Source: Tetradesmus obliquus (lineage: Eukaryota; Chlorophyta; Chlorophyceae; Sphaeropleales; Scenedesmaceae). From it: 64,000 bases of DNA. How positions within the stretch are numbered: the first letter of the stretch is position 1; each line of letters opens with the position of its first letter. The stretch is taken from NCBI GenBank assembly GCA_030272155.1, contig CP126194.1, positions 2,595,501 to 2,659,500 of the forward strand. Reading direction: 5' to 3'. Under the pieces are notes generated by a model that had not been told where the DNA came from, did not search any database, and worked only from the letters and a program-made list of their open reading frames with translations. The position numbers and the translations under genes were made by a program. Positions 1 to 64,000 of this stretch are shown here, one piece after another.

Positions 1-821
1 CGGAATGACAGTGCCAGGAGCAGTCCTAGTTTCATCAAAACACAGAGAAGCAGACGAAGAGTATCTATGTGAGGCTTGGCCATTATGTGTGCAGCACCAG
101 TCTTGGTCGTCGGCACGTCCAGGGTTGACCTAAATACCTATGCAACTCGAAACCTTATTCAGATCAGCTTGATGCACCTCACCAATTGATCTACATCCCT
201 TTCCGGACCCCCACAACATTGCACGCATGCGTATGCTTCATCTGTGTCAAGGGCTGGTGGCTGCCGCTCCCAACTGTAGTATGTGGATCTGAACAATGAA
301 TCCCCCAGCAGTGCATGCGTGTACTCTGACCTCATATAAGGAAAGTTGCCGAATTGCATTCATTACAAGCATCAGCATCATGCAACATAATGCGCACTCA
401 CATGGCAAGAAGTGGTCCCCCGAAAGGCCACCGTGGCTGCTGAACCTCAGATTAGCATGTGCAGCTCCTGCTTCTGCTCCTACGTCGTCTAGTATTACCT
501 GCAACCATAACAACACCTGGTCAGCGCCGTCCCGAAGAGCCACGAGCCACCTCATGATCAGCTGCTGGGCTGTGTGTTGCTTAACCGTGCACAGTGCGGT
601 GTGCGTGTACTAGTATAGCACCGCCCAAAGCCCGTGATTTGTCATCCTCCTGTCTGTGGTGTTACACATGCATGAAGAACACAGTCACAACGTCAGCACA
701 GCCAGACAGCTCAGCACCCCGGCATAAGCCAGTCCACACCTTGATCTACCTACGCCATGGTGCAGTGACTGCCAGCCGCTGCCGAGCACACTCGACCTCA
801 AACCTCTGCTAGCTAGACTCA
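1..821. other. no supported gene (left flank)
   Basis: I see no convincing coding exon here. The part next to 822 is presumably the 3' UTR of the SIL1-like gene. A TGTAAC on the minus strand near 661-666, about 160 bases past that stop, could be its chlorophyte-type polyadenylation signal. This is a weak guess from one short motif. Confidence 0.4.
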
Positions 822-936
822 TCACAGCTCAGCGTGCTGTATCGACAAATGGTGCAGCACGTCCGCGCACAGGTGCGCCACGTACGTCGCGTACATGCGC
901 CTGTCCTTATCACTCGCCTCCTGCTCCTCACCCTCT

Positions 937-969
<33 letters not shown>

Positions 970-3900
970 CCCCCTGCCTGGCCTTCCCCGCCCTCACCAT
1001 CCCCATACCCTCCTAATCCATCCACCAGCAAGTCCAGCTCAGTCAGAGCCTCTCGCAGCACTGCCTCCGCCCCTTCGTCTTCCAGCGCTGCCCTGCCCGC
1101 AGCGCCGCGCCGCAGCAGCAGCAGCCGCATCGCCGCCAGCGCCTTCTCCTTGCCATCAAGCTCCTCAGCCTGGCCCAGCATGTCCAGCGCCGCAGCCGCA
1201 AACTGAGACATCACCTGCACGAAACCACGCAGCACAACAAACAGGGAGATTAGTTGCAGCGATCCAGCACGCGATCCTTGCAGGAAGTACAGCTGCATGC
1301 AGGCGGCGCCTTCTGAATCAAGCTCCTCAGCTTGCGCCAGCATGTCCAGCAAAACAGCCGCCGACTGCGACATCACTTGCAGCAAGAAACCGCACATGTC
1401 AAATGTCATGCTAGCTTGTAGCGCGAGCCACCAGAGCCGCATGGCATCAGACGCAGCAACTATGCAGCACTGCCGCGATAAGATGCATCATGTTTTGCCG
1501 TAACTTGTGCACACTACACACGCCACCCCGCCTACCTTTTCATCCCACGTCTCCAAGCTCTCATCGTCCCCATTTGCGGTCATCTCAATCAGATCAGCGA
1601 TCAAGTTGATCGCCTTGGCCTTCACGCGCAGCGGCGCCCCTGCAGCCTGGCCAAGCAGTGCCTGCAGCTGCCCCAGCCCTGCTTGCGCATAGAACTGGCT
1701 GCGGGCCAGGGCCACTGGGCTGCGCACAATGCTGCCCAGCGCATACATGGCTTTGTTGGCGGCTCCCTCATGCTTGGAGGCAGCGATCTGGGCGGCGGGA
1801 GGATAGGAGAGAGCAGCGCAGCAGGCTGAGAGGTGGAGTTTGTGCTGCATGCATTGCAACAGATGGCAGATGCTGTGTGTTGACAGCATGAAGCTCCACA
1901 ACTGCTGCTTTGCAGACAGGCTGAGCTAGTGCGCCTGTGCTTAGACAGTCAAAGCACAGCACAGCATCAGCAGCTGCCACTACGTCCAGTAGTTTGTGAT
2001 CAACTAGCCGCTTCAGCAACACCCTGCTGGCCAGCCCGCCGCACCTGCAGCAGCTGCTGCATCGCCCCTGGGTGCTGCTGCAGCAGCGCCTCCACCAGCT
2101 TGGCGTTGTTGCTGGCAGCAGTGCCCAGCACGTAGGCAGCACCCTCCTGCAGCTCCGGCTGCTGCTGCTGCTGCAGCAGGTCCACCAGCGGTGGCAGGCC
2201 GCCCAGCACCTTCAGGTCTGGCGCACATGATGCAGAAGCAACAAGCGAAAGCAGCACAGCATCGGCATCAGCAACATCAGAAGGTGCAGATGCAGGATGT
2301 GTCACTTGTAGCGCAAAGTGAACGCAGCTTGATGACTGGCTCCCAGGAGCTTGGCGCTACATGCCAGGCGCTGCGCTGGAGGCGGCCACTCAAGAAGCTT
2401 GTCAGGGTGACTGAGCAGCAGCCACGCCCACAGGCCGTACACCAGCTGGCGCATTGCTGCTGCTGGGGTGCACAGGCCTGGTGTGGCAGAACCACAGCCA
2501 TTGCTGGCACTGCTTGCCCTGCGTTTCCCTGCTGCCGCTGCCAGCCCTGCCGCTGGCCCTCCTGCTGCTAGCCCTGCTGCTGCTGCTGCTGCCGCCGCGC
2601 ACCGTTGGCATTGTCGATGGGCTCCACCAGCACCTGCAGGTTGCCCAGCGCCTGGCCCCTGTCCGCAGCACTGGAGCCGGCGTCAGTCAGCACAGCAATG
2701 TTGTCCTGCAGCAGCACAGCAGCAGCGACAGCAGCAGCAGCAGCGAAATGCAGTGAGCCCTGCTGATCAACAGCTGCAGCACAACACACCATGGTGTCAG
2801 GTGCTACAGCACCAAGCTGTCATGCAACATCTGCTGCCTTGCCCTTGTCCTCTGTTCACACGGCACATGCCAGCCACCGCAATTGCAAGCGATCTGCAGC
2901 GCATTTAGAAGCTGCTATACGACTGCAGCTGCTGGGCATAGTGGCTGTCATCAGCATCAGTCTATGAGCTGCTGTGTCCAAAGCAAGCAGCCTGGCCTGG
3001 GCTGGTGGTGTGTTGGCAAAGCAACGCCAGCAGCCAGCCTCACCATCATCAGCTGCGCCTCACTGGGCTGCTGCGACACAATGTCTGACAGCTGCAAGCA
3101 AGGAGACAGCACAAAACAAGAGCATGCAGCGGCAGCGGCACGTCAGATGCAGGAGCAACACTCGGCCGCAACAACTGCTCACACGTGTGATTCTGCTGAG
3201 AGTATGCTGGTAGCGCCCCGAGCAGGAGACTCAGGGTGATGCTCCCTAGCACTGTGCTTCTGCTGCAGCAGTAATGATGATGCCAGGCAGCGCAGATAAG
3301 GATGTGCCCTACAGCTGATAGATGACGCGCTGTTGCTGCACGATCCTGCTGCACCCCTGGCATCACCATCCTCGCTGCCTACTTGCAAACCGCAGCTGCT
3401 TCCCATCTGCGAGTGGGTGCTGGCCACACCCTTGCATGCATCTGTTGGCGCCAGAGACAACCAACGTTTGTAGTCGAACCCTATAGTTTCAGTCAGCCCA
3501 CCTCCTGCACGCGCTTCTTGCGCTCCACAAAGTCCTTCACTGCCTCATCCCTGCGCGCCACCTCTGCCTGCTCACGCAGCTTGTCAGGGTCGCTGTGCTC
3601 TGCGCGCACACCCCAACCACCAATAAGCATGCGAATTGCAACATGGCACAGAAATGAGGGATAGAAACATGCACGCATGCTCGTGAAGGTGCCTGGTGAA
3701 GGTGTCTGGTGAAGGTGCCTGAAGCAGCAGCATGCGGCGCTGCATGATGCTGAAGCTGCTGTAGCTGCTGCTTGGTGGCAGTGCCACAGGCGTTGCTGCT
3801 CGTCAAAATTGCAACAGCACGAACACCTGAGACAGCAGTGCAACGCTCTTTAAAAACAAAAAGCACTGCTGGACCATGCCTGCTTGACCAGCATGTGCGT

Positions 3901-4200
3901 CAGCATTAACCAGCTCTGCTGTGCTTCCTGCTGCTGAGTTGGTTGCAGCAGTTGCAAGCCCACTGCCCCACCTATGGCCCAGTGCAGCAGGCTCTCCATC
4001 TCCTTGGCATCCATGTCTTGATCGCCAGAATGTGCTGCATTCAGGTCCACTGCTTCTTGCACAAATTGTGAACCGAAGTCATCTGCTGGTGGTACTGCTG
4101 GTGCTGCTTGGCCTGCAGCTGCTGCTGCTGCCGCTGAGACGGTGCAAAACAGGAGCACAGCAGCCCATCTAGCACAACATGTTATTTTACACCGATTCAT
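822..4200 (-). CDS. SIL1: SIL1-like ER Hsp70 (BiP) nucleotide-exchange factor, 6 exons
   Basis: Exons (minus order): 4200-3972, 3599-3502, 2705-2603, 2217-2045, 1787-1536, 1214-822; total 1248 nt, 415 residues. The Fes1/HspBP1/SIL1 armadillo fold is shown by LLHWAIEHSDPDKL, across the exon 1-2 junction, then VEPIDNANDLKVLGGL, then YVLGTAASNN and MYALGSIVRS. The ATG at 4200 is chosen because it is followed by basic residues and the hydrophobic run [17 protein letters not shown], a likely signal peptide. The protein ends in HAEL, a variant of the HDEL/KDEL retrieval signal. Together these argue for the ER-lumenal SIL1 branch rather than cytosolic Fes1. In that family the protein promotes ADP release from BiP. 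A poly-Gln and acidic stretch near the C-terminus is specific to this copy. The 5' end lies 474 bases from the divergent deaminase gene. Family assignment is firm; SIL1 versus HspBP1 rests on the two targeting signals. Confidence 0.88.
1306..1381 (-). repeat. intronic partial copy of SIL1 exon 6 start
   Basis: Inside the last intron lies a diverged copy of the first 25 or so codons of exon 6. It reads VMSQSAAVLLDMLAQAEELD, against VMSQFAAAALDMLGQAEELD at 1214-1155. The splice-acceptor context is partly retained. It is either an exon-edge duplication remnant or a cryptic alternative exon. Confidence 0.8.
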
Positions 4201-4674
4201 GACTGGACGTGCGCAGCAGTTGCTCAAACAGATGCTATGGGCGTGTACAAGGCTGTGGAATGCTCTGGGGTGTGCACACCTCTTTCCCGTACAAGCTGAG
4301 GCTTTGCAGAACAGTATCAAGCAAAAGCACCTGGTGTTGAACAGTAATTCAGCTACGCGGTTGCCTGCCTGAGCATATCTGGTTCTTCAAGCTCGCTCGG
4401 CAGAAGCTCAACCGGAATGACAGGGTGTCCAGGTTCTGCGACCGCCTTCTACACACGTACTAGCGTACACGCTTTTGTTTGTCGATCATCCTTTTCGCTG
4501 TGTAGTAAGACTGACGATAAACCCGCCCCACGTTGTACGGACACCTTGCTGCGTTGCTACTGCCAACAGCAGTTGCACTGGAGGCAAGTGATCAGCCACG
4601 CCTGGCTCGTATTTAGCAACAAGTTTACTAGCCGTCTGCCCTGAAAGCTGAAACGTGCTAGAAATAGCTATTAC
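4201..4674. promoter_or_regulatory. shared divergent intergenic region, SIL1 / ADAL
   Basis: This 474-base gap separates two start codons that point away from each other, so it must hold both promoters and 5' UTRs. I do not see a convincing TATA box or named element. The call rests on gene geometry only. Confidence 0.5.
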
Positions 4675-7600
4675 ATGAGTAAACAGCAGCTTCAACAGGC
4701 AGTACAGGAGCAACCAGGCTACAGCACCTGGCTGCCTTTCTGCCAGCTGCTGCCAAAGGTGGAGCTGCATGCACACCTCAACGGCTGCGTACGCGCCTCA
4801 ACCATAAGGTGTGGCAGCAAGTTGCAGCAACGTCCAATATGATGCACCTCCGAAAGACCAGCTGAGCCATGCAGATGCACACTGCACATGAGCTTCGCAA
4901 GCCCATGGTGTCTGCGCTTGCACAGTCAGTGCAACACCTTGATGACACTTGGCTTTCTGATTGCTGCTGCTTGCCGCATGACATGTTGCCTCTCAGAGAG
5001 CTGGTGCACTCGCAGCAGCTGAGCAGCCTGTCAGAGGCAGATATTGAGCGCATCACATCCACGGGTGGGTGAGCATCTGGGATACATCTCAGAAGCGTGT
5101 CACTTGTGCTGCAATGATGAGGGAACACTAGCAGGAACGCCAGCAGCAGCTGCTGAGACCTGTCATGTCTCGCTCTGCCTGGAGCAGATTTAGCACACAC
5201 GTGTCACCTGGGCCGCCACCTGTCACAAGCAGCTGCCCTACTCGCACCACGCGCTTGCGTGACGGACACGCATCACGCGCGTGTGTGAGCTGACGTGGCT
5301 TGCCGCGTGTGTGCCCGCAGGCCACCGCTCTCTGGCTGACTGCTTTGTGCTGTTTGACGCCGTGCACCAGCTCACCACCAAGCATGACACCATCACATGC
5401 ATCACGCGCGAGGTGCGCAGGCAGTTGCTGCCGCTGCAGACAACCTTGCTTCTCTTTGCTGGAAAGACAACCCATGATCTTTGCTACTGCAGTGAAACGG
5501 CAATAGAAACACCACCAGCCCTGGATATGCACACCAGCTAGAAGCAGCACCGCATCTGTTGCCCAACGGCACAGCCTGCCTGCGTTCAGAGCACTTGAGG
5601 GCAAGGACAATCTGATGCGTCGCTGCTTGCTGCCGCAGGTCATAGAGGACTTTGCTGCTGAGCAGACCACCTATTTGGAGCTGCGCACAACACCCAAGGT
5701 GTGTGAGGCATGTTTGAGTTCAGGCTGGCAAGCAGCAGCTGCAGGCCTCGTAGATCACAGAAGGCATGGCATACAAGGTGTGTGCACTTGCTCTGCACCA
5801 TGCTGGCATGCAGCAGGCGCAGCACTCGCACATAACAAAAGAACAGCACACAGAAGCGGCACTTCAACATGCCGCCGCCTGTTACGGTTTTGTCATATAC
5901 ATGCATTGATTCTGCTGTCCTGTCATGGAAAGCACCATCATGCTGTTGTCTGGTCTGCTGCTGTCTGCCTGCTGCTGTGTGTGCTGCTGCTGCCAGGACC
6001 GCCCAGAGCACGGCATCAGCAAGCGCTCCTACATGGCAGCGGTGCTGGCAGGCATACAGCAGGCAAGACAGACGCAGCCCGCTGCGGGCATGCTAGTGAA
6101 GCTGCTGCTGAGCATTGACAGGCGCAACGACGCTGCTGCTGCCATGGATACGGTGGGTGGCCCCTGCCCCTTGAGCAAGGGCTTCTGGGGTCTTTGAGGT
6201 GAAGCTGCTGCTGAGCATCGGCAGGCGCAACGTCGCTGCTGCGCCTGTGTATACGGTGGATAGCCGCTGCTGTTGTGACGGGCTTGCTGCTGTAGCCATG
6301 ACAAGCGCACTGCCGTTGCGGAAAACACGCTTTTTGATGGTGCGGTAATGCCCAGTCGTACCTCTGTTGGTTTGGCATGCTGTCCTTGTGCTGGTGGCAT
6401 TTGCCATTATGCTTATGCCGGCTGGTGTCGTGGGCATAGACCTCAGCGGCACCCCCTCAAATGCTGCTGTCACCAATGCCCTTGCATGCTGTGCCATTTG
6501 CAGGTGGCGCTTGCCATCGAGCTGATGCCGGCTGGCGTAGTCGGTGTAGACCTCAGCGGCAACCCCTCAGTAGGCAGCTGGGCCACTTGGCTGCCAGCGC
6601 TGCAGCACGCAAGGCAGGCAGGCCTGAAAGTGACGCTGCACGCAGCAGAAGTCGCCAACTATAAGGAGACGCACGCCATGCTGGACTTTGCGCCTGAGCG
6701 GCTGTGCCACATGTGTGTGCTGGACGAGGCGCTGCAGCAGCGGCTGTGGGTGAGGCGCGCATACTGCAGCTTGCCACGCAGCTGACGGCGATCTGCCATG
6801 TTTAGCAGTACTGCATCAAAAAAGAAGAATGTGCTGTGAGTGCTGCATAGGTGGTGGCTGTTGTGGTGCCAAAAGGCCAATCATGCGGGCCTAGATGCTT
6901 CGACCAGGCTTGATTGCAGCTGAGTTTGGCCTTGATTGAAATTCATTAGTTTCGCAGCAGCGGGGCACTGGCGCACTTGGCTTTGATGACCTGGCTGTCG
7001 TGCTGTCCTGCTGTCGTGCTGTCGTGCTGGCTTCTCGTCCTCCCACTCGCCTCCCGGTGGTGCCAGGCGAGCAACATCCCTGTGGAGCTGTGCCTGACAA
7101 GCAAGTGAGGCAACCTGCAGCTGGCAGAATCCTGACTGGCACGCCTGCTGCTAGAATGCACACATCATGCATTGCACTGCCATTGCGTCACCAGTGCAGC
7201 GCAGCATGTGTTGCCTGTAAGGTAGGCAGCCTTACATCATGCAACGCATCTAGGGCAGGCCTGCGCTGCTGCTGCCATATGTTATGTCTACATGCCACCA
7301 GGCGGTTTGCTAATGCACATTCTGCATTCCTCGCTGCCTGCATTTGTTGCTTGCTGCCACTGCAGTGTGAAGACAAACAGTGTGCCAGGCTACGTGGACC
7401 ATCACTTCAAGCAGTTCTATGCAGCTGGTCACCCGGTGGTGCTCTGCACGGATGACAGCGGCGTGTTTGGCACCACACTGTCACAAGAGTACGCCATAGC
7501 AGCAGCCTCGTTTGGCTTGGAGCAGCAGCAACTGATCGAGCTGGCAGCCAGGGCTGTGGAGTACTGCTTCTGCAGCGAGCAGGAGAAGCAGAAGCTGAGG

Positions 7601-7687
7601 CAGCAGGTGCTGGACTTCAGGGAAGCTTGGCAGCAACAGCAGCAGCAGGCCCAAAATGTGCCGCCTTTTATTTGTCACACCAGCTGA
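4675..7687 (+). CDS. ADAL: N6-methyl-AMP deaminase / adenosine deaminase-like protein (ADAL/MAPDA), 8 exons
   Basis: Exons: 4675-4808, 4997-5064, 5321-5412, 5639-5698, 5997-6152, 6504-6749, 7067-7104, 7366-7687; total 1116 nt, 371 residues. Zinc-hydrolase signatures run in order: [12 protein letters not shown] (HxH metal ligands), [27 protein letters not shown] (His ligand and catalytic Glu of the usual HAGE motif), LCLTSNVKTNS across exons 7-8, and [13 protein letters not shown] (metal Asp). SNVKTNS and the HPxxLCTDD context are typical of the ADAL branch, known to deaminate N6-methyl-AMP during RNA turnover and probably cytosolic. The usual RIGHG is RLCHM here, with the His kept. The start ATG is the first in frame before the family's N-terminal LPKVELH motif. 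The gene converges on a BTB-BACK pseudogene, with 135 bases between stops. Confidence 0.92.
6199..6258 (+). repeat. intronic copy of ADAL exon 5 3' edge
   Basis: This about 60-base stretch repeats the end of exon 5 plus its donor (6097-6157), with roughly ten mismatches. It begins GTGAAGCTGCTGCTGAGCAT in both copies. It sits 46 bases into the intron. Confidence 0.8.
6395..6460 (+). repeat. intronic copy of ADAL exon 6 5' edge
   Basis: It encodes [20 protein letters not shown], against [20 protein letters not shown] in the true exon 6 at 6504. With the exon 5 copy upstream, the intron therefore holds copies of both of its flanking exon edges, in the order expected if the whole junction had been duplicated. 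Confidence 0.8.
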
Positions 7688-7822
7688 GCCTGGTGGCAAC
7701 AGCCTTGTGACTGTGGCTCAAACCAAGAATCACACTTGCTGTCATTCGCAAAGGCATGCGCACAGCCTTGTGCAGGCAAGTTATGCCTCAGGCAGCACTG
7801 CTGCGAGCACTGCATGTGTGCA

Positions 7823-9412
7823 TCACCCCACGCTGCGCACGTGCAGCCACAGCCGCATCTCGCCTGACGTAGGCAGGCCTGCTGCAGCCCACGCCGCCTC
7901 ATCCCAACCACCGCCTGCTGTCATGGGTGGCAGCTTGAAAAGGTTCTCCAAGCCACTAACAGCGTCTCCTGCGACGCAGTCACAAGGAATGGACCACTCG
8001 GAGCCCTTCCAGCTCATCGTCCCAACTACTACGTAGTATACGCTGCGTGGCATGTCTTGCGGGCCTGCATACAGCCCCACTATAGATCCCCCGCCTTTCT
8101 GCTCACACGATACCCACATCTGCCAGGCCAAGCCGCTGAGCGGTGGGCGGCCCTCAGGGCTGCAAAGGAACACTGTCTCCTGCTGCGCAAAGCTGTCGCT
8201 GCAGCCCTGCGCCAGCTGCTCCACCGGCAGGCGCCACTCCAGCTGCACACCACCAGACAGCGGCACGATCTGGCGCGGTGGCAGTGGCCAGCTGGCAGGC
8301 GCGCCGTCTACGGGCTCGTGCTTGATGGCGTCTTTCAGCTGCTCTGCTGAAGCAGCGAGCCTCATAGACAGTAGGCTGCGCAGCTGCCTGCTGTACTCGG
8401 ACAGCAGCAGTTCGCTGCCGTCAGCCAGCGCAGCCCATGACAGCGCAAATCTCGAGAGGTGTGGTGCACGCACCAACTGAGCCAGAGCGGTCCTGGCTGC
8501 TGTTTTGCGTCGAGGTGAGTTCTGCTTGAGCATATACTGCCATGCTGTATGTAACACGGTGTCTTCTGCTGCCACACGCAGCTGGTCGGAGCTCAGCAGC
8601 AGCTGCATTGCTGGCAGCGGCAGGCGCAGCAGCAGCGCCTTGAGCTGGGGGTCTGCCCACACTGCCTCCAGGTCACCCAGCGCTGCAACCAGCAGCCGCT
8701 GCACCCTGCTGTTGCTGTCAGCTGCTGTTATGGCTGCTAGGTCTGCATCCTCTTGCAGTTTGCAGCACGGCGCATGCTGCACTATGACAGGCAGCAGCTG
8801 CAACAGGCAGCATGCCAGGCACTCAGGCTGGCCATCTTTTTTAATGCTGCTGACATGCCCTGCTCTGACGGTGCTGCTGCTCTCAGTGCGTCTGCTGCCT
8901 GCTGAGTTGCAGCAGTTGCTTGCAGCATGTCTGCGATCACCATCGCGTCAATTAGCTGCTACTGATCCAGGTTGTCCATAGCATCTTCCACGCTGTAGAT
9001 GGCTGCGATTACAGCCTCTGCTGCTGGCAGCTGTTCTGTGCTGTCAATGGTGAGGTGCAGGGTGTGCCGGCCAGGGGGCGCCTGGTTGCTGCTGCTGCTG
9101 CTGGCTGGCTGCGGCTGCCAGTGCCGCCCCTGCAGGTGGCAGCAAAGCATGCACAACCATGATGTCTGGGATTTCTTTAATGTGGCGGTCAGTCGCTTGA
9201 ACATGCACTGCAATCCAGGTTATGATGTGACATCAAATGCACTCAACAGTACGCAGCGTTACCCAGCGACCTGGTTGGTGGCATCAGCTGCTGCTGTGCC
9301 ATGAAGAATGGGCCACTGCTTGTGGGCTTACCTGTGCCTCAAAGTACTCGCTGCTGAACAGGATGACTCTGTGGCCTGGAAAGCACGCCAGCTGCTCCAT
9401 AGTGCTGGTAGG

Positions 9413-9454
<42 letters not shown>

Positions 9455-9586
9455 AGCAGCAGCGCTACGCCTGGTTCGCTTGGGCGGGCGCTCATCCTCT
9501 GCGCTTTTCCGCTTGACCTGTATAATTAGATCTACGTCTGCCAACTCCTGCTGTTTGAACTGGCGAGCAGCATAAGCAGAAGCCAT
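7823..9586 (-). pseudogene. BTB-BACK protein, copy A, probably broken
   Basis: Exon 1 (9586-9332) starts MASAYAARQFKQQELADVDL, then a poly-Ala tract from a CTG/GCA microsatellite, then the BTB core FPGHRVILFSSEYFEAQ. Exon 2 starts at 9129 (GRHWQPQ...). It meets TAG at 8959-8961, where copy B has a Gln codon, and a frameshift follows before 8803. From 8803 the frame is open to the stop at 7823. That part carries the BACK-like segment (LPAMQLLLSSDQLRVAAEDT) and a MATH-like C-terminal domain ending EMRLWLHVRSVG. BTB-BACK proteins usually serve as CUL3 E3-ligase adaptors. The nonsense codon and frameshift relative to copy B argue for a pseudogene, unless undetected introns remove them. Confidence 0.75.
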
Positions 9587-10360
9587 GCTGCTGCTTCCAC
9601 TGCCTGAGTACGGTTTGCCAGTGTAGAGATGTTGTTGACCCGAGTGACATAATGCCAGTAAATTAGGTTTTTAGCACGTACAGAACGAAGACGCCGGCTA
9701 CGCAACGGGTGCAGCTTGCGACTGGTTGGTGCACAGCGGCAAACAATGCGCTGAGACTCTGGTCACATGCAGTAGGCCGTTCTATTTTAGAAATTGTGAT
9801 ATGTAGGGCCATTTCATTGTGCTATGTGCCGCGCTAGCGGTTTAAAACCTTGGAACAACGGAAACCAAGGAACATCATTGCATGCCCAAAGGCTGGCCAG
9901 CCTGCAAGCAACTCCAAGCTGTTAAGCCTCTCCACATGCCTTGGTGCTGCAACCGGCATCCAAAGCTGTGACAGCAGCAGGCACGCGTGTAATCAGCGCC
10001 TGACGCTTGCACATAGGCATGGGAGGGCGGGCCGGTCTGAAACGGTCACCTCATGGCCCAGCCCAAGATGTTGACAGGTGCAGCAGGTCACCTGCCCGCT
10101 GTTGGCGCCAAGCAACAGCATCTGCATCAAGTGCGTGTACATGCAGTACATGTCTACTGGGTGGGCATCACCAATACTAGCGGACGTGTCGTGACCAGTT
10201 ATGTCAGAAACCCACCCTTGCAGCAGCTCCAGAGGAGAGTCGCCAGTCACGGCTGGCCTGCTAGCATGCTGGGCTTGAGCTCAACAAGAATGGGCGCATC
10301 AGCACCCTCTGCACCACCACCACAGCACCACTATGGCTGCCCTCGACTGGCTTTATCGCC

Positions 10361-10396
<36 letters not shown>

Positions 10397-10553
10397 CCCA
10401 TGCCTGGCCCGTACAAACACAAGGCCACTATACCACGGCTGTCAATCAAGACAGAGTCCTTGATTGCTCGCGCATGTGCAACTGCCTTGGACTTACTGTA
10501 TCTATTCGCAAGCGCCTGCACACAGCACTAACAACGCACTGCAGCTGTGTGCA
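9587..10553. other. intergenic region between BTB copies, with a degenerate coding-like stretch
   Basis: The minus strand at about 10521-10060 has coding-like pieces in more than one frame: DSVLIDSRGIVALCLYGPGM, poly-Gln, DAPILVELKPSMLAGQP, and ELLQGWVSDITGHDTSASIG. I do not recognise the protein. The frame breaks suggest a relic of a gene or element rather than a live gene. 9600-9990 holds nothing I can name. The 5' region of copy A must lie just right of 9586. Confidence 0.35.
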
Positions 10554-12141
10554 TCACCCCACGCTCCGCACGTGCAGCCACAGCCGCATCTCGCCTGCTG
10601 TGGGCAGGCCAGCAGCAGCCCATGCCGCCTCATCCCAGCCGCCACCTGCCGTCATGGGTGCCAGGCCAAACGCGTTGAATGGGCCATCAACAGCGTCCCC
10701 CAGCAAGCAGCAGCATGGAATGGCCCAATCACGCTCCTCCCAGCCCACTGTAGCATCCATTGTGTAGTAGGTGCCACCTGGCATGCCTTTAGGGCCAGCC
10801 AGCAGGTCCACTACAGTCCCACCCTCCTCCTGCCGAGCTGACACCCACAGCTGCCAGGCCAGGCCGCCGAGCGGTGGGCTGCGCTTGGAGCTGCAAACAA
10901 ACTTGGTCTTCTGCTTCGCGAAGCTGTCCCTGCAGGCTGCCTTTAGCTGCTGCACTGGCAGCCGCCACTCCAGCCGCACACCACCAGCCAGCGGCACGAT
11001 CTGGCGTGGTGGCAGGGCCCAGCTAGCTGGGGCATCTTTGACGTGCTGAGCTGCTGTCAGCTGCTTTGCAAAAGCAGCCAGCTTTTGAGACAGCAGGCTG
11101 CGCAGCTGGCTGCTTTGCTGAGACAGCAGCAGGGCACTGGCGCCTGGCTCAGCCAGCGCAGCCCAGGACAGCGCAAACTGTGACAGGTGTGGTGCATGCA
11201 CCAACTGAGCCAGCGCTGCCTTGGCTGCTGCTTCGTTGCCGAAGGTGTCGCGCGTGCATGTATAGCGCTGTGCTGTGTACAGCACGGTGTCCTCTGATGC
11301 CACACGCAGCTGGTCTGAGCTCAGCAGCAGCTGCATTGCTGGCAGCGGCAGGCCAATCAGCATCACTTTCACGAGCTGTGGGTCTGCCCATGCTGCCTCC
11401 AGGTCACCCAGCGCTGCAATCAGCATCCGCTGCATCCTGCTGTTGCTGTCAGCCGCTTTGATGGCTGCTAGGTCTGCGCCGGCTGGCAGCTTGCAACATG
11501 ACGCATGCTGCACTATGACACGCAGCAGCTGCAGCAGGCAGCCCGGTCAGGCGGGTTGGCCAGCCAGCGCGTCTGCAGTTGCTGCTGATAGGCCATGCTC
11601 TGACTGTGCTGCTTCTCTTAATGCCTCTTCTGCCTGCTGGGCCGCAGCGACTGCGTGCAGCATATCTGCAATCACCACCACATCAACCAGCTGCTGCTGC
11701 TCCAGGATACGCACTGCATCTGGCACGCCATATATAGCCGCAATGATGGCCTCTGCTGCTGGCAGCTGTTCTGCGCTGTCAATGGTGAGGTGCAGAGTCG
11801 GCCGGCCAGGGGCCGCCTGGCTGCTGCTGCTGGCTTGCTGCGGCTGCCAGTGCCGCCCCTGCAGGTGTCAGCAACATGCACACGTATGAGAACGTAGTTC
11901 AAACCACAAGGTTTGGCGAATAGCTTAGACAGCTCCCTGTTTTCCATCATCACTATGACATCAACAGCACATACGTCTCGGACAGCTCCATCCATCAACC
12001 CAGCCAGTGGCACCAGGCTGCAGCTGTGTCATCAATGAGAGTGCGTTGCGCATGCCTCACCTGCACCTCAAAGTACTCGCTGCTGCATAGGACGAGTTTG
12101 TGGCCAGGCAAGCACGCCAGCTGCTCCATTGCGGTGCTAGG

Positions 12142-12180
<39 letters not shown>

Positions 12181-12306
12181 AGCTCTGCGCTTAGCACGTT
12201 TGGGTGGGGGCTCATTGTTTGTTGTTTGTTGTTTGATTTGTATGATTAGACCTACATCTGACAAGTCCTGCTGTTTGAAGTGACGAGCAGCATAAGCAGA
12301 AGCCAT
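10554..12306 (-). CDS. BTB-BACK protein, copy B, one in-frame TGA
   Basis: Exons 12306-12061 and 11858-10554 give 517 codons in one frame. The order is an N-terminal BTB/POZ part split by a poly-Ala insert (LPGHKLVLCSSEYFEVQ), a BTB C-terminal half (LHLTIDSAEQLPAAEAIIAA), BACK (LPAMQLLLSSDQLRVASEDT) and a MATH-like C-terminal domain with W-L-P and LGGLAWQLWVS motifs, ending EMRLWLHVRSVG. The only defect is TGA at 11547-11549, in QPA-stop-PGCLLQLL. From my memory of related algal BTB-BACK proteins a Trp (TGG) sits here, so this may be one point mutation, an assembly error or readthrough. The role is inferred as a substrate adaptor for a cullin-3 ubiquitin ligase. It is a tandem paralogue of copy A, same strand, and the better preserved. 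Confidence 0.7.
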
Positions 12307-13001
12307 GCTGTGTTGCCTCGGTCTCGATTAGGCGTGCCTGTGTAGAGAATGGTTTATCTGGCCGTGACCAAAAGATGCCAGCGCAACGTTATTTGCGTGT
12401 TGCTGCAGGCTCTTGAAAGTGCTTGGTGAAGGATAGGCCCGCAACACAGGATGTATTATCAGTGGTCCGTTGTGTGACTGTACGCTGCAGTTGGAAAAAA
12501 ACAAAAAGCTGTGTTAGGCAGATTTAAATCGGCAAACGCCACCGCAGCGGTCTCACACGCTGGCACATGTGTTTCAACAAGGCTAATCAGTGCTGCCTAA
12601 AACCCGCAGCTGACAAGGTACCTTGTCATGCTTGATTTGGTTGCAGGCTTCAAATCATGTGACTCATGTAACACCGGTGTTATATGGTCATATGATCCGA
12701 AGCCTGCAACCAACTGCATGTACATATGCAACAGTGCCGTACCCGGTATTCATCGCTGTCATCGTTGTGCCACTGTTTCGGAAACAGCAGGCACGCGTGT
12801 CATCCAAGGCATAACGCATGTACACAAGAAGGTGAGCCGGCTGATGTGGCCACTTGATGGCGGATGAAAGGTATGACGTGCGTCCACCAGGCAAGTCACC
12901 TGCCAGCAGCAGCCACTGTCGGCACTTGGCATGCACACATATGCAGTCTGTGAAACAAGCAACACCTACGTCACACGACGCATCCCCAGCAACCAGGCAC
13001 T
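12307..13001. other. intergenic, no supported gene
   Basis: Between the start of BTB copy B and the stop of the next minus-strand gene I see no coding exon. The left part is the presumed promoter of copy B; the right part is the 3' flank of the 13.0-15.6 kb gene. Confidence 0.45.
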
Positions 13002-15615
13002 TCACTTCAGCTCTCCAGTCACAGCAGGCCCAACAGGGATGGGTGCCTCGCCACCTTCCGCTGCGCCACCACCCTCGGCTGGCTCCAGCGCCTGTTGCAG
13101 CTGCTGCTCCTGCTGCTGCTGGCCCATGCGGCGCAGCCTCTCCCCCTCCTCGTCTGATGCCTGCTGCAGCGCGTCACTGGCAGCACCCAGCTCGTCTGCA
13201 GCGTGATACGGCCAGCCATATTCGCAGGTGTGTCAGTAACAAGCTGTCGTAGTGTAGCCCACGGCTGTTTGCTGCGGATTGAAGCCAGAAGTCACTAGTG
13301 ACACTTTAATGAGCTGCAGCAACAAAGTTGAGGCAGCTTGTAATGCATTGTCGCTCTCCTGTCTTGCTGTTACGCTGTATCTCCTGCTGACAGCAACCGA
13401 GCAGTAACCTATCACTCGTGCATGCACCCAGCACTGTAAATCACAGGAAGAGGCCGCAGGCTGCCATGGCCACGTACGTGTGGTGATGGGGTCGGCCTTG
13501 GCCCCCACCAGCAGCAGCTCAGTGCCAGCCACATCCAGCAGGCTGGCGTCCTCCACACCAATCCAGGCGCGGCCCTGGAACTGCTGCCGCTGCTGCTCAG
13601 TGTAGGCAGGTTCAGGGCCAGCTGAAGGCACACCGCGGCGACCTTTGTTGTCTGGGTTCTTGGCGCTGCAGCAGCAGCAGCAACGGCGGCGGCAGCAGCG
13701 GCAGCAAGGCGCACAGCACAGCAGTCAGCAAAAGATTGCAACTGCGACACGGGCAACAAGCTGTCACAGCTACGGTGGTGTTGACTTGCTGGTCAGAGTT
13801 AGGCTCCTGGCAGAGACATGCTAGCAGGATATGGTCCATGACAGCAGTACTACTGTGGCAGCTGCAGGGTGCGTCAGGGATACGGGTGAAGGCAGACCAA
13901 CATTTTGCCACAAGCTGTGCTTGCAGCAAGCTGCGCAGACAGCAGCAGCAGCACGAGCCACTGGCGCTGCCAACTTATAACCTCAGCCACCAGCGCACCT
14001 CAGCACGAAGCTGCCCTGCTGTGCGATGCCCAGCACCTTCTGCGCCTGCCCAGGCTCAGCAGGCAGCTCCAGCACATAGCCCAGGTGCACCCCACCCTTG
14101 CTGCCGCCCTTGGCCAGCACGTAGCTGCCCTCGCCGGCAGCGCGTGCGGGGCCCTGCTTGCGCTGGCCGCGTGTCTTTGTCTCATAGGTGGAGGCGGTGA
14201 GGCCCTCAGTGAGCTCCTTGGGGGTGCCAGCGGTTGCCTCTGCGCCACAGAGGAGAAGCAGGCAGGTTGATCATGCGGAAGAAACAAGTGTATGCGGTAA
14301 GTGCACATTCGCGCACCTTGAAGCAATGCTGGACCAAGAGACCCCCGCCCACAGTTGGTTATGCATATGCCTTGCATGTGCCTCACAGGGCTAGGTGAAG
14401 CAGCGCATCGTGCGCAGGTGCTCTGCAGGTCCTGCTCATGTGATCTGCACATGTGCTGTCCCAGACACGTTTGTCGCATGATGTTGACAGCATTTTGTGT
14501 GACGAGCTATGCCCTGTGGGACAGGCGGCAGGCGGGCTGGTGGTTATACCTAAACATTGCCGCTGCTCACCCACGAATGCAAAGTAGCGCTCGTGCTTGG
14601 TGGGGCTGGGCAGCTTCTTCTTGCCAATGATGATCAGCCTGCAGCTGCCGCCAGAGGGCTGCTGAGGCTGCAGCAGCACGAAGAAGCGCTGCACGTCACG
14701 CAGCCCTGACACCTGCTCAGTCTCAACTGTGGGCCTGCACAGGCGCAGGAGGCAAGCAGCGCGCATGCAGCAGCGTTGCAGTGGGTGAGGATGGCGACTG
14801 CTTGAATCATTGCATGCCATGCAGTGACATTACTTGTGCACTGTCAAAGTCATGCAGGAAGACCTGCGTGGCACTGACGGCTGCGAGTCGCCTTGGACGC
14901 AGCATGCTGCTAATGAGCGGTGTAGCATGCAAGTTACAGCCCCGCTCACTTGTACAGGAAGAAGATGCGGCCCTGCTCAATGGTGCCCTCCGGCAGCTCA
15001 TATGCATGGGAGGAGCCTGCAGCCAGCCACAGTAGGAGCAGGGTGGAGAGTAGCTGCTGCAGTCACGTTGCAGGGTTCTGCTGCATGCCTTGTCACTGCA
15101 GCACCAGCAGCCTGTGGCCTGAGGCTACTTCAGTCAAGTTTCCGACGCAGCCAACCATGTGATATGGTTCATTGCCATGCACTGGTCTAGACCCCACCTG
15201 CAGCCTTCCCTGCACTCTTTGCCTGCTCTGCCGGCGGGTTGTCCGCTGCGTCTTCCTCCTCATCCTGATGCTGCTGCTGCTGGTGTTGCTCCTCCTGTGT
15301 GGCTGCTGCTGCTGCGTCAGCCTGGTCCTTTGCTGTGTCATCGTCTGCTTTTGGTCGGGCTGCAGCCTTGCTGCTACGCTTTTTGGCAGGTGTAGCATCA
15401 GCTGATGTGTCAGGGGCGTTCTTCTTGCCCTTCCTGGGGGATGTCTGCTGCTGTTCAACATCACCTGTCAAGCAACAGCAACTTCAACTGATACGATAGC
15501 CACATCTTGATGTCTACTCCTTTTCAACCTGCTGTGGTATTAACTTGCACATTTTCTACTAGTTACCGTTCAACTTACCCTCAATTGCTTCTTTGATGCT
15601 TCGCTGACGCTTCAT
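13002..15615 (-). CDS. conserved protein of unknown function with Lys/Gln-rich N-terminus, 7 exons
   Basis: Exons: 15615-15579, 15464-15198, 15016-14950, 14734-14571, 14239-13999, 13665-13478, 13195-13002; total 1158 nt, 385 residues. Residues about 1-100 are disordered, with basic patches (SPRKGKK, AKKRSSKAAARPK) that could act in nuclear targeting, then Gln and acidic residues. The folded core runs from SSHAYELPEGTIEQGRIFFL through GLRDVQRFFVLLQP, CRLIIIGKKKLPSPTKHERY, YETKTRGQRKQGPARAAGEG, HLGYVLELPAEPGQAQKVLG and SAKNPDNKGRRG to WIGVEDASLLDVAGTELLLV. The motif set (GKKxLP...HER, ETKTRG, PARxAGEG, YxLELP) recalls an uncharacterised family I associate mainly with bacteria; I cannot name it and assign no function. 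The tail is Gln- and Gly-rich. The start is the ATG opening exon 1; the frame is open further upstream, so an earlier start is possible. Confidence 0.8.
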
Positions 15616-16116
15616 GGTGCAATGCTTCTTCTCCTCGATATGCACTGGCTGTTCACCGAGCAGGCCTTTTTGGCGGGTACACAAACTTGCATGCATGTAT
15701 CGAAAACCTTTGGGCAACACGAAAGGGTCACTCGCAGAGTTCGCGCGTCCGTCGTCGAATGTGTTGTGATGCGCACTTACCTTGGACATTTGCCTATGAG
15801 AGGCTTTGCATCCGTATGCGACGTCTTTGTCGTACAGTAACCAGATACGTAACCAATTTTGCGGCATCCGTCTCGACGGTCGTAGCACCACAGTGCACAA
15901 CCGCATGCGTTGCGCAACCGCCCGTCCACTGGTTAGCACTTGTGGCGGATAGTTCATGAAGAGTAGTGGAGACACGGCAAGCTAGCAAATGCTTGAGAGA
16001 CGAACATTAGCATTATACGCTGAAAGTGAAGCACACGAGTGGTCATGCACTCATACAGCATCGATGGGCATCACCAGCCATCAGGCAACTTGCCATGCCT
16101 GCGTGTCACCCACAGC
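15616..16116. other. intergenic, no supported gene
   Basis: This lies between the start of the unknown-function gene and the stop of the phospholipase A I gene, both on the minus strand. It must hold the promoter of the former and the 3' UTR of the latter. It is visibly less CTG-rich and richer in CpG than its flanks. I see no exon in it. Confidence 0.4.
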
Positions 16117-19100
16117 TCACAGCTGGTAGCACTCGTACACACCAGGACCCACAGCAGGCACTGCTGCAGCAGCACTCTGCAGCGCCTGCAGCACATCCAG
16201 CCCAGCCTGCACCATACCCTCATAGAAAACCCTGAAAAACTCCGCCACATCAGCTGCCTCTAGCCCATCAAGCGCTGCAGCATCTGCTGCTGCCACAACA
16301 GCTGCAACCCCTCCCCGCAGAAGCACCTCCGTAACGCCATGCGGCAGCCAGCTGCTGCTGACAACGACCAGCTGCTGCAGCTGCGACAGCAGCGGGTACA
16401 GCTCTTGCACCCCCAGCAGCTGCTGCGCATCTGGCTGCGTCAGCTGCAGCACCCAAGACGTCAGAAAGGCACTGCTGATCCCACCACCAAACACCTGCTG
16501 CTGCGGCGGCGGCGGCATGTTCCAGCCAGCTCCTGTGTTGCCATTGCTCCATAGAGCAGGCTGCTGCTGCTGCTGCTGCTGTATCATGGGTGCTGGGGCC
16601 AAAACTTGCTGCTGCCCCAGCACTGCCAGCATGCCTCCATCAGGTGTGGGCAGCAGCGGCCCCTGGCTGGCCACCAGCTGGCCTAGGCTGCTGCTGCTGG
16701 GGTCCAGGCCAAGGAAGGACAGCAGCTCAGCAGCAGCGGCACCTGCAGAGCATGCAAGGGCAGCATCAGCCGCCGGCAGTCAGCCGGCGCTGTCTATTCT
16801 AAAGGCTGATTTGACAGTGCAATTCAGTGGTGTAGACAAGTGGCGATGACAACTCAGCAGTGTGTGTAAACAAGTGGCAGTTGCACATATGGGCACGTGA
16901 CATCAGAGCGGTTGAACGATGCAGACTGTAGCGAGTGCTGTGCAAACGCAGGCAGCCCTAGACAAATCACCCACCTGGCTCCACCACTGCCGTGATCTGC
17001 TGCCTCCAGCCCCCCACCAGGCCCCACTGCGTGCTGTGCAGCGCCAGGTGCAGCACACCAATGCAGCCAGCAGCACCAGACAGTGCAGCACGCAGCGCTG
17101 ACGCCACACCAGCGGCACCAGCTGCAGCATCGTTCGCAGAGGATACAGGCTCGCCTGCGACAGTGCCGCTGCTTTTGCTGCTGCTTCCTGGCCAATCTAC
17201 GGTCACCCTGGGTGCGTCACCTCCTCCTGCTGCTGCTGCTGCTAATTGCTGCTGCTGCTGTTGTTGGTAGCTTCTACTCAATGGTGACCTGGGCGCTGGG
17301 CTTCTGCTTCTGTCTTTTGTCCCTGGTGACACCCCTGCTGCTGACAGCAGCTGCTGCTGATTCATCTTGCTGTAATGCTGCTGCTGCTGCTGCTGCTGCT
17401 GTTGGCTGGACAGTGGGACTGTGCCAGGGCTGTGCTGCTGGCTGTGCCTTGCTGCCGCCGCTGCTGCTGCTGCTGCTGCTGTGCTCTGAAGTGCTGAGTC
17501 TGACAGTGAGGCATGTATTGCTCCTGCAGTGGCAGAGGAGGCATCAGCAGCAGCAAGGCATGTCAGCAGCAGTCTACTGCATACTTGCCTTTCCCAACAC
17601 ATAATTGGGTCCTGATATCTCTGGCTGTCCTATGTTTCTGGTTAAGATTGATGCAGTGAACGACATGCGCACACCTTGCACATGGTCAGATGTGCTGCTA
17701 CTCCATGCGCTGCCTTTTGGTGTGCATGCTGCTGGCGGCTGCTGCTGCTGCTGGCGCTGCTGGTATTGTTGCTGCTGCTGCTGGTGTTGGCGGCAAGATC
17801 TGGCGCCTCCTCTTGTTGCTGTCTGTGCCGGCAACTGCTGCTGCCAGGTGCTGCAGCGCAGACACTGCCGCAGCACCTGCAGCAGCAGAGGCGGCTGCAG
17901 CAGCTGCACTGGCAGCGGCAACGGCAACAGAGCTACCGGCTATAGCTGCACCAGCTGCAGCGGCAGCCGGAAGAACATCAGTGACAAACCATTCTGGCAG
18001 ATGTCGCAGGCTTTACATGCATGCAGCCTTGCCAATGCAACTCTCCCAGCACACTGTCACATAAAACCGCAGACCGCAGACTTTCACATGCACAGTGTAC
18101 AGCATAAGAGCCTTCAAAGGCACCCCACTCACCGACTGCTCGTGCTGCACCTGCACCAGTGCCACCTTCAATTGCCACCCCCTCGCCAGTCTCGCTGCTG
18201 CGCCTATCACCGGCACCGCCTGCAGCACCATCTTGCTGCTCACTGCCTGATGCCGCCTGCCAAGGAAACAGGTACCCAAGCCAGGACCCTTGCGTCTTAG
18301 GGCTGGCAGCAGCTGCAGCAGGCGAGGAGGCAGCATAGGAGTTCCTGCGCTCTACTGGCCGGCTGTTCACCTGTGCAAGCCTTGCTGGCCCTGCCAGGCT
18401 GTCCTGCTGCTGCTGCTGCTGCTGCCCTTCAGCTGCTTTAGCGGCGCTGTCACCAGCCCCGGGGCTGTGCATGTTTCTGAGTTCTTCAGCGTGCTGCAGC
18501 GCAGCAGCTTGCTGCTGCTGCTGACGTGGCTGCCCAGATGAAGGCCTAGAGGGAGGCTGGCTGCTGTGCATGCTGTCATTCACAGCTGCACTAGACAAAT
18601 CACAGACCTGCAGGAAGCGCTGCGGAAGCACGGCTGCCAGCATGCGCCCCACCAGCTCCTGCTGCTGCTGCTGCCGCACGCAGCTCAGCGCGGCTGCGCC
18701 AGCAGCTGTGGCAGCAGCCGTTGCTGCTGCGGCCACCCCTCTCTGTGCCTCCACCAGCAACACGCCCTTCTGATACAGCAGCTTGGGAGCTGCAACGCCT
18801 GCTATACTACTGCTGCCACCAGCTGCTGCTGCTGCTGCTGTTAATCCTGCCTGAGCCCCGGGAGGCTCTTGCTCTGCATCGCCAGCTGCTGCTGCTGCTG
18901 CTCGCTGCCTTTTCAGTGATGTAGTGAATCCTAGAGGGGCCGCAGGAATGCCTGCAGTGCCCTGCCAGGTGGGCCTATCCTGCTGCTGATGTGCTGCACC
19001 TGATCTGTCTACTGATAGACCTAAGCTGCCTAAGCTACCCAAGCTGCTGAAGCTACCTGCCGCTGCACCAAGGGGTGCTGCCATCTGCCTGTCCCTAGCT

Positions 19101-21114
19101 GCTCCTACGGTTTGCTGCTGCTGCTGCTGCTGCCTGTGCCATTGCTGCTGTTGTACATGCCTCCTGCCACCTGCCTGCCCTACTCCTGCCCCTGCTGCCT
19201 GCTGGTCTGCTGCTGGTACTTGGTGTGCTGTCAGCAGCTGGGCAAGCTGTTCAAACTGTGCTGCGATGGCTGGCTGGCTGCAGTACTCGCTGGTGGCTGC
19301 TGTGAGCTTGCGCCATGACTCAGGTTTGATGTCATCCAGCTCCATTGCACAGCGCGCATCAATGGGGTTGAACCTGCACGCACAGAAGCATGATGCATCT
19401 ACATGGGTGCTGCAATGTATGTCAGTGCGCTGCATGTGCAAGGGCGCTGAGCAGGTCGCAGTCGTGACTGCCGTCTGTTGTGCTTCTTTGATGCCTCAGT
19501 ACAGATGCACAGCATGTGTGCTACATAAAACTTGATAACCACCAACACATACAGTTATTTGCTGCAAGCGCAGCAGCCCACCTGTAGTACTGGCAGCCAG
19601 GCACCAGTGGCAGCGTTGCTGCCAGCGCCTCATGCACACGGTCCACGCTGCAGGCGCTCTCTAGCAGCACAGAGCCGGTGTCAATCACCTGCACGGCATG
19701 CAGGCAGAGCAGCGCGACAGAACAGAGATGCAATCCACAAGAAGCATGTGCATTATCCTGCTCATCATCCAATGCAAACATGTGCCGGCAGCAGTTGCGG
19801 GTGCGCCTCAGCACTCCCACAGCCAGTACTGTTCACCACATAGCAAGTGCAGCAGTGCCCAACTAGTCAGCACGGCTGCATTTGAACCCACCGAGCTGAG
19901 GCCCTTGCTGCGCTCCGCTGGCGGCTCTGCGCCGCAGCCCAGCGACACCAGCACGTCAATCGGCAGCTGCGGGTGCAGCAGCCGAGCCTGCGCCAGCGCC
20001 ACCACTGCAGGGTTGTTGGCTGTGGTGGCTCCATCCTGGAAGCGCTTGCCGTCTGGCGTGAGGAAGTCATCCAGATAGTAGGGCGCAGCGCTGGACGCGC
20101 GCACAGCCTGTGGTACATTGCAGGCAGGGAATAGAGGTGGCAGTATGTTCGGCATCACAGGGTTCACTGATGTACCTGTCACTTGCTGTCGTGCAGCTCA
20201 GAATGGCTTAGATATTGCGGGTTTCCAACAAAATCGTTTCGGCACACAGAGGCGTCCGCGAGTTGATCCATTCCGCTCGATCGCTACCCGATCACTGCAC
20301 GCGCCCAAGTACCGCGAAAAACCGGGGCACGCAGAATGACAGCAGAACACCTCCGTCCCGGTCATCAACAACACAAACACACAAACAGGTGTCACTTGCT
20401 GCTGCTATGCGTCGGGATGACGGCCCTACTGCTGTATGCACCTTGGGCAGCAGTAACAAATGCTGCACCAAAGCACCTGCAACTCATGCAGCCATCCAAC
20501 GCCAACAAACAACGACACATACAGTGCCAATGGGGCAAACCAGACGCAGACAGTAGCAGCTGGAGGCATGTGCTGCTGCCGCAGCCGGGCAGGCCGCGCA
20601 CCGAGCTGCTGTCATTCCCTGGCTCTGGCAACAGCTGGGTGCGGCACCTCATCGAAGCCCTCACAGGCTACCGGACCAACAGCATCTATCACTGCAACAA
20701 AAAGGTGACAAACGAGCTCGCAGCCGTCACAAGCTGGCGTGCAAGCCGCAACACATGTGATGCAAGGAGACCAATACAGTTGTGGGGTGCAGCACTAACC
20801 ATGTATGTGCTGCTTGCAGAACTACCCGCCTGAGAGAGCAGCAGACTGCAACAAGTGGAACGTGTCCATCATCACGAAGTCACACATCTTCAGCTGCACA
20901 GCAGCTTGGGACCGTGCGCTGCTGCTGCTGCTGCACCCGCTACACGTCATCAGAGCAGAGTACCAGCGCGCCAACACATGGAACCAAACCGCATTCGTGA
21001 ACGAGCAGCACTGGGACTGGGAAGACTGGTACAAGAAGCTGGAAAAGAACTGCAGGCGCTGGACAAAGGACTATGCAGCCGTCCTGGGTAGCCCAGCTAG
21101 CTTTCTTTCGCAGT

Positions 21115-21148
<34 letters not shown>

Positions 21149-24100
21149 CAGGAAGTCCTGCAGGAGATGCCACAGGTTGTGCAGCGCTGGCCAACCGCAC
21201 CACACATGTGTTTTTCTATGAGGACCTCAAAGACTCTGCAGGAGAGCTGAACAACCACTTCCTGGACCAGCTGCTGCTCCTGCTAGGCATAGAGAGGCAA
21301 GCCGCCTTCTATGAATGTGCACGAGCATTCCCAGAAGGCAGGTTCAAGCGCAGCTACCCGCAGGATGGCAGCCACCCAGCTGTGCAGGTGCTCACTGACG
21401 CAAGGAGTCAGCAGACTGTGGCGAGCGCGGGCTGCTTGGACGCCTACAATGCATACAGGGCTGCATACCCGCGCTTGCTGCCCTTGCCCAGCTAGGACAC
21501 CATCCCGTGTGCAGCATCAGTCCTTCAACATTTGCTGCTACTGCACAAGCGTTCGCAGTGTCAGCTGCTACGAGCCGGCACGAATGCTAGTTGCAGATTG
21601 TGCAGCAGCAAAGGCACCTGGACCTGGCCTCACAGGCCAGCTTGGTTGAGCCGCCCACCAACAGCCCATGCGACCCCCAGACCATATTGGCTAGCAGCAG
21701 GACCACGTGCAGCATGCAGCAGCCCTTTGGAGACCGTGGTGTTGTGTAGCTGCAGCCGTGTAATGGCTGGCAACCACTTAGTGTGACCGCCATGTTGTTT
21801 CCAAGTGTGCAAGCAGCTCAGCTGCCAAGGGCCGCGTTTCCTTGGCATGCACAGCTCGCTGCAGCTGTGCTAGGCGCCTTAATCAGGGCTAACATTTAAA
21901 TCTCTCCACCACCATCCCATCAGCCCACCCATGTGCTGTGAAGGCAACGTTGCCACACCGTGGCATGGCATGTGTCATGGTTGATGCATCTGTTCACATG
22001 TTTTCCTGCTGTGTATGTGCTGTGGTGCCCCGCCGTGCTGCATGGTCCAGCCAGTGTACACACACAATCTGCCTGGCTTCCACTCTCATCGGGTTTCTGT
22101 GCACTTTTTTGCGCTTGCCTATTGGTTGAGTGGCATCAGGCTCCCAGAGGCTGTTGTAAACGCCACAGGCATGTGCACGCTATTGAGGAGCATGCATCCT
22201 TATCATTGTTTACATGCGCAGAGTTGCCTGCAGCTGTGTACAGCTGTTCTGTTAGCGCGCTTGCAGTCGTTGTGCAACACGCTGCTCACCAGCTGTGGTG
22301 TATCTCAAGTGGCCTAGCGCGGCGAGTCTGGCCAGTCATGTGCCCATGGGCAGTCAAGGACAAACGCGCCTTGACTTGTAACGGTAACCGTGCCACACAA
22401 ACCAGACGGAAGTAGTCACAAACTGTCCCTTCCGTGGCACAGCCGACACAGCCGCCTCACGCCACACAACTCACCTCCCACACGTGGTGCTTGCAGCTGC
22501 CGCCACACGCCGCCAGCGCAGCAGCAGCAGGCGCCGCCTCCTCAGGCAGCTCGTAGTTGCGGAAGGCAAAGGGCGCTGCTGGGCGCTCAGAGGCCAGCGT
22601 GGCCACCACAAACACCTTGGGGCCGCCCAGCACAGCCGTGTCGATCAGCCGGTCGGAGGCGCAACCCTGCGGGTGCAGCCAGCAACACAATAATGCAGCC
22701 AGTGAGGCCCAGGCTCGCCGATATTGCGCGCTGTGTACGGTCGAAAAGCAGCAACAATCTGCATTTGGCATGAAGCACTACAAAGAGTGGGATGACACAA
22801 CTAAAGGAGTGGATGACACACCCCGCACGTACACATGCAAGCATAGCACACATATTACTCCTACTCCTATCTCTCCTTGACTCCCCCCACCCCGCTCACC
22901 AGCTGCTGCACCGCGCAGGCCTGCCGCAGCAGCTCCTCGTAGGGCGCGGCGTCGTGCTTGGCGCCGTACACCGCCACGCGCATGCTGGCGCTGCCCGTGG
23001 CGTACATGCGGTACAGGCTCTCCTTCCAGCCAGCCTCCTCCTGGCTCACACTGCTGTGGAATACCTGCAGCGCGATGCAGCACAGCCAGGTAAGACAGCA
23101 GGTGTGACCATAGGGCTGTCGTTTGTGTGAATGCGGTAGTGCGGGCAGAGCATGGGCTGAGGGGCGGGTGGCTGCGCAAGGGTGCCACAGCTGCGGCAGA
23201 GTTCCACCTAGTGTTGCATGCAAAAACAGTGCAGCCGATGCAACCACTCGCCTGCAAGCATCTGGCATGGACAGCAGGCTTCCTGCGCAAACACCCACAA
23301 CAGCTTCAACAACTGCAACCAATACTTGGCGCCCACTTCCCCACCTTGTTGCCCAGCTTTGTGTATATGCATGGGTGTGCTTTGCAAGGCAGCTTGCGCG
23401 GCTCACTTGCATACCCAAAACACACTAAAATATGTGCAACAATTTTAACCAAAACACCAGCATTATGCATCAACTCGCACCTTGTTTCCCAGCTTGGTGT
23501 AGATATCCTGGCACTCATCCAGCTCCAGTTGCAGGATGCCAGTCGCCACCGCCAGCAACCCGCCAGTGCTGGTGCCGCCAATGACGTCAAACAGGCTCCA
23601 GATGGGCGCCCCAGCGCGCCGCTGCAGCTGCCGCAGCAGCTCCACAAGCGCCAGGCCTTTCATGCCGCCACCATCCATGGCCAGCACGCGCAGGCCGCGG
23701 CCACGGATTGGCGGGTCGCCTAGCGCAATGCGCACCTGCTCGTTCTGGCCTGCAGGTGGAGGAACACATGTAGCGGATCAATCAGGTGAATGTGGTTATA
23801 GCAGATAATTGTAACAGACAGGCGGATTGGCGCCTGGGCCAGCGCGATGCACACCTGCTCGTTCTGGCCTGCAGGCGGCCAAACAATCGTGCTGGTGAGC
23901 GTGTTACTTGTTTTGGTGTATTGTGACCGCCACACCTACCCTAGTATACTCGTCACCACACCATGGTCCTTTGACAGTTTCAAATGACGGGAGGTTGGTG
24001 CTACAGGTGTGGGATAAGTGCTGCCAGCTGCAGCAATCCGATTGGCAAGCAAATATGCAGTGATGAGCAGCTCACGCAACTCACCCAGCACAGCCAGCAG

Positions 24101-27100
24101 CCGGATTGCCTGCAGCTTCACAGGGTCGTCCACACGCACCAGCGGGCGGCGCTTCGGGAACACCGCTTCACCCGCTGCTGCCACTGTTGCCGCTGCTGCT
24201 GCAGCACCACTGGATCCTTCCACTGGTGCCGCCTGCGGTGCTGCTGCTGCTGCAGCAGCCGCGCCTGCAGCCACAGCAAGTGCGCCGCTGGGTGTTACTG
24301 CACTAATGCTGACGCTGCTGCCACTGCTGCTGCTGCCGCGGCCAGCTGCATCATCTTCAGCAGTGGCCGCACCAGCTGCTGCTGCTGCTGCTGCCGTTGT
24401 TGTTGCTGCTGCTAGCGCAAAGCCAGTTGCAGCTGTGGCTGCCTCAGCAATGGCTGTCAGCCCCGCTGCTGCCATGTCACGCACTGCTGCTGCAGCACTG
24501 CCACTTGCTGACGGCGCAATCACATCATCACCCGGACCAGCACACGGCCCTGCAATTGCATCTGCCCGGCCGGCAGCGGGCAGAGATTTAAGCTCAGCTG
24601 TCGCTGCAGCTGCATCACCTTCAGTGCTGGGCCGAAAGCTCATGTTCCTGCTCATGCTCAGAGTGGGAGGGCTGGCAGAGGCAGCAGCAGCAGCAGGAGG
24701 GGATAGCGCCCTCACACTGCCAGCAGCAGCAGCAGGAGGGGATAGCGCCCTCACACTGCCAGCAGCAGCGCCATCCTGCTGCACTGTAGGCTGCAAAGCA
24801 CCTCCTGCTGCTGCTGTGAGCGGCGGCTGTGGCGATGGCGTGGAGCCTCTGCTGCTGGTGCTGTCAGGCTGCTGGTGCCCAGACAGCAGCAGCGAGCGCG
24901 GCAGAGACACGCGCGGACCCATGCCTGCATCATCTGCAGCAGCGCCTTCGCGCTCAAGCTGTCCGCTGCAGTCCAGGTCCTGCTGCCCCTGCTTGAGCTG
25001 CATGGTACCTGGCTCACTGCTGCCAACAGCAGCAGCAGCAGCAGCATCTGCCGGGCCGGCAGCATCTGCTGCATCATCAGCGCCAGCCTGTGCCGGTGCA
25101 GCCAGGCCAACCAGCAGCTGCATCAGCCCGGGGCTCTGCAGGTAGCGCCGCCTGTTGTGCGCGTCAAACGCAGAGTTGCCCAGCGCGTGCAGCGCAGCGC
25201 AGCGCACCTACGAGCACAGCAGCCATGATCGGGGCAGCGGCAGGGGTGCGGAGACAGAAGTAAAGCGTCATGAAACGACAGGGGGTCGCAGGCAGCAAAG
25301 AAGAAAGGGGAGGGGCGCAGTGGGCCAGCGCTAGCAATTGTTTACGCGCGCTGCTGCTGGCAGCCTTACACGTGCCCACGTCCTTGCGGGCGCTGGCCCG
25401 ATGGGGCGTGGCGCCCGGCCAGCTCTGCGGCACATGGGCCCTCAACCCCTGACAAGCGAGTTGGGTGTGCTGGGAGGCACCGTAGTGGCTGAAAACGGCC
25501 AAAAAGCGCCAGAAGAAGAGGGGTTACACGGTGTGCACAGGCGAGGAAGAAGAAGAGGGTTTACACGGTGTGCACAGGCAACTACGGCCAAAAAGCGCCG
25601 TGAAGAGGAGAGGGGTTACACGGTGTGCACAGGCAACCTGCTGACCTTTGTGATGAAGCATGGTTACTGCCAGTTTGGTGGCAGTTACTACAGGCAGGTG
25701 CAGGGTACCGTCATGGGTACCCCTGTTGCTCCACCATACAGCAACATTTACATTGCTGCCAAGCTAGAAGCTGTGGTACAGCAGCAGAGTGCCTACTGGC
25801 ACTGATGTGCAATCTATAAACGCTTTATAGATGATGGCTTTTTTGTATGGGAACAGGATTATGCCAGCCTGTTGCTGTTTCTGCAAGCACTCAACAGCAC
25901 ACTGCCCAACATACGGCTGACTTGGCAGGTCAGCCAGACCAGCATAGATTATATGGACATCACCATCAGCAAGTGCATGGACTCTGCTGGTCCTTCAGTG
26001 GGTTTTAAGGTTACAACATACCAGAAACCACACAACCAGTACATGTATATCCCTTGGCATTCATTTCACAGGCCAGGCATGTACAAGGGCTTCATCAAGG
26101 CAGAACTGCAGCGTTACGCTGTTACTAACACACTGCCTGCTGATTTTGAACGCATGAAAACTCTGTTCATGAACAGGCTGTTGGACAGAGGTTACCCAGC
26201 GCGCCAGCTGCAAAGCTGGTTTGCTGCTGTGCATCATTCATGCCGCACTGCACTGCTCAGCCGCCCACCAGGCAGACGGCAGCAGCGTAGAGGTGATGCC
26301 CCAGTGCTTGTCTTGCCTAATGGGCAATTTGAGATGACAGCACGTATTGGTGTGGTGCTAAACCGCGTATATGCGCAGTACAAGCATCACCCAGAAGTGT
26401 CAAGGATCTTTGGGGACCCTGCAGCACGCGTTGTAGTTGCCTACCAAAAACAAATCCATTGCATCGCGCCTTATTCGCGCGCGGCACTGAAGTTTAAGTG
26501 CCTTACATATGCTTGCATTTGCCATGCTTGCATGCTGCTTGCCATGCTTGATCACATCACATGGCAGCATCGTACTTTCACTGCCAGAGGCAGTACAAGT
26601 GCAGCTGACACTGTCAGTGTCAGTGACAGCTGTACTGCTCCTTCGTGAGCACCTACATACTTAGCCTTGCACGAATGTGGTCTACGCAGGGTCTGATGAG
26701 GCTGTCAAAAGCCGAAACTATTCATCCTTGTTAAGGACTTCACGTTCGTCCAAGGCTCCTTACGTACCGCTGCCTGGGTCGCTGACAACCACTTGCTTGT
26801 TTACAATTCCCCTGTGGAGCAGGAGAGAAGAGGGGGCCCCTGTGGAGCTTGGTAGGGCCAGCCGGCGAGAAGAGGTCTGTTACAGGGGTGGGCAAGCTAT
26901 CGCCCTAGAGCGAGTCACTTGCCCCTCTTTCAGCTCACATATCATGAGAACCCGATAGCAAGCCACAAGATGCAACCAAAGTAAAACTCCAGAGGCATCT
27001 TGCAGCCCCTACCTCCCCATAAACCAACAAGTACATGCAGTGCAGCATGTGCGGAAGTGCAGCACGAAAAGCAGCAGGGTGCTCAAAGCACAGGGCACAA

Positions 27101-30100
27101 AACGCACAAGGGAAGGCAGGCATGGTCCAAACAGCAAGCGGGATGCACAATGGTGCTGCTTACCATAGGTATTTGGCATGATTGCACCAAGGCACTGCTG
27201 TACACACCAGACTGCAGCAAGCAGGAGCACGCGGGACCGACAGGAGACACTGCATGTGACATGCAAACTAAGGTGCTACTGCTTCTGCAATCCTCATGGC
27301 TGACAAGCACAGAAGCACGCAATGCGACACACAGAGCTGGAAAATCAAGCACAGTGACACACGACATGCAACATGGCCTTGCCAGAAAGTGGAGATTGGA
27401 CAACTACTGACAGCACATCATGTAGAAGCAGGAAGGTCAACCAGAGCGGGGCGCCAGTACAATGCGCAGCTGTGCTGGATCAGATCGCAAGAACGGGTGA
27501 TCTCCAGGCACCGCAACACGCCAATGAGCCGGCGCAGCCTCCATTGCCACAAAATCAGCAAGCAATTCCCAAAACCGCAAAACCGCCTGCTGCTTCGCCT
27601 CCTGTAACACCTGCGCTATTAGTTGCTGTCGCTGTTGTTGTTGTTGCAGCAGCTGCTGCTGCCTACGCTGCTCAACCAGCTGGTTATGCTGTTGCTGCGC
27701 AGCAGTGAGAGCTGCAGGCTGAAACACATCTGTAATAGGTACCTGCCATTGCGGCGGCGGCGCAGACGGCCGCGGCGCAGCAGGCGCGGGCGGCGGAATG
27801 TGCAGCGTGTTAGCCTGCCGTCGGCCAAGATCCATGGCATTCAGAGCAGCTAAACAAATAACCCCCCAAACACCCTGGTGGAGCCGCTTAGGGCCGGGAG
27901 GCCGTTGCATCAACCAGACATGCCGCATAGCAAGCGGCGGGCGGCCTGCAGCCCGCGTACACCATGTTGCAGGCAACGCAGACAGCAGGCTGTCAATCAC
28001 CGCCACCGCAACTGGGCACTCCCAAAAATGGTGCACCAGACCAGGGCACGCAGCGCCACACATGCAGGTATCATGCTGCTGGTGCATGCGCTGCGACGTA
28101 GGCAAGCCATCCACGATCAGCCGCCAATACGTCTCCTTGTACGCATTATCCCAGCGCATCTTCCATAGTGCGCCCTGGGCGGCTGCCACACATTGCAAAC
28201 CACGAGTCAACGCCGCGGGCGGGGCACCCGCACCGATCGCAACACTGACAAACCTAGTGCGCCGCTCCTGGCGCTCAGCACGCAGGGGACCAAGCTGCAA
28301 TGAGGTAGCTTCACGAACAGACAATTGCTCAGCAGACACCGTCTTGCCGCGGTGATTCCGCCAGCCTAGCCGCGCCACCAACATGGCCTCAACATGCTGC
28401 TCTGCTGCAGAAGGCATACATGGCGGGTCTGGCACAGCCGCAGGCGGCCAGGGCCGGTCTGCTGCAGGATGCCGCACAACAGCCAAGGCAGCCCGATGCC
28501 ACGGCATGGGCAGCAAGTTAACCAAGTCTGTCAAATCTGCCGATTCGTTGTCTGCATTGCTGAAGTTGGAGCCGTACGGCAGCAATGGGTGTGGCAGCTG
28601 CTGCCGTGCAGCATGCTGGATCACATGCCAAGCGCGACAGAGATCGGCCACAGTGCGGATGCGCGGCCGACACTTGCCGCCAGAACATGCATGTGGCCCG
28701 CGCACAGAGGGCACGGGATGCATTTGCAGCCCACCGGGCACAAACCCAACCATTGCTTGCAAAAAAGGGTTAGCAAAGACAGGAGCCAAACTACACCAAG
28801 CCCCGGGCTGCAGCACCGGCGCATCCTGCACAGCCTGTAGCTGTGCACGCAACTGCTGCACGTCTGACAGCTGTTGAGGATGTGGCGGCGGCAGTGCAGG
28901 GGCAGGCGCCGCAGGCGCCAGCGCCTTCACATCACAAACTTTGCCTAGCGCTTGAAGACCAGCAATCATGCGGCGCAGCGGCGGGGGAGGGAGGGACTGC
29001 TGAGGGAACGCCTGCGACGGCTCCATCGGCGTTTGCGTGTCTTCAAAGCTGTCAAACAAGGACAATGGGCCCCACCATTTATGCTTAGAACGCAATAGCT
29101 CCCGCCCAATGCGGATCCAAGGCAGCTCAGTGTCAGGCGGCGCAGTAGCAAACTGCGCGCCCCACCAAGCATGCCGTGCACGTATGTGTTCAAGCCATGG
29201 CAAAGCACCAAAGCCACCTTCAGCCGGCCTGCCCGCCAAAAAGCGAGCAGCCACACCAGTGAAACGCCGCACAGACGAAGCAGGTGCCAACCCTCTATCC
29301 ACTAGCTTCCCAACCGCCGCAACAAGGTGCTGACGATCAACATCAGGCGGCAAATCAGAGAATTCAGCGATGCGGCTGCCAAGGTAAGAGGTCTGTTACA
29401 GGGGTGGGCAAGCTATCGCCCTAGAGCGAGTCACTTGCCCCTCTTTCAGCTCACATATCATGAGAACCCGATAGCAAGCCACAAGATGCAACCAAAGTAA
29501 AACTCCAGAGGCATCTTGCAGCCCCTACCTCCCCATAAACCAACAAGTACATGAGAAGAAGAAGAAGAAGAGGGGTTACACGGTGTGCACAGGCAACTAC
29601 GTTGCAACGAACACCCGAAAATCTGGAACGTCGCAGATGACTCAGCAAAACAGGCTGTCACTCAAGGAGACTCACCCCAAAAAGTCTCGATGTGTGTGTA
29701 ACTTGACATATGGCCTTGCAGGCAAAGCCGTCAGTCACAGCACACGCAGTTTGATGCTAAACAAAGGCAGGACTAGTGTAAACAGTGTGAGTGACAGCAA
29801 GCTGCACTTTATGCAGTGCAGCGGGCGGGCTGAACCCACAGAACAACACCCACCAAGCAGCAACACAGCCTGGCAGGCGGTGGTCTGAGGCGACAAACTG
29901 GGGAGAGAGAGCAGAGGACAAACCAGCTGCTGCAAGGGCCGCACGGCTACAGTTTGCAGCAGCGATACGGTAACTCACAGCTCCTGCAAAGCAAGACGGC
30001 TAGCTCTGGCATGTCAGAAGCTCACAGAGAGCGCACGTACACACAGTGAGAAGAAGGCCATCACCGCCGCACCACACACAAACCATTGCCACGCAACACA

Positions 30101-33100
30101 GTATGCCAGGCAACAAAAGGCTGTTGTGTGAGCAGCCGATTTCTATACCGTGACGGCATCCTAGCCGTAGCAGCAAAGTCCGCAAGGGCATCCCAGAAAG
30201 CACCTACTGCTGCTCTCACAGCCACTTGCTCCACCAGCTGGGGTACCCCAAGGTCACTTGACACAGCCCACGCTGCCCTGCGGCCTTTTTCAAAAGCATG
30301 CACTGCTGCAAGACAGACCATGTCCCACACCAACCGATGTACAGCGTTATGAGGGGGGCACGCCAACCATATAGCTCGGCACGGCAGGACAGCACCTGCC
30401 GGCAACAAGTTGAACGCCCGTAGTTGACTTTCCACCTCACGCCGTACCGCCACAGCAACAGGACATGCCCAAAAATGATGCTCCACCCCAGGCCCTGCAG
30501 CAGAACATGCTGCACACGCAGCAGTAGCCTGCATACGTTGAGCAGTAGGGAATGCATCCAAAGCCAAGCGCCACGCCGCTTCCTTGTACATGTTAGCCAC
30601 CCGCACCTGCCACCAACGAGACAACACCGACTGCACTGCAGTACATGCTTTGTTTGTGTTTGTTACACATGGGGGCCAGGCAATTCCAGCCTCTTGAACT
30701 GGCGTATCATACCAGCCAGGTAGGGTTTCAAGTCCAACTCCGTCCCCCACCACCATCACGACGGAACAGCAAGTCTGCAGCCTCACTGCCCGCCTAGCAA
30801 AATGACCACAATGCTGCAGCAAAACCGAGTGGTCGCCTCCGAGGGACAGCATGGCATGGCAAGCAAGCATGTAAGCGCATAGCATGATAGAGCATGCAAG
30901 CAACGCTGACAGAGACCTGGCTGCAACACCACACTGCTGTTGCTGCATGACAAGCACTAGGCTGCACTACATCCAAGCAAAAAGAAAACCACTCCTACCG
31001 CTGCAACTAGCTAAGCTGACCTACAAAAAACAAAAAACCACTCCTACCGCTGACTACATGCAGCAACTCCACCGCATGGCTACACTGTCACCACAAGCAA
31101 GGGCACCACCACCGCCCCAGGTAGCTGCCAGACCAGCAATGCAGTTGACAACCGGCTGATGTGAGTGCAGCAATATGAATGCAAGCACATTGCTGCTCCC
31201 TACGCACAACAGATGAAAAATCAAGTAGAGTACAACACCCAGACAACCTTAATGGCAGGCAATCCACTGGCCCAGCTGTTGTCTAGAAATCTGCTACAGG
31301 CGCGCTACAGCACTGCTGAGTGAACAGCTGAGCACCTCTAGACACTGGGCCAGCAGTCCAGCACGCTCAACAGTCATGGGGGGGTTGCCGTAATCGAACA
31401 CACATTGGTGGACGACATTTGCAAGGGCGCCGCAGCACACTCGAGCATTACCAGCACCTTGCCTTATTCTGCTGTAGCCCTGCTGCTGGGGACCATGACG
31501 CAACCACAGGCGCCAGCTGCTGCTGACGAGCGCCCAAAAGCGAAACTATTGCTGATGCAGAAAAGGGGTTACACGGTGTGCACAGGCAACTACGTTGCAA
31601 CGAACAGAAGAAGAAGAGGGGTTACACGGTGTGCACAGGCAACTACGTTGCAACGAACACCCGTTGCTGATGAAGAAGAAAGAAGAAGAGGGGTTACACG
31701 GTGTGCACAGGCAACTACGTTGCAACACTTTCCCGTTGCTGATGCGGAGAGAGGTCGGGAGAGAGGTCTGTTACAGGGGTGGGCAAGCTATCGCCCTAGA
31801 GCGAGTCACTTGCCCCTCTTTCAGCTCACATATCATGAGAACCCGATAGCAAGCCAAGAGGTCTGTTACAGGGGTTTTTGGACGTTTGCAGACGGTTCTG
31901 AGTGGGTTCAGCACCTGCTGCAGTATCACATAGCTACTGGGCGCATAGCTCAATTGGTAGAGCGCTCGCTTTGCATGCGAGAGGTAGGGGGATCGAAACC
32001 CTCTGTGTCCAATGTTCGCTAACGACGATGCCTGACCGCCTTGAGGGGTCTGTCATCGGATCGTTGTTGCTGATTTGACAAATTATTCGTTTTAACGAGT
32101 TGCATTGCCGAAACACACACTCTCCGTCGGCAACGTCTCGACCAATTACATGCCGACAGACCGATACCAAGGTTGCGCCTACTTGATCACAGGTGGCGTC
32201 AAGGGTGTGTTCATGAATCAGCTCATGTGCAGCCTTTGGCTTCACCATGGGTGCTTTAACCATGCACGGATCCCACCGCTGCCTGTCCCCTCGACTTATT
32301 TCTGCTTGAGGCATCGTTGCGAAACAGCAAATCCTATCGCACACAGGAGTTGTCAACTGAAACCTACGGACACCTCTGCAGCTGACCTGTTCCTGGCCTA
32401 TTCACTCACTATAGCCTTTCACCTGCCACGCACCCAGCAGCAGAAAAGACTCCCAACAGCAGGTGGGATAACAAGCACTCAGCAGCAGGCAGATCACAAC
32501 GCAAAAGAGATGTCTGTTCAGATCAGCCATCAACTTTACATATGCAGCGTCCGCACTGGCATTGCTGCACGCCAGCGCCCGCACCTGCTCGTGTGTGTCG
32601 TGCTGCCGTATGAGGGCCAGCAGCCTGTCCAGCAGCTGCGTGGGCACCAGCACCTCGCCAGCCACCTCGCCCTCAGCAGCGCCAGCAGACAGGCTGGACA
32701 GCACGCTCAGCCCAGACAGCTGCAGCGACTGCAGCAGCAGCAGCAGCAGCAGCAGCAGAGGCACGCGCGGCAGTGTTTGCAAAGGCTATTCATGACAGCA
32801 GGTGTGCCGAGATAGCTGCCGCACTGTTGCGGCCGACAAAACAAAAGGAAGGACAAAGCATGAACCTGGGTGCATACTCACATGCCAACATGTGGCAAGG
32901 GTGGTGCATGTATGCAACAGCAATTCATTGGCTTGTTGCCTGCTCAAATTGCTGTAGCCGCAGTCACAAGGTTATGTTGCAGGGTTGCTGGGCGACTGCA
33001 ATACATACACGCTGCACTCTGCAAGGTGCCTTTTGCTGGCATAGCGGTGCCAAATGGCTGCCTGAAACCAAGCCCATGATCCATGCAGGTGCGCCGCCGC

Positions 33101-36100
33101 CTCACCACATCCTGTGACGCCACCAGATCTGTGATGGCCTGCACCACGTTGTGCCGCACCAGCCGCCGCGCAGCGCCCGCGTAGCTGCCGGCAGCCGCCA
33201 TGACCTTGACCGCCTGGCCCACCACCAGGCTGCTGCTGCCCAGTGCCGCCAGCACCAGCTGCTGCAGCGCCACGTCCTCACGCACCAGCAGCTGCAGGTT
33301 GCCCGGCTCCTCCACCAGCCGGCCTAGCAGGATGCAGGGTTCAGCAACAGAAGGGTAGCAATGATTATAACAAATTGATAAGCACCAGGATTGCAGTAGC
33401 AGCTGCAGGTTGCCGGGCTCCTCCACCAGGCAGCCCGGTGGGGCGCAGGGTTGAGCAAGGAACGGGGAAGGGTTCAGAGGATTAAAACATGCATCAGCAA
33501 CGCAGCAGCAGCTGCCGCTTGGCAGGCTCCTCAACGAGGTGGTGGCCTGGCGGACACAGGGTGCGTACTGATGCGTTTAAGTATGGGTTTCATTGGGCAA
33601 CTTCATGGCCTTGTTGCAGCATGTCAAAGAGTCTGTGCAAAGCAGTGGCATGCGCAACAGCCAAGTCCATGCAGCAGCAATCCCAGCAATACCCAGAAAT
33701 GTCCAGCTGGCCTGGCCCTGCCTGCCAGCAACTTGAGCAGCCGCGGCAACTCACTGAGTGCGCCCATGAGCAGCGGGTGCTGGATGTTGCTGCGCCTGAA
33801 CACCAGGTTGAACAGCGGCTGCAGCTTGTGGCTGCGCGCGCCGATGACCATGCTGGTGTAGCTGCTGCTGGCGGCAGTCACCTCCACCTCCCACCTGCAG
33901 CAACAGCCACAATGGCACAGCACTGCACATCAAGCCTTCAAAAGCTCCTGTACCTACTCCTGGTATTATGCCAAACCTTCATGGTGATGACCTTAATACA
34001 CACCTGCCAATCTTGCGCGACACGCGGCCAGAACACCCAGCAGCACACCCAGCAGCCTCGGCAAGCATATCAGGCCCGTCTCACCTGCTGTAGGCTGCAT
34101 CCGCCAGAATGCGCACGTTGGCCAGGCTCAGGCTGCGCAGGCCCAGCGCAGGGCCCAGCTCGGGCAGGTAGTCCAGCGGGTTGCCGTACAGCTGCGGCAG
34201 CAGCAGCAGCGACTACTGTCAGTTCACCCCGCAGTGTCAGCAGCTGCGCCCCAACATGTGGGTACGCGAGGGCTTCACAGCAGTACGAATATCCCCTATT
34301 CATACGCAGGTCGACATGCTGCAACCACAAGCCAGGCAGATGCACACTGAAGTCCGCTGGCCGCAGCAGGCACGCAGGTCACCTGCAGTGACGCCAGGCA
34401 TGTGGCGTGTGTGAGGTCCAGCAGCGGCGTGACCAGCCTGTTGTGCTCCAGGTGCAGCTCACGCAGCCGGCAGCAGCGCCGCAGCTCGGCTGCAGGCACG
34501 GCAGGCAGCCAGCAGCACCAGCGTCAGCAAGGCAGACAGCCAGCAGCAGCAACGTTGGTGTCATACAGCAGTGTAATGCGTGGTGGTGCGGTGCTTGGCA
34601 CTACAGCTGTGCCTAACTCGCACAAAGCGAGTGGATCTACAGTTGGTTGCTGCCAGCTGGTTTGTGGTCTGCAGGCCCACTGCTGCATGACTGCCAAAGA
34701 TGCCCAACCTGCCTTGAATCACGCTACAGCTTACCAGGCAATGTCACCAGCTGGTTGTGGTTGGCGCTGAGCACCTCCAGCTCAGTGAGCAGCCCCAGCT
34801 GCAGGCCAGGCCACAGCAAGGCGGGGCAGGCAGCAAGGGCAAAGATTCATAGTCAGACATGCAGGGTGACTAACTTAGAGAGCACAAGTCAGCGAGCAGC
34901 CCCAGCAGCAGTGCATGTAACCAATTGGACAGCACGTCAGCGGCAGGCAGCAAGGCACACGCAAACACTGTTGTAAGCAGGCGTGCACAAGGGCGTGCTC
35001 ACGCGTCCCTATACCTTATGTTCAGCAGAGTACAGCGACAAGTGATGAAGCTTGGCTGCGCACGTGTACTGCAGCATGCATCTGATGTGCTGCTGCTGAT
35101 GGGCCTTGCACCGCATGCGACCAACAAGCCATCCAGAGGATGCTTCCTGATATGCACAACCGCTGACATAGCCCGACAGCTTGCTGTTGCTATGTGGCGT
35201 GAGCAACATCAGCTACGCTCCCTGCCACCAGCAGGCAATTGCTGCTGTCTGCTGTACAGCCTGCTGCGCATTATCCTGCACTGCAGGTGCTGTCCAAACT
35301 GTGTGAATGCTGTTCTGTAACCGCCCTCTGCTGGCACGCTGTCCGCCCTCCTGCCACTGCCCTGCTGCCAAACACTCGCTGCTCACCTCTGGCGTAAGGC
35401 TGACGAGCTTGTTGTGGTTTAGCCGCAGCACCCTTAAACCTCCCAGCTGCCCCACAGCCGCCGGCAACACCCCCAGCCCGCAGCTGCTCAAGTTGAGGCT
35501 CTTCAAACTGCGCCAATCCCCTGGCGCCTGGACACAGGTGGCCCAAAAGTGCCCCAAACCCTCGCAGCCTCGCAGCTTCCACACCCCATCCAGGGCCGTA
35601 TGCGCCAGCAGCGCAGAAACCAGGGTTTCAGATGCATTTCCTGAGCCGCTGGTGCGCGTGAAGTGTATGCTACGTAGCACGGGCGGGCTGCAGGCGACTG
35701 CCAGCCGCACTGTGAGAGACTGGTGTGGGAAGGTTGCTGCATTGGGGATGGGCTCCACGTCCAGGTGCAGTGCAACACGCTCATGGGTGTGCTGCTGCAG
35801 TAACCTGCAGGTGTTGATGGCAGAGCAGGGTGCGTGTGAGGTTGAAAGGAGTGCTTGGCTGTGTGTCGGTGTCGTCGGGTTAAAGCAAGGTTGGCTGGCG
35901 CGTTGGCCGGCAGCAAGCCAGCTGCGGGTGTCCTCAACTGGTGCATAAGAGAACGCTGCACGCGCAAGTGCAGTTGTTGCAAGCATATGTAGATGAACAT
36001 GCTGGCGACTTGGGCAGAGTCGAGGCAGCTGCGCTGCATGATGGCTTGAGGAGCAGGTGGCGACTGTGCCACTGCCGCAATGTGTGCAAGCTGTCAATTA

Positions 36101-36457
36101 CAGCTGCGGCTCATTTCAAGCACACGTTGTGCATGAAGAACAACATAGTGACTGGGCACGTCTGTCACAGAGCAGCCAGCAGTAGCGGCAAGCACATGCA
36201 TGCAATGCTGACACAGCAGCGGTCCTGTTAATGACAGCTGGAGCCCACCTGCTCTGCAGTCGCACAAACCGCTCTACGACTTGCTGCTCCGGCTCTGCAC
36301 TGCTCCAGTCAAGCTCCAGGCGAGCAGATGAAACAGGTAACCTTACTTTCTCCTTGCTGCTGCAGCTGCTGCTGCTGTGGCCAGGCGTTTCATTGTGTCC
36401 ATACTCTAGTGCAACATGAAACGCATCGGGCGACGCAAAAACACGGCTTCTGAACAT
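16117..36457 (-). CDS. PLA1: phospholipase A I homologue: LRR - armadillo - patatin lipid acyl hydrolase, about 18 exons
   Basis: Exons (minus): 36457-36249, 35804-35387, 34798-34735, 34489-34383, 34212-34085, 33894-33755, 33323-33106, 32719-32585, 25207-24085, 23749-23481, 23064-22900, 22666-22475, 20107-19892, 19688-19582, 19373-18133, 17993 to about 17700 (3' end unclear), about 17576-16975, 16742-16117. Order: N-terminal DAFHVALEYG and LELDWSS; LRRs (LRVLRLNHNKL, LRELHLEHNRL, LRSLSLANVRI); ARM-like repeats (LVRHNVVQAITDLVASQD, VRCAALHALGNSAFDAHNRR); a 370-codon Ala/Ser-rich exon; patatin core with oxyanion loop DGGGMKG, nucleophile elbow GTSTGG and Asp motif DGA in DGATTANNP; FNPIDARCAMELDDIKP; C-terminal CIGVLHLALHS, EFFRVFYEG and end VYECYQL. 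This matches Arabidopsis PLA I (At1g61850), a galacto/phospholipid acyl hydrolase. At roughly 2,000 residues it exceeds that homologue through low-complexity inserts. Localisation is not predictable here. Confidence 0.88.
20336..21495 (+). CDS. membrane-anchored sulfotransferase nested in a PLA I intron, 3 exons
   Basis: Exons: 20336-20704, 20820-21087, 21152-21495; total 981 nt, 326 residues. It starts with a short cytosolic tail and a hydrophobic run (LLLLCVGMTALLLYAPWAAV), typical of a type II Golgi enzyme. The PAPS-binding loop is LLSFPGSGNSWVRHLIE, and the 3'-phosphate region is HPLHVIRAEYQRANTWNQ. WSC-domain-associated sulfotransferases share these motifs, FFYEDLKD and a C-terminal GCLDAYNAYRAA. 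It would transfer sulfate from PAPS to a glycan or lipid; the acceptor is unknown. The acceptor site of exon 3 lies after a (CAG)n tract; 21164 is a second frame-compatible choice. It sits on the strand opposite the host, between PLA I exons 12 and 13 (intron 20108-22474). Confidence 0.85.
23821..23877 (-). repeat. intronic copy of PLA I exon 10 start (patatin start)
   Basis: The sequence, including the acceptor CTGCAG on the minus strand and the codons for GQNEQV-IAL, repeats 23702-23760 with about ten mismatches. It lies in the intron just upstream of the exon it copies. Confidence 0.8.
24696..24773 (-). repeat. 39-bp tandem repeat in PLA I exon 9
   Basis: Two adjacent copies, period 39, encode GSVRALSPPAAAA twice in the low-complexity linker between the armadillo and patatin parts. 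The period is 13 codons, so the frame is kept. Confidence 0.85.
25512..25637 (-). repeat. three tandem copies of a short retroelement 3' terminus (family 2)
   Basis: The core GGTTACACGGTGTGCACAGGC (one copy reads GGTTTACACGG...) occurs three times here, each preceded on the plus strand by GAAGA-type repeats. The same unit recurs at 29569 and at 31565-31735. Read on the minus strand, each unit ends ACCGTGTAACCCC followed by (TCTTC)n, like a retroelement 3' end with a microsatellite tail and variable 5' truncation. Confidence 0.7.
25638..26660 (+). mobile_element. Penelope-like element reverse transcriptase fragment, inactivated
   Basis: An RT frame has the motifs YYRQVQGTVMGTPVAPPYSN, YKRFIDDGFFVWE (catalytic DD), SIDYMDITISK and YIPWHSFHRPGMYKGFIKAE. 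This combination, with MGTPxAPxYSN and the NQYxYIPWHS...R block, is that of Penelope-like elements. The frame is broken by TGA at 25803-25805, just before the catalytic block, and resumes in the same frame to 26648. The N-terminal RT part is missing, and no GIY-YIG endonuclease is visible. It is a dead, 5'-truncated copy that faces against the transcription of its host intron. Confidence 0.75.
26871..29386 (-). mobile_element. 5'-truncated non-LTR (LINE-type) retroelement with intact C-terminal ORF
   Basis: The minus strand is open from 29386 to a stop at 27437, starting inside the RT thumb region (the first in-frame Met, at 29353, gives 638 codons). A 3' UTR runs to 26871, ending CCCCTGTAACAGACCTCT. 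Near its C-terminus the ORF has YWRLIVDGLPTSQRMH, then CMCGAACPGLVHHFWECP, a C-C-H-C pattern of the zf-RVT type found after many plant and algal LINE RTs. The RT palm is absent, removed where another element copy joins at 29387. With its frame still open for about 650 codons, the insertion looks fairly young. Confidence 0.75.
29387..29553 (-). mobile_element. 167-bp 5'-truncated copy of the same LINE 3' end
   Basis: It repeats 26871-27037 almost base for base and joins directly to the 5' break of the LINE at 29386. Its own 5' end abuts a (GAA)n-tailed family-2 terminus at 29554-29623. All three run in the same orientation. Confidence 0.85.
29554..29623 (-). repeat. family-2 retroelement 3' terminus with (GAA)n tail
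   Basis: Plus-strand (AGA)n is followed by the GGGGTTACACGGTGTGCACA core and the AACTACGTTGCAACGAACAC extension seen again at 31563-31735. It is the third member of a head-to-tail chain running 26871-29623. Confidence 0.7.
30061..30957 (-). mobile_element. second LINE-type C-terminal ORF remnant, 298 codons
   Basis: It contains EAAWRLALDAFPTAQRMQ and CAACSAAGPGVEHHFWACP (same C-C-H-C finger), then VWDMVCLAAVHAFEKGRRAA and FWDALADFAATARMPSRYRN. These align with the end of the 27437-29386 ORF but are strongly diverged, so a second element family is represented. No RT palm is visible upstream. The N-terminal 100 or so codons of the open frame are not recognisable and may be non-coding. Confidence 0.6.
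31563..31875 (-). mobile_element. head-to-tail array of five truncated retroelement 3' ends
   Basis: On the plus strand three family-2 units (starting about 31565, 31618 and 31693) are followed by a 95-base LINE 3' end (31762-31856) and a 19-base LINE 3' end (31857-31875). All start at the same terminal base of their family and stop at different 5' points. The junction at 31856/31857 is direct. Confidence 0.75.
31939..32011 (+). tRNA. trnA-UGC: tRNA-Ala (UGC)
   Basis: The 73 bases fold into a full cloverleaf: acceptor GGGCGCA/TGTGTCC with discriminator A, D arm GCTC...GAGC, anticodon stem CTCGC/GCGAG with loop TTTGCAT (anticodon TGC), and T arm GGGGG/CCCTC with loop ATCGAAA. Box A (TAGCTCAATTGG) and box B (GGATCGAAACC) for RNA polymerase III are recognisable. 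No intron. It lies in the long PLA I intron, antisense to the host, 63 bases after the retroelement array. It looks cytosolic rather than organellar. Confidence 0.93.
33397..33540 (-). repeat. two intronic copies of PLA I exon 7 start
   Basis: 33397-33450 and a more diverged 33503-33540 repeat the first exon 7 codons (LVEEPGNLQLL, true exon at 33323). Both lie in the intron directly upstream. The nearer copy still has C-LVEEPGNLQLL in frame. Confidence 0.78.
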
Positions 36458-36997
36458 CTGCCCGTTGATAGGTCAACCCAGCAGCGATCAGTCGCTTGCA
36501 GACCGGGCCAACCTCCATGCACACCACGCTCACGTGCCAACCGACCAGCTTAATTGCCTCTAAACAGTTTATGGAATACTTGCAAAACAATTGGAAGCCA
36601 GTAACCGCTGCATCATGTGCTCGGCAGGCCTCTGCTATGGCACTAGGGTCTGACCTAGTGTGACACAGGTGCGACAGGTTCAAGACAGTTATACGACGAG
36701 AAAAGCCTGGAGTTTGAGACGTTATGATGACAACGTACCCAAGCATATACTCTATGGACCTGCTACCATTCACGGGGCCCGATGACTGGCAGCACGCACC
36801 GCATGAACCTTGGTGCTGTGCAGTAGGTGTAGGACTGGACCATGCTACACCGGCATAAAGTAATATCTAGCACTCACACGATACACGGTTGAATCTATGC
36901 TGACATCGACAATTGGGTGGTAGCCTCAGCGCGTTGGTGGTGGCGACACCACCACCAACAGCAGCAGCAGCAGCAGCAGCAGCCTGGGACAAGCAGC
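36458..36997. promoter_or_regulatory. shared divergent intergenic region, PLA I / XPG
   Basis: This 540-base interval lies between the start codons of the two head-to-head genes. No named element is seen. A minus-strand open frame at 36773-36458 runs into PLA I exon 1 (VLNLSHLCHTRSDPSAIAEA), but I do not recognise it and treat it as chance or 5' UTR. Confidence 0.45.
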
Positions 36998-38135
36998 ATG
37001 GGAGTCACAGGGCTGTGGACGCTGCTGGAGCCTGTGGGGCGGCGAGTGGACATCCAGGCCATAGCCAACAAGCGCCTGGCTGTTGGTGAGTGGCGCAGCA
37101 GTGTTCACCGTCTCTTCGACAGCAGCTTGTGTGGCATGTGATGCAGCACCAGCAGTTGACAGCAGACTTCTTGCATGCTGCCTAACCATTTGGCTATGTC
37201 TGTGCAAGGCTACAGGTGCACCAACATTGGCAAAGTCCTTGCCTGTTGTAATCATGTGGATGCGAGTGTACAAGAAGCTGGTGCCATGGCTCTATGCAGC
37301 TGTATGCACATGTGCTGCTGCTTGTTCTGTCAAGAACTGCTGGTTGCCGGCACACGCTCTGCCGCTTCCTCCTGCTGCTGCCGCTGCTGCTTCCAGATGC
37401 ATCCATCTGGCTGTTCCAGTTCATGCGCGCGATGCGTGATGAGCGCGGCGAGATGATCAAGAACGCACACCTGCTGGGCTTCTTCAGGCGCATCTGCAGG
37501 TGGGCATGGCAGCAGCAGCAGCAGCAGCCAGCGCGCTTCACTCGCAGTGCTTGAAGCGAGGTCAGTGCTGACCAGCACCCCTACCTTCCAGCAGCAGCTC
37601 CAGCTCCACCTGGCAGCAAGCACTGCACAAGCTGCAAGCCATTCAACCTGGGTGCAAGCAAACACATCCGCCGGCAACAGGCAGCACACGCAACAAGCAG
37701 AGAGGCCCAGTATACCACGCTGCCACATGACACCTTGCCATATGTCACTGCGCTGCGCTGCGCTGCAGACTGCTGTTCCACAAGGTGCAGCCCATCTTTG
37801 TGTTTGAGGGCACCACCCCGGGCCTCAAGCGCGCCACCACGGCAGCGCGCCGCGCACGCCGCGAGGTGCACAACGCGGCGCTGAAGCGCGCCGCTGAGAA
37901 GCTGCTGGTGGTGCAGATCAAGCGCCAGGCGCTGCTGGAGGCGCAACGGCAGAAGAACAGCAGGCAGCAGCAGCAGCAGCAGGGCCAGGAGCAGGAGCAG
38001 GCAGAGCAAGCAGCTGCAGCAGCAGCTGGCGGCTCCAGCAGTGCCGAGCAGGGCACCGGACCTGCAGCTGCAACTGCCGGGTCATTAGCAGCAGCCAATG
38101 CAGCAGCAGCTGCAGCAGCAGTTGCAGGGTCTTCA

Positions 38136-38170
<35 letters not shown>

Positions 38171-38498
38171 TGGGCAGGCGCTGACAGACCAGCAGCTGGA
38201 AGAGCTGCAGCTGGCAGCAGCGCTGGAGGAGTCAGCAGCTGATGCAGCAGACGTGAAAGGCAAGCGGCTCGCCGCTGCTGCTGCTGCGCGGCTGCCTGAG
38301 CACGTGGTGCGGCAGCTGCAGCAGCGCAGCAGTGGGACTGCAGGCGCCAGCAGCAGCCATGCAGCTGACAGCAGCAGTGGTGGAGAGGGTGTGGCGCGGG
38401 CTGGCAAGCGCGTGCGGTTTGCTGCACAAGTTGATGCAGATGCTCAGCTGGCAGCTCAGCTTGATGCAGAGCTCAACCGGAGCAGCACCAGACCCAGA

Positions 38499-38532
<34 letters not shown>

Positions 38533-38730
38533 TGCATGTGGATGAGGATGAGGATGCCTTCCTGGCTGCTGCACTGGCAGCAGAAGAAGAGGCGGCAGCA
38601 GCAGCAGCAGCAGGAGCTGCCGGCAGTGACGTTGATGAGGATGCGGAGGGCGGGTATGGCGTGGTGCAGTGGCAGCACAGGCGCAAGCAGCGGCAGATTA
38701 ACGCGGCAGATGACGAAGCGGATGAGGATG

Positions 38731-38787
<57 letters not shown>

Positions 38788-41700
38788 GCGTGCAGCGGCA
38801 GCGGCGGGCGCAGCCTGCTGCTGCGGGCCAGCAGCAGCGGCTGCTGGCTGCGATCGGCCGCAAGCGCCAGCGCCAGCAAAATGCGGGTACTGCTGCTGAT
38901 GCAGATGCGGATAATGCAGATAATGCAGAGTGGCAGCCGGATGATGAAGCAGAGGAGGATGAAAGTCTGGTAGGGCTCAAGTCCCTGCAGGGCTTAGGTG
39001 GTGGCAGCGATGATGATGACAGCGATGATGACGGTGATGACGGCCAGCTGGGGCTGCTGCTGCCGAGTGACATCAGCAGCCTGGACCCTGCGGTGCTGTC
39101 CACGCTGCCGCAGAGTGTGCAGCTGGACATACTGGAGAAGATGAGGGACGCGCAGCAAGCAGGTGAGCGCAGTAACAGCAGTGCATGACACCTTTGTGAA
39201 TCCTGCAGTCGCCGTGCTGGTTGCAGCCTGTGGTCCCACGCCTGTAAGCAGGCGTGTGCTTCCAGTTGGTGACCTGCAGCTCCGCCTGTTGCCATCCCCC
39301 CTTGCGTACTGCGCTGTGCTGCGTTGTGCCTATCCCTGCCCGCCCACCTTGCAGCAGCCAATTGTGAGAAGCCCTTGCTGCTGCCGCTGCTGCCATCCGC
39401 CTTTCATGGACTATACTGCACTGCCTTCTCTTGTGCTGCCCTGCAGCCAATCGAGAGAAGTTCCTGGCTGCCGCCGCGTCTGCGCCCGGGGACTTCAGCG
39501 CTGTGCAGATGTCCACCTACATCAAGGCCAGCAAGTTCAGGCAGACCATAGAGAAGCACAAGAAGGCGCTGGGAGGGGGGCTGCAGGGGCCGCAGGAGGC
39601 GGGGGAGGCGCTGCAGGTGGGGTGTGTGCGCGCGTGTGTGTGTGTGTGTGTGGGGGGGGGGGGGTGATGGCAAGTGGTGCAGCTGTGCTGAAGGCAACAC
39701 TGTACTGGAGTGTGCTTGAGTGATTGTGCTGATGTGCATGTAAGGGAGGTCAAGGCTGCTTGCGTGCAGGTGACGGTGTGCATGTTGGAAGGTGAGACTG
39801 CTGTGAAGGTATGTGAAGATCCAAAATGGGACTCTAAGGGGAGGCTGCAGTGACAGCAACGTGCTTGGCCTAATCCTAGAATGTCACTTGCGCCACATTT
39901 CCACGTTGGCTTGCTTTTGCTATTTTGCATGCCTGAGAAACACGCTGCCATCTGGAGCATCTGCAATACACTGTCTGAACCTGCGCTGCTTATTGGGCTG
40001 CTTCTGACAGGGCCGCCACATGGCTTCAGAGCACACGCGCGAGTTTGTCTTCGCCAAGCAGCAGCAGCAGCAGCAGCCAGCAGGCAGCAGGGCCAGTGCA
40101 GTGTCAGGAGGCAGCGCAGACCCTGCAGGCAGCAAAACCCCCGGCAGTGGCTGGGGTTTATGGCCAGGGTCCCCTGGTAAACCCTACGGCAGCAAGCGCA
40201 AGAGGAAGCTGGACAAGCTGCTGGATGACCTGGCAGCAGCTGACAGGGCTCGGGGCTCAGCGGCTGGGTTCAAGCCTGGGGTTTTGCCCCAGGGCGGTTT
40301 AGCAGCCGTCAAGGGCCTGGCGGCATTCAGCAGTGTGCTGAAGGTGTGGGAGGCTGACCACCAGCAGCAGCAGGAGCAGCAAGAGCAGGAGCAGCAGCAC
40401 GCTTCGCAGCTTGTGAAAGCAGAGGGCGGGGTTCAACCAGCAGCACCAGGTGTGGCAGCAGCAGCAGTACTGATCAAGACAGAGGATGGCGGCCATGTTA
40501 GGCTGTTTCCTGCTGCTGCCTCCGCTGCTGCAGCAGCAGCAGCAGGTGCTGCCGCGGTCGCTGCCTCGCAGCCGGACTTGTCCCTGGAAGCAGCCAGGGC
40601 AGCAGCTGCTGCAGCTGTGGCAGCCAGTTTGGCTCGCAGCAGCACAGCAGCACAGCCAGCACAAACGCAGCCGCCCCTGCCACAGCAGCGGCAACTGCCT
40701 CCTGCGCCAGCATTCAGTGATGCTGCAGCTGCCATGGACACCGCACCTGCTGCAGCTGCAGCTGGTGCTGCTGCCGTGCCGGTGCAGCTGACCCTTAGCC
40801 TTGATACCCTGGCTGCTGCTGCTGCTGGTGGTGATGCTGCCGCTGCTGCTGCTCTGGGTATTGATGATGATGCAGTGTTTGCTGGAGTGCTGAGCAGCAG
40901 CAGCGAAGGTGAGGAAGAGGAGGAGCAGGCACACAAGCATGCCGTGCAAGCAGCAGCAGGAGCAGCAGCAGGTGCAGCAGCAGGTGATGATGACAGTGAG
41001 GACTGGGAGGATGTGGGATCATCAGCAGCAGAAGCACAGCAGCAGCAGCAGCAGCAGCGTTGTGCTAGCTCACAGTCAGGTGCTCCTGGCTCGTCCTCAG
41101 CACAGGAAGCAGCACAGGAAGAGGCAGCGGCAGCAGCAGGCGAAGCTGCTGGCGACGTCATTGATACACATGAGCTGCTTGCCTCTGCTCTGTCCAGCCG
41201 TGCCAGGCGCAGGAGCAGCAGCAGTGGCGACGAGCAGCAGCGCCAACAGCAGCAGCAGCAGCAGCAGCAGCAAGGTGAGGTGGCAGCAGCAGGCAGTGCA
41301 GTGCAGCTGCCTGCTTGGAAGCAGCGCATGGCAGTGCGCCAGAAGTTCTGGAGCAACTCGCACGGCTTCAGAATGGGCCGTAAGCTTGGAGACTGGGCAG
41401 CAGCAGACGAGCTGCCACCTGCTGCAGCTGCAGCTGCTGCTGCTGTCGCTGCACCTGCGCTCGGCAGCTTGGGCGGCGCTGCTGTTGCTGCTGGTGGCGT
41501 GGTTGCTGCTGTGGTGTCTGGCGCGCTGCATCGCTCGCCGGTCAAGCCGCTGCGGCGGCTGCAGCTGGCAGCAGCAGCAGCAGCAGCAGGTGGTGCAGGG
41601 AATGAGGACGTGGTGCTGCTGGGGTCAGATGAGGAGGATACAGAGCTGCAGCAGGCCATTCAGATGAGCCTAGCTGAGGCTGCTGCTGCTCCGGGTGGTG

Positions 41701-44700
41701 CTGATGGTGGTGATGGTGGTGCAGATGATGAAGATGAAGATTGGGAGGATGTATTGGGAGCAGCAGCAGAGCCAGCACCACCAGCAGCAGCAGCACCTGC
41801 AGCAGCAGCAGCATCAGTAGCAGCAGCAGCAGCAGCAGTAGGTGATGCAGGCAATGAGGAGGAGGACTGGGAAGACGTGCTTGAGACAGCAGCAGAGCCA
41901 ACAGCAGCACCAGCGCCACCAGCAGCAGCAGCAGCACATCATCCCGTCCTTCTATCTGCAGCTCAGCCTATTGGCGGTTCAGCTGCACCGCAGCAGCAGG
42001 CGCGGCAGCAGCAGCAGCAGCAGCAGCACGTTCCTGGTGTGCGGTCGCCTGGCAGCAGCCTCGCTGCGCTCATCAACGCCAACAGCAGCCGCTCGCTGGA
42101 TGCTGATGCATCTGTGGCGGCTCGTGACCCTGCTGCTGTTGCAGTGCTGCACAGAGACCTGGCCGAGGCAGCAGCAGCAGCAGCGGGAGCGGCAGCAGCA
42201 GGTGAACGTGGTTATGACTCATTTGCTGCCATGCAGGAAGAGTACAGGGCAGATGCGCTGGCTGACAGCCCACAGCAGCGGCAGCAGCAGCATGACGGTG
42301 GTACTGCAGCTGATGGGGAGGACAACACTGAGGAGCTGGAGCTTGGCAGCCCGGGGGCAGCAGCAGGTCAGGCGGCAGCATCAACAACACCAAGCGACCC
42401 AACAGCAACTGCACCACAGCCTGAGCAGCACCACACCACACCTACTGCTGGCACTGCTGTGTCTGCCACAGCCAGCGGTAATGCTGGGCCTGCAGGCGCA
42501 GCAGCAGCCTCACTCGACTTCAGCTTTGTTCAGGAGCCACTGCTGAAGCCAATCAAGAGGTCGCCAGCAGCAGCAGCTGGTGGGCGGGGCATTTCCAGCA
42601 GGCTGCGAGCCAAGCAGCTGACCGCACCAATCGTTGCGGCTGCTGTGACTGCCTCTCCTGTTGCTACGCAGCAGCATGAGCAGCAGGACCAGCAGCAGCA
42701 AGGGCAGCAGGAAAGAGCAGCAGCAGATGTGCTAGAACAGCCGCAGCAAGCACCTGTGGCTTTGCCTCAGCAGCAAGGCTCACCGCAGCAGAACAAAGAG
42801 CAGCAGCAACAGCAACAGCAGGCACAGGCCGCTGCTGACACACCTCAGCCACCTGGTGTTCCCCAGGCAATGCCCCTGCCCCTGTCAATACGGCAGGCAA
42901 CAGAGCTGCGGCCAGTACAGCAGGCACAGCAGCAGCAACAACGGCAGCGGCAACAGCAGACTCAGCAGCCACTGCCTCAGGCGCAGCAGCAGCAGCAGCA
43001 GCAGCAGGACGCGCAGTCGGCTGCCGTTCCTGCTGCAGGCACCATGGCTGCGGGAACCGCTGCTGCCGCTGCTGCTGCCGCCAGCCGCCCTGCCGCTGTG
43101 CCTGTTGACATTGAGGCTGAGCTGGCCTCACTGGCAGCCGAGAGTGCCGCGCTGCGCTCCACAGTGGCGGCAGCCAGCCGCAACACAGCCACACCCACAC
43201 AGGTAAGGCCTGCTCATGCTGTATGGGACAAAGTGGTCTTGCCATAGAGCTGCAGCATCAGGCCGGCTGTTACAAACAGCAAGTTGCTGCGGTGTGCATG
43301 CACTGAAGTACATCTTGCATCCCTCACGACCGTTGACTTGTGTGCGAGCTAGTCCCAGCTCACACACAAATAGATATATTGGCTCCATGATAACACCCAA
43401 CTTAACCTTCACACGTTGACGTTAGGTGCGCCTCCTGCACACGCCTGCTGCTGCTGCTGCTGCCGCAGGATATGATCCTGGAGTGCCAGGAGCTGCTGGC
43501 GCTGTTTGGGCTGCCCTTCATCGTGGCGCCCGCAGAGGCGGAGGCGCAGTGCGCGGCGCTAGAGGCAGCGGGGCTGGTGGACGGCGTGGTGACTGATGAC
43601 AACGACGTGTTCCTGTTTGGCGGGCAGCACGTGTACCGGCACCTCTTCGAGGACAAGAAGTGAGTGCTTCTGCTGCTGCTGCTGCTGTGCCTGGCTGTGG
43701 TGAGAGTGTGGTGTGTGGTTGCAGAGTTCCTGCCGCGACAGGATTGCCTAGTGGCGTGGTTCCAAGCAGGGCAACATGTGGATTTCAGCACATTGCTGTA
43801 CTATCGCCTCCGCATGCAACAGCCATTCGTGTACCTGTGCCACAGAGTCTGCGGCCTGGTGCGGGCAGCTGTTTGCTGTGCAGCGACTTTCTGTGCCTCA
43901 AAGTCAGTGCTGCTCTTTCTCCTCCTCTCTCACGCTGCTGCTGCTGGCGCTGCTGCTGCTGGCGCTGCAGGTATGTGGAGGAGTACCGCATGTCTGACAT
44001 CAGCAGGGAGCTAGGCGTGGACCAACCCACACTGGTGAGGCGGCTGGGGAGGGGGCAGCCATGATGTGTTGAGATGCACAGCCAGCTGGCCAGGCATGCT
44101 GCAACAGTACTACTGCTTTTCGGCCTTATCATGTGGCTCACATATGACGAGGTGGGATAGGTTGAACCACCACTGCATACAATTGTGCCCGTGTGATGAG
44201 TGCGGGCGCAGTGTGCCGCTGCAGCTGCAGCTGCCCGCCAAGCCGTGTGCGCTATCCGCATCACTGCATGCCTGCCTGTGCAGCAGCTGGTGGAGCGTGC
44301 AGCACCACATGCATTAACCAAAGCGAACACTGCATTGGCTGGCGCAGGTGTGTCTGTAATGTACTGCTTGCAACACCACATGTGGCGCCAAACAACATGC
44401 CTTGTGCTGGCCCCTGTGTTGCAGGTGTGCCTGGGCATGCTGCTGGGCAGCGACTACACTGAAGGCGTGGCAGGCATTGGGGTGGTGAATGCGCTGGAGG
44501 TGGTGTCGGCCTGGCCTGGCGGCCTGTCAGGCCTGGCGCAGTTCAAAAGCTGGCTGGAGGGGCCGGATGAGCGCCTGCTGGCAGCAGCAGCAGCAGCAGT
44601 GGGCGGCAAGGAGCCGCGGGCAGGCAAGCGCAAAGCTGCAGCAGGCAGAGGCGCAGCTGGCCGCAAGCGCGGCAAGCGGGCGCAGGGCGCGGGAGACATT

Positions 44701-45975
44701 GAGAGTGAGAGCGAGGGTGAGATGCAGGCTGAGGAGAGTGGCAGTGATGGAGAGGAGGAGGGAGATGAGAGAGCAGCGAAGGGCAGCAGCAGAGGCAGGA
44801 GGAGCAGCAGGGGCAGGGGGCGGAGCGGCAGGAGCAGCAGTAGAAGAGGAGTAAGCGTGCAGCAGGCGGGCTCCGCAGCAGCAGAGACAACCGACACAGA
44901 CGCGGCAGCTGCAGCAGATGATTCTGATGTTGAGTTGGTAGGGGAGCACGAGGACGCTGCTGATCAGCAGCAGGTTGCAGCAGCAGGCGCTGGTGATGAC
45001 ACGCCAGCGCAGCGGCACTTCAAGAGCACGCACCGTGGTGTGCGGCGCACCTGGCACCTGCCTGCCAGCTTTCCCAGCCAGGCTGTGATGGATGCATACC
45101 TGAAGCCGCTGGTCGACAGGAATGCGGCGCGCTTCAGCTGCGGCAGGCCTGACACTGAGCTGCTGCAGCAGTTCTGCAGGTGAGGCCAGGCGGCAGCAGG
45201 CTGCACATGGTGTGCTTGAGCGACACACCACATTGCTGCTGCAGCACACCTTGCTTGCTGCTGCCATGCCTTGGTCAGGTGCATAGGGACATGGCGCGCG
45301 ACGATGGTCATTAGGCAATGCGCTGCTGCTGTTCCTGTGCTGATGCGCGTGCTGTGCTGGGCTGCACCTCGGCCGTGCTTCTGCTGCAGGGAGCGTTTTG
45401 GCTGGGACCAGGCTAAGGTGGATGACCTGCTGCTGCCGGTGATCCGCTCCTACCTGGACCGCAGCACGCAGACGCGCATCGACCAGTTCCTCACGCACTC
45501 GCAGCGCTTTGCCAAGATACGCAGCAAGCGCATGCAGCAGGCAGTTGCGCGCATCACTGGCGTGGAGGTCAACCCTGACCTGTACTATGCTGAGACGCGC
45601 CACCTGCCGGAGCTGCCTAAGCACACGTTGGGTGAGGGCGATGGCGGTGCTGATGAGGGTGCTGCAGATGGGGGAGAAGGTGGTGTTCAGGAAGCTGCAG
45701 CTGCTGGCGGTGGCAGAAAGGGCTCATGCGGCGATGCAACAGCAGCAGGGGCACGTGGCAGGGGCCGCAGCAGAGGTGCCACAGCTGGAGCTGCTGCTGC
45801 TGCCAAAGGCAGGGGTGGCAGGATTCCAGCAACAGCAGCAGCTCGTGGGAGGGGGCGTGGCAGGGGCAGGGGTAGAGGCAGGGCTGCAGCAGAAGAAGAG
45901 CAGGAAGATGATGTTGGCTCTGCTCAGTCTGACTTGGATTTCGTGAGGCTTGTGATGCAGGAGGGAGCTACGTAG
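36998..45975 (+). CDS. XPG: XPG/ERCC5/Rad2 structure-specific DNA-repair endonuclease, 9 exons
   Basis: Exons: 36998-37085, 37397-37499, 37769-39162, 39447-39616, 40011-43202, 43469-43659, 43971-44034, 44425-45179, 45390-45975; 2181 codons including stop. N-nuclease domain: [55 protein letters not shown]-domain: [54 protein letters not shown] (helix-hairpin-helix). It cuts 3' of the lesion in nucleotide-excision repair. Between the halves lie over 1,300 residues of Ala/Gln/acidic spacer, with a ubiquitin-interacting motif ([13 protein letters not shown], 41641-41679), [20 protein letters not shown] and three DWEDV motifs. A PIP-like QTRIDQFL and a Gly-Arg-rich tail close the protein. Human XPG has 1,186 residues. 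The metal-binding Asp of the usual VFDG is Glu here. Long antisense open frames in this gene are shadows. Confidence 0.93.
38733..38786 (+). repeat. (CAG)18 microsatellite, poly-Gln in XPG
   Basis: Eighteen uninterrupted CAG codons. It is the longest pure trinucleotide run I found in the window and lies in frame in exon 3 of the XPG gene. Confidence 0.95.
39622..39664 (+). repeat. (GT)n plus G13 run just inside an XPG intron
   Basis: An alternating GT/GC tract is followed by thirteen consecutive G, starting six bases past the donor of exon 4. Alternating purine-pyrimidine DNA and a long G run are both candidates for non-B structure. Confidence 0.9.
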
Positions 45976-46019
45976 ATAGTTAGACGCTACATTTACCGGA
46001 TTGCTGTGTATATGATCCA

Positions 46020-46075
46020 CATGATGCTGCTGCTCACAACTAGCAGTCATGATGCTGCTGCTCACCACCAGCAGT
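46020..46075 (+). repeat. 28-bp tandem repeat in XPG 3' flank
   Basis: Two adjacent copies of a unit beginning CATGATGCTGCTGCTCAC, differing at about two positions, start 45 bases after the XPG stop. Confidence 0.85.
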
Positions 46076-46194
46076 CGCTGTGCAGTGCAGAACTGCTTCG
46101 CATACGGCCTTTGAAGCATGTCCTTTGACATGGAGCCCTCTGCACAGCTAAGCTGAGCTTGACGCATTGTCTCACGTAGTCAGACTTCATTGAT

Positions 46195-46512
46195 GTGTAC
46201 GGCAGTCAGAGCTGGCAAAGCATACCAGCGGACGAGGAGTGTAACCTGTCTGCAGTGTGGGGTGGAGGCAAGACTGCATTCTTGGCTGAAGACGCTGAGG
46301 CAATTGCACAGTCCTGTAATTATGAGGAGTACCGTCAAAAAATTTATTTTACTGGCATCCTCCGCTGGATGTCCCACACGCCAATGAGAAACCGAAGCGG
46401 GCAGAGAATTTCAAATATGACCGCACACTGCTCGCCCAAGCGCAGTAACTGTGTTCAATACAATCAAGACAAACAAAAGAAAGAGCCTGGGCAGGACGCG
46501 GGCTTAGTTTGA
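46195..46512 (+). other. unassigned open frame, coding-like, between XPG and cyclin B
   Basis: About 105 codons (for example IPADEECNLSAVWGGGKTAF, EEYRQKIYFTGILRWM) with amino-acid composition unlike the local shadow frames and lower GC. It reads open upstream to about 46178. I recognise no family. It could be a gene relic, a small gene, or chance. Confidence 0.25.
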
Positions 46513-46526
46513 AAAATAACAGAGAC

Positions 46527-46537
46527 TAGCCGTTGGC
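46527..46537 (-). promoter_or_regulatory. MSA-like G2/M element upstream of cyclin B
   Basis: The minus strand reads GCCAACGGCTA. It fits the plant mitosis-specific activator consensus YCYAACGGYYA except for the first base. It lies about 200 bases before the cyclin B ATG. In plants three-repeat MYB factors bind such sites to drive B-type cyclins at G2/M. One site only, so suggestive. Confidence 0.45.
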
Positions 46538-46737
46538 TGGCAGTACTTAACTCGTGGAGTATTTTCAGTCTCAGCACTCAATACAGCTGCACTTTCACCC
46601 CCGGTTATCTTCAGACTTTTCTCTCTGCTTTTGCTATTGCCTGGCGAGCTCAAGTCCACGCGAAACTTCAAAAGCATCCTGCGACAGCTACCTGCTGTTC
46701 TTGCCACCTCCGCACTACTGCTCTTACGCCGAATACA

Positions 46738-49254
46738 ATGGCCACTATGCGTCAAGCTGCTCGCATCACTGAAGAGAATGCTCCCAAGGGCAAGCCCGTG
46801 AAGCCAGACGCAGGGGCCCCAGCTGACAACACAAAGAGGAGGTGCTGGTCCTGCTCTCCGGCTTTGCGGGGCACATCAGCAGCTGCTAACTCGTGGTTGC
46901 CGACGCAGGGCTTTTGGGGACATCGGCAACATCCAGGGCGTGACCACTCGCGCTCAGGCAGCCAAAGACAAGGTGTGCAGTCAACTCAACAGCAAGCCAG
47001 GTGCCTCGACCTCTGACTACAGCAAACAAAAGGATTAGTACTGATACCTACATCGCCAGTGCAACGAGCTGCTGCGACCCCGCTTTCGAGACATAGGCCT
47101 CGCATTGCTGCTTCTGCTGCTCACTGCAGGTCGGCACCAAGCCCCAGACCTCGCTCAGGCCACGCGACCCCAATGCAACAGCAGCAGCCCTGCGCTCCAA
47201 GGTGGCACAGCCATCAAGGCCAGCAGGTGTCAGCCTCAGCTCGCTGCTGCAGACGCGCGCAGAGTCTGTGCCGGCAGCTAAGGCTCCCGTAGTGTGCCCG
47301 GAGTCTCCACTGCCCGACATTGACAAGAACGACAAGCACAACCCTCTGGCAGCCTCTGAGTACGCAAACAGCATCTACAACTACTACAGGCGCGTGGAGC
47401 CCAAGTTCAAGGTGGCACACGACTACATGCAGACACAGGTACGCACAGCAAGCAGCAGTGTGTAGCACGGTTACACGTACTGCTGCTGTACTGCTTTGCT
47501 ATCTTTGGGCCCTTGACAGCAATTTGCCCCTCAGCTGCTGTAAGCTTGCAGTCAAACAGCATATACAGCAGCAATGCCTGACCATGGCTACTGCTGTTGT
47601 CATTCTCTGCAGTGCGAGATCAACGAGAAGATGCGCGGCATCCTTGTCGACTGGCTGGTGGAGGTGCACCTGAAGTTCAAGGTGAGTACCACGGCCATTG
47701 ACCCATCACCAGCCAGCTGCCAGTAACCGCAGCATCCATAGCAGTGGCACAACCTGAAGTGCAGTGAATAGCAGCAGCTGGTGTGCAACATCACAACCAC
47801 TCCAGGCATGAGCTTGCGGGATGCACAGTCACAATAGGCACAGCCCCAGCCCATGTACGCCCTCACACTAATGCTGGCAGCCTTGCAATGCATCTTTGTG
47901 CTTTGTGCCTCACCTGCTGCTGTTCTTTCTGTGCGTGCTGCAGCTGATGCCAGAGACCCTGTACCTGACCTGCAACATCATCGACCGCTACCTCTCCATC
48001 CGCAACGTCACACGCAAGCGCCTGCAGCTGGTGAGTGCACTGCTACAGCAACCACATCAGCTGTGCAGATTGCATCGCATGGGCAATGCCGACCTTCCTC
48101 GTGCAATACGTGCCCTGACTGTGTGTTCTTGTGTGCTCACAGGTGGGCGTGACTGCCATGCTCATTGCCTCCAAGTACGAGGAGATCTGGGCGCCAGAGG
48201 TAAACGACTTTGTGTACATCTCAGACAAGGCCTACACTCGGTGAGTGCCAATTGGAGGATTGAGATGGTCAATGCTAAGACTGAAGCACAACACCCTGCT
48301 GCACAGCACGGTATGCGCACCTGCACGCAAACCCCTTGCAGACAAACCGCTGCTGCTAAGCTGCCTACACTATGATGCTGCAGCATTAACCAACCTGTGT
48401 TATTGCCCCTTGCTCCACCCACTGTATTTGCTCTGGTTTGGTGCTGTGTGCAGCGAGGACATCCTGGCAATGGAGAAGCAGATGCTGGCCTCCCTGCAGT
48501 ACGACCTCACGGTGCCCACCTGCTTCCTGTTCACGGCGCGTTTCCGCAAGGCAGCAGGCGTGGCCGACGACCTCAAGGTGTGCTGCATTACAAGTGCTAA
48601 CGAGTGGTTGGTGTGTCTGCTGATTTAGGAGAGCTGGCACCCAACTGATGCTGTAGCTGTTTGGTCAGACAATAATGCTAGCCTACTGGTATCATCTTGC
48701 TTTTGAGTAATGGTGCATTCACATTTCTGCCGCCTTGCTGCTGCTTGTCTGCCTGCAGGTCAACCAGATGTGCGAGTACCTGTCAGAGCTGTGCCTGGTG
48801 GACGTGACCACCAACAAGCACTCGCTGAGCCTGCTGTCAGCTGCGGTGCTGCACGTCGCCCTGACTGCACTGGGCCGCGCTGACACCTACCCGCGCACAC
48901 TGGCACGCCATGCACGCTACAAGCTGGAGGAGGTGCTGCCAGCAGCCAGGTATGATAGCATTGACTCTCGTATGGAAAACTGCTTTCACTGCAACCTGCC
49001 TTGTGCTGCCGTCCTGACAGCCGCACTCAACATGTCCAGTCAGACAGAACATATTTCTTTGCCACTCTGCTGCTGACGTATGCTTCCTATGTGCTGTGTT
49101 AATCCTCTGCTTGGAACACAGGCACATCGTGTCCCTGATGCGCAAGGCCCCAGAGAGCTCACTGCGCGCTGTGTACAAGAAGCACTGCAGCAGCAAGTTT
49201 GGGGAGGTGGCCAAGGTGGAGGTGCCAGTGCTGCCCGAGGCCACAGAGCTGTGA
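46738..49254 (+). CDS. CYCB1: B-type mitotic cyclin, 9 exons
   Basis: Exons: 46738-46841, 46909-46972, 47130-47438, 47613-47681, 47944-48030, 48143-48240, 48454-48577, 48759-48949, 49122-49254; total 1179 nt, 392 residues. The N-terminal destruction-box region is RRAFGDIGN, split by intron 1. The cyclin-N fold starts [20 protein letters not shown] (MRAIL-type CDK-binding helix), then [33 protein letters not shown] and [20 protein letters not shown]. Cyclin-C follows ([20 protein letters not shown]). The order and the [12 protein letters not shown] signature mark a B1-type cyclin, which activates CDK1-class kinase for mitosis. The start ATG is the first in frame, about 200 bases after an MSA-like element. 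Confidence 0.95.
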
Positions 49255-50809
49255 GCCCTTCCCTCACCTAAGCTCAGCCGCTTTACGTCCTCTTAGCCCT
49301 GGCCCTGGTGGATGGCCGGCTAATGCCGAGTTTGTGGCGACCTGTGTATCAGCTGTTGGCTGCATGCCGGCAAGTCTTGATGGAACGACAGCACCCTTTT
49401 GTCAACAGCTCAAGCATGGGCAGGAGGAATCCAGAGTGTGTTAGCACAGCATGTTGGGCTGGCGCACATGTATGCTGCTCAGCACGAGTGCGTTGGCCGG
49501 TCAGAGGTGTTTCTGTTCTCTGTACATATTCAATTTCATTCTGTTCTGTATCGCAGCGGCACACTGGTGCAGCACAGCTCTTGTCTGTTGCGCAGCTTGA
49601 GAGGTTGCAGCACTGGTTGTCTTGAACTGTCGTGAGTGCTTCCTCTTGTGTCATGTCAGCATCTTCAGCAACTTCAGTCGCTGCCTCTATGGCCTGAATT
49701 GCTGCTGGTCTTGGCACAGTGTTTGACTAGGAATTTGATTTATCACTGCTTCTCTAGTTAGGATGGATCAAGCTCTGTGGTGTTCTAGTTGCTTGGCAGG
49801 TTGCTGTTGCTGCAATCAGCAACACCAGGCTGGCGCTGAAACATGTGCTGCAGTGTTGCAAGGTTGATGGGACAGGGTCTGCTGAGCCAGTCAGTGCAAT
49901 ATTGGGTAGATAGAGCTGGGTCGCAGAATGTGGCTGTGAGCATGATGCTTTGTAGCTGCAGTCGCCAAGCGCACACTCTGCTTGACAGTGTGTATCAGCA
50001 GTGAGGGTGGCAGCAGCTCGATTGCTAGTATGGTGCAGTTTTTGCTTTACCCATTTGGGCTGTTACGGCTTTGTCACATAGGGATGGTAAACCCTCAGGC
50101 TGTGTTTCAAGTAGCTGTACCTTTCCATGTCGCTTTGACATGATAGTATAGGTATTCGCACTTGAATGGATTAACAGTGTAGGCATGGATGTGTGAATGC
50201 ACCGTCCTTTTGGCCCGCGGTTTAAAAGTGTCAACAGTGGATGGTGAAGCACAGCACTTGGTAACACAGCCTGAGGTTATGATGGCAGTACGGAGTTCAG
50301 AAGCCTGGATAGAGAAGCCCAAGCAAACGTCGTTGCAAGCTACTTTTCATCAACAGATGTCTTGCTTTCGCAGTGATTGAATGCAAACAACGGCCATGAG
50401 TGGCCAGACACACGACAGTCCTTGTCTCTGCTGAGGGATCTACCAGCTGCCCCGGCACGCCTGGGGTGTGGGTGCAAACCTGCAGGAAAACAATAAGTTC
50501 ATTCAAAGACTGTGTAAAAAATGTACATAGCAAAACGGCCGCTCGCCATGCAACGGCGTGCTGCAGACATCAGGTGCCGTGCACAGAAGACGGAAGACAG
50601 ATCCTTGGGCAAGGGCGTGACCTAGCAGCTGCAGTAATTACTTTATCAATTTTAGACGCGCTAAAATTTAGCGCTAGCATTGTTGAGCAGCAGTCCAAAT
50701 CCAGGCGATATCCCAGGTCAAGGGTTTGGGGTTCTCATCCTGGAGATCAAGTTCTTAATTACAATCCCGTGACCACTGCTGCGGTCAGTCACCCCATACG
50801 CTCATCAAA
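49255..50809. other. intergenic, cyclin B to LHC, no supported gene
   Basis: About 1.55 kb without a convincing exon. It must contain the cyclin 3' UTR and the LHC promoter with light-responsive elements, but I could not pick out any specific site with confidence. Confidence 0.45.
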
Positions 50810-53351
50810 ATGGCAGCTCTGCAGGCACAGAAGGCATTCTCTGCTGCGGCAGGCAGGAGCAGCGTGAGGGCTGCCCCCTCCCGTGGTGCCCTCGTGTGCC
50901 GCGCAGCAGCTGATCGCAAGCTCTGGGCACCCTCAGTCGAAGCCCCAACTTACCTGAATGGCGAGCTGGCTGGTGACTACGGTGAGCACCGTCCGCGCGT
51001 GCCGCTTGGAGTCACCCGCGTTTTCAGCAGCTGTTGGCAGCCTCGCCTAGATCGGATTTCTTACTGGACAAATTCAATTGTGCAGGCTTCGACCCCCTGG
51101 GTCTGGGCGCTGACCCAGTGGCACTCAAGTGGTGAGTGCATCTTGACTTGACCTGGAGCAGCACAGCAGGCAGCAGGGCAGCATGAATCATCAGCAGCTG
51201 GCATGCGTGACAACCCACCCGCAGCTCATGCATAACTACACGTTTACACCAACAATCAAGCAGTAGCACAGCTGTCGCCTCATTCCTACACGCCAGGCAG
51301 CTGAAGCCAAACCGACTGGCGCTGCCCCTGCAGGTACCGCCAGAGCGAGCTGGTGCACGCTCGCTGGGCCATGCTGGGTGTTGCCGGCGTGCTGGGCCAG
51401 GAGATCCTGCGCCCTGACGTGTTCTGGTACGAGGCCGGCGAGCCCCAGAACCTGCCAGGCCCCTTCCAGAACGTGAACATGGGCGGCCTGCTGGCCTGGG
51501 AGTTCCTGCTCATGCACTGGGTGGAGGTGCGCAGGTGGCAGGACTACAAGAACTTCGGCTCCGTCAACGAGGTGAGCAGGAAGAAGCGCGCAGGGGCGCA
51601 ACTGGAGATACATATAGGTGTCTGTTCAATGAGAGCGAGAAGGAGCAGTGGGCAGCAGCAAACTGAGAGCATATGGAACAGGTGTGTTAGTTAGGCGTGT
51701 ACAGCTGAGCAACAGTGCTGACAATGTGCAGGGACATGCACAGCTGTTGCAGATACATTCCAGCGGGCTTGATATTAATGTTTGATAGCAAGCGGTCGAG
51801 GCCCTCGGCAGAGGTGACTTGGGGGCTGCATGTGCGTGTGCGGCTGGTCCTGCAGTGCACATGAAAGCAGCAGATGCAGCAGCAGCCGCTGCAGTGGCAG
51901 GTAGTGCAGGTGACGCCGACTTTTAGCACCGGTAGTTGAGGACAGAGATGCATATATTACTATCTAGTTGCATGGGCCGACGGCTGGTTTTCAGTCGGTG
52001 CAAGGATACTATGCAAGGATACCAGGAGCAGCAGCGGCAGCAGTACTGCAGTGATACTAATGGCCCCACAGTCACAGCACACTGCAGCTATCCAGCAGCC
52101 AAGTGCTGGCACCAGCATCGCAGCAGCAGTGCGTGATGCTAGCCAGATCGGGTGGCATCATGTCGAGATCTTGCCACGATCTGCAGCTACAACTGCAGCC
52201 AGCTCACAGCAAGATTGTTGCAGGAGTAGATCCATGGCTCCTGCACATCAGCCACGCAGGGATCTGCAGCACAGCCCTCGTGGCCGTCACTTTCAAGACT
52301 TGTAAGGCTCACCCCTGACACCTGTCGCACACCGTCACTTAAGCTGCCTCGGCACTGCTTACTGCTTGTCACCTGTGCCGTCAAATGAACCCCACCCCCA
52401 GGACCCCATCTTCAAGGGCAACAAGGTGCCCAACCCCGAGATGGGCTACCCAGGCGGCATCTTTGACCCTCTGGGCTTCAGCAAGGGCAACCTCAAGGAG
52501 CTGCAGACCAAGGAGATCAAGAACGGCCGCATCGCCATGATTGCGTTCATGTCCTTCGTGGTGCAGGTGCGGTCAATAGGTTCTGGCTGGCTGGCTGGTG
52601 ATGGTGGGGAGATGGCAGTGGTTGTGCGGAGCAGAATGCCTGTGGTGCTGCAGCGGTTTGGTTCCTATGAAGCACAGCTGCCTTGCAGCCTGGCGGGCTG
52701 CCAACAATTCTGCATCTCGCGGTGCACATGTCACAATTGTCGAGGTTTTGCCTGAGCCGACCAGAGCACTTCCTGAGCAGTTACTGCAGCTGCATGTTCA
52801 AACTGGTTGCTGACGCTATGTTGTGCACACTGCTGCGCTGCAGGCCCAGGCCACCGGCAAGGGCCCCCTGGCCAACCTGGCTGACCACCTGAGCAACCCA
52901 GGCGCCAACAACTGGGTGTCCAACATCAACCACTGCGTGACCCCAAGCTCAGTGGATGTGCAGGTGAGAGGGGGCGCGCGCAGCGGCATGGGTGGAGTAG
53001 GGTCGGGGGCGCAGTTAGCATAGCCGTATGGGCCGCATTGGGCATAGCCACAGCATTACCGGCATGTTGCGCGCAACAGTGTTGGCAAGCAGTGACAGTT
53101 GAGGTGCAGCAGGCTGCACGATGGCGGTTCAGCGTGCAGCTGCAAAAATCGTCTTACGACGATGCCACCGTGCGCCTGTTGTGCCGATAAGGTCAACAGT
53201 TACAACTGCATTGTGCCCGTTGGCAGATCAACTCCTGCATGACTTACGACTGTGGCAACTGAACGATCACTAACGGTGTGTTCTGTTGTGTGTGTTGCTG
53301 CAGGGTCTGACCATCCCACTGACCTGCCTGTGGCCCGCACCCAACCACTAA
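50810..53351 (+). CDS. LHCA: light-harvesting chlorophyll a/b-binding protein, LHCI type, 6 exons
   Basis: Exons: 50810-50981, 51086-51131, 51334-51571, 52402-52566, 52844-52963, 53304-53351; total 789 nt, 262 residues. The first 35 or so residues (MAALQAQKAFSAAAGRSSVR, then VCRAAADRK) form a chloroplast transit peptide. The three LHC helices are visible: helix 1 with ELVHARWAMLGVAGVLGQE (Glu and Arg chlorophyll/salt-bridge pair), helix 2 MGGLLAWEFLLMHWVEVRRW, and helix 3 KEIKNGRIAMIAFMSFVVQ. YPGGIFDPLGF before helix 3 and GDYGFDPLGLGADP at the N-terminus are standard. The pattern is that of photosystem I antenna (Lhca) proteins, resembling the Lhca2/Lhca4 group; I cannot settle the isoform. 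The tail, ending LTIPLTCLWPAPNH with two Cys, is longer than in land-plant Lhca proteins. Confidence 0.93.
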
Positions 53352-56300
53352 GCAGCCGGCTGCTGTCAGCGATGCAGCGTGTGCTTAGTGTGCTGCCCGG
53401 CAGACAGCTGTGCCCCGTGCCAGCAGCTGCAGGATAGCTAGGGCTTGCAGCTTTCTGCGCTGGCCTAGCCTCTGCTTGGGATGTATCACTGCAGTGTGAG
53501 TGTGGAGTTGCGTGTACAGTTAAGCCAGGGTGTTGTGCGTGGTCGAGTTCTGGGTGGGGCGCTGGGCAGGGGAGGCAGGGAGAGAGTGACGAGGTGACAG
53601 CGTGTTTATGTGTGATTGTCATGATGTTTACGTAGTGAGAGGGTGCTGCTCCAGCGGTAACTCACATGCGCCGCTGGTCTGACAAAGGCATCACGGTTGC
53701 TGTCTCTGCCAAGTGACTTTGAACAAATATAGCTCGAGGGCTCCTATTGCAGTCTGAGTTTCAGGTTTCAGATTGTGCATGTTGAGCCCGTAAAGCCCGC
53801 AAAGCAATTGACAACTGTACCAGACAGAAAGAGAACCTTTGGTGTGATGTACTCAAGAGTCAGTTATACTGGAGGCATATGCATGCAGAAGCTGCAGGGC
53901 CTTTCAAATGCAATGAGCGACGTTTTGCACGTGGGGAACCCCTCAGAACTAGTTACCTGCCACATTGTAGGTGGACTACAGCAGTGCACCCACTGGGCAT
54001 CGGATGCAATGTCACAGCCATAAGTGGATTGCAGCACTTGATCGCAACGCTATCTTAAGGCAGAAAACTGGCCAAGGCTGGCAGACCAATTGGACTTGAT
54101 GGTACCAAGTTTCACAAACATAAAGCAAACATCACACAGAGGCTCTGTACGTGCGCAGAATCGATGTCTGCAGCACCACAACATGAACACCTCCAACAAA
54201 TGCGCCAGAGACTGTGCAGCAAACAAATTGCCCGTGAGGTCCACCATCGCCTCCACACAGTAGCTGTCATGCTGCTGCTGCTGGCAGCTCAGATACACTG
54301 AATCACTGGCACCGACAACACCGCACTGCGCCCCTTTCTATGCTATGAGTGCAGGGTCTGGCTTTTAAGCACCATACACCACCTCACAGCAGACACCTAC
54401 AAATGCTGGCAACTGGATACACCCAAGCACACCCACCGCAGCTACACCGCCTGATGCAAAGCGGGCTCACAACAGACAGAAGACCTGTTTCTTCCAGCCA
54501 ACTGGGCCCCCTAACCTACCACATGTCAGCAGCACTGCCAGCCTCCCCAAAGCCGTGCTGCCTGCGCCCCCTGCAAGGCACACCAGGCCAGCCGGGCTCC
54601 TCTCGCGTCCTACTCTGATACAGGTCAAGCATAGCAGAGAATGCTCTGGATCCTGTGGTGACCTTGTGGTGCAATACAATCATAAAGGCACCTGCTGCTG
54701 CCCGCACTGCACAGGATTCAATCCGTGAATGAAGGAGCAACCGGCAGCAGCAGCCTAGCGTGACTAACAAAGCTGCCACACATGCAAAAGAGTGGCCCAA
54801 ATGCCGGCATGCTGCTGCAGCAAGCAGTGATGCCAGCAGAAGCACCCGTGAAACAGGAGGCATGGGTAGTATTTGACAACCAGATTGAAAGTATGTGCAA
54901 CACAGCAGCGGCACATACTACTGGTGCTGTGGCTGGCAGGGCCCCACACCGCACAAATGTGATGCAGGCCGCACTGCAGCTCCTCCGCCCCACCATCATG
55001 TCACCAGGCTGAACCGGAGCCTGACTGAGTTGCATGCATGCCAGAACAGCCAAAATGGAGAGACGCACACGCACAATCAGTACAGCAGCCCTTATTGACA
55101 GGGTACACGCGCACGAGGCAATGTATATGTGACAGACCTGACAAACCTAACGAGAGCCTGCAGGCGAGCTGCAGTGCGTTGCAAGCCTGAATAACAACAG
55201 AACACACCAGCCTCATAGCCAAGCACTGCACACCTTACGCAACTGTGTGAACATGACAATAACACGTATTGCTGACATTTAGCCTACAGAACACGGCCGC
55301 ACCTGTCTGTAACAACAAGGTAAAGACTTGTAGGGCCACAGGCAAACCACTGTGCTCCACTTCACCAGGGAACCACAACACCCTCAGCACACTGCTGCCG
55401 GCTGCATGCCTCGTGCTCTTTTGGCTGCGCACCACCATCACCGCACACATACACACGTCCTAGGCGGCACACACACCCAGCCAAGATCATCCACAACTTC
55501 CTGGACCCCCAAATACTAGGATGCACAGTAAACAGCATGCACTGCCACCACAACACCCGCCATCACACCCAAAGTACTAATACCCCTTTCGCGCATCCTA
55601 CTTGCGCCACACTGCCACAGTCTTCCGCAAGCCTTCCCATGCACATGCATACCAGGACGAGCGTGCAGCATATGCTGTGTGCAACAGGACACACGCCTGC
55701 GGTTGCAATGCACGTACTGCACGCGGTGAGTGCTGGCATTGCGGCAGCACCAACCCAAGTACTACTGCACCAAGCATGCATTGTTGGTGGTGATGACTAG
55801 TACTGCAACTGACAAGGATCACGAGCCATGCACTTTATTCAGTGCCAGGCCCCTGTGACGCATGCATTGACAACTAGACATCTTGCGCAAGCAGCCAGCA
55901 AGATGCCGACAGGCAACAGAAACACCCTGAACCCCATTTAAGCAGAGCGCAAAGCGGACTGCTCAGCACATGCGCGGCGCAGAAAGAACATGCTGACTGG
56001 TGCACGCGGCACCATAACACGGCACTGCAAAAAATACCCAAACAACAGGTGCAATGCTGTTCCCTGCAAACCAGTAGTAACAGTGTCAGTGCAGAACATT
56101 CCTCGGAGAGCCCTGCCACTAGCCAGCGCTTCAGGGATCACCATGCGCTGATGCTGCGCTGATGGACCGACATGTGTGAGGACCATGGCTGCACTGCTCC
56201 GTAATGAGAGGCATGATGGCATTGCCAGTCAGCAATGCAAAGAAAAACCCGCTTCCAACGTGTCACACAGTGTTTATGCGCTGCTGCTCCTGCGTGGCAA

Positions 56301-57482
56301 ATGCACACTGCGACAGCCGCAATGCACAAGCGCCGCAGCAACCAAGCCATGCGTGCAGGCCGGGTGCATTTGCCCCGTGCGCTGCATGCCCAGCTCTCCC
56401 GCGATCCCTTCCCCGCCCCCGCAAACATGCAGCAGGCCACAGTACGAGTCAAAGCACGCTGCAGCACCCAGACACCAGCAGTGGAGTGGTGCTGCCCTCT
56501 GCAGGGCAGCCCGGTATGACATGCCACAGCTGTTTCTAGCCATGGTCCATGAAATGAAACAAGCGGAACCTCAGTGATTGTGACAGTAAGTGGAACGGAT
56601 ATGAGTGTACAACATGAGCAGCGAGCTTGCTGCAGCAGTGTGATGTGACATCAGCAGTGGCCCGAGGCCCCAGCCTGCTGCAATGGGTGAAGAAACATGC
56701 ACAGTACTCGCACTGACAGCAAGCCCATTTATGCTTGCTTGTTTGCACTGCAAGCGCCGCCAGCGGCATATGCCACCAGAAGCGTCAGGCCTGCAATGCA
56801 TGCTGCTGCTGCATTGCGGCTCAGGTGTGCTTTGCCATGGAATGCAGCTGCCTTCTGGACATGACGATGCGCCAGAAACAAGTATTATGAGAGGAAAACG
56901 CAAGACCCTGCAACTCCTGCAACTGACACGTTTGGTGCCGCGCTTGCCAGCAACACAGCACTTGTAACCCTGCATGCTGAGCTTGCTGTTGCGATGCAGT
57001 GCGTGAGGGATACTGATGTGTGCTGCTGCACAGGGCACGCCTTTGCAAGCTATGCGTCGCCCAAAACCCACAAACACAGAGAGAACAACAGACACACAAC
57101 GCATGCTGTGCTCGTGACACACACAACCCCCAGCTGCCCACGACAACAAAAAATTTTTTGGCTCAACTGCAACTCACAACCCACCTACAGCCCAACCTGC
57201 TGCAGTTACACGACACGCTCGCGCATTAGACAATGGGTCACTGACAACAAACAGCAATCGTACTCCCACATCAGACGTGCAATCCTGATTATTCCGCTAT
57301 TAGCAGCACCTGTGCGTCCAAAGCAGGCAACAGCTGCGCCGGCTGCTGAGCAGTGACTGCTGTGCAGCGCCACTTCCTGCGATGCACCCAACTCCCAGCT
57401 GTGTGGAGGGGATGCAATGACAACAGCAATGCCGCCATCAGGCGCTGCAGGTCAGCCTCTCGCTGCAGCTTGCACACGAGCT
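53352..57482. other. 4.1-kb region without a supported gene
   Basis: No open frame here shows family similarity, consistent splice borders or the local coding bias. The longest frame (minus strand, 57149-56571, 192 codons) has Cys/His/Ser-rich composition typical of a chance frame. The plus strand from 54300 to 57200 is rich in CA and poor in CTG. Long UTR, a noncoding RNA or decayed DNA are possible. Confidence 0.5.
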
Positions 57483-58560
57483 TCACGCTTTACTACGTGC
57501 GGCTTCTGCTTTTGCCTTGATCTTGGCGTTGAGCTGCTGCAGTGAGAGCCTGCCAGTGCCATAGTTCTGCAGGCAGCCAGAAGACGCAGCAACGGCAGCA
57601 GGGCAGCACAGCTGAGACACATGTGCCGGCCATCCCAGCATCCGCAAAGCGGACCGCACATAAGTTGCTGTGGAGATGCAACATGCACAGAACCTGCTGT
57701 TGGTTGGTTTGCTTGCTCATTGAGCCATGCGCACTGAAACCTGTGCAAACAGCAAACGGCACACAGAAGGAAGCAATGTGCACTGTGACTTGCGATTGCT
57801 AGCTGAACCAGCCGACGTTGCTGCTAATGATGGCTGTGCTCCATTGCCACCTGACACATTCGATAAGTAGCTTACCTTCACCGCATCAAATGGCTGCAGC
57901 ACGCCAGTCATTGATGCCTCAAACTCTAGCCTGCTACGCTTGAATGCTGCCTTCTGGCTGCTGCACTTGCTGCCAGTTGCCCTGGAGGGCAACAGCCCTG
58001 CATATTCATGACAAACACACCCTTGTCAGCGAAGCCTGCTATCACTGGTGCACTGATGACAGGCCGTACGGAAGCAAACACAACAACAAGCTGATGTAGG
58101 AGAGTTGCTAGCTGGAAGCTTTGCCGGGAACAAAAGCTTGAGAACTGAAAGTATCAGACTATCAATCAGGATGCCTGAACACACCTGCGTAGTCCTCATC
58201 GCCCGATTCAATACTCTCCGACTCTGTCAAGCCAGCGCTTATGCTCTGCTGCTGAGGCACCAGCAACATCGATGGCATGCCTGAAGCAGCCTGTGTCTTC
58301 ATTGGGCATGTCAGAAGACCGCTGACACCTGCAGACGAAACGCCTAAGTGAGCAAGGCTACAAAGCATGTGGTGCTGGCCACAAGCTAGCTGGCAGAAGC
58401 CCCACGTACCTGCATAGCTCCTGACACTGGGTAGATCGATCCCATCGTGACTTATTTCAAAGAAGGTGGGCATCAGAAGCTTCTCCAGCGAGAGTGCTTC
58501 AATGGACAGTGCCTCCTGCTTCGCCCAATCCTCATACAGGCTCTCAATGCACCCCTCCAT
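57483..58560 (-). CDS. small protein of unknown function, 4 exons
   Basis: Exons: 58560-58410, 58328-58185, 57997-57876, 57566-57483; total 501 nt, 166 residues, phases consistent at every junction. It starts MEGCIESLYEDWAKQEALSI, followed by LEKLLMPTFFEISHDGIDLP. The middle is acidic and Ser-rich (ESESIESGDEDYAG). The C-terminal half is basic, with FKRSRLEFEASMTGVLQPFD and a short helical tail LSLQQLNAKIKAKAEAARSK. There is no signal peptide or membrane segment. I do not recognise the family; the mix of acidic and basic helices suggests a small nuclear or scaffold protein, which is inference only. Confidence 0.65.
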
Positions 58561-59337
58561 TGAACGTTTAGCAGATCGGGCACTTGGCGATCAGACGTCG
58601 AGAGGCGTGTTTGCGTATGCGATCCTGCTGCCACACGTATGCGTAAGTGCGCGGGAACTGTTTTACTGCTGTGATCCAGAGCCAAACGATGGTAGGCGGG
58701 TCGAAATGGTGATGTATAGTTCAGCACGCACGCATTCAAACCGGGCTACACTAACACAATGCACAGCAGCTGTGACTCAAAGTAGTCAACGTGCGTGAAC
58801 AGCGCAGCTACCGCAGTTGTATCACCCAAAAAACATACTCTGTGATGATTAAATGTAAAAGCAACTTCGATGCCTAATTGGCGCCCAGCTAGGCTTCATC
58901 ATCCGGTTGACCGATTCACTCACGATCCGCAAAAGGTACTCGCTGCATTACGTCAATGAAGCAAAGCGCAAACAGTTTCATCGTCAAATGAAGCCTGCAA
59001 TTGGCAGAGAACTAGGCTTGCTACAGGTATGCTGCTGCAACTTCACTGCTGCTTGCTGTGCTGCCACACCGTCCGCAGGGACGACTCCAGCAATGCCACC
59101 TTCTCGCTTGTCTGCAGCAATCAAACGTGAAGCTGACGTCAGTGCAAAGCAATTGAAAAAGCACTTATCACCGCAGCTTGACAGTGTTCAGCCACAAATA
59201 TTTTCCACATGAGTGCTGCCAATGCAATCATGATCATCAGTGGCTGGCTGGTATGGTATGCAGCCACACAATCGCATCGTGACGGCTGAGGCACCAACCT
59301 GCTGTGAGGGTTGAACACAGCACACGCAATGCAACAT
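58561..59337. other. intergenic, with a possible small plus-strand open frame
   Basis: A frame at 58907-59212 reads SLHYVNEAKRKQFHRQMKPA, then SAAIKREADVSAKQLKKHLS. It looks partly coding, but I see no clear ATG and no family. It would be divergent from the 57.5-58.6 kb gene. The rest holds nothing I can name, apart from presumed promoter and the 3' flank of the TORTIFOLIA1-like gene. Confidence 0.3.
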
Positions 59338-62300
59338 TTATTGCTGCCACAGAACAAAGCTGCCAGCAGGGCACATCGTCACCTGTGGGTCTTCTGCCAC
59401 AGGGCAGCAGTGCAACGCTTCCAGCAGCTGCTGCTGCAGCTCCTCAGGCAGGTCAGGCCGGCCCTCATCTTCGTCAGCCAGCCGCCACAGCCATGGCAGC
59501 ACGCGGTGCAGCATCACGCCGTCCTGTACAATTGCCAGTGCATGCATGCAACAGGCGTGATGCATACCTCGCACCACCCCAGCACACTACCGTGATTGCC
59601 ACATGCTCGCACTCTTGCGTGTATGATATTCGTGCCAGCCGCCGGCATGCATTTGTAGGTTGGTAAGCAACAAGACACGTGCTTCAAGCAGAGCTTGTTT
59701 GCATATGTGCACCTGAACGTGTTTGGCCAAGCCCTGTGATTTGGCCAGCGACTCGTGCTTCAAGCAGAGCTTGTTTGCATATGTGCACCTGAATGTGTTT
59801 GGCCAAGCCCTGTGATTTGGCCAGCGACTCGTTTGCGACACACACCTTGACGTGTTTGATGAAGACAGCCAGCAGGCCCTTGCTGGTGTGTGGCGCCAGC
59901 TTGCTCCAGACAGGCCCCGTCTTCTGGATTAGGCGCAGCAGGTGCACGTCGCCCTTGTCGCCGCGCAGTGCATCAGCATAGGCGGTGTCCAGATCGCTGG
60001 GTGTTGCCATCTGTGACTCCCAGCCCTGGCAAGGCAATGCAGCAGCGACAGAAACAGCAAGGTTGTTAGTGCAAGCAATATCCTGTGGCCTGATCAAGGT
60101 TTCCTGCAATTCCTCTGGGACAAATGTGTTCATGCAATGTTGTGCAACATGCAGTGGGTGGCAAGTGCTGCTGACGGCATGCAGAAAGTGTTGTGGTCGA
60201 GTAACATTTCTTATAGCAGTCAAGCTGTGTGCTCAATGCCTTCAGGGACGCTGGCTGTTTGGCTGCTGCTGCTGTGCTGCACGGACGGCCTGCGCAGCAG
60301 AACCCAGCACCTCACCCTGTTTCCGCCGGCAGACGTGGGTGTGTTGGTGCCGCTGCAGCTCCTGTGCCCTGCTGACAGCGTGTCTAGCACAGACGGCCCC
60401 GGCTTGCAGCGCATGCCACTGCCGCCCACGCTGCCGCTGACCCCTCCTGCGCTGATGCTATTGAAGCCAGGCGTGCCCCAGTCCTCAGACCTGAACATGC
60501 GTGCATAGCCATCTTGCATACCAGGGTCTGTTGCCCACCGGCCTGACGCCCTGCCACCAGACGCTGCTGCCGCTGCTGCTGTTGCTCCTGCTGCTGCTGT
60601 GCCAGGTGTTTCTGGGTTGTCTGCAGATGCCACTGCGACTGCTGCAGCAGCTGCAGCGGCTGCTGCATTGCTGGCGCTCCTGCTGGCTCCCAGCCTGCTG
60701 GGCGAGCCAAGCCCTTGGGGTGCAGTAGGGAACACTACTGGGCTGCTGCTGCCTTTGTGATCACATGCTGCCCCACTGCTGCTGCTGCTGACCAGCTGCT
60801 GTGTCAGCGCCTCAAGCTGGGCTACACGCTCCTGCAGACAGCACATCATCGTGCTTGTAGTAAGAGGGTGCCAGGCTACAGCAGCAGTAGGAAGGGCCAG
60901 CTGGTTATGGAGCACAAAAGTCGCAGCCAGCAGAGCTGTCCTGTCGCATGCTGGGCGGCCAGGCATGCAGCGCCGACTCAGCCAGCACACTCACCTGCAG
61001 GCCTGCCATGGCTGCGCTGTGGGCCTCCTGCATCTGCTGCATGGCGCTTGCCATGGCTGTGTGCTGCTGCTGGTACTGCTGCAGCAGCTGCTGCACCAGC
61101 TCCCACTCTTGCTGAGATGGGCCTGCCCATGCTGACAGGGTCCCTGCAACCAAAACACACGCAACAATGTACATGCACAATTCAGAGACTGTGACTGAGA
61201 ATCCGCGACAGCTGCACTTGCTCCTGGCATTGCTGTGCAGCGAGCTGTGTAGAAAAGAGCAGCGCCTGCTTCAGTGGCACCAGTTCCACAAGCACCTGCT
61301 GAGGGCATATGTGTGGACGTTGGGTGGCACTCACCAGCTGCGGCAGCACTTGCAGCTCTGCTGCTGCTGGCTTTGCTCAGCTGGTGCTGCACGCCACTGG
61401 CTACCCTGGGCAACACCTGCACTGCTGTAGGCTCTGCTGCTGCTGCTGCTGCTGCTGCTGCGCCCTGTCCTGCGTCGCTAGCGCCGTCAGCCTGCTGCAC
61501 AGCTGCAGGCAACAACCCAGCTGCTGCTGTGGTGCTTGCAGGGGTAACAATGTGGCTGCTTTGCCGCTTGAGCGCTGGCTGCTGCTCTGCAGTTGAGCGC
61601 CTGGAGTTGGCGGAACTGCCAGGCCGGCTAGCAGCTGCTGCGCTGCTTGGCCTGCTGCTTGCCGCCGCGCCGCCATTGTTGGCAGGCCTGCTGCTTGTCA
61701 CCTGAGCGCCACTGCTGGCAGGCCTACTGCTGCTGCTGCTATTGCGTGACCACTGCCGGCGTGATGGTTGCTGTTGAAGCTGATGCGGCTGCTCAGCTTC
61801 TGCTTGCTGCTGTTCCTCATCTGGAAGGTGCAGCGTCACCTGAAACCCAGCTGCGGCCGCTGCTGCTGCTGCTTCTGCCTCATCAGCAACAACTCCTGCA
61901 GCGGCATCATAGCTGCCAGCAGCGCTGCTACTGGCACTTGCAGGCCGCTCTTGTGCTGCCGTGCCAGCTGCTGAGCCCCTGTTGCTGCCTGGCTCTGCTA
62001 TCAGGTCCTGCTGCACTGCTGCCTGCTGGAAGCGCTCGCAGATGGGTGATGTGCGCAGCATGTTGAGTGACATGCGGGTCTCAAGGTCGCTGGTGTTGCT
62101 GCGCAGCGGGCTGTGCTGGGCAGAGCTGCTGGTGGGCGTCACGCACCCTGCAGTCAGCAATGAAGCAGCCGCAAGTCAAACATTGAGGGGGGATGCTTGA
62201 GCTCACCGCCGCAACTGGTGATGGCTGAGTTGTTGAGCATATGACCAGTGCTTGGTACGCACATTTGACACATCTGCCAGGGTAGTCAAGTTCATGCAGC

Positions 62301-64000
62301 ACCTTGTGGCTGCGCTGCCCAACTTTCACCAAATCCAACACCACCCAGGACAGCACACACCTGTGTATGGCACATGGCTGCTGACCCACGCTCGCCAATC
62401 ACCATCTGGTCCCTCGTCCTGCACAAAACGCTGCAGCTCCTGCAGCAATCCGGCTGTCTCTCGCGCAGCATCACGCGCCTCCCGCACCTGCAGGGAATCG
62501 GAGAACACAGAGATGTTCTCTGTTGTGATCAAAACAACAGAGGCATGTGGGCGCGTACACCGCAAACATGGAGCAGAGAGCTGGCACAGGCGGCTGCTTG
62601 CCGCTGTTGTTGACAGAGATTGCAGTTTGCATTGCGTTCATTACTGTGGGTAGGATGTGTGCCGGCCACGACTGATACGGGTGAGCATGGTAGCTGCTGG
62701 CGCGGCAGGTGCTTCTGAGCAGCGCATGCACGCGGTGTGTACTTGCTCGGCACAGCTGCACGCGCACCTTGTCAAACTTGCAGCTCTGCGCGTCCAGCGC
62801 AGACAGGCACCTGTGCGTCAAGCTGCTGGGGTCGCCAAGCTGCCAGCGCCCGTCTGGCTCCATGGCAGGCCCCAGCAGCAGCACAGCCGCACGCAACGCA
62901 TCAGCTGCAGCGCGCCGCACAGCCCAGTCCTTGGCCGCCAGGCAGCCGATGATGCCGCTGCCGCTGCTTGCGGCCTGGCTGCTTGCTGCGTCGTAGCCTG
63001 AGGAGCTGCGGCGGCTGCTGGGCTGGCCAACCAGATGGTTGAGGTAGGGCAGGAAGGCGCTGGCGCCAGCCTGGACAGCAGCAGCGCACAGCGCAGATGA
63101 TACGGTATGTGCTTGCCATGTGCTTGCAGCACTGTGTGAGTGAGCATGCGGCAGGACCGAAGAACACTGGAAGGTGCTGTGCGCCACATCAATCACGAGG
63201 CTTTTTTAGGCAGGCAGCAGCCATGCAATGAAGCGCTCAACCAATCTTGACCTGCATACCTTGAGCAGCCCCACAGGTGCATGCGTGTCTGCGTATGTGC
63301 TTGCAATGGCAGCCAGCAGCGGCGCAGTGCCTTGGAACGTGGCGCTCTTGAGCATGCGCAGGATGAGCTTGACCAGCTCCTTGTCCAGTGGGCCTATGCA
63401 GGGAGCCACCTGCACAGTGTGCATGGACAGCCAGGCACTGTTTACAGCATTGCACACGTCTGCTACTTGGAAGCGCAGCAGGCTTGGGGTTGATAGTGCA
63501 ATGGCACAGTTGTTGCAGCGCTGCGCGAACTACTGCTGCACGCAAGCTGCGTAGGAGCCAGGCGGCTGCGCACTCCAGCTGCTGCTCTGGCTGCTGCAAC
63601 AAGTACGATCATGTGCTTTGCTGAGCTGCGCAGCCTTACCATGAGCAGTGCCTGGCTGGCACCGTGCTGTGCCTCTTTCTTCTGCTCTGCCAAGCACTCA
63701 AAGATGAGCTTGACGACTGGGCAGCTGCTGTTACCCGGCAGGGAGCTGCCTGCCGCGTCTGCAAGGGCCCATGCGTACGCTGCCAGCGCCTCACACGCTG
63801 CATCGCGCACCAGGCTGTCAGTGTCCTGCAAGCAGTAAACACCAGCCACGCACACAGAGCACCAACCCATGGTGAGTTATAATCTGCTTCACGAAGCCCA
63901 AAAATGGTGAAGAACTGCTGCTGCCACTGGTTTATTCATGCTGGCACCTTCATCATGCTTACTGCATCGTCACCAAACTGCAGCTGCAGTGGCCGGCTGT
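59338..64000 (-). CDS. TORTIFOLIA1/SPIRAL2-like microtubule-associated protein, partial (N-terminus outside window)
   Basis: Exons (minus): beyond 64000 to 63963, 63825-63640, 63409-63260, 63070-62768, 62487-62361, 62147-61335, 61143-60995, 60831-60316, 60025-59846, 59523-59338. All junction phases agree; about 880 residues are visible. TOG-like HEAT repeats lie N-terminal: SLVRDAACEALAAYAWALAD, KKEAQHGASQALLM, KELVKLILRMLKSATFQGTA, AVRRAAADALRAAVLLLGPA. A long Ser/Ala/Gln-rich linker follows (HSPLRSNTSDLETRMSLN, SICERF-type repeats). Next is a Gln-rich coiled-coil (EWELVQQLLQQYQQQHTAMA) with ERVAQLEALTQQLVSS. The C-terminal conserved domain is DLDTAYADALRGDKGDVHLL followed by RLIQKTGPVWSKL. 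This order is that of plant SPR2/TOR1, which binds microtubule minus ends and severing sites. Its presence suggests the family predates land plants; the exact role in this alga is unknown. Confidence 0.85.
59678..59829 (-). repeat. two perfect or near-perfect 76-bp tandem units at a TOR1 exon-intron border
   Basis: Copies 59678-59753 and 59754-59829 differ at about one base. Each contains a sequence resembling the end of the adjacent exon plus donor (AAACACGTTCAG-GTG against AAACACGTCAAG-GTG at 59846). Confidence 0.9.

Follow-up and report, generated by a model that had tools for sequence, protein, structure and literature searches.

Direct copies of exon edges recur in the adjoining introns of Tetradesmus obliquus

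Background

Tandem genomic duplication within genes is represented by the model of Rogers (1989) and by Gao and Lynch (2009), both as cited in PMC4974935, and by a potato RdRp case in that source, which reports an 83-bp tandem duplication in an intron as well. Small tandem duplications have been attributed to end joining in which CST/Pol alpha carries out fill-in (PMC8355091), in Drosophila intron gain has been linked to the tandem duplication of proto-splice sites (PMC2891723), and introners are a further source of intron-centred sequence gain (PMC9860276).

Copies of exon edges found in the adjoining introns of T. obliquus resemble the internal gene duplications of PMC4974935 in being local, direct and composed of exon plus intron sequence with splice sites. 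However, the systems there have a contiguous unit and a new intron, whereas here a single intron carries an inert-looking copy and, in most young cases, a spacer lies outside the duplicated unit. The duplications attributed to CST/Pol alpha (PMC8355091) are likewise direct and short, with a proposed repair origin, but they are head-to-tail, whereas most young edge copies are separated from their source by 50-100 bp of unrelated sequence and have one end at a splice junction; a 76-bp duplication in TOR1 would fit the CST/Pol alpha type. The Drosophila case (PMC2891723) shares exonic duplication beside splice signals, although its new introns arise inside coding sequence and here existing introns receive the copies. 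Introners (PMC9860276) share an intron-centred gain of sequence that recurs through the genome, but they are one element at many loci, unlike these copies of the adjoining exon. A literature search, with most subscription papers outside its reach, found no title or abstract describing the pattern.

Exon-edge copies in SIL1, ADAL and PLA I

The window is the whole 64-kb stretch of DNA in which the copies were noticed. The first-pass annotation had listed six intronic copies of exon edges in it, and alignment bears out five: one in a SIL1-like gene, two in ADAL and two in PLA I (Table 1). In the ADAL copy of the exon 6 start, the acceptor AG is TG. Protein alignment supports the exon 5/6 junction of this gene (AMDT before it, VALAIE after it), and the ADAL protein matches its relatives straight across, so that in ADAL no new intron has been created.

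The sixth, in TOR1, is instead a wholly intronic tandem duplication, separated by 16 bp from an exon edge predicted at 59846. It matches that edge in 14/16 bases at best, and 36 of 500 shuffles did equally well, so the resemblance is not significant.

Table 1. Sources, copies and duplicated units in the window
Gene	Feature	Position	Strand	Basis and alignment
SIL1-like (Fes1/SIL1 family)	source: acceptor-side start of exon 822-1214	1155..1219	-	local alignment, exon model
SIL1-like	intronic copy of exon 822-1214 start	1317..1381	-	offset 162, 83% identity, spacer 97 bp
ADAL	source: exon 5 end plus 15 bp beyond donor, edge 6152/6153	6096..6167	+	alignment, exon model
ADAL	intronic copy of exon 5 end with donor	6199..6270	+	offset 103, 89%
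ADAL	intronic copy of exon 6 start	6375..6459	+	offset 109, 82%
ADAL	source: intron end plus exon 6 start, edge 6503/6504	6484..6569	+	alignment, exon model
PLA I (patatin-like, Patatin family)	source: exon 23481-23749 start with 10 intron bp	23704..23759	-	alignment, exon model
PLA I	intronic copy of exon 23481-23749 start	23823..23878	-	offset 119, 86%
PLA I	source exon edge	33287..33347	-	alignment
PLA I	second copy of 33287-33347 edge	33398..33458	-	offset 111, 84%
PLA I	third copy of 33287-33347 edge, older and more diverged	33500..33538	-	score 21.5; 0/500 shuffles as good
TOR1	intron, unit 1 of head-to-tail 76-bp duplication	59678..59753	.	alignment
TOR1	intron, unit 2, one mismatch	59754..59829	.	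alignment

Recurrence in the sampled genome

The sample consisted of the window and 25 stretches of 10 kb (314 kb in total), and exons were predicted ab initio with a gene finder trained on the sampled DNA. This gene finder itself took some intronic copies for exons. With low-complexity positions scored zero, the window contained 11 direct pairs with a score of at least 22 and an offset of 25-400, and the stretches contained 125. At three control offset ranges there were 1, 1 and 1 pairs in the stretches and 0, 3 and 0 in the window, and three local order-2 Markov shuffles gave 1, 1 and 1 in the stretches and none in the window. Such pairs are thus more frequent than chance in the sampled genome. 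Matches remain under repeat masking, both with low-complexity positions unscored and in masked blastn. Because such positions were unscored, CTG/CAG repeats, the low complexity that could have accounted for the alignments, are not the cause.

Copies with a score of at least 18 in the exon's own intron were found for 48 of 608 exon edges, compared with 0/608 when introns were swapped. Donor (27/301) and acceptor (21/307) edges contribute about equally. Among introns of 140-1500 bp, 42/352 (roughly one in eight of those sampled) carry an edge copy, and the recurrence across genes that the annotation had noticed is thus widespread in the sample. A large satellite locus (L018) is included in the direct-pair count, and was left out of the location, orientation, edge-copy, conversion and boundary analyses and of the 54-pair set described below.

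For the location test, 104 of 147 pairs were kept after removal of satellite, long, multi-copy and whole-unit pairs, and 76 of them touch an exon edge, compared with 40.2 (s.d. 5.0) under rotation of the annotation. Similarly, 48 of 54 coding/noncoding pairs reach or include an exon edge, in agreement with the original description. This 54-pair set requires one copy to be at most 10% coding and consequently misses copies that the gene finder called exons; several non-independent pairs come from multi-copy loci.

Orientation, spacing and decay

Templated insertions made by polymerase theta occur in both direct and inverted orientation. The inverted insertions expected of this enzyme are absent here, since within 400 bp and with repeats masked, blastn returned 176 direct pairs and no inverted pair, 13 self-palindromes having been set aside. 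Close direct orientation is shared with tandem genomic duplication. With dust masking alone, CAG-rich sequence of the window yields a single inverted pair within this distance that is not a palindrome (41674-41719/41772-41817).

Offsets fall at 75-170 bp in 85 of 146 pairs and below 75 bp in 16 of 146, and 39/146 are whole-unit duplications. The annotation had suggested an ongoing process such as slippage or repair-mediated duplication. Slippage alone looks unlikely from these offsets, which come from a detector that is less sensitive to short units. The different degrees of divergence that the annotation described are evident in identities of 74-100%.

The copies decay about neutrally. Mismatches are spread over the codon positions roughly as they would be if a constrained exon were copied and the copy then evolved neutrally, and indels are present in the copies of 21/54 pairs. 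These features also bear on the suggestion that the copies are a source of cryptic alternative exons. The splice dinucleotide is retained in 36 of the 45 copies in which the edge is aligned, which speaks for functional exons, whether mutually exclusive or cryptic, but the alignment of each pair covers a single splice edge, unlike duplicated exons, and each segment occurs once in the homologous proteins checked (seven homologues of ADAL, and the U5 GTPase). With the indels and near-neutral codon positions, this leaves the suggestion unsupported, and we regard such exons as extremely improbable.

An assembly artefact, in which two divergent haplotypes were locally joined, could account for some third-position bias among pairs of at least 0.9 identity (27/42 coding mismatches). 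Ages that range continuously down to 74% identity, the indels and the multi-copy arrays are contrary to this explanation, which we consider very improbable.

Copy ends and spacers

Our initial explanation was plain neutral tandem duplication combined with ascertainment. Units of ~75-270 bp would be duplicated anywhere, with no targeting of exon edges; exonic units would be purged, intronic units would lose similarity along two lineages, and edge-spanning units, one of whose copies is coding, would for that reason remain recognizable for longer. The age trend fits: edge enrichment is weakest among the youngest pairs (14/27 versus 8.8, s.d. 2.7, at identity of at least 0.94), and is 30/38 versus 14.1 at 0.87-0.94 and 25/28 versus 12.1 at 0.80-0.87, although below 0.80 it is 7/11 versus 5.2. 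Direct orientation, whole-unit pairs at similar offsets, and the exact 76-bp case in TOR1 also agree with it.

However, under this explanation young edge copies should continue into the intron. In the youngest class (identity of at least 93%, offset 70-170; 11 coding/noncoding pairs at ab initio predicted exon edges), the end lies between -2 and +10 bp beyond the junction in 10/11, and all 11 are partial. When the count was rerun without the 10% coding filter, so that every class was included, 14/17 edge pairs were junction-bounded under a looser rule. Simulated neutral tandem duplications were junction-bounded in 7% and 11% of cases, or 15%, 27% and 40% under harsher settings, and in 29-53% of partial pairs (three settings counted). 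With introns evolving three times faster than copies, the excess is weaker, with p ~0.0007 relative to all simulated pairs and 0.01 relative to partial ones. Older classes (4/11, 4/13 and 1/2 junction-bounded) are also above the simulated 9-17%.

The spacers of most young pairs are likewise unexpected under tandem duplication, as 8 of 10 testable young pairs have no homology between the spacer and the flank beyond the copy. The other two (L010 and L013) show such homology at 77-86%, as do 1/9 and 4/16 older pairs at p<=0.1, and this is what true tandem duplication predicts. Among the youngest noncoding pairs 5/7 are partial, so the contrast between coding and noncoding pairs is not clean; three of these five come from a repeat-rich insertion in the window, one (L012) links a pair of exon-edge copies, and in one (L005) the remainder is masked. 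Overall, that the freshest copies mostly end at a splice site is not easily accounted for by ordinary tandem duplication, and we find plain duplication with ascertainment doubtful.

Alternatively, old tandem duplications could have exonic parts held alike by gene conversion or selection as their spacers drift. Identities of copy and spacer are indeed decoupled in L010 (100% versus 86%) and L013 (95.5% versus 77%). Noncoding parts are patchy in a gene-conversion test (8/35 with p<0.05, combined p 5e-5), but exonic parts are not (3/58 with p<0.05, combined p 0.27), which led us to reject conversion, and codon positions in the young junction-bounded pairs are roughly neutral (3/192, 8/190 and 16/192). 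Maintenance of this kind is improbable.

Transposons and introners were rejected as the origin of the spacer, as the three spacer regions queried (L010, L006 and L020) match only themselves genome-wide in a search that skips simple repeats. A search for paralogous regions without the copies returned mainly CAG repeats and a dispersed repeat of 63 bp.

In the 54-pair set, 27 pairs are junction-bounded, with donor ends at -2, -2, 0, 1, 1, 4, 6, 6, 6, 7, 7, 7, 8 and 8 and acceptor distances of 3, 3, 3, 4, 4, 5, 5, 5, 5, 6, 9, 9 and 10. Of the few intron bases that match, some belong to the splice-site consensus. Copying bounded by splice junctions may constitute a separate class of mutation, although the numbers are small. 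A splice-junction-coupled process using any template might copy short splice-site-bounded pieces of the exon edge into the adjoining intron in a single orientation, with nascent transcripts or R-loops as possible templates, and have marked about one-eighth of introns; this broad version is rather doubtful. A narrower version, a specific form of the explanation favored below in which nascent RNA or an R-loop is the template and the exon edge is copied with its splice site to about +8 at donors and from about -5 at acceptors, would suit these end positions and the direct orientation. Near exon-intron junctions, transcript RNA reportedly has a sequence-specific influence on end joining (PMC11390984). 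However, there is no obvious reason for an RNA template to end at +8 or for synthesis to stop at -5, and the consensus bases and small numbers also count against this version, which is unlikely.

Origin of the copies

We favor the explanation, with a probability of roughly one-half, that introns collect functionless edge copies as neutral mutational by-products of local copying. Should the boundary result extend to the whole genome, splice sites would be setting the ends of copied DNA, and genome rearrangement would be tied to splicing or transcription; the copies would also form a datable series of events with which to test intron lengthening and the origins of repeat arrays. If it fails, the copies would remain a natural record, and a dense one, of short duplications and, as they resemble exons, a warning for gene prediction.

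The local copying that we favor would most likely begin with a break in the intron, at which repair or replication enzymes would use a nearby exon edge as template and insert the resulting piece. The copy, rather than the spacer, is probably the inserted part. The copies comprise ~15-70 bp of exon and a few intron bases, in direct orientation and typically ~50-100 bp inside the intron. With the outermost splice sites still functional, the transcript would presumably be unaltered and the copy would survive, to decay thereafter as ordinary intron sequence. Mispairing between source and copy may sometimes seed a tandem array (X-S-X to X-S-X-S-X). In one of the sampled stretches (L020), an array at 2627-2959 is 100% identical over 2.4 units.

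Local direct repeats and exon edges

Local gapped similarity was scored at offsets (source-to-copy distances) of 25-400 bp in the window and in 25 sampled 10-kb stretches of the same genome (L-numbers), with low-complexity positions given zero score. These 314 kb represent 0.3% of the genome (104.7 Mb, 17 contigs), and 20 of the 25 stretches lie at fixed, non-random positions. The sample yielded 125 pairs with a score of at least 22 and the window 11, whereas control ranges of the same width, placed at 1, 2 and 3 kb, contained 1, 1 and 1 (sample) and 0, 3 and 0 (window), and three local Markov shuffles gave 1, 1 and 1 and 0, 0 and 0, respectively. The local repeats thus exceed chance.

Masked blastn on 304 kb, excluding 13 self-palindromes, found 176 direct and 0 inverted pairs up to 400 bp apart, and 46 direct and 4 inverted pairs farther apart. 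Dust masking alone leaves, in CAG-rich window sequence, a single inverted pair at most 400 bp apart that is not palindromic. Offsets among 146 pairs were 75-170 bp in 85, shorter in 16 and longer in 45. With L018, which carries a satellite-like array, excluded, 4 of 25 sequences lacked any pair. A 63-bp sequence in L017 occurs at more than 30 places (a lower bound) on many contigs, with 95-100% identity.

Exons were predicted without RNA by a two-strand hidden Markov gene finder trained on the same sequences. Its learned splice signals are CAG|GTGAG (donor) and TGCAG| (acceptor), and its ADAL exon 5/6 junction coincides with that from protein alignment. Pairs touching a predicted exon edge are enriched in a selection of 104 (76 versus 40.2, s.d. 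5.0, with rotated annotation), while both-noncoding (22 versus 39.5) and both-coding (8 versus 16.5) pairs are depleted; some loci add several related pairs to these wider counts. In introns of 140-1500 bp, copies scoring at least 18 were found in the edge's own intron for 27/301 donor and 21/307 acceptor edges, but for 0/608 edges when introns were swapped. Such copies occupy 42 of 352 introns.

Self-comparison of the window revealed local direct repeats at every place originally named: SIL1, ADAL, two sites in a patatin-like gene, and a putative TOR1. Pfam supports the first three gene identities. The ADAL protein is 96-98% identical to a Tetradesmus obliquus protein, which places the DNA in that species or one very near it. 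Five of the six named repeats are indeed exon-edge copies in the adjoining intron. The TOR1 repeat, also proposed as one, is instead a clean head-to-tail duplication of 76 bp within an intron, and its exon-edge match (14/16 bases) was equalled by 36 of 500 shuffles.

The best example set is in the L020 gene for a U5 snRNP GTPase of the EFTUD2 family, where three separate exon edges each occur about three times. Yet a transcript-derived protein, the nearest homologue identified, contains each segment once. The homologous transcript-derived protein, P0121, ends in RRKPPQLGEQQ when set against the end of the L020 exon near 1660-1696, which looks as though the intron at that same edge had been retained and read through to a stop.

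Locations of repeat arrays and other features
Feature	Sequence	Position	Remarks
EFTUD2 exon-edge array	L020	2627-2959	
EFTUD2 exon-edge array	L020	3631-3893	
EFTUD2 exon-edge array	L020	1400-1703	
Satellite-like array	L018	5-6039	Offsets about 280-370 bp; more than half of the stretch
63-bp recurrent sequence	L017	1418-1480	
1.8-kb direct duplication	window	7807-9629 and 10536-12348	76% identity
Open gene	window	about 20570-21500	+ strand
Repeat-rich insertion	window	about 25480-31860	Exon predictions unreliable
Reverse-transcriptase-like stretch	window	near 25650	Presumed from motif
Identical 95-168 bp repeats	window	26870, 29386, 31762	Within the insertion
tRNA	window	31939-32011	After the insertion

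Tandem duplication or copying

Ordinary neutral tandem duplication could produce such pairs if coding copies merely remain visible longer. Edge enrichment is lowest in the youngest pairs (14/27 versus 8.8 expected), as expected under this explanation, and is 30/38 versus 14.1 and 25/28 versus 12.1 in successively older classes, and 7/11 versus 5.2 below 80% identity. However, when neutral tandem duplications spanning predicted exon edges were simulated and put through the same detector, young pairs extended into the intron, and just 7% and 11% stopped -2 to +10 bp past the junction. Longer indels, or introns evolving 2x or 3x faster, raised this to 15%, 27% and 40% (29%, 48% and 53% among partial pairs, which are not whole-unit duplications). 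In the youngest class (identity at least 0.93, offset 70-170 bp; n = 11 pairs), 10 of 11 are junction-bounded and all 11 are partial. Taken against all simulated pairs, the least favourable probability is 0.0007, and against the partial ones 0.01. Older classes have 4/11, 4/13 and 1/2 junction-bounded pairs. Under a looser rule (junction in either copy), with every class counted, 14 of 17 young edge pairs qualify; of the three that do not, two are arrays merely touching a predicted exon. Of the 10 testable young pairs, 8 have a spacer that does not resemble the sequence beyond the copy; in the other two (L010, L013) the spacer is homologous to it, as tandem duplication predicts. Young noncoding pairs do not provide a clean contrast: five of the seven are partial, and three of those lie in the window's repeat-rich insertion. 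Gene conversion between source and copy was considered and is unsupported.

Most simply, a small piece of the exon edge would be copied to a site some 50-100 bp inside the intron, and later mispairing of source and copy could generate arrays, L020 2627-2959 among them. Among the 27 junction-bounded pairs, the spacer has a median length of 71 bp and the exonic part one of 42 bp. Direct orientation counts against end-joining insertions of the kind that copies either strand, and three queried spacer regions, which match only themselves, count against a mobile element. The copying model leaves the splice-site end of the piece without explanation; the boldest reading, a template linked to splicing or to a transcript, is speculative.

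State of the copies

Among 54 coding/noncoding pairs, mismatches at codon positions 1, 2 and 3 are 5/254, 10/253 and 27/253 at identity of at least 0.9, a mild third-position surplus in this young class, and 62/477, 49/478 and 98/468 below 0.9. This pattern is close to that expected if the copy is neutral and its source exon can vary at third positions. Indels occur in 21 of the 54 and in-frame stops in 2; judged by sequence, the intronic copies look inert.

Other features of the window

The repeat-rich insertion includes a stretch that we take, from a motif, to be reverse-transcriptase-like; a Pfam search with a 58-aa piece of it gave no match. The + strand gene, presumably sulfotransferase-like (a 41-aa piece had no Pfam match), seems to be nested within an intron of the patatin-like gene on the minus strand. 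The 1.8-kb direct duplication is probably a tandem gene pair.
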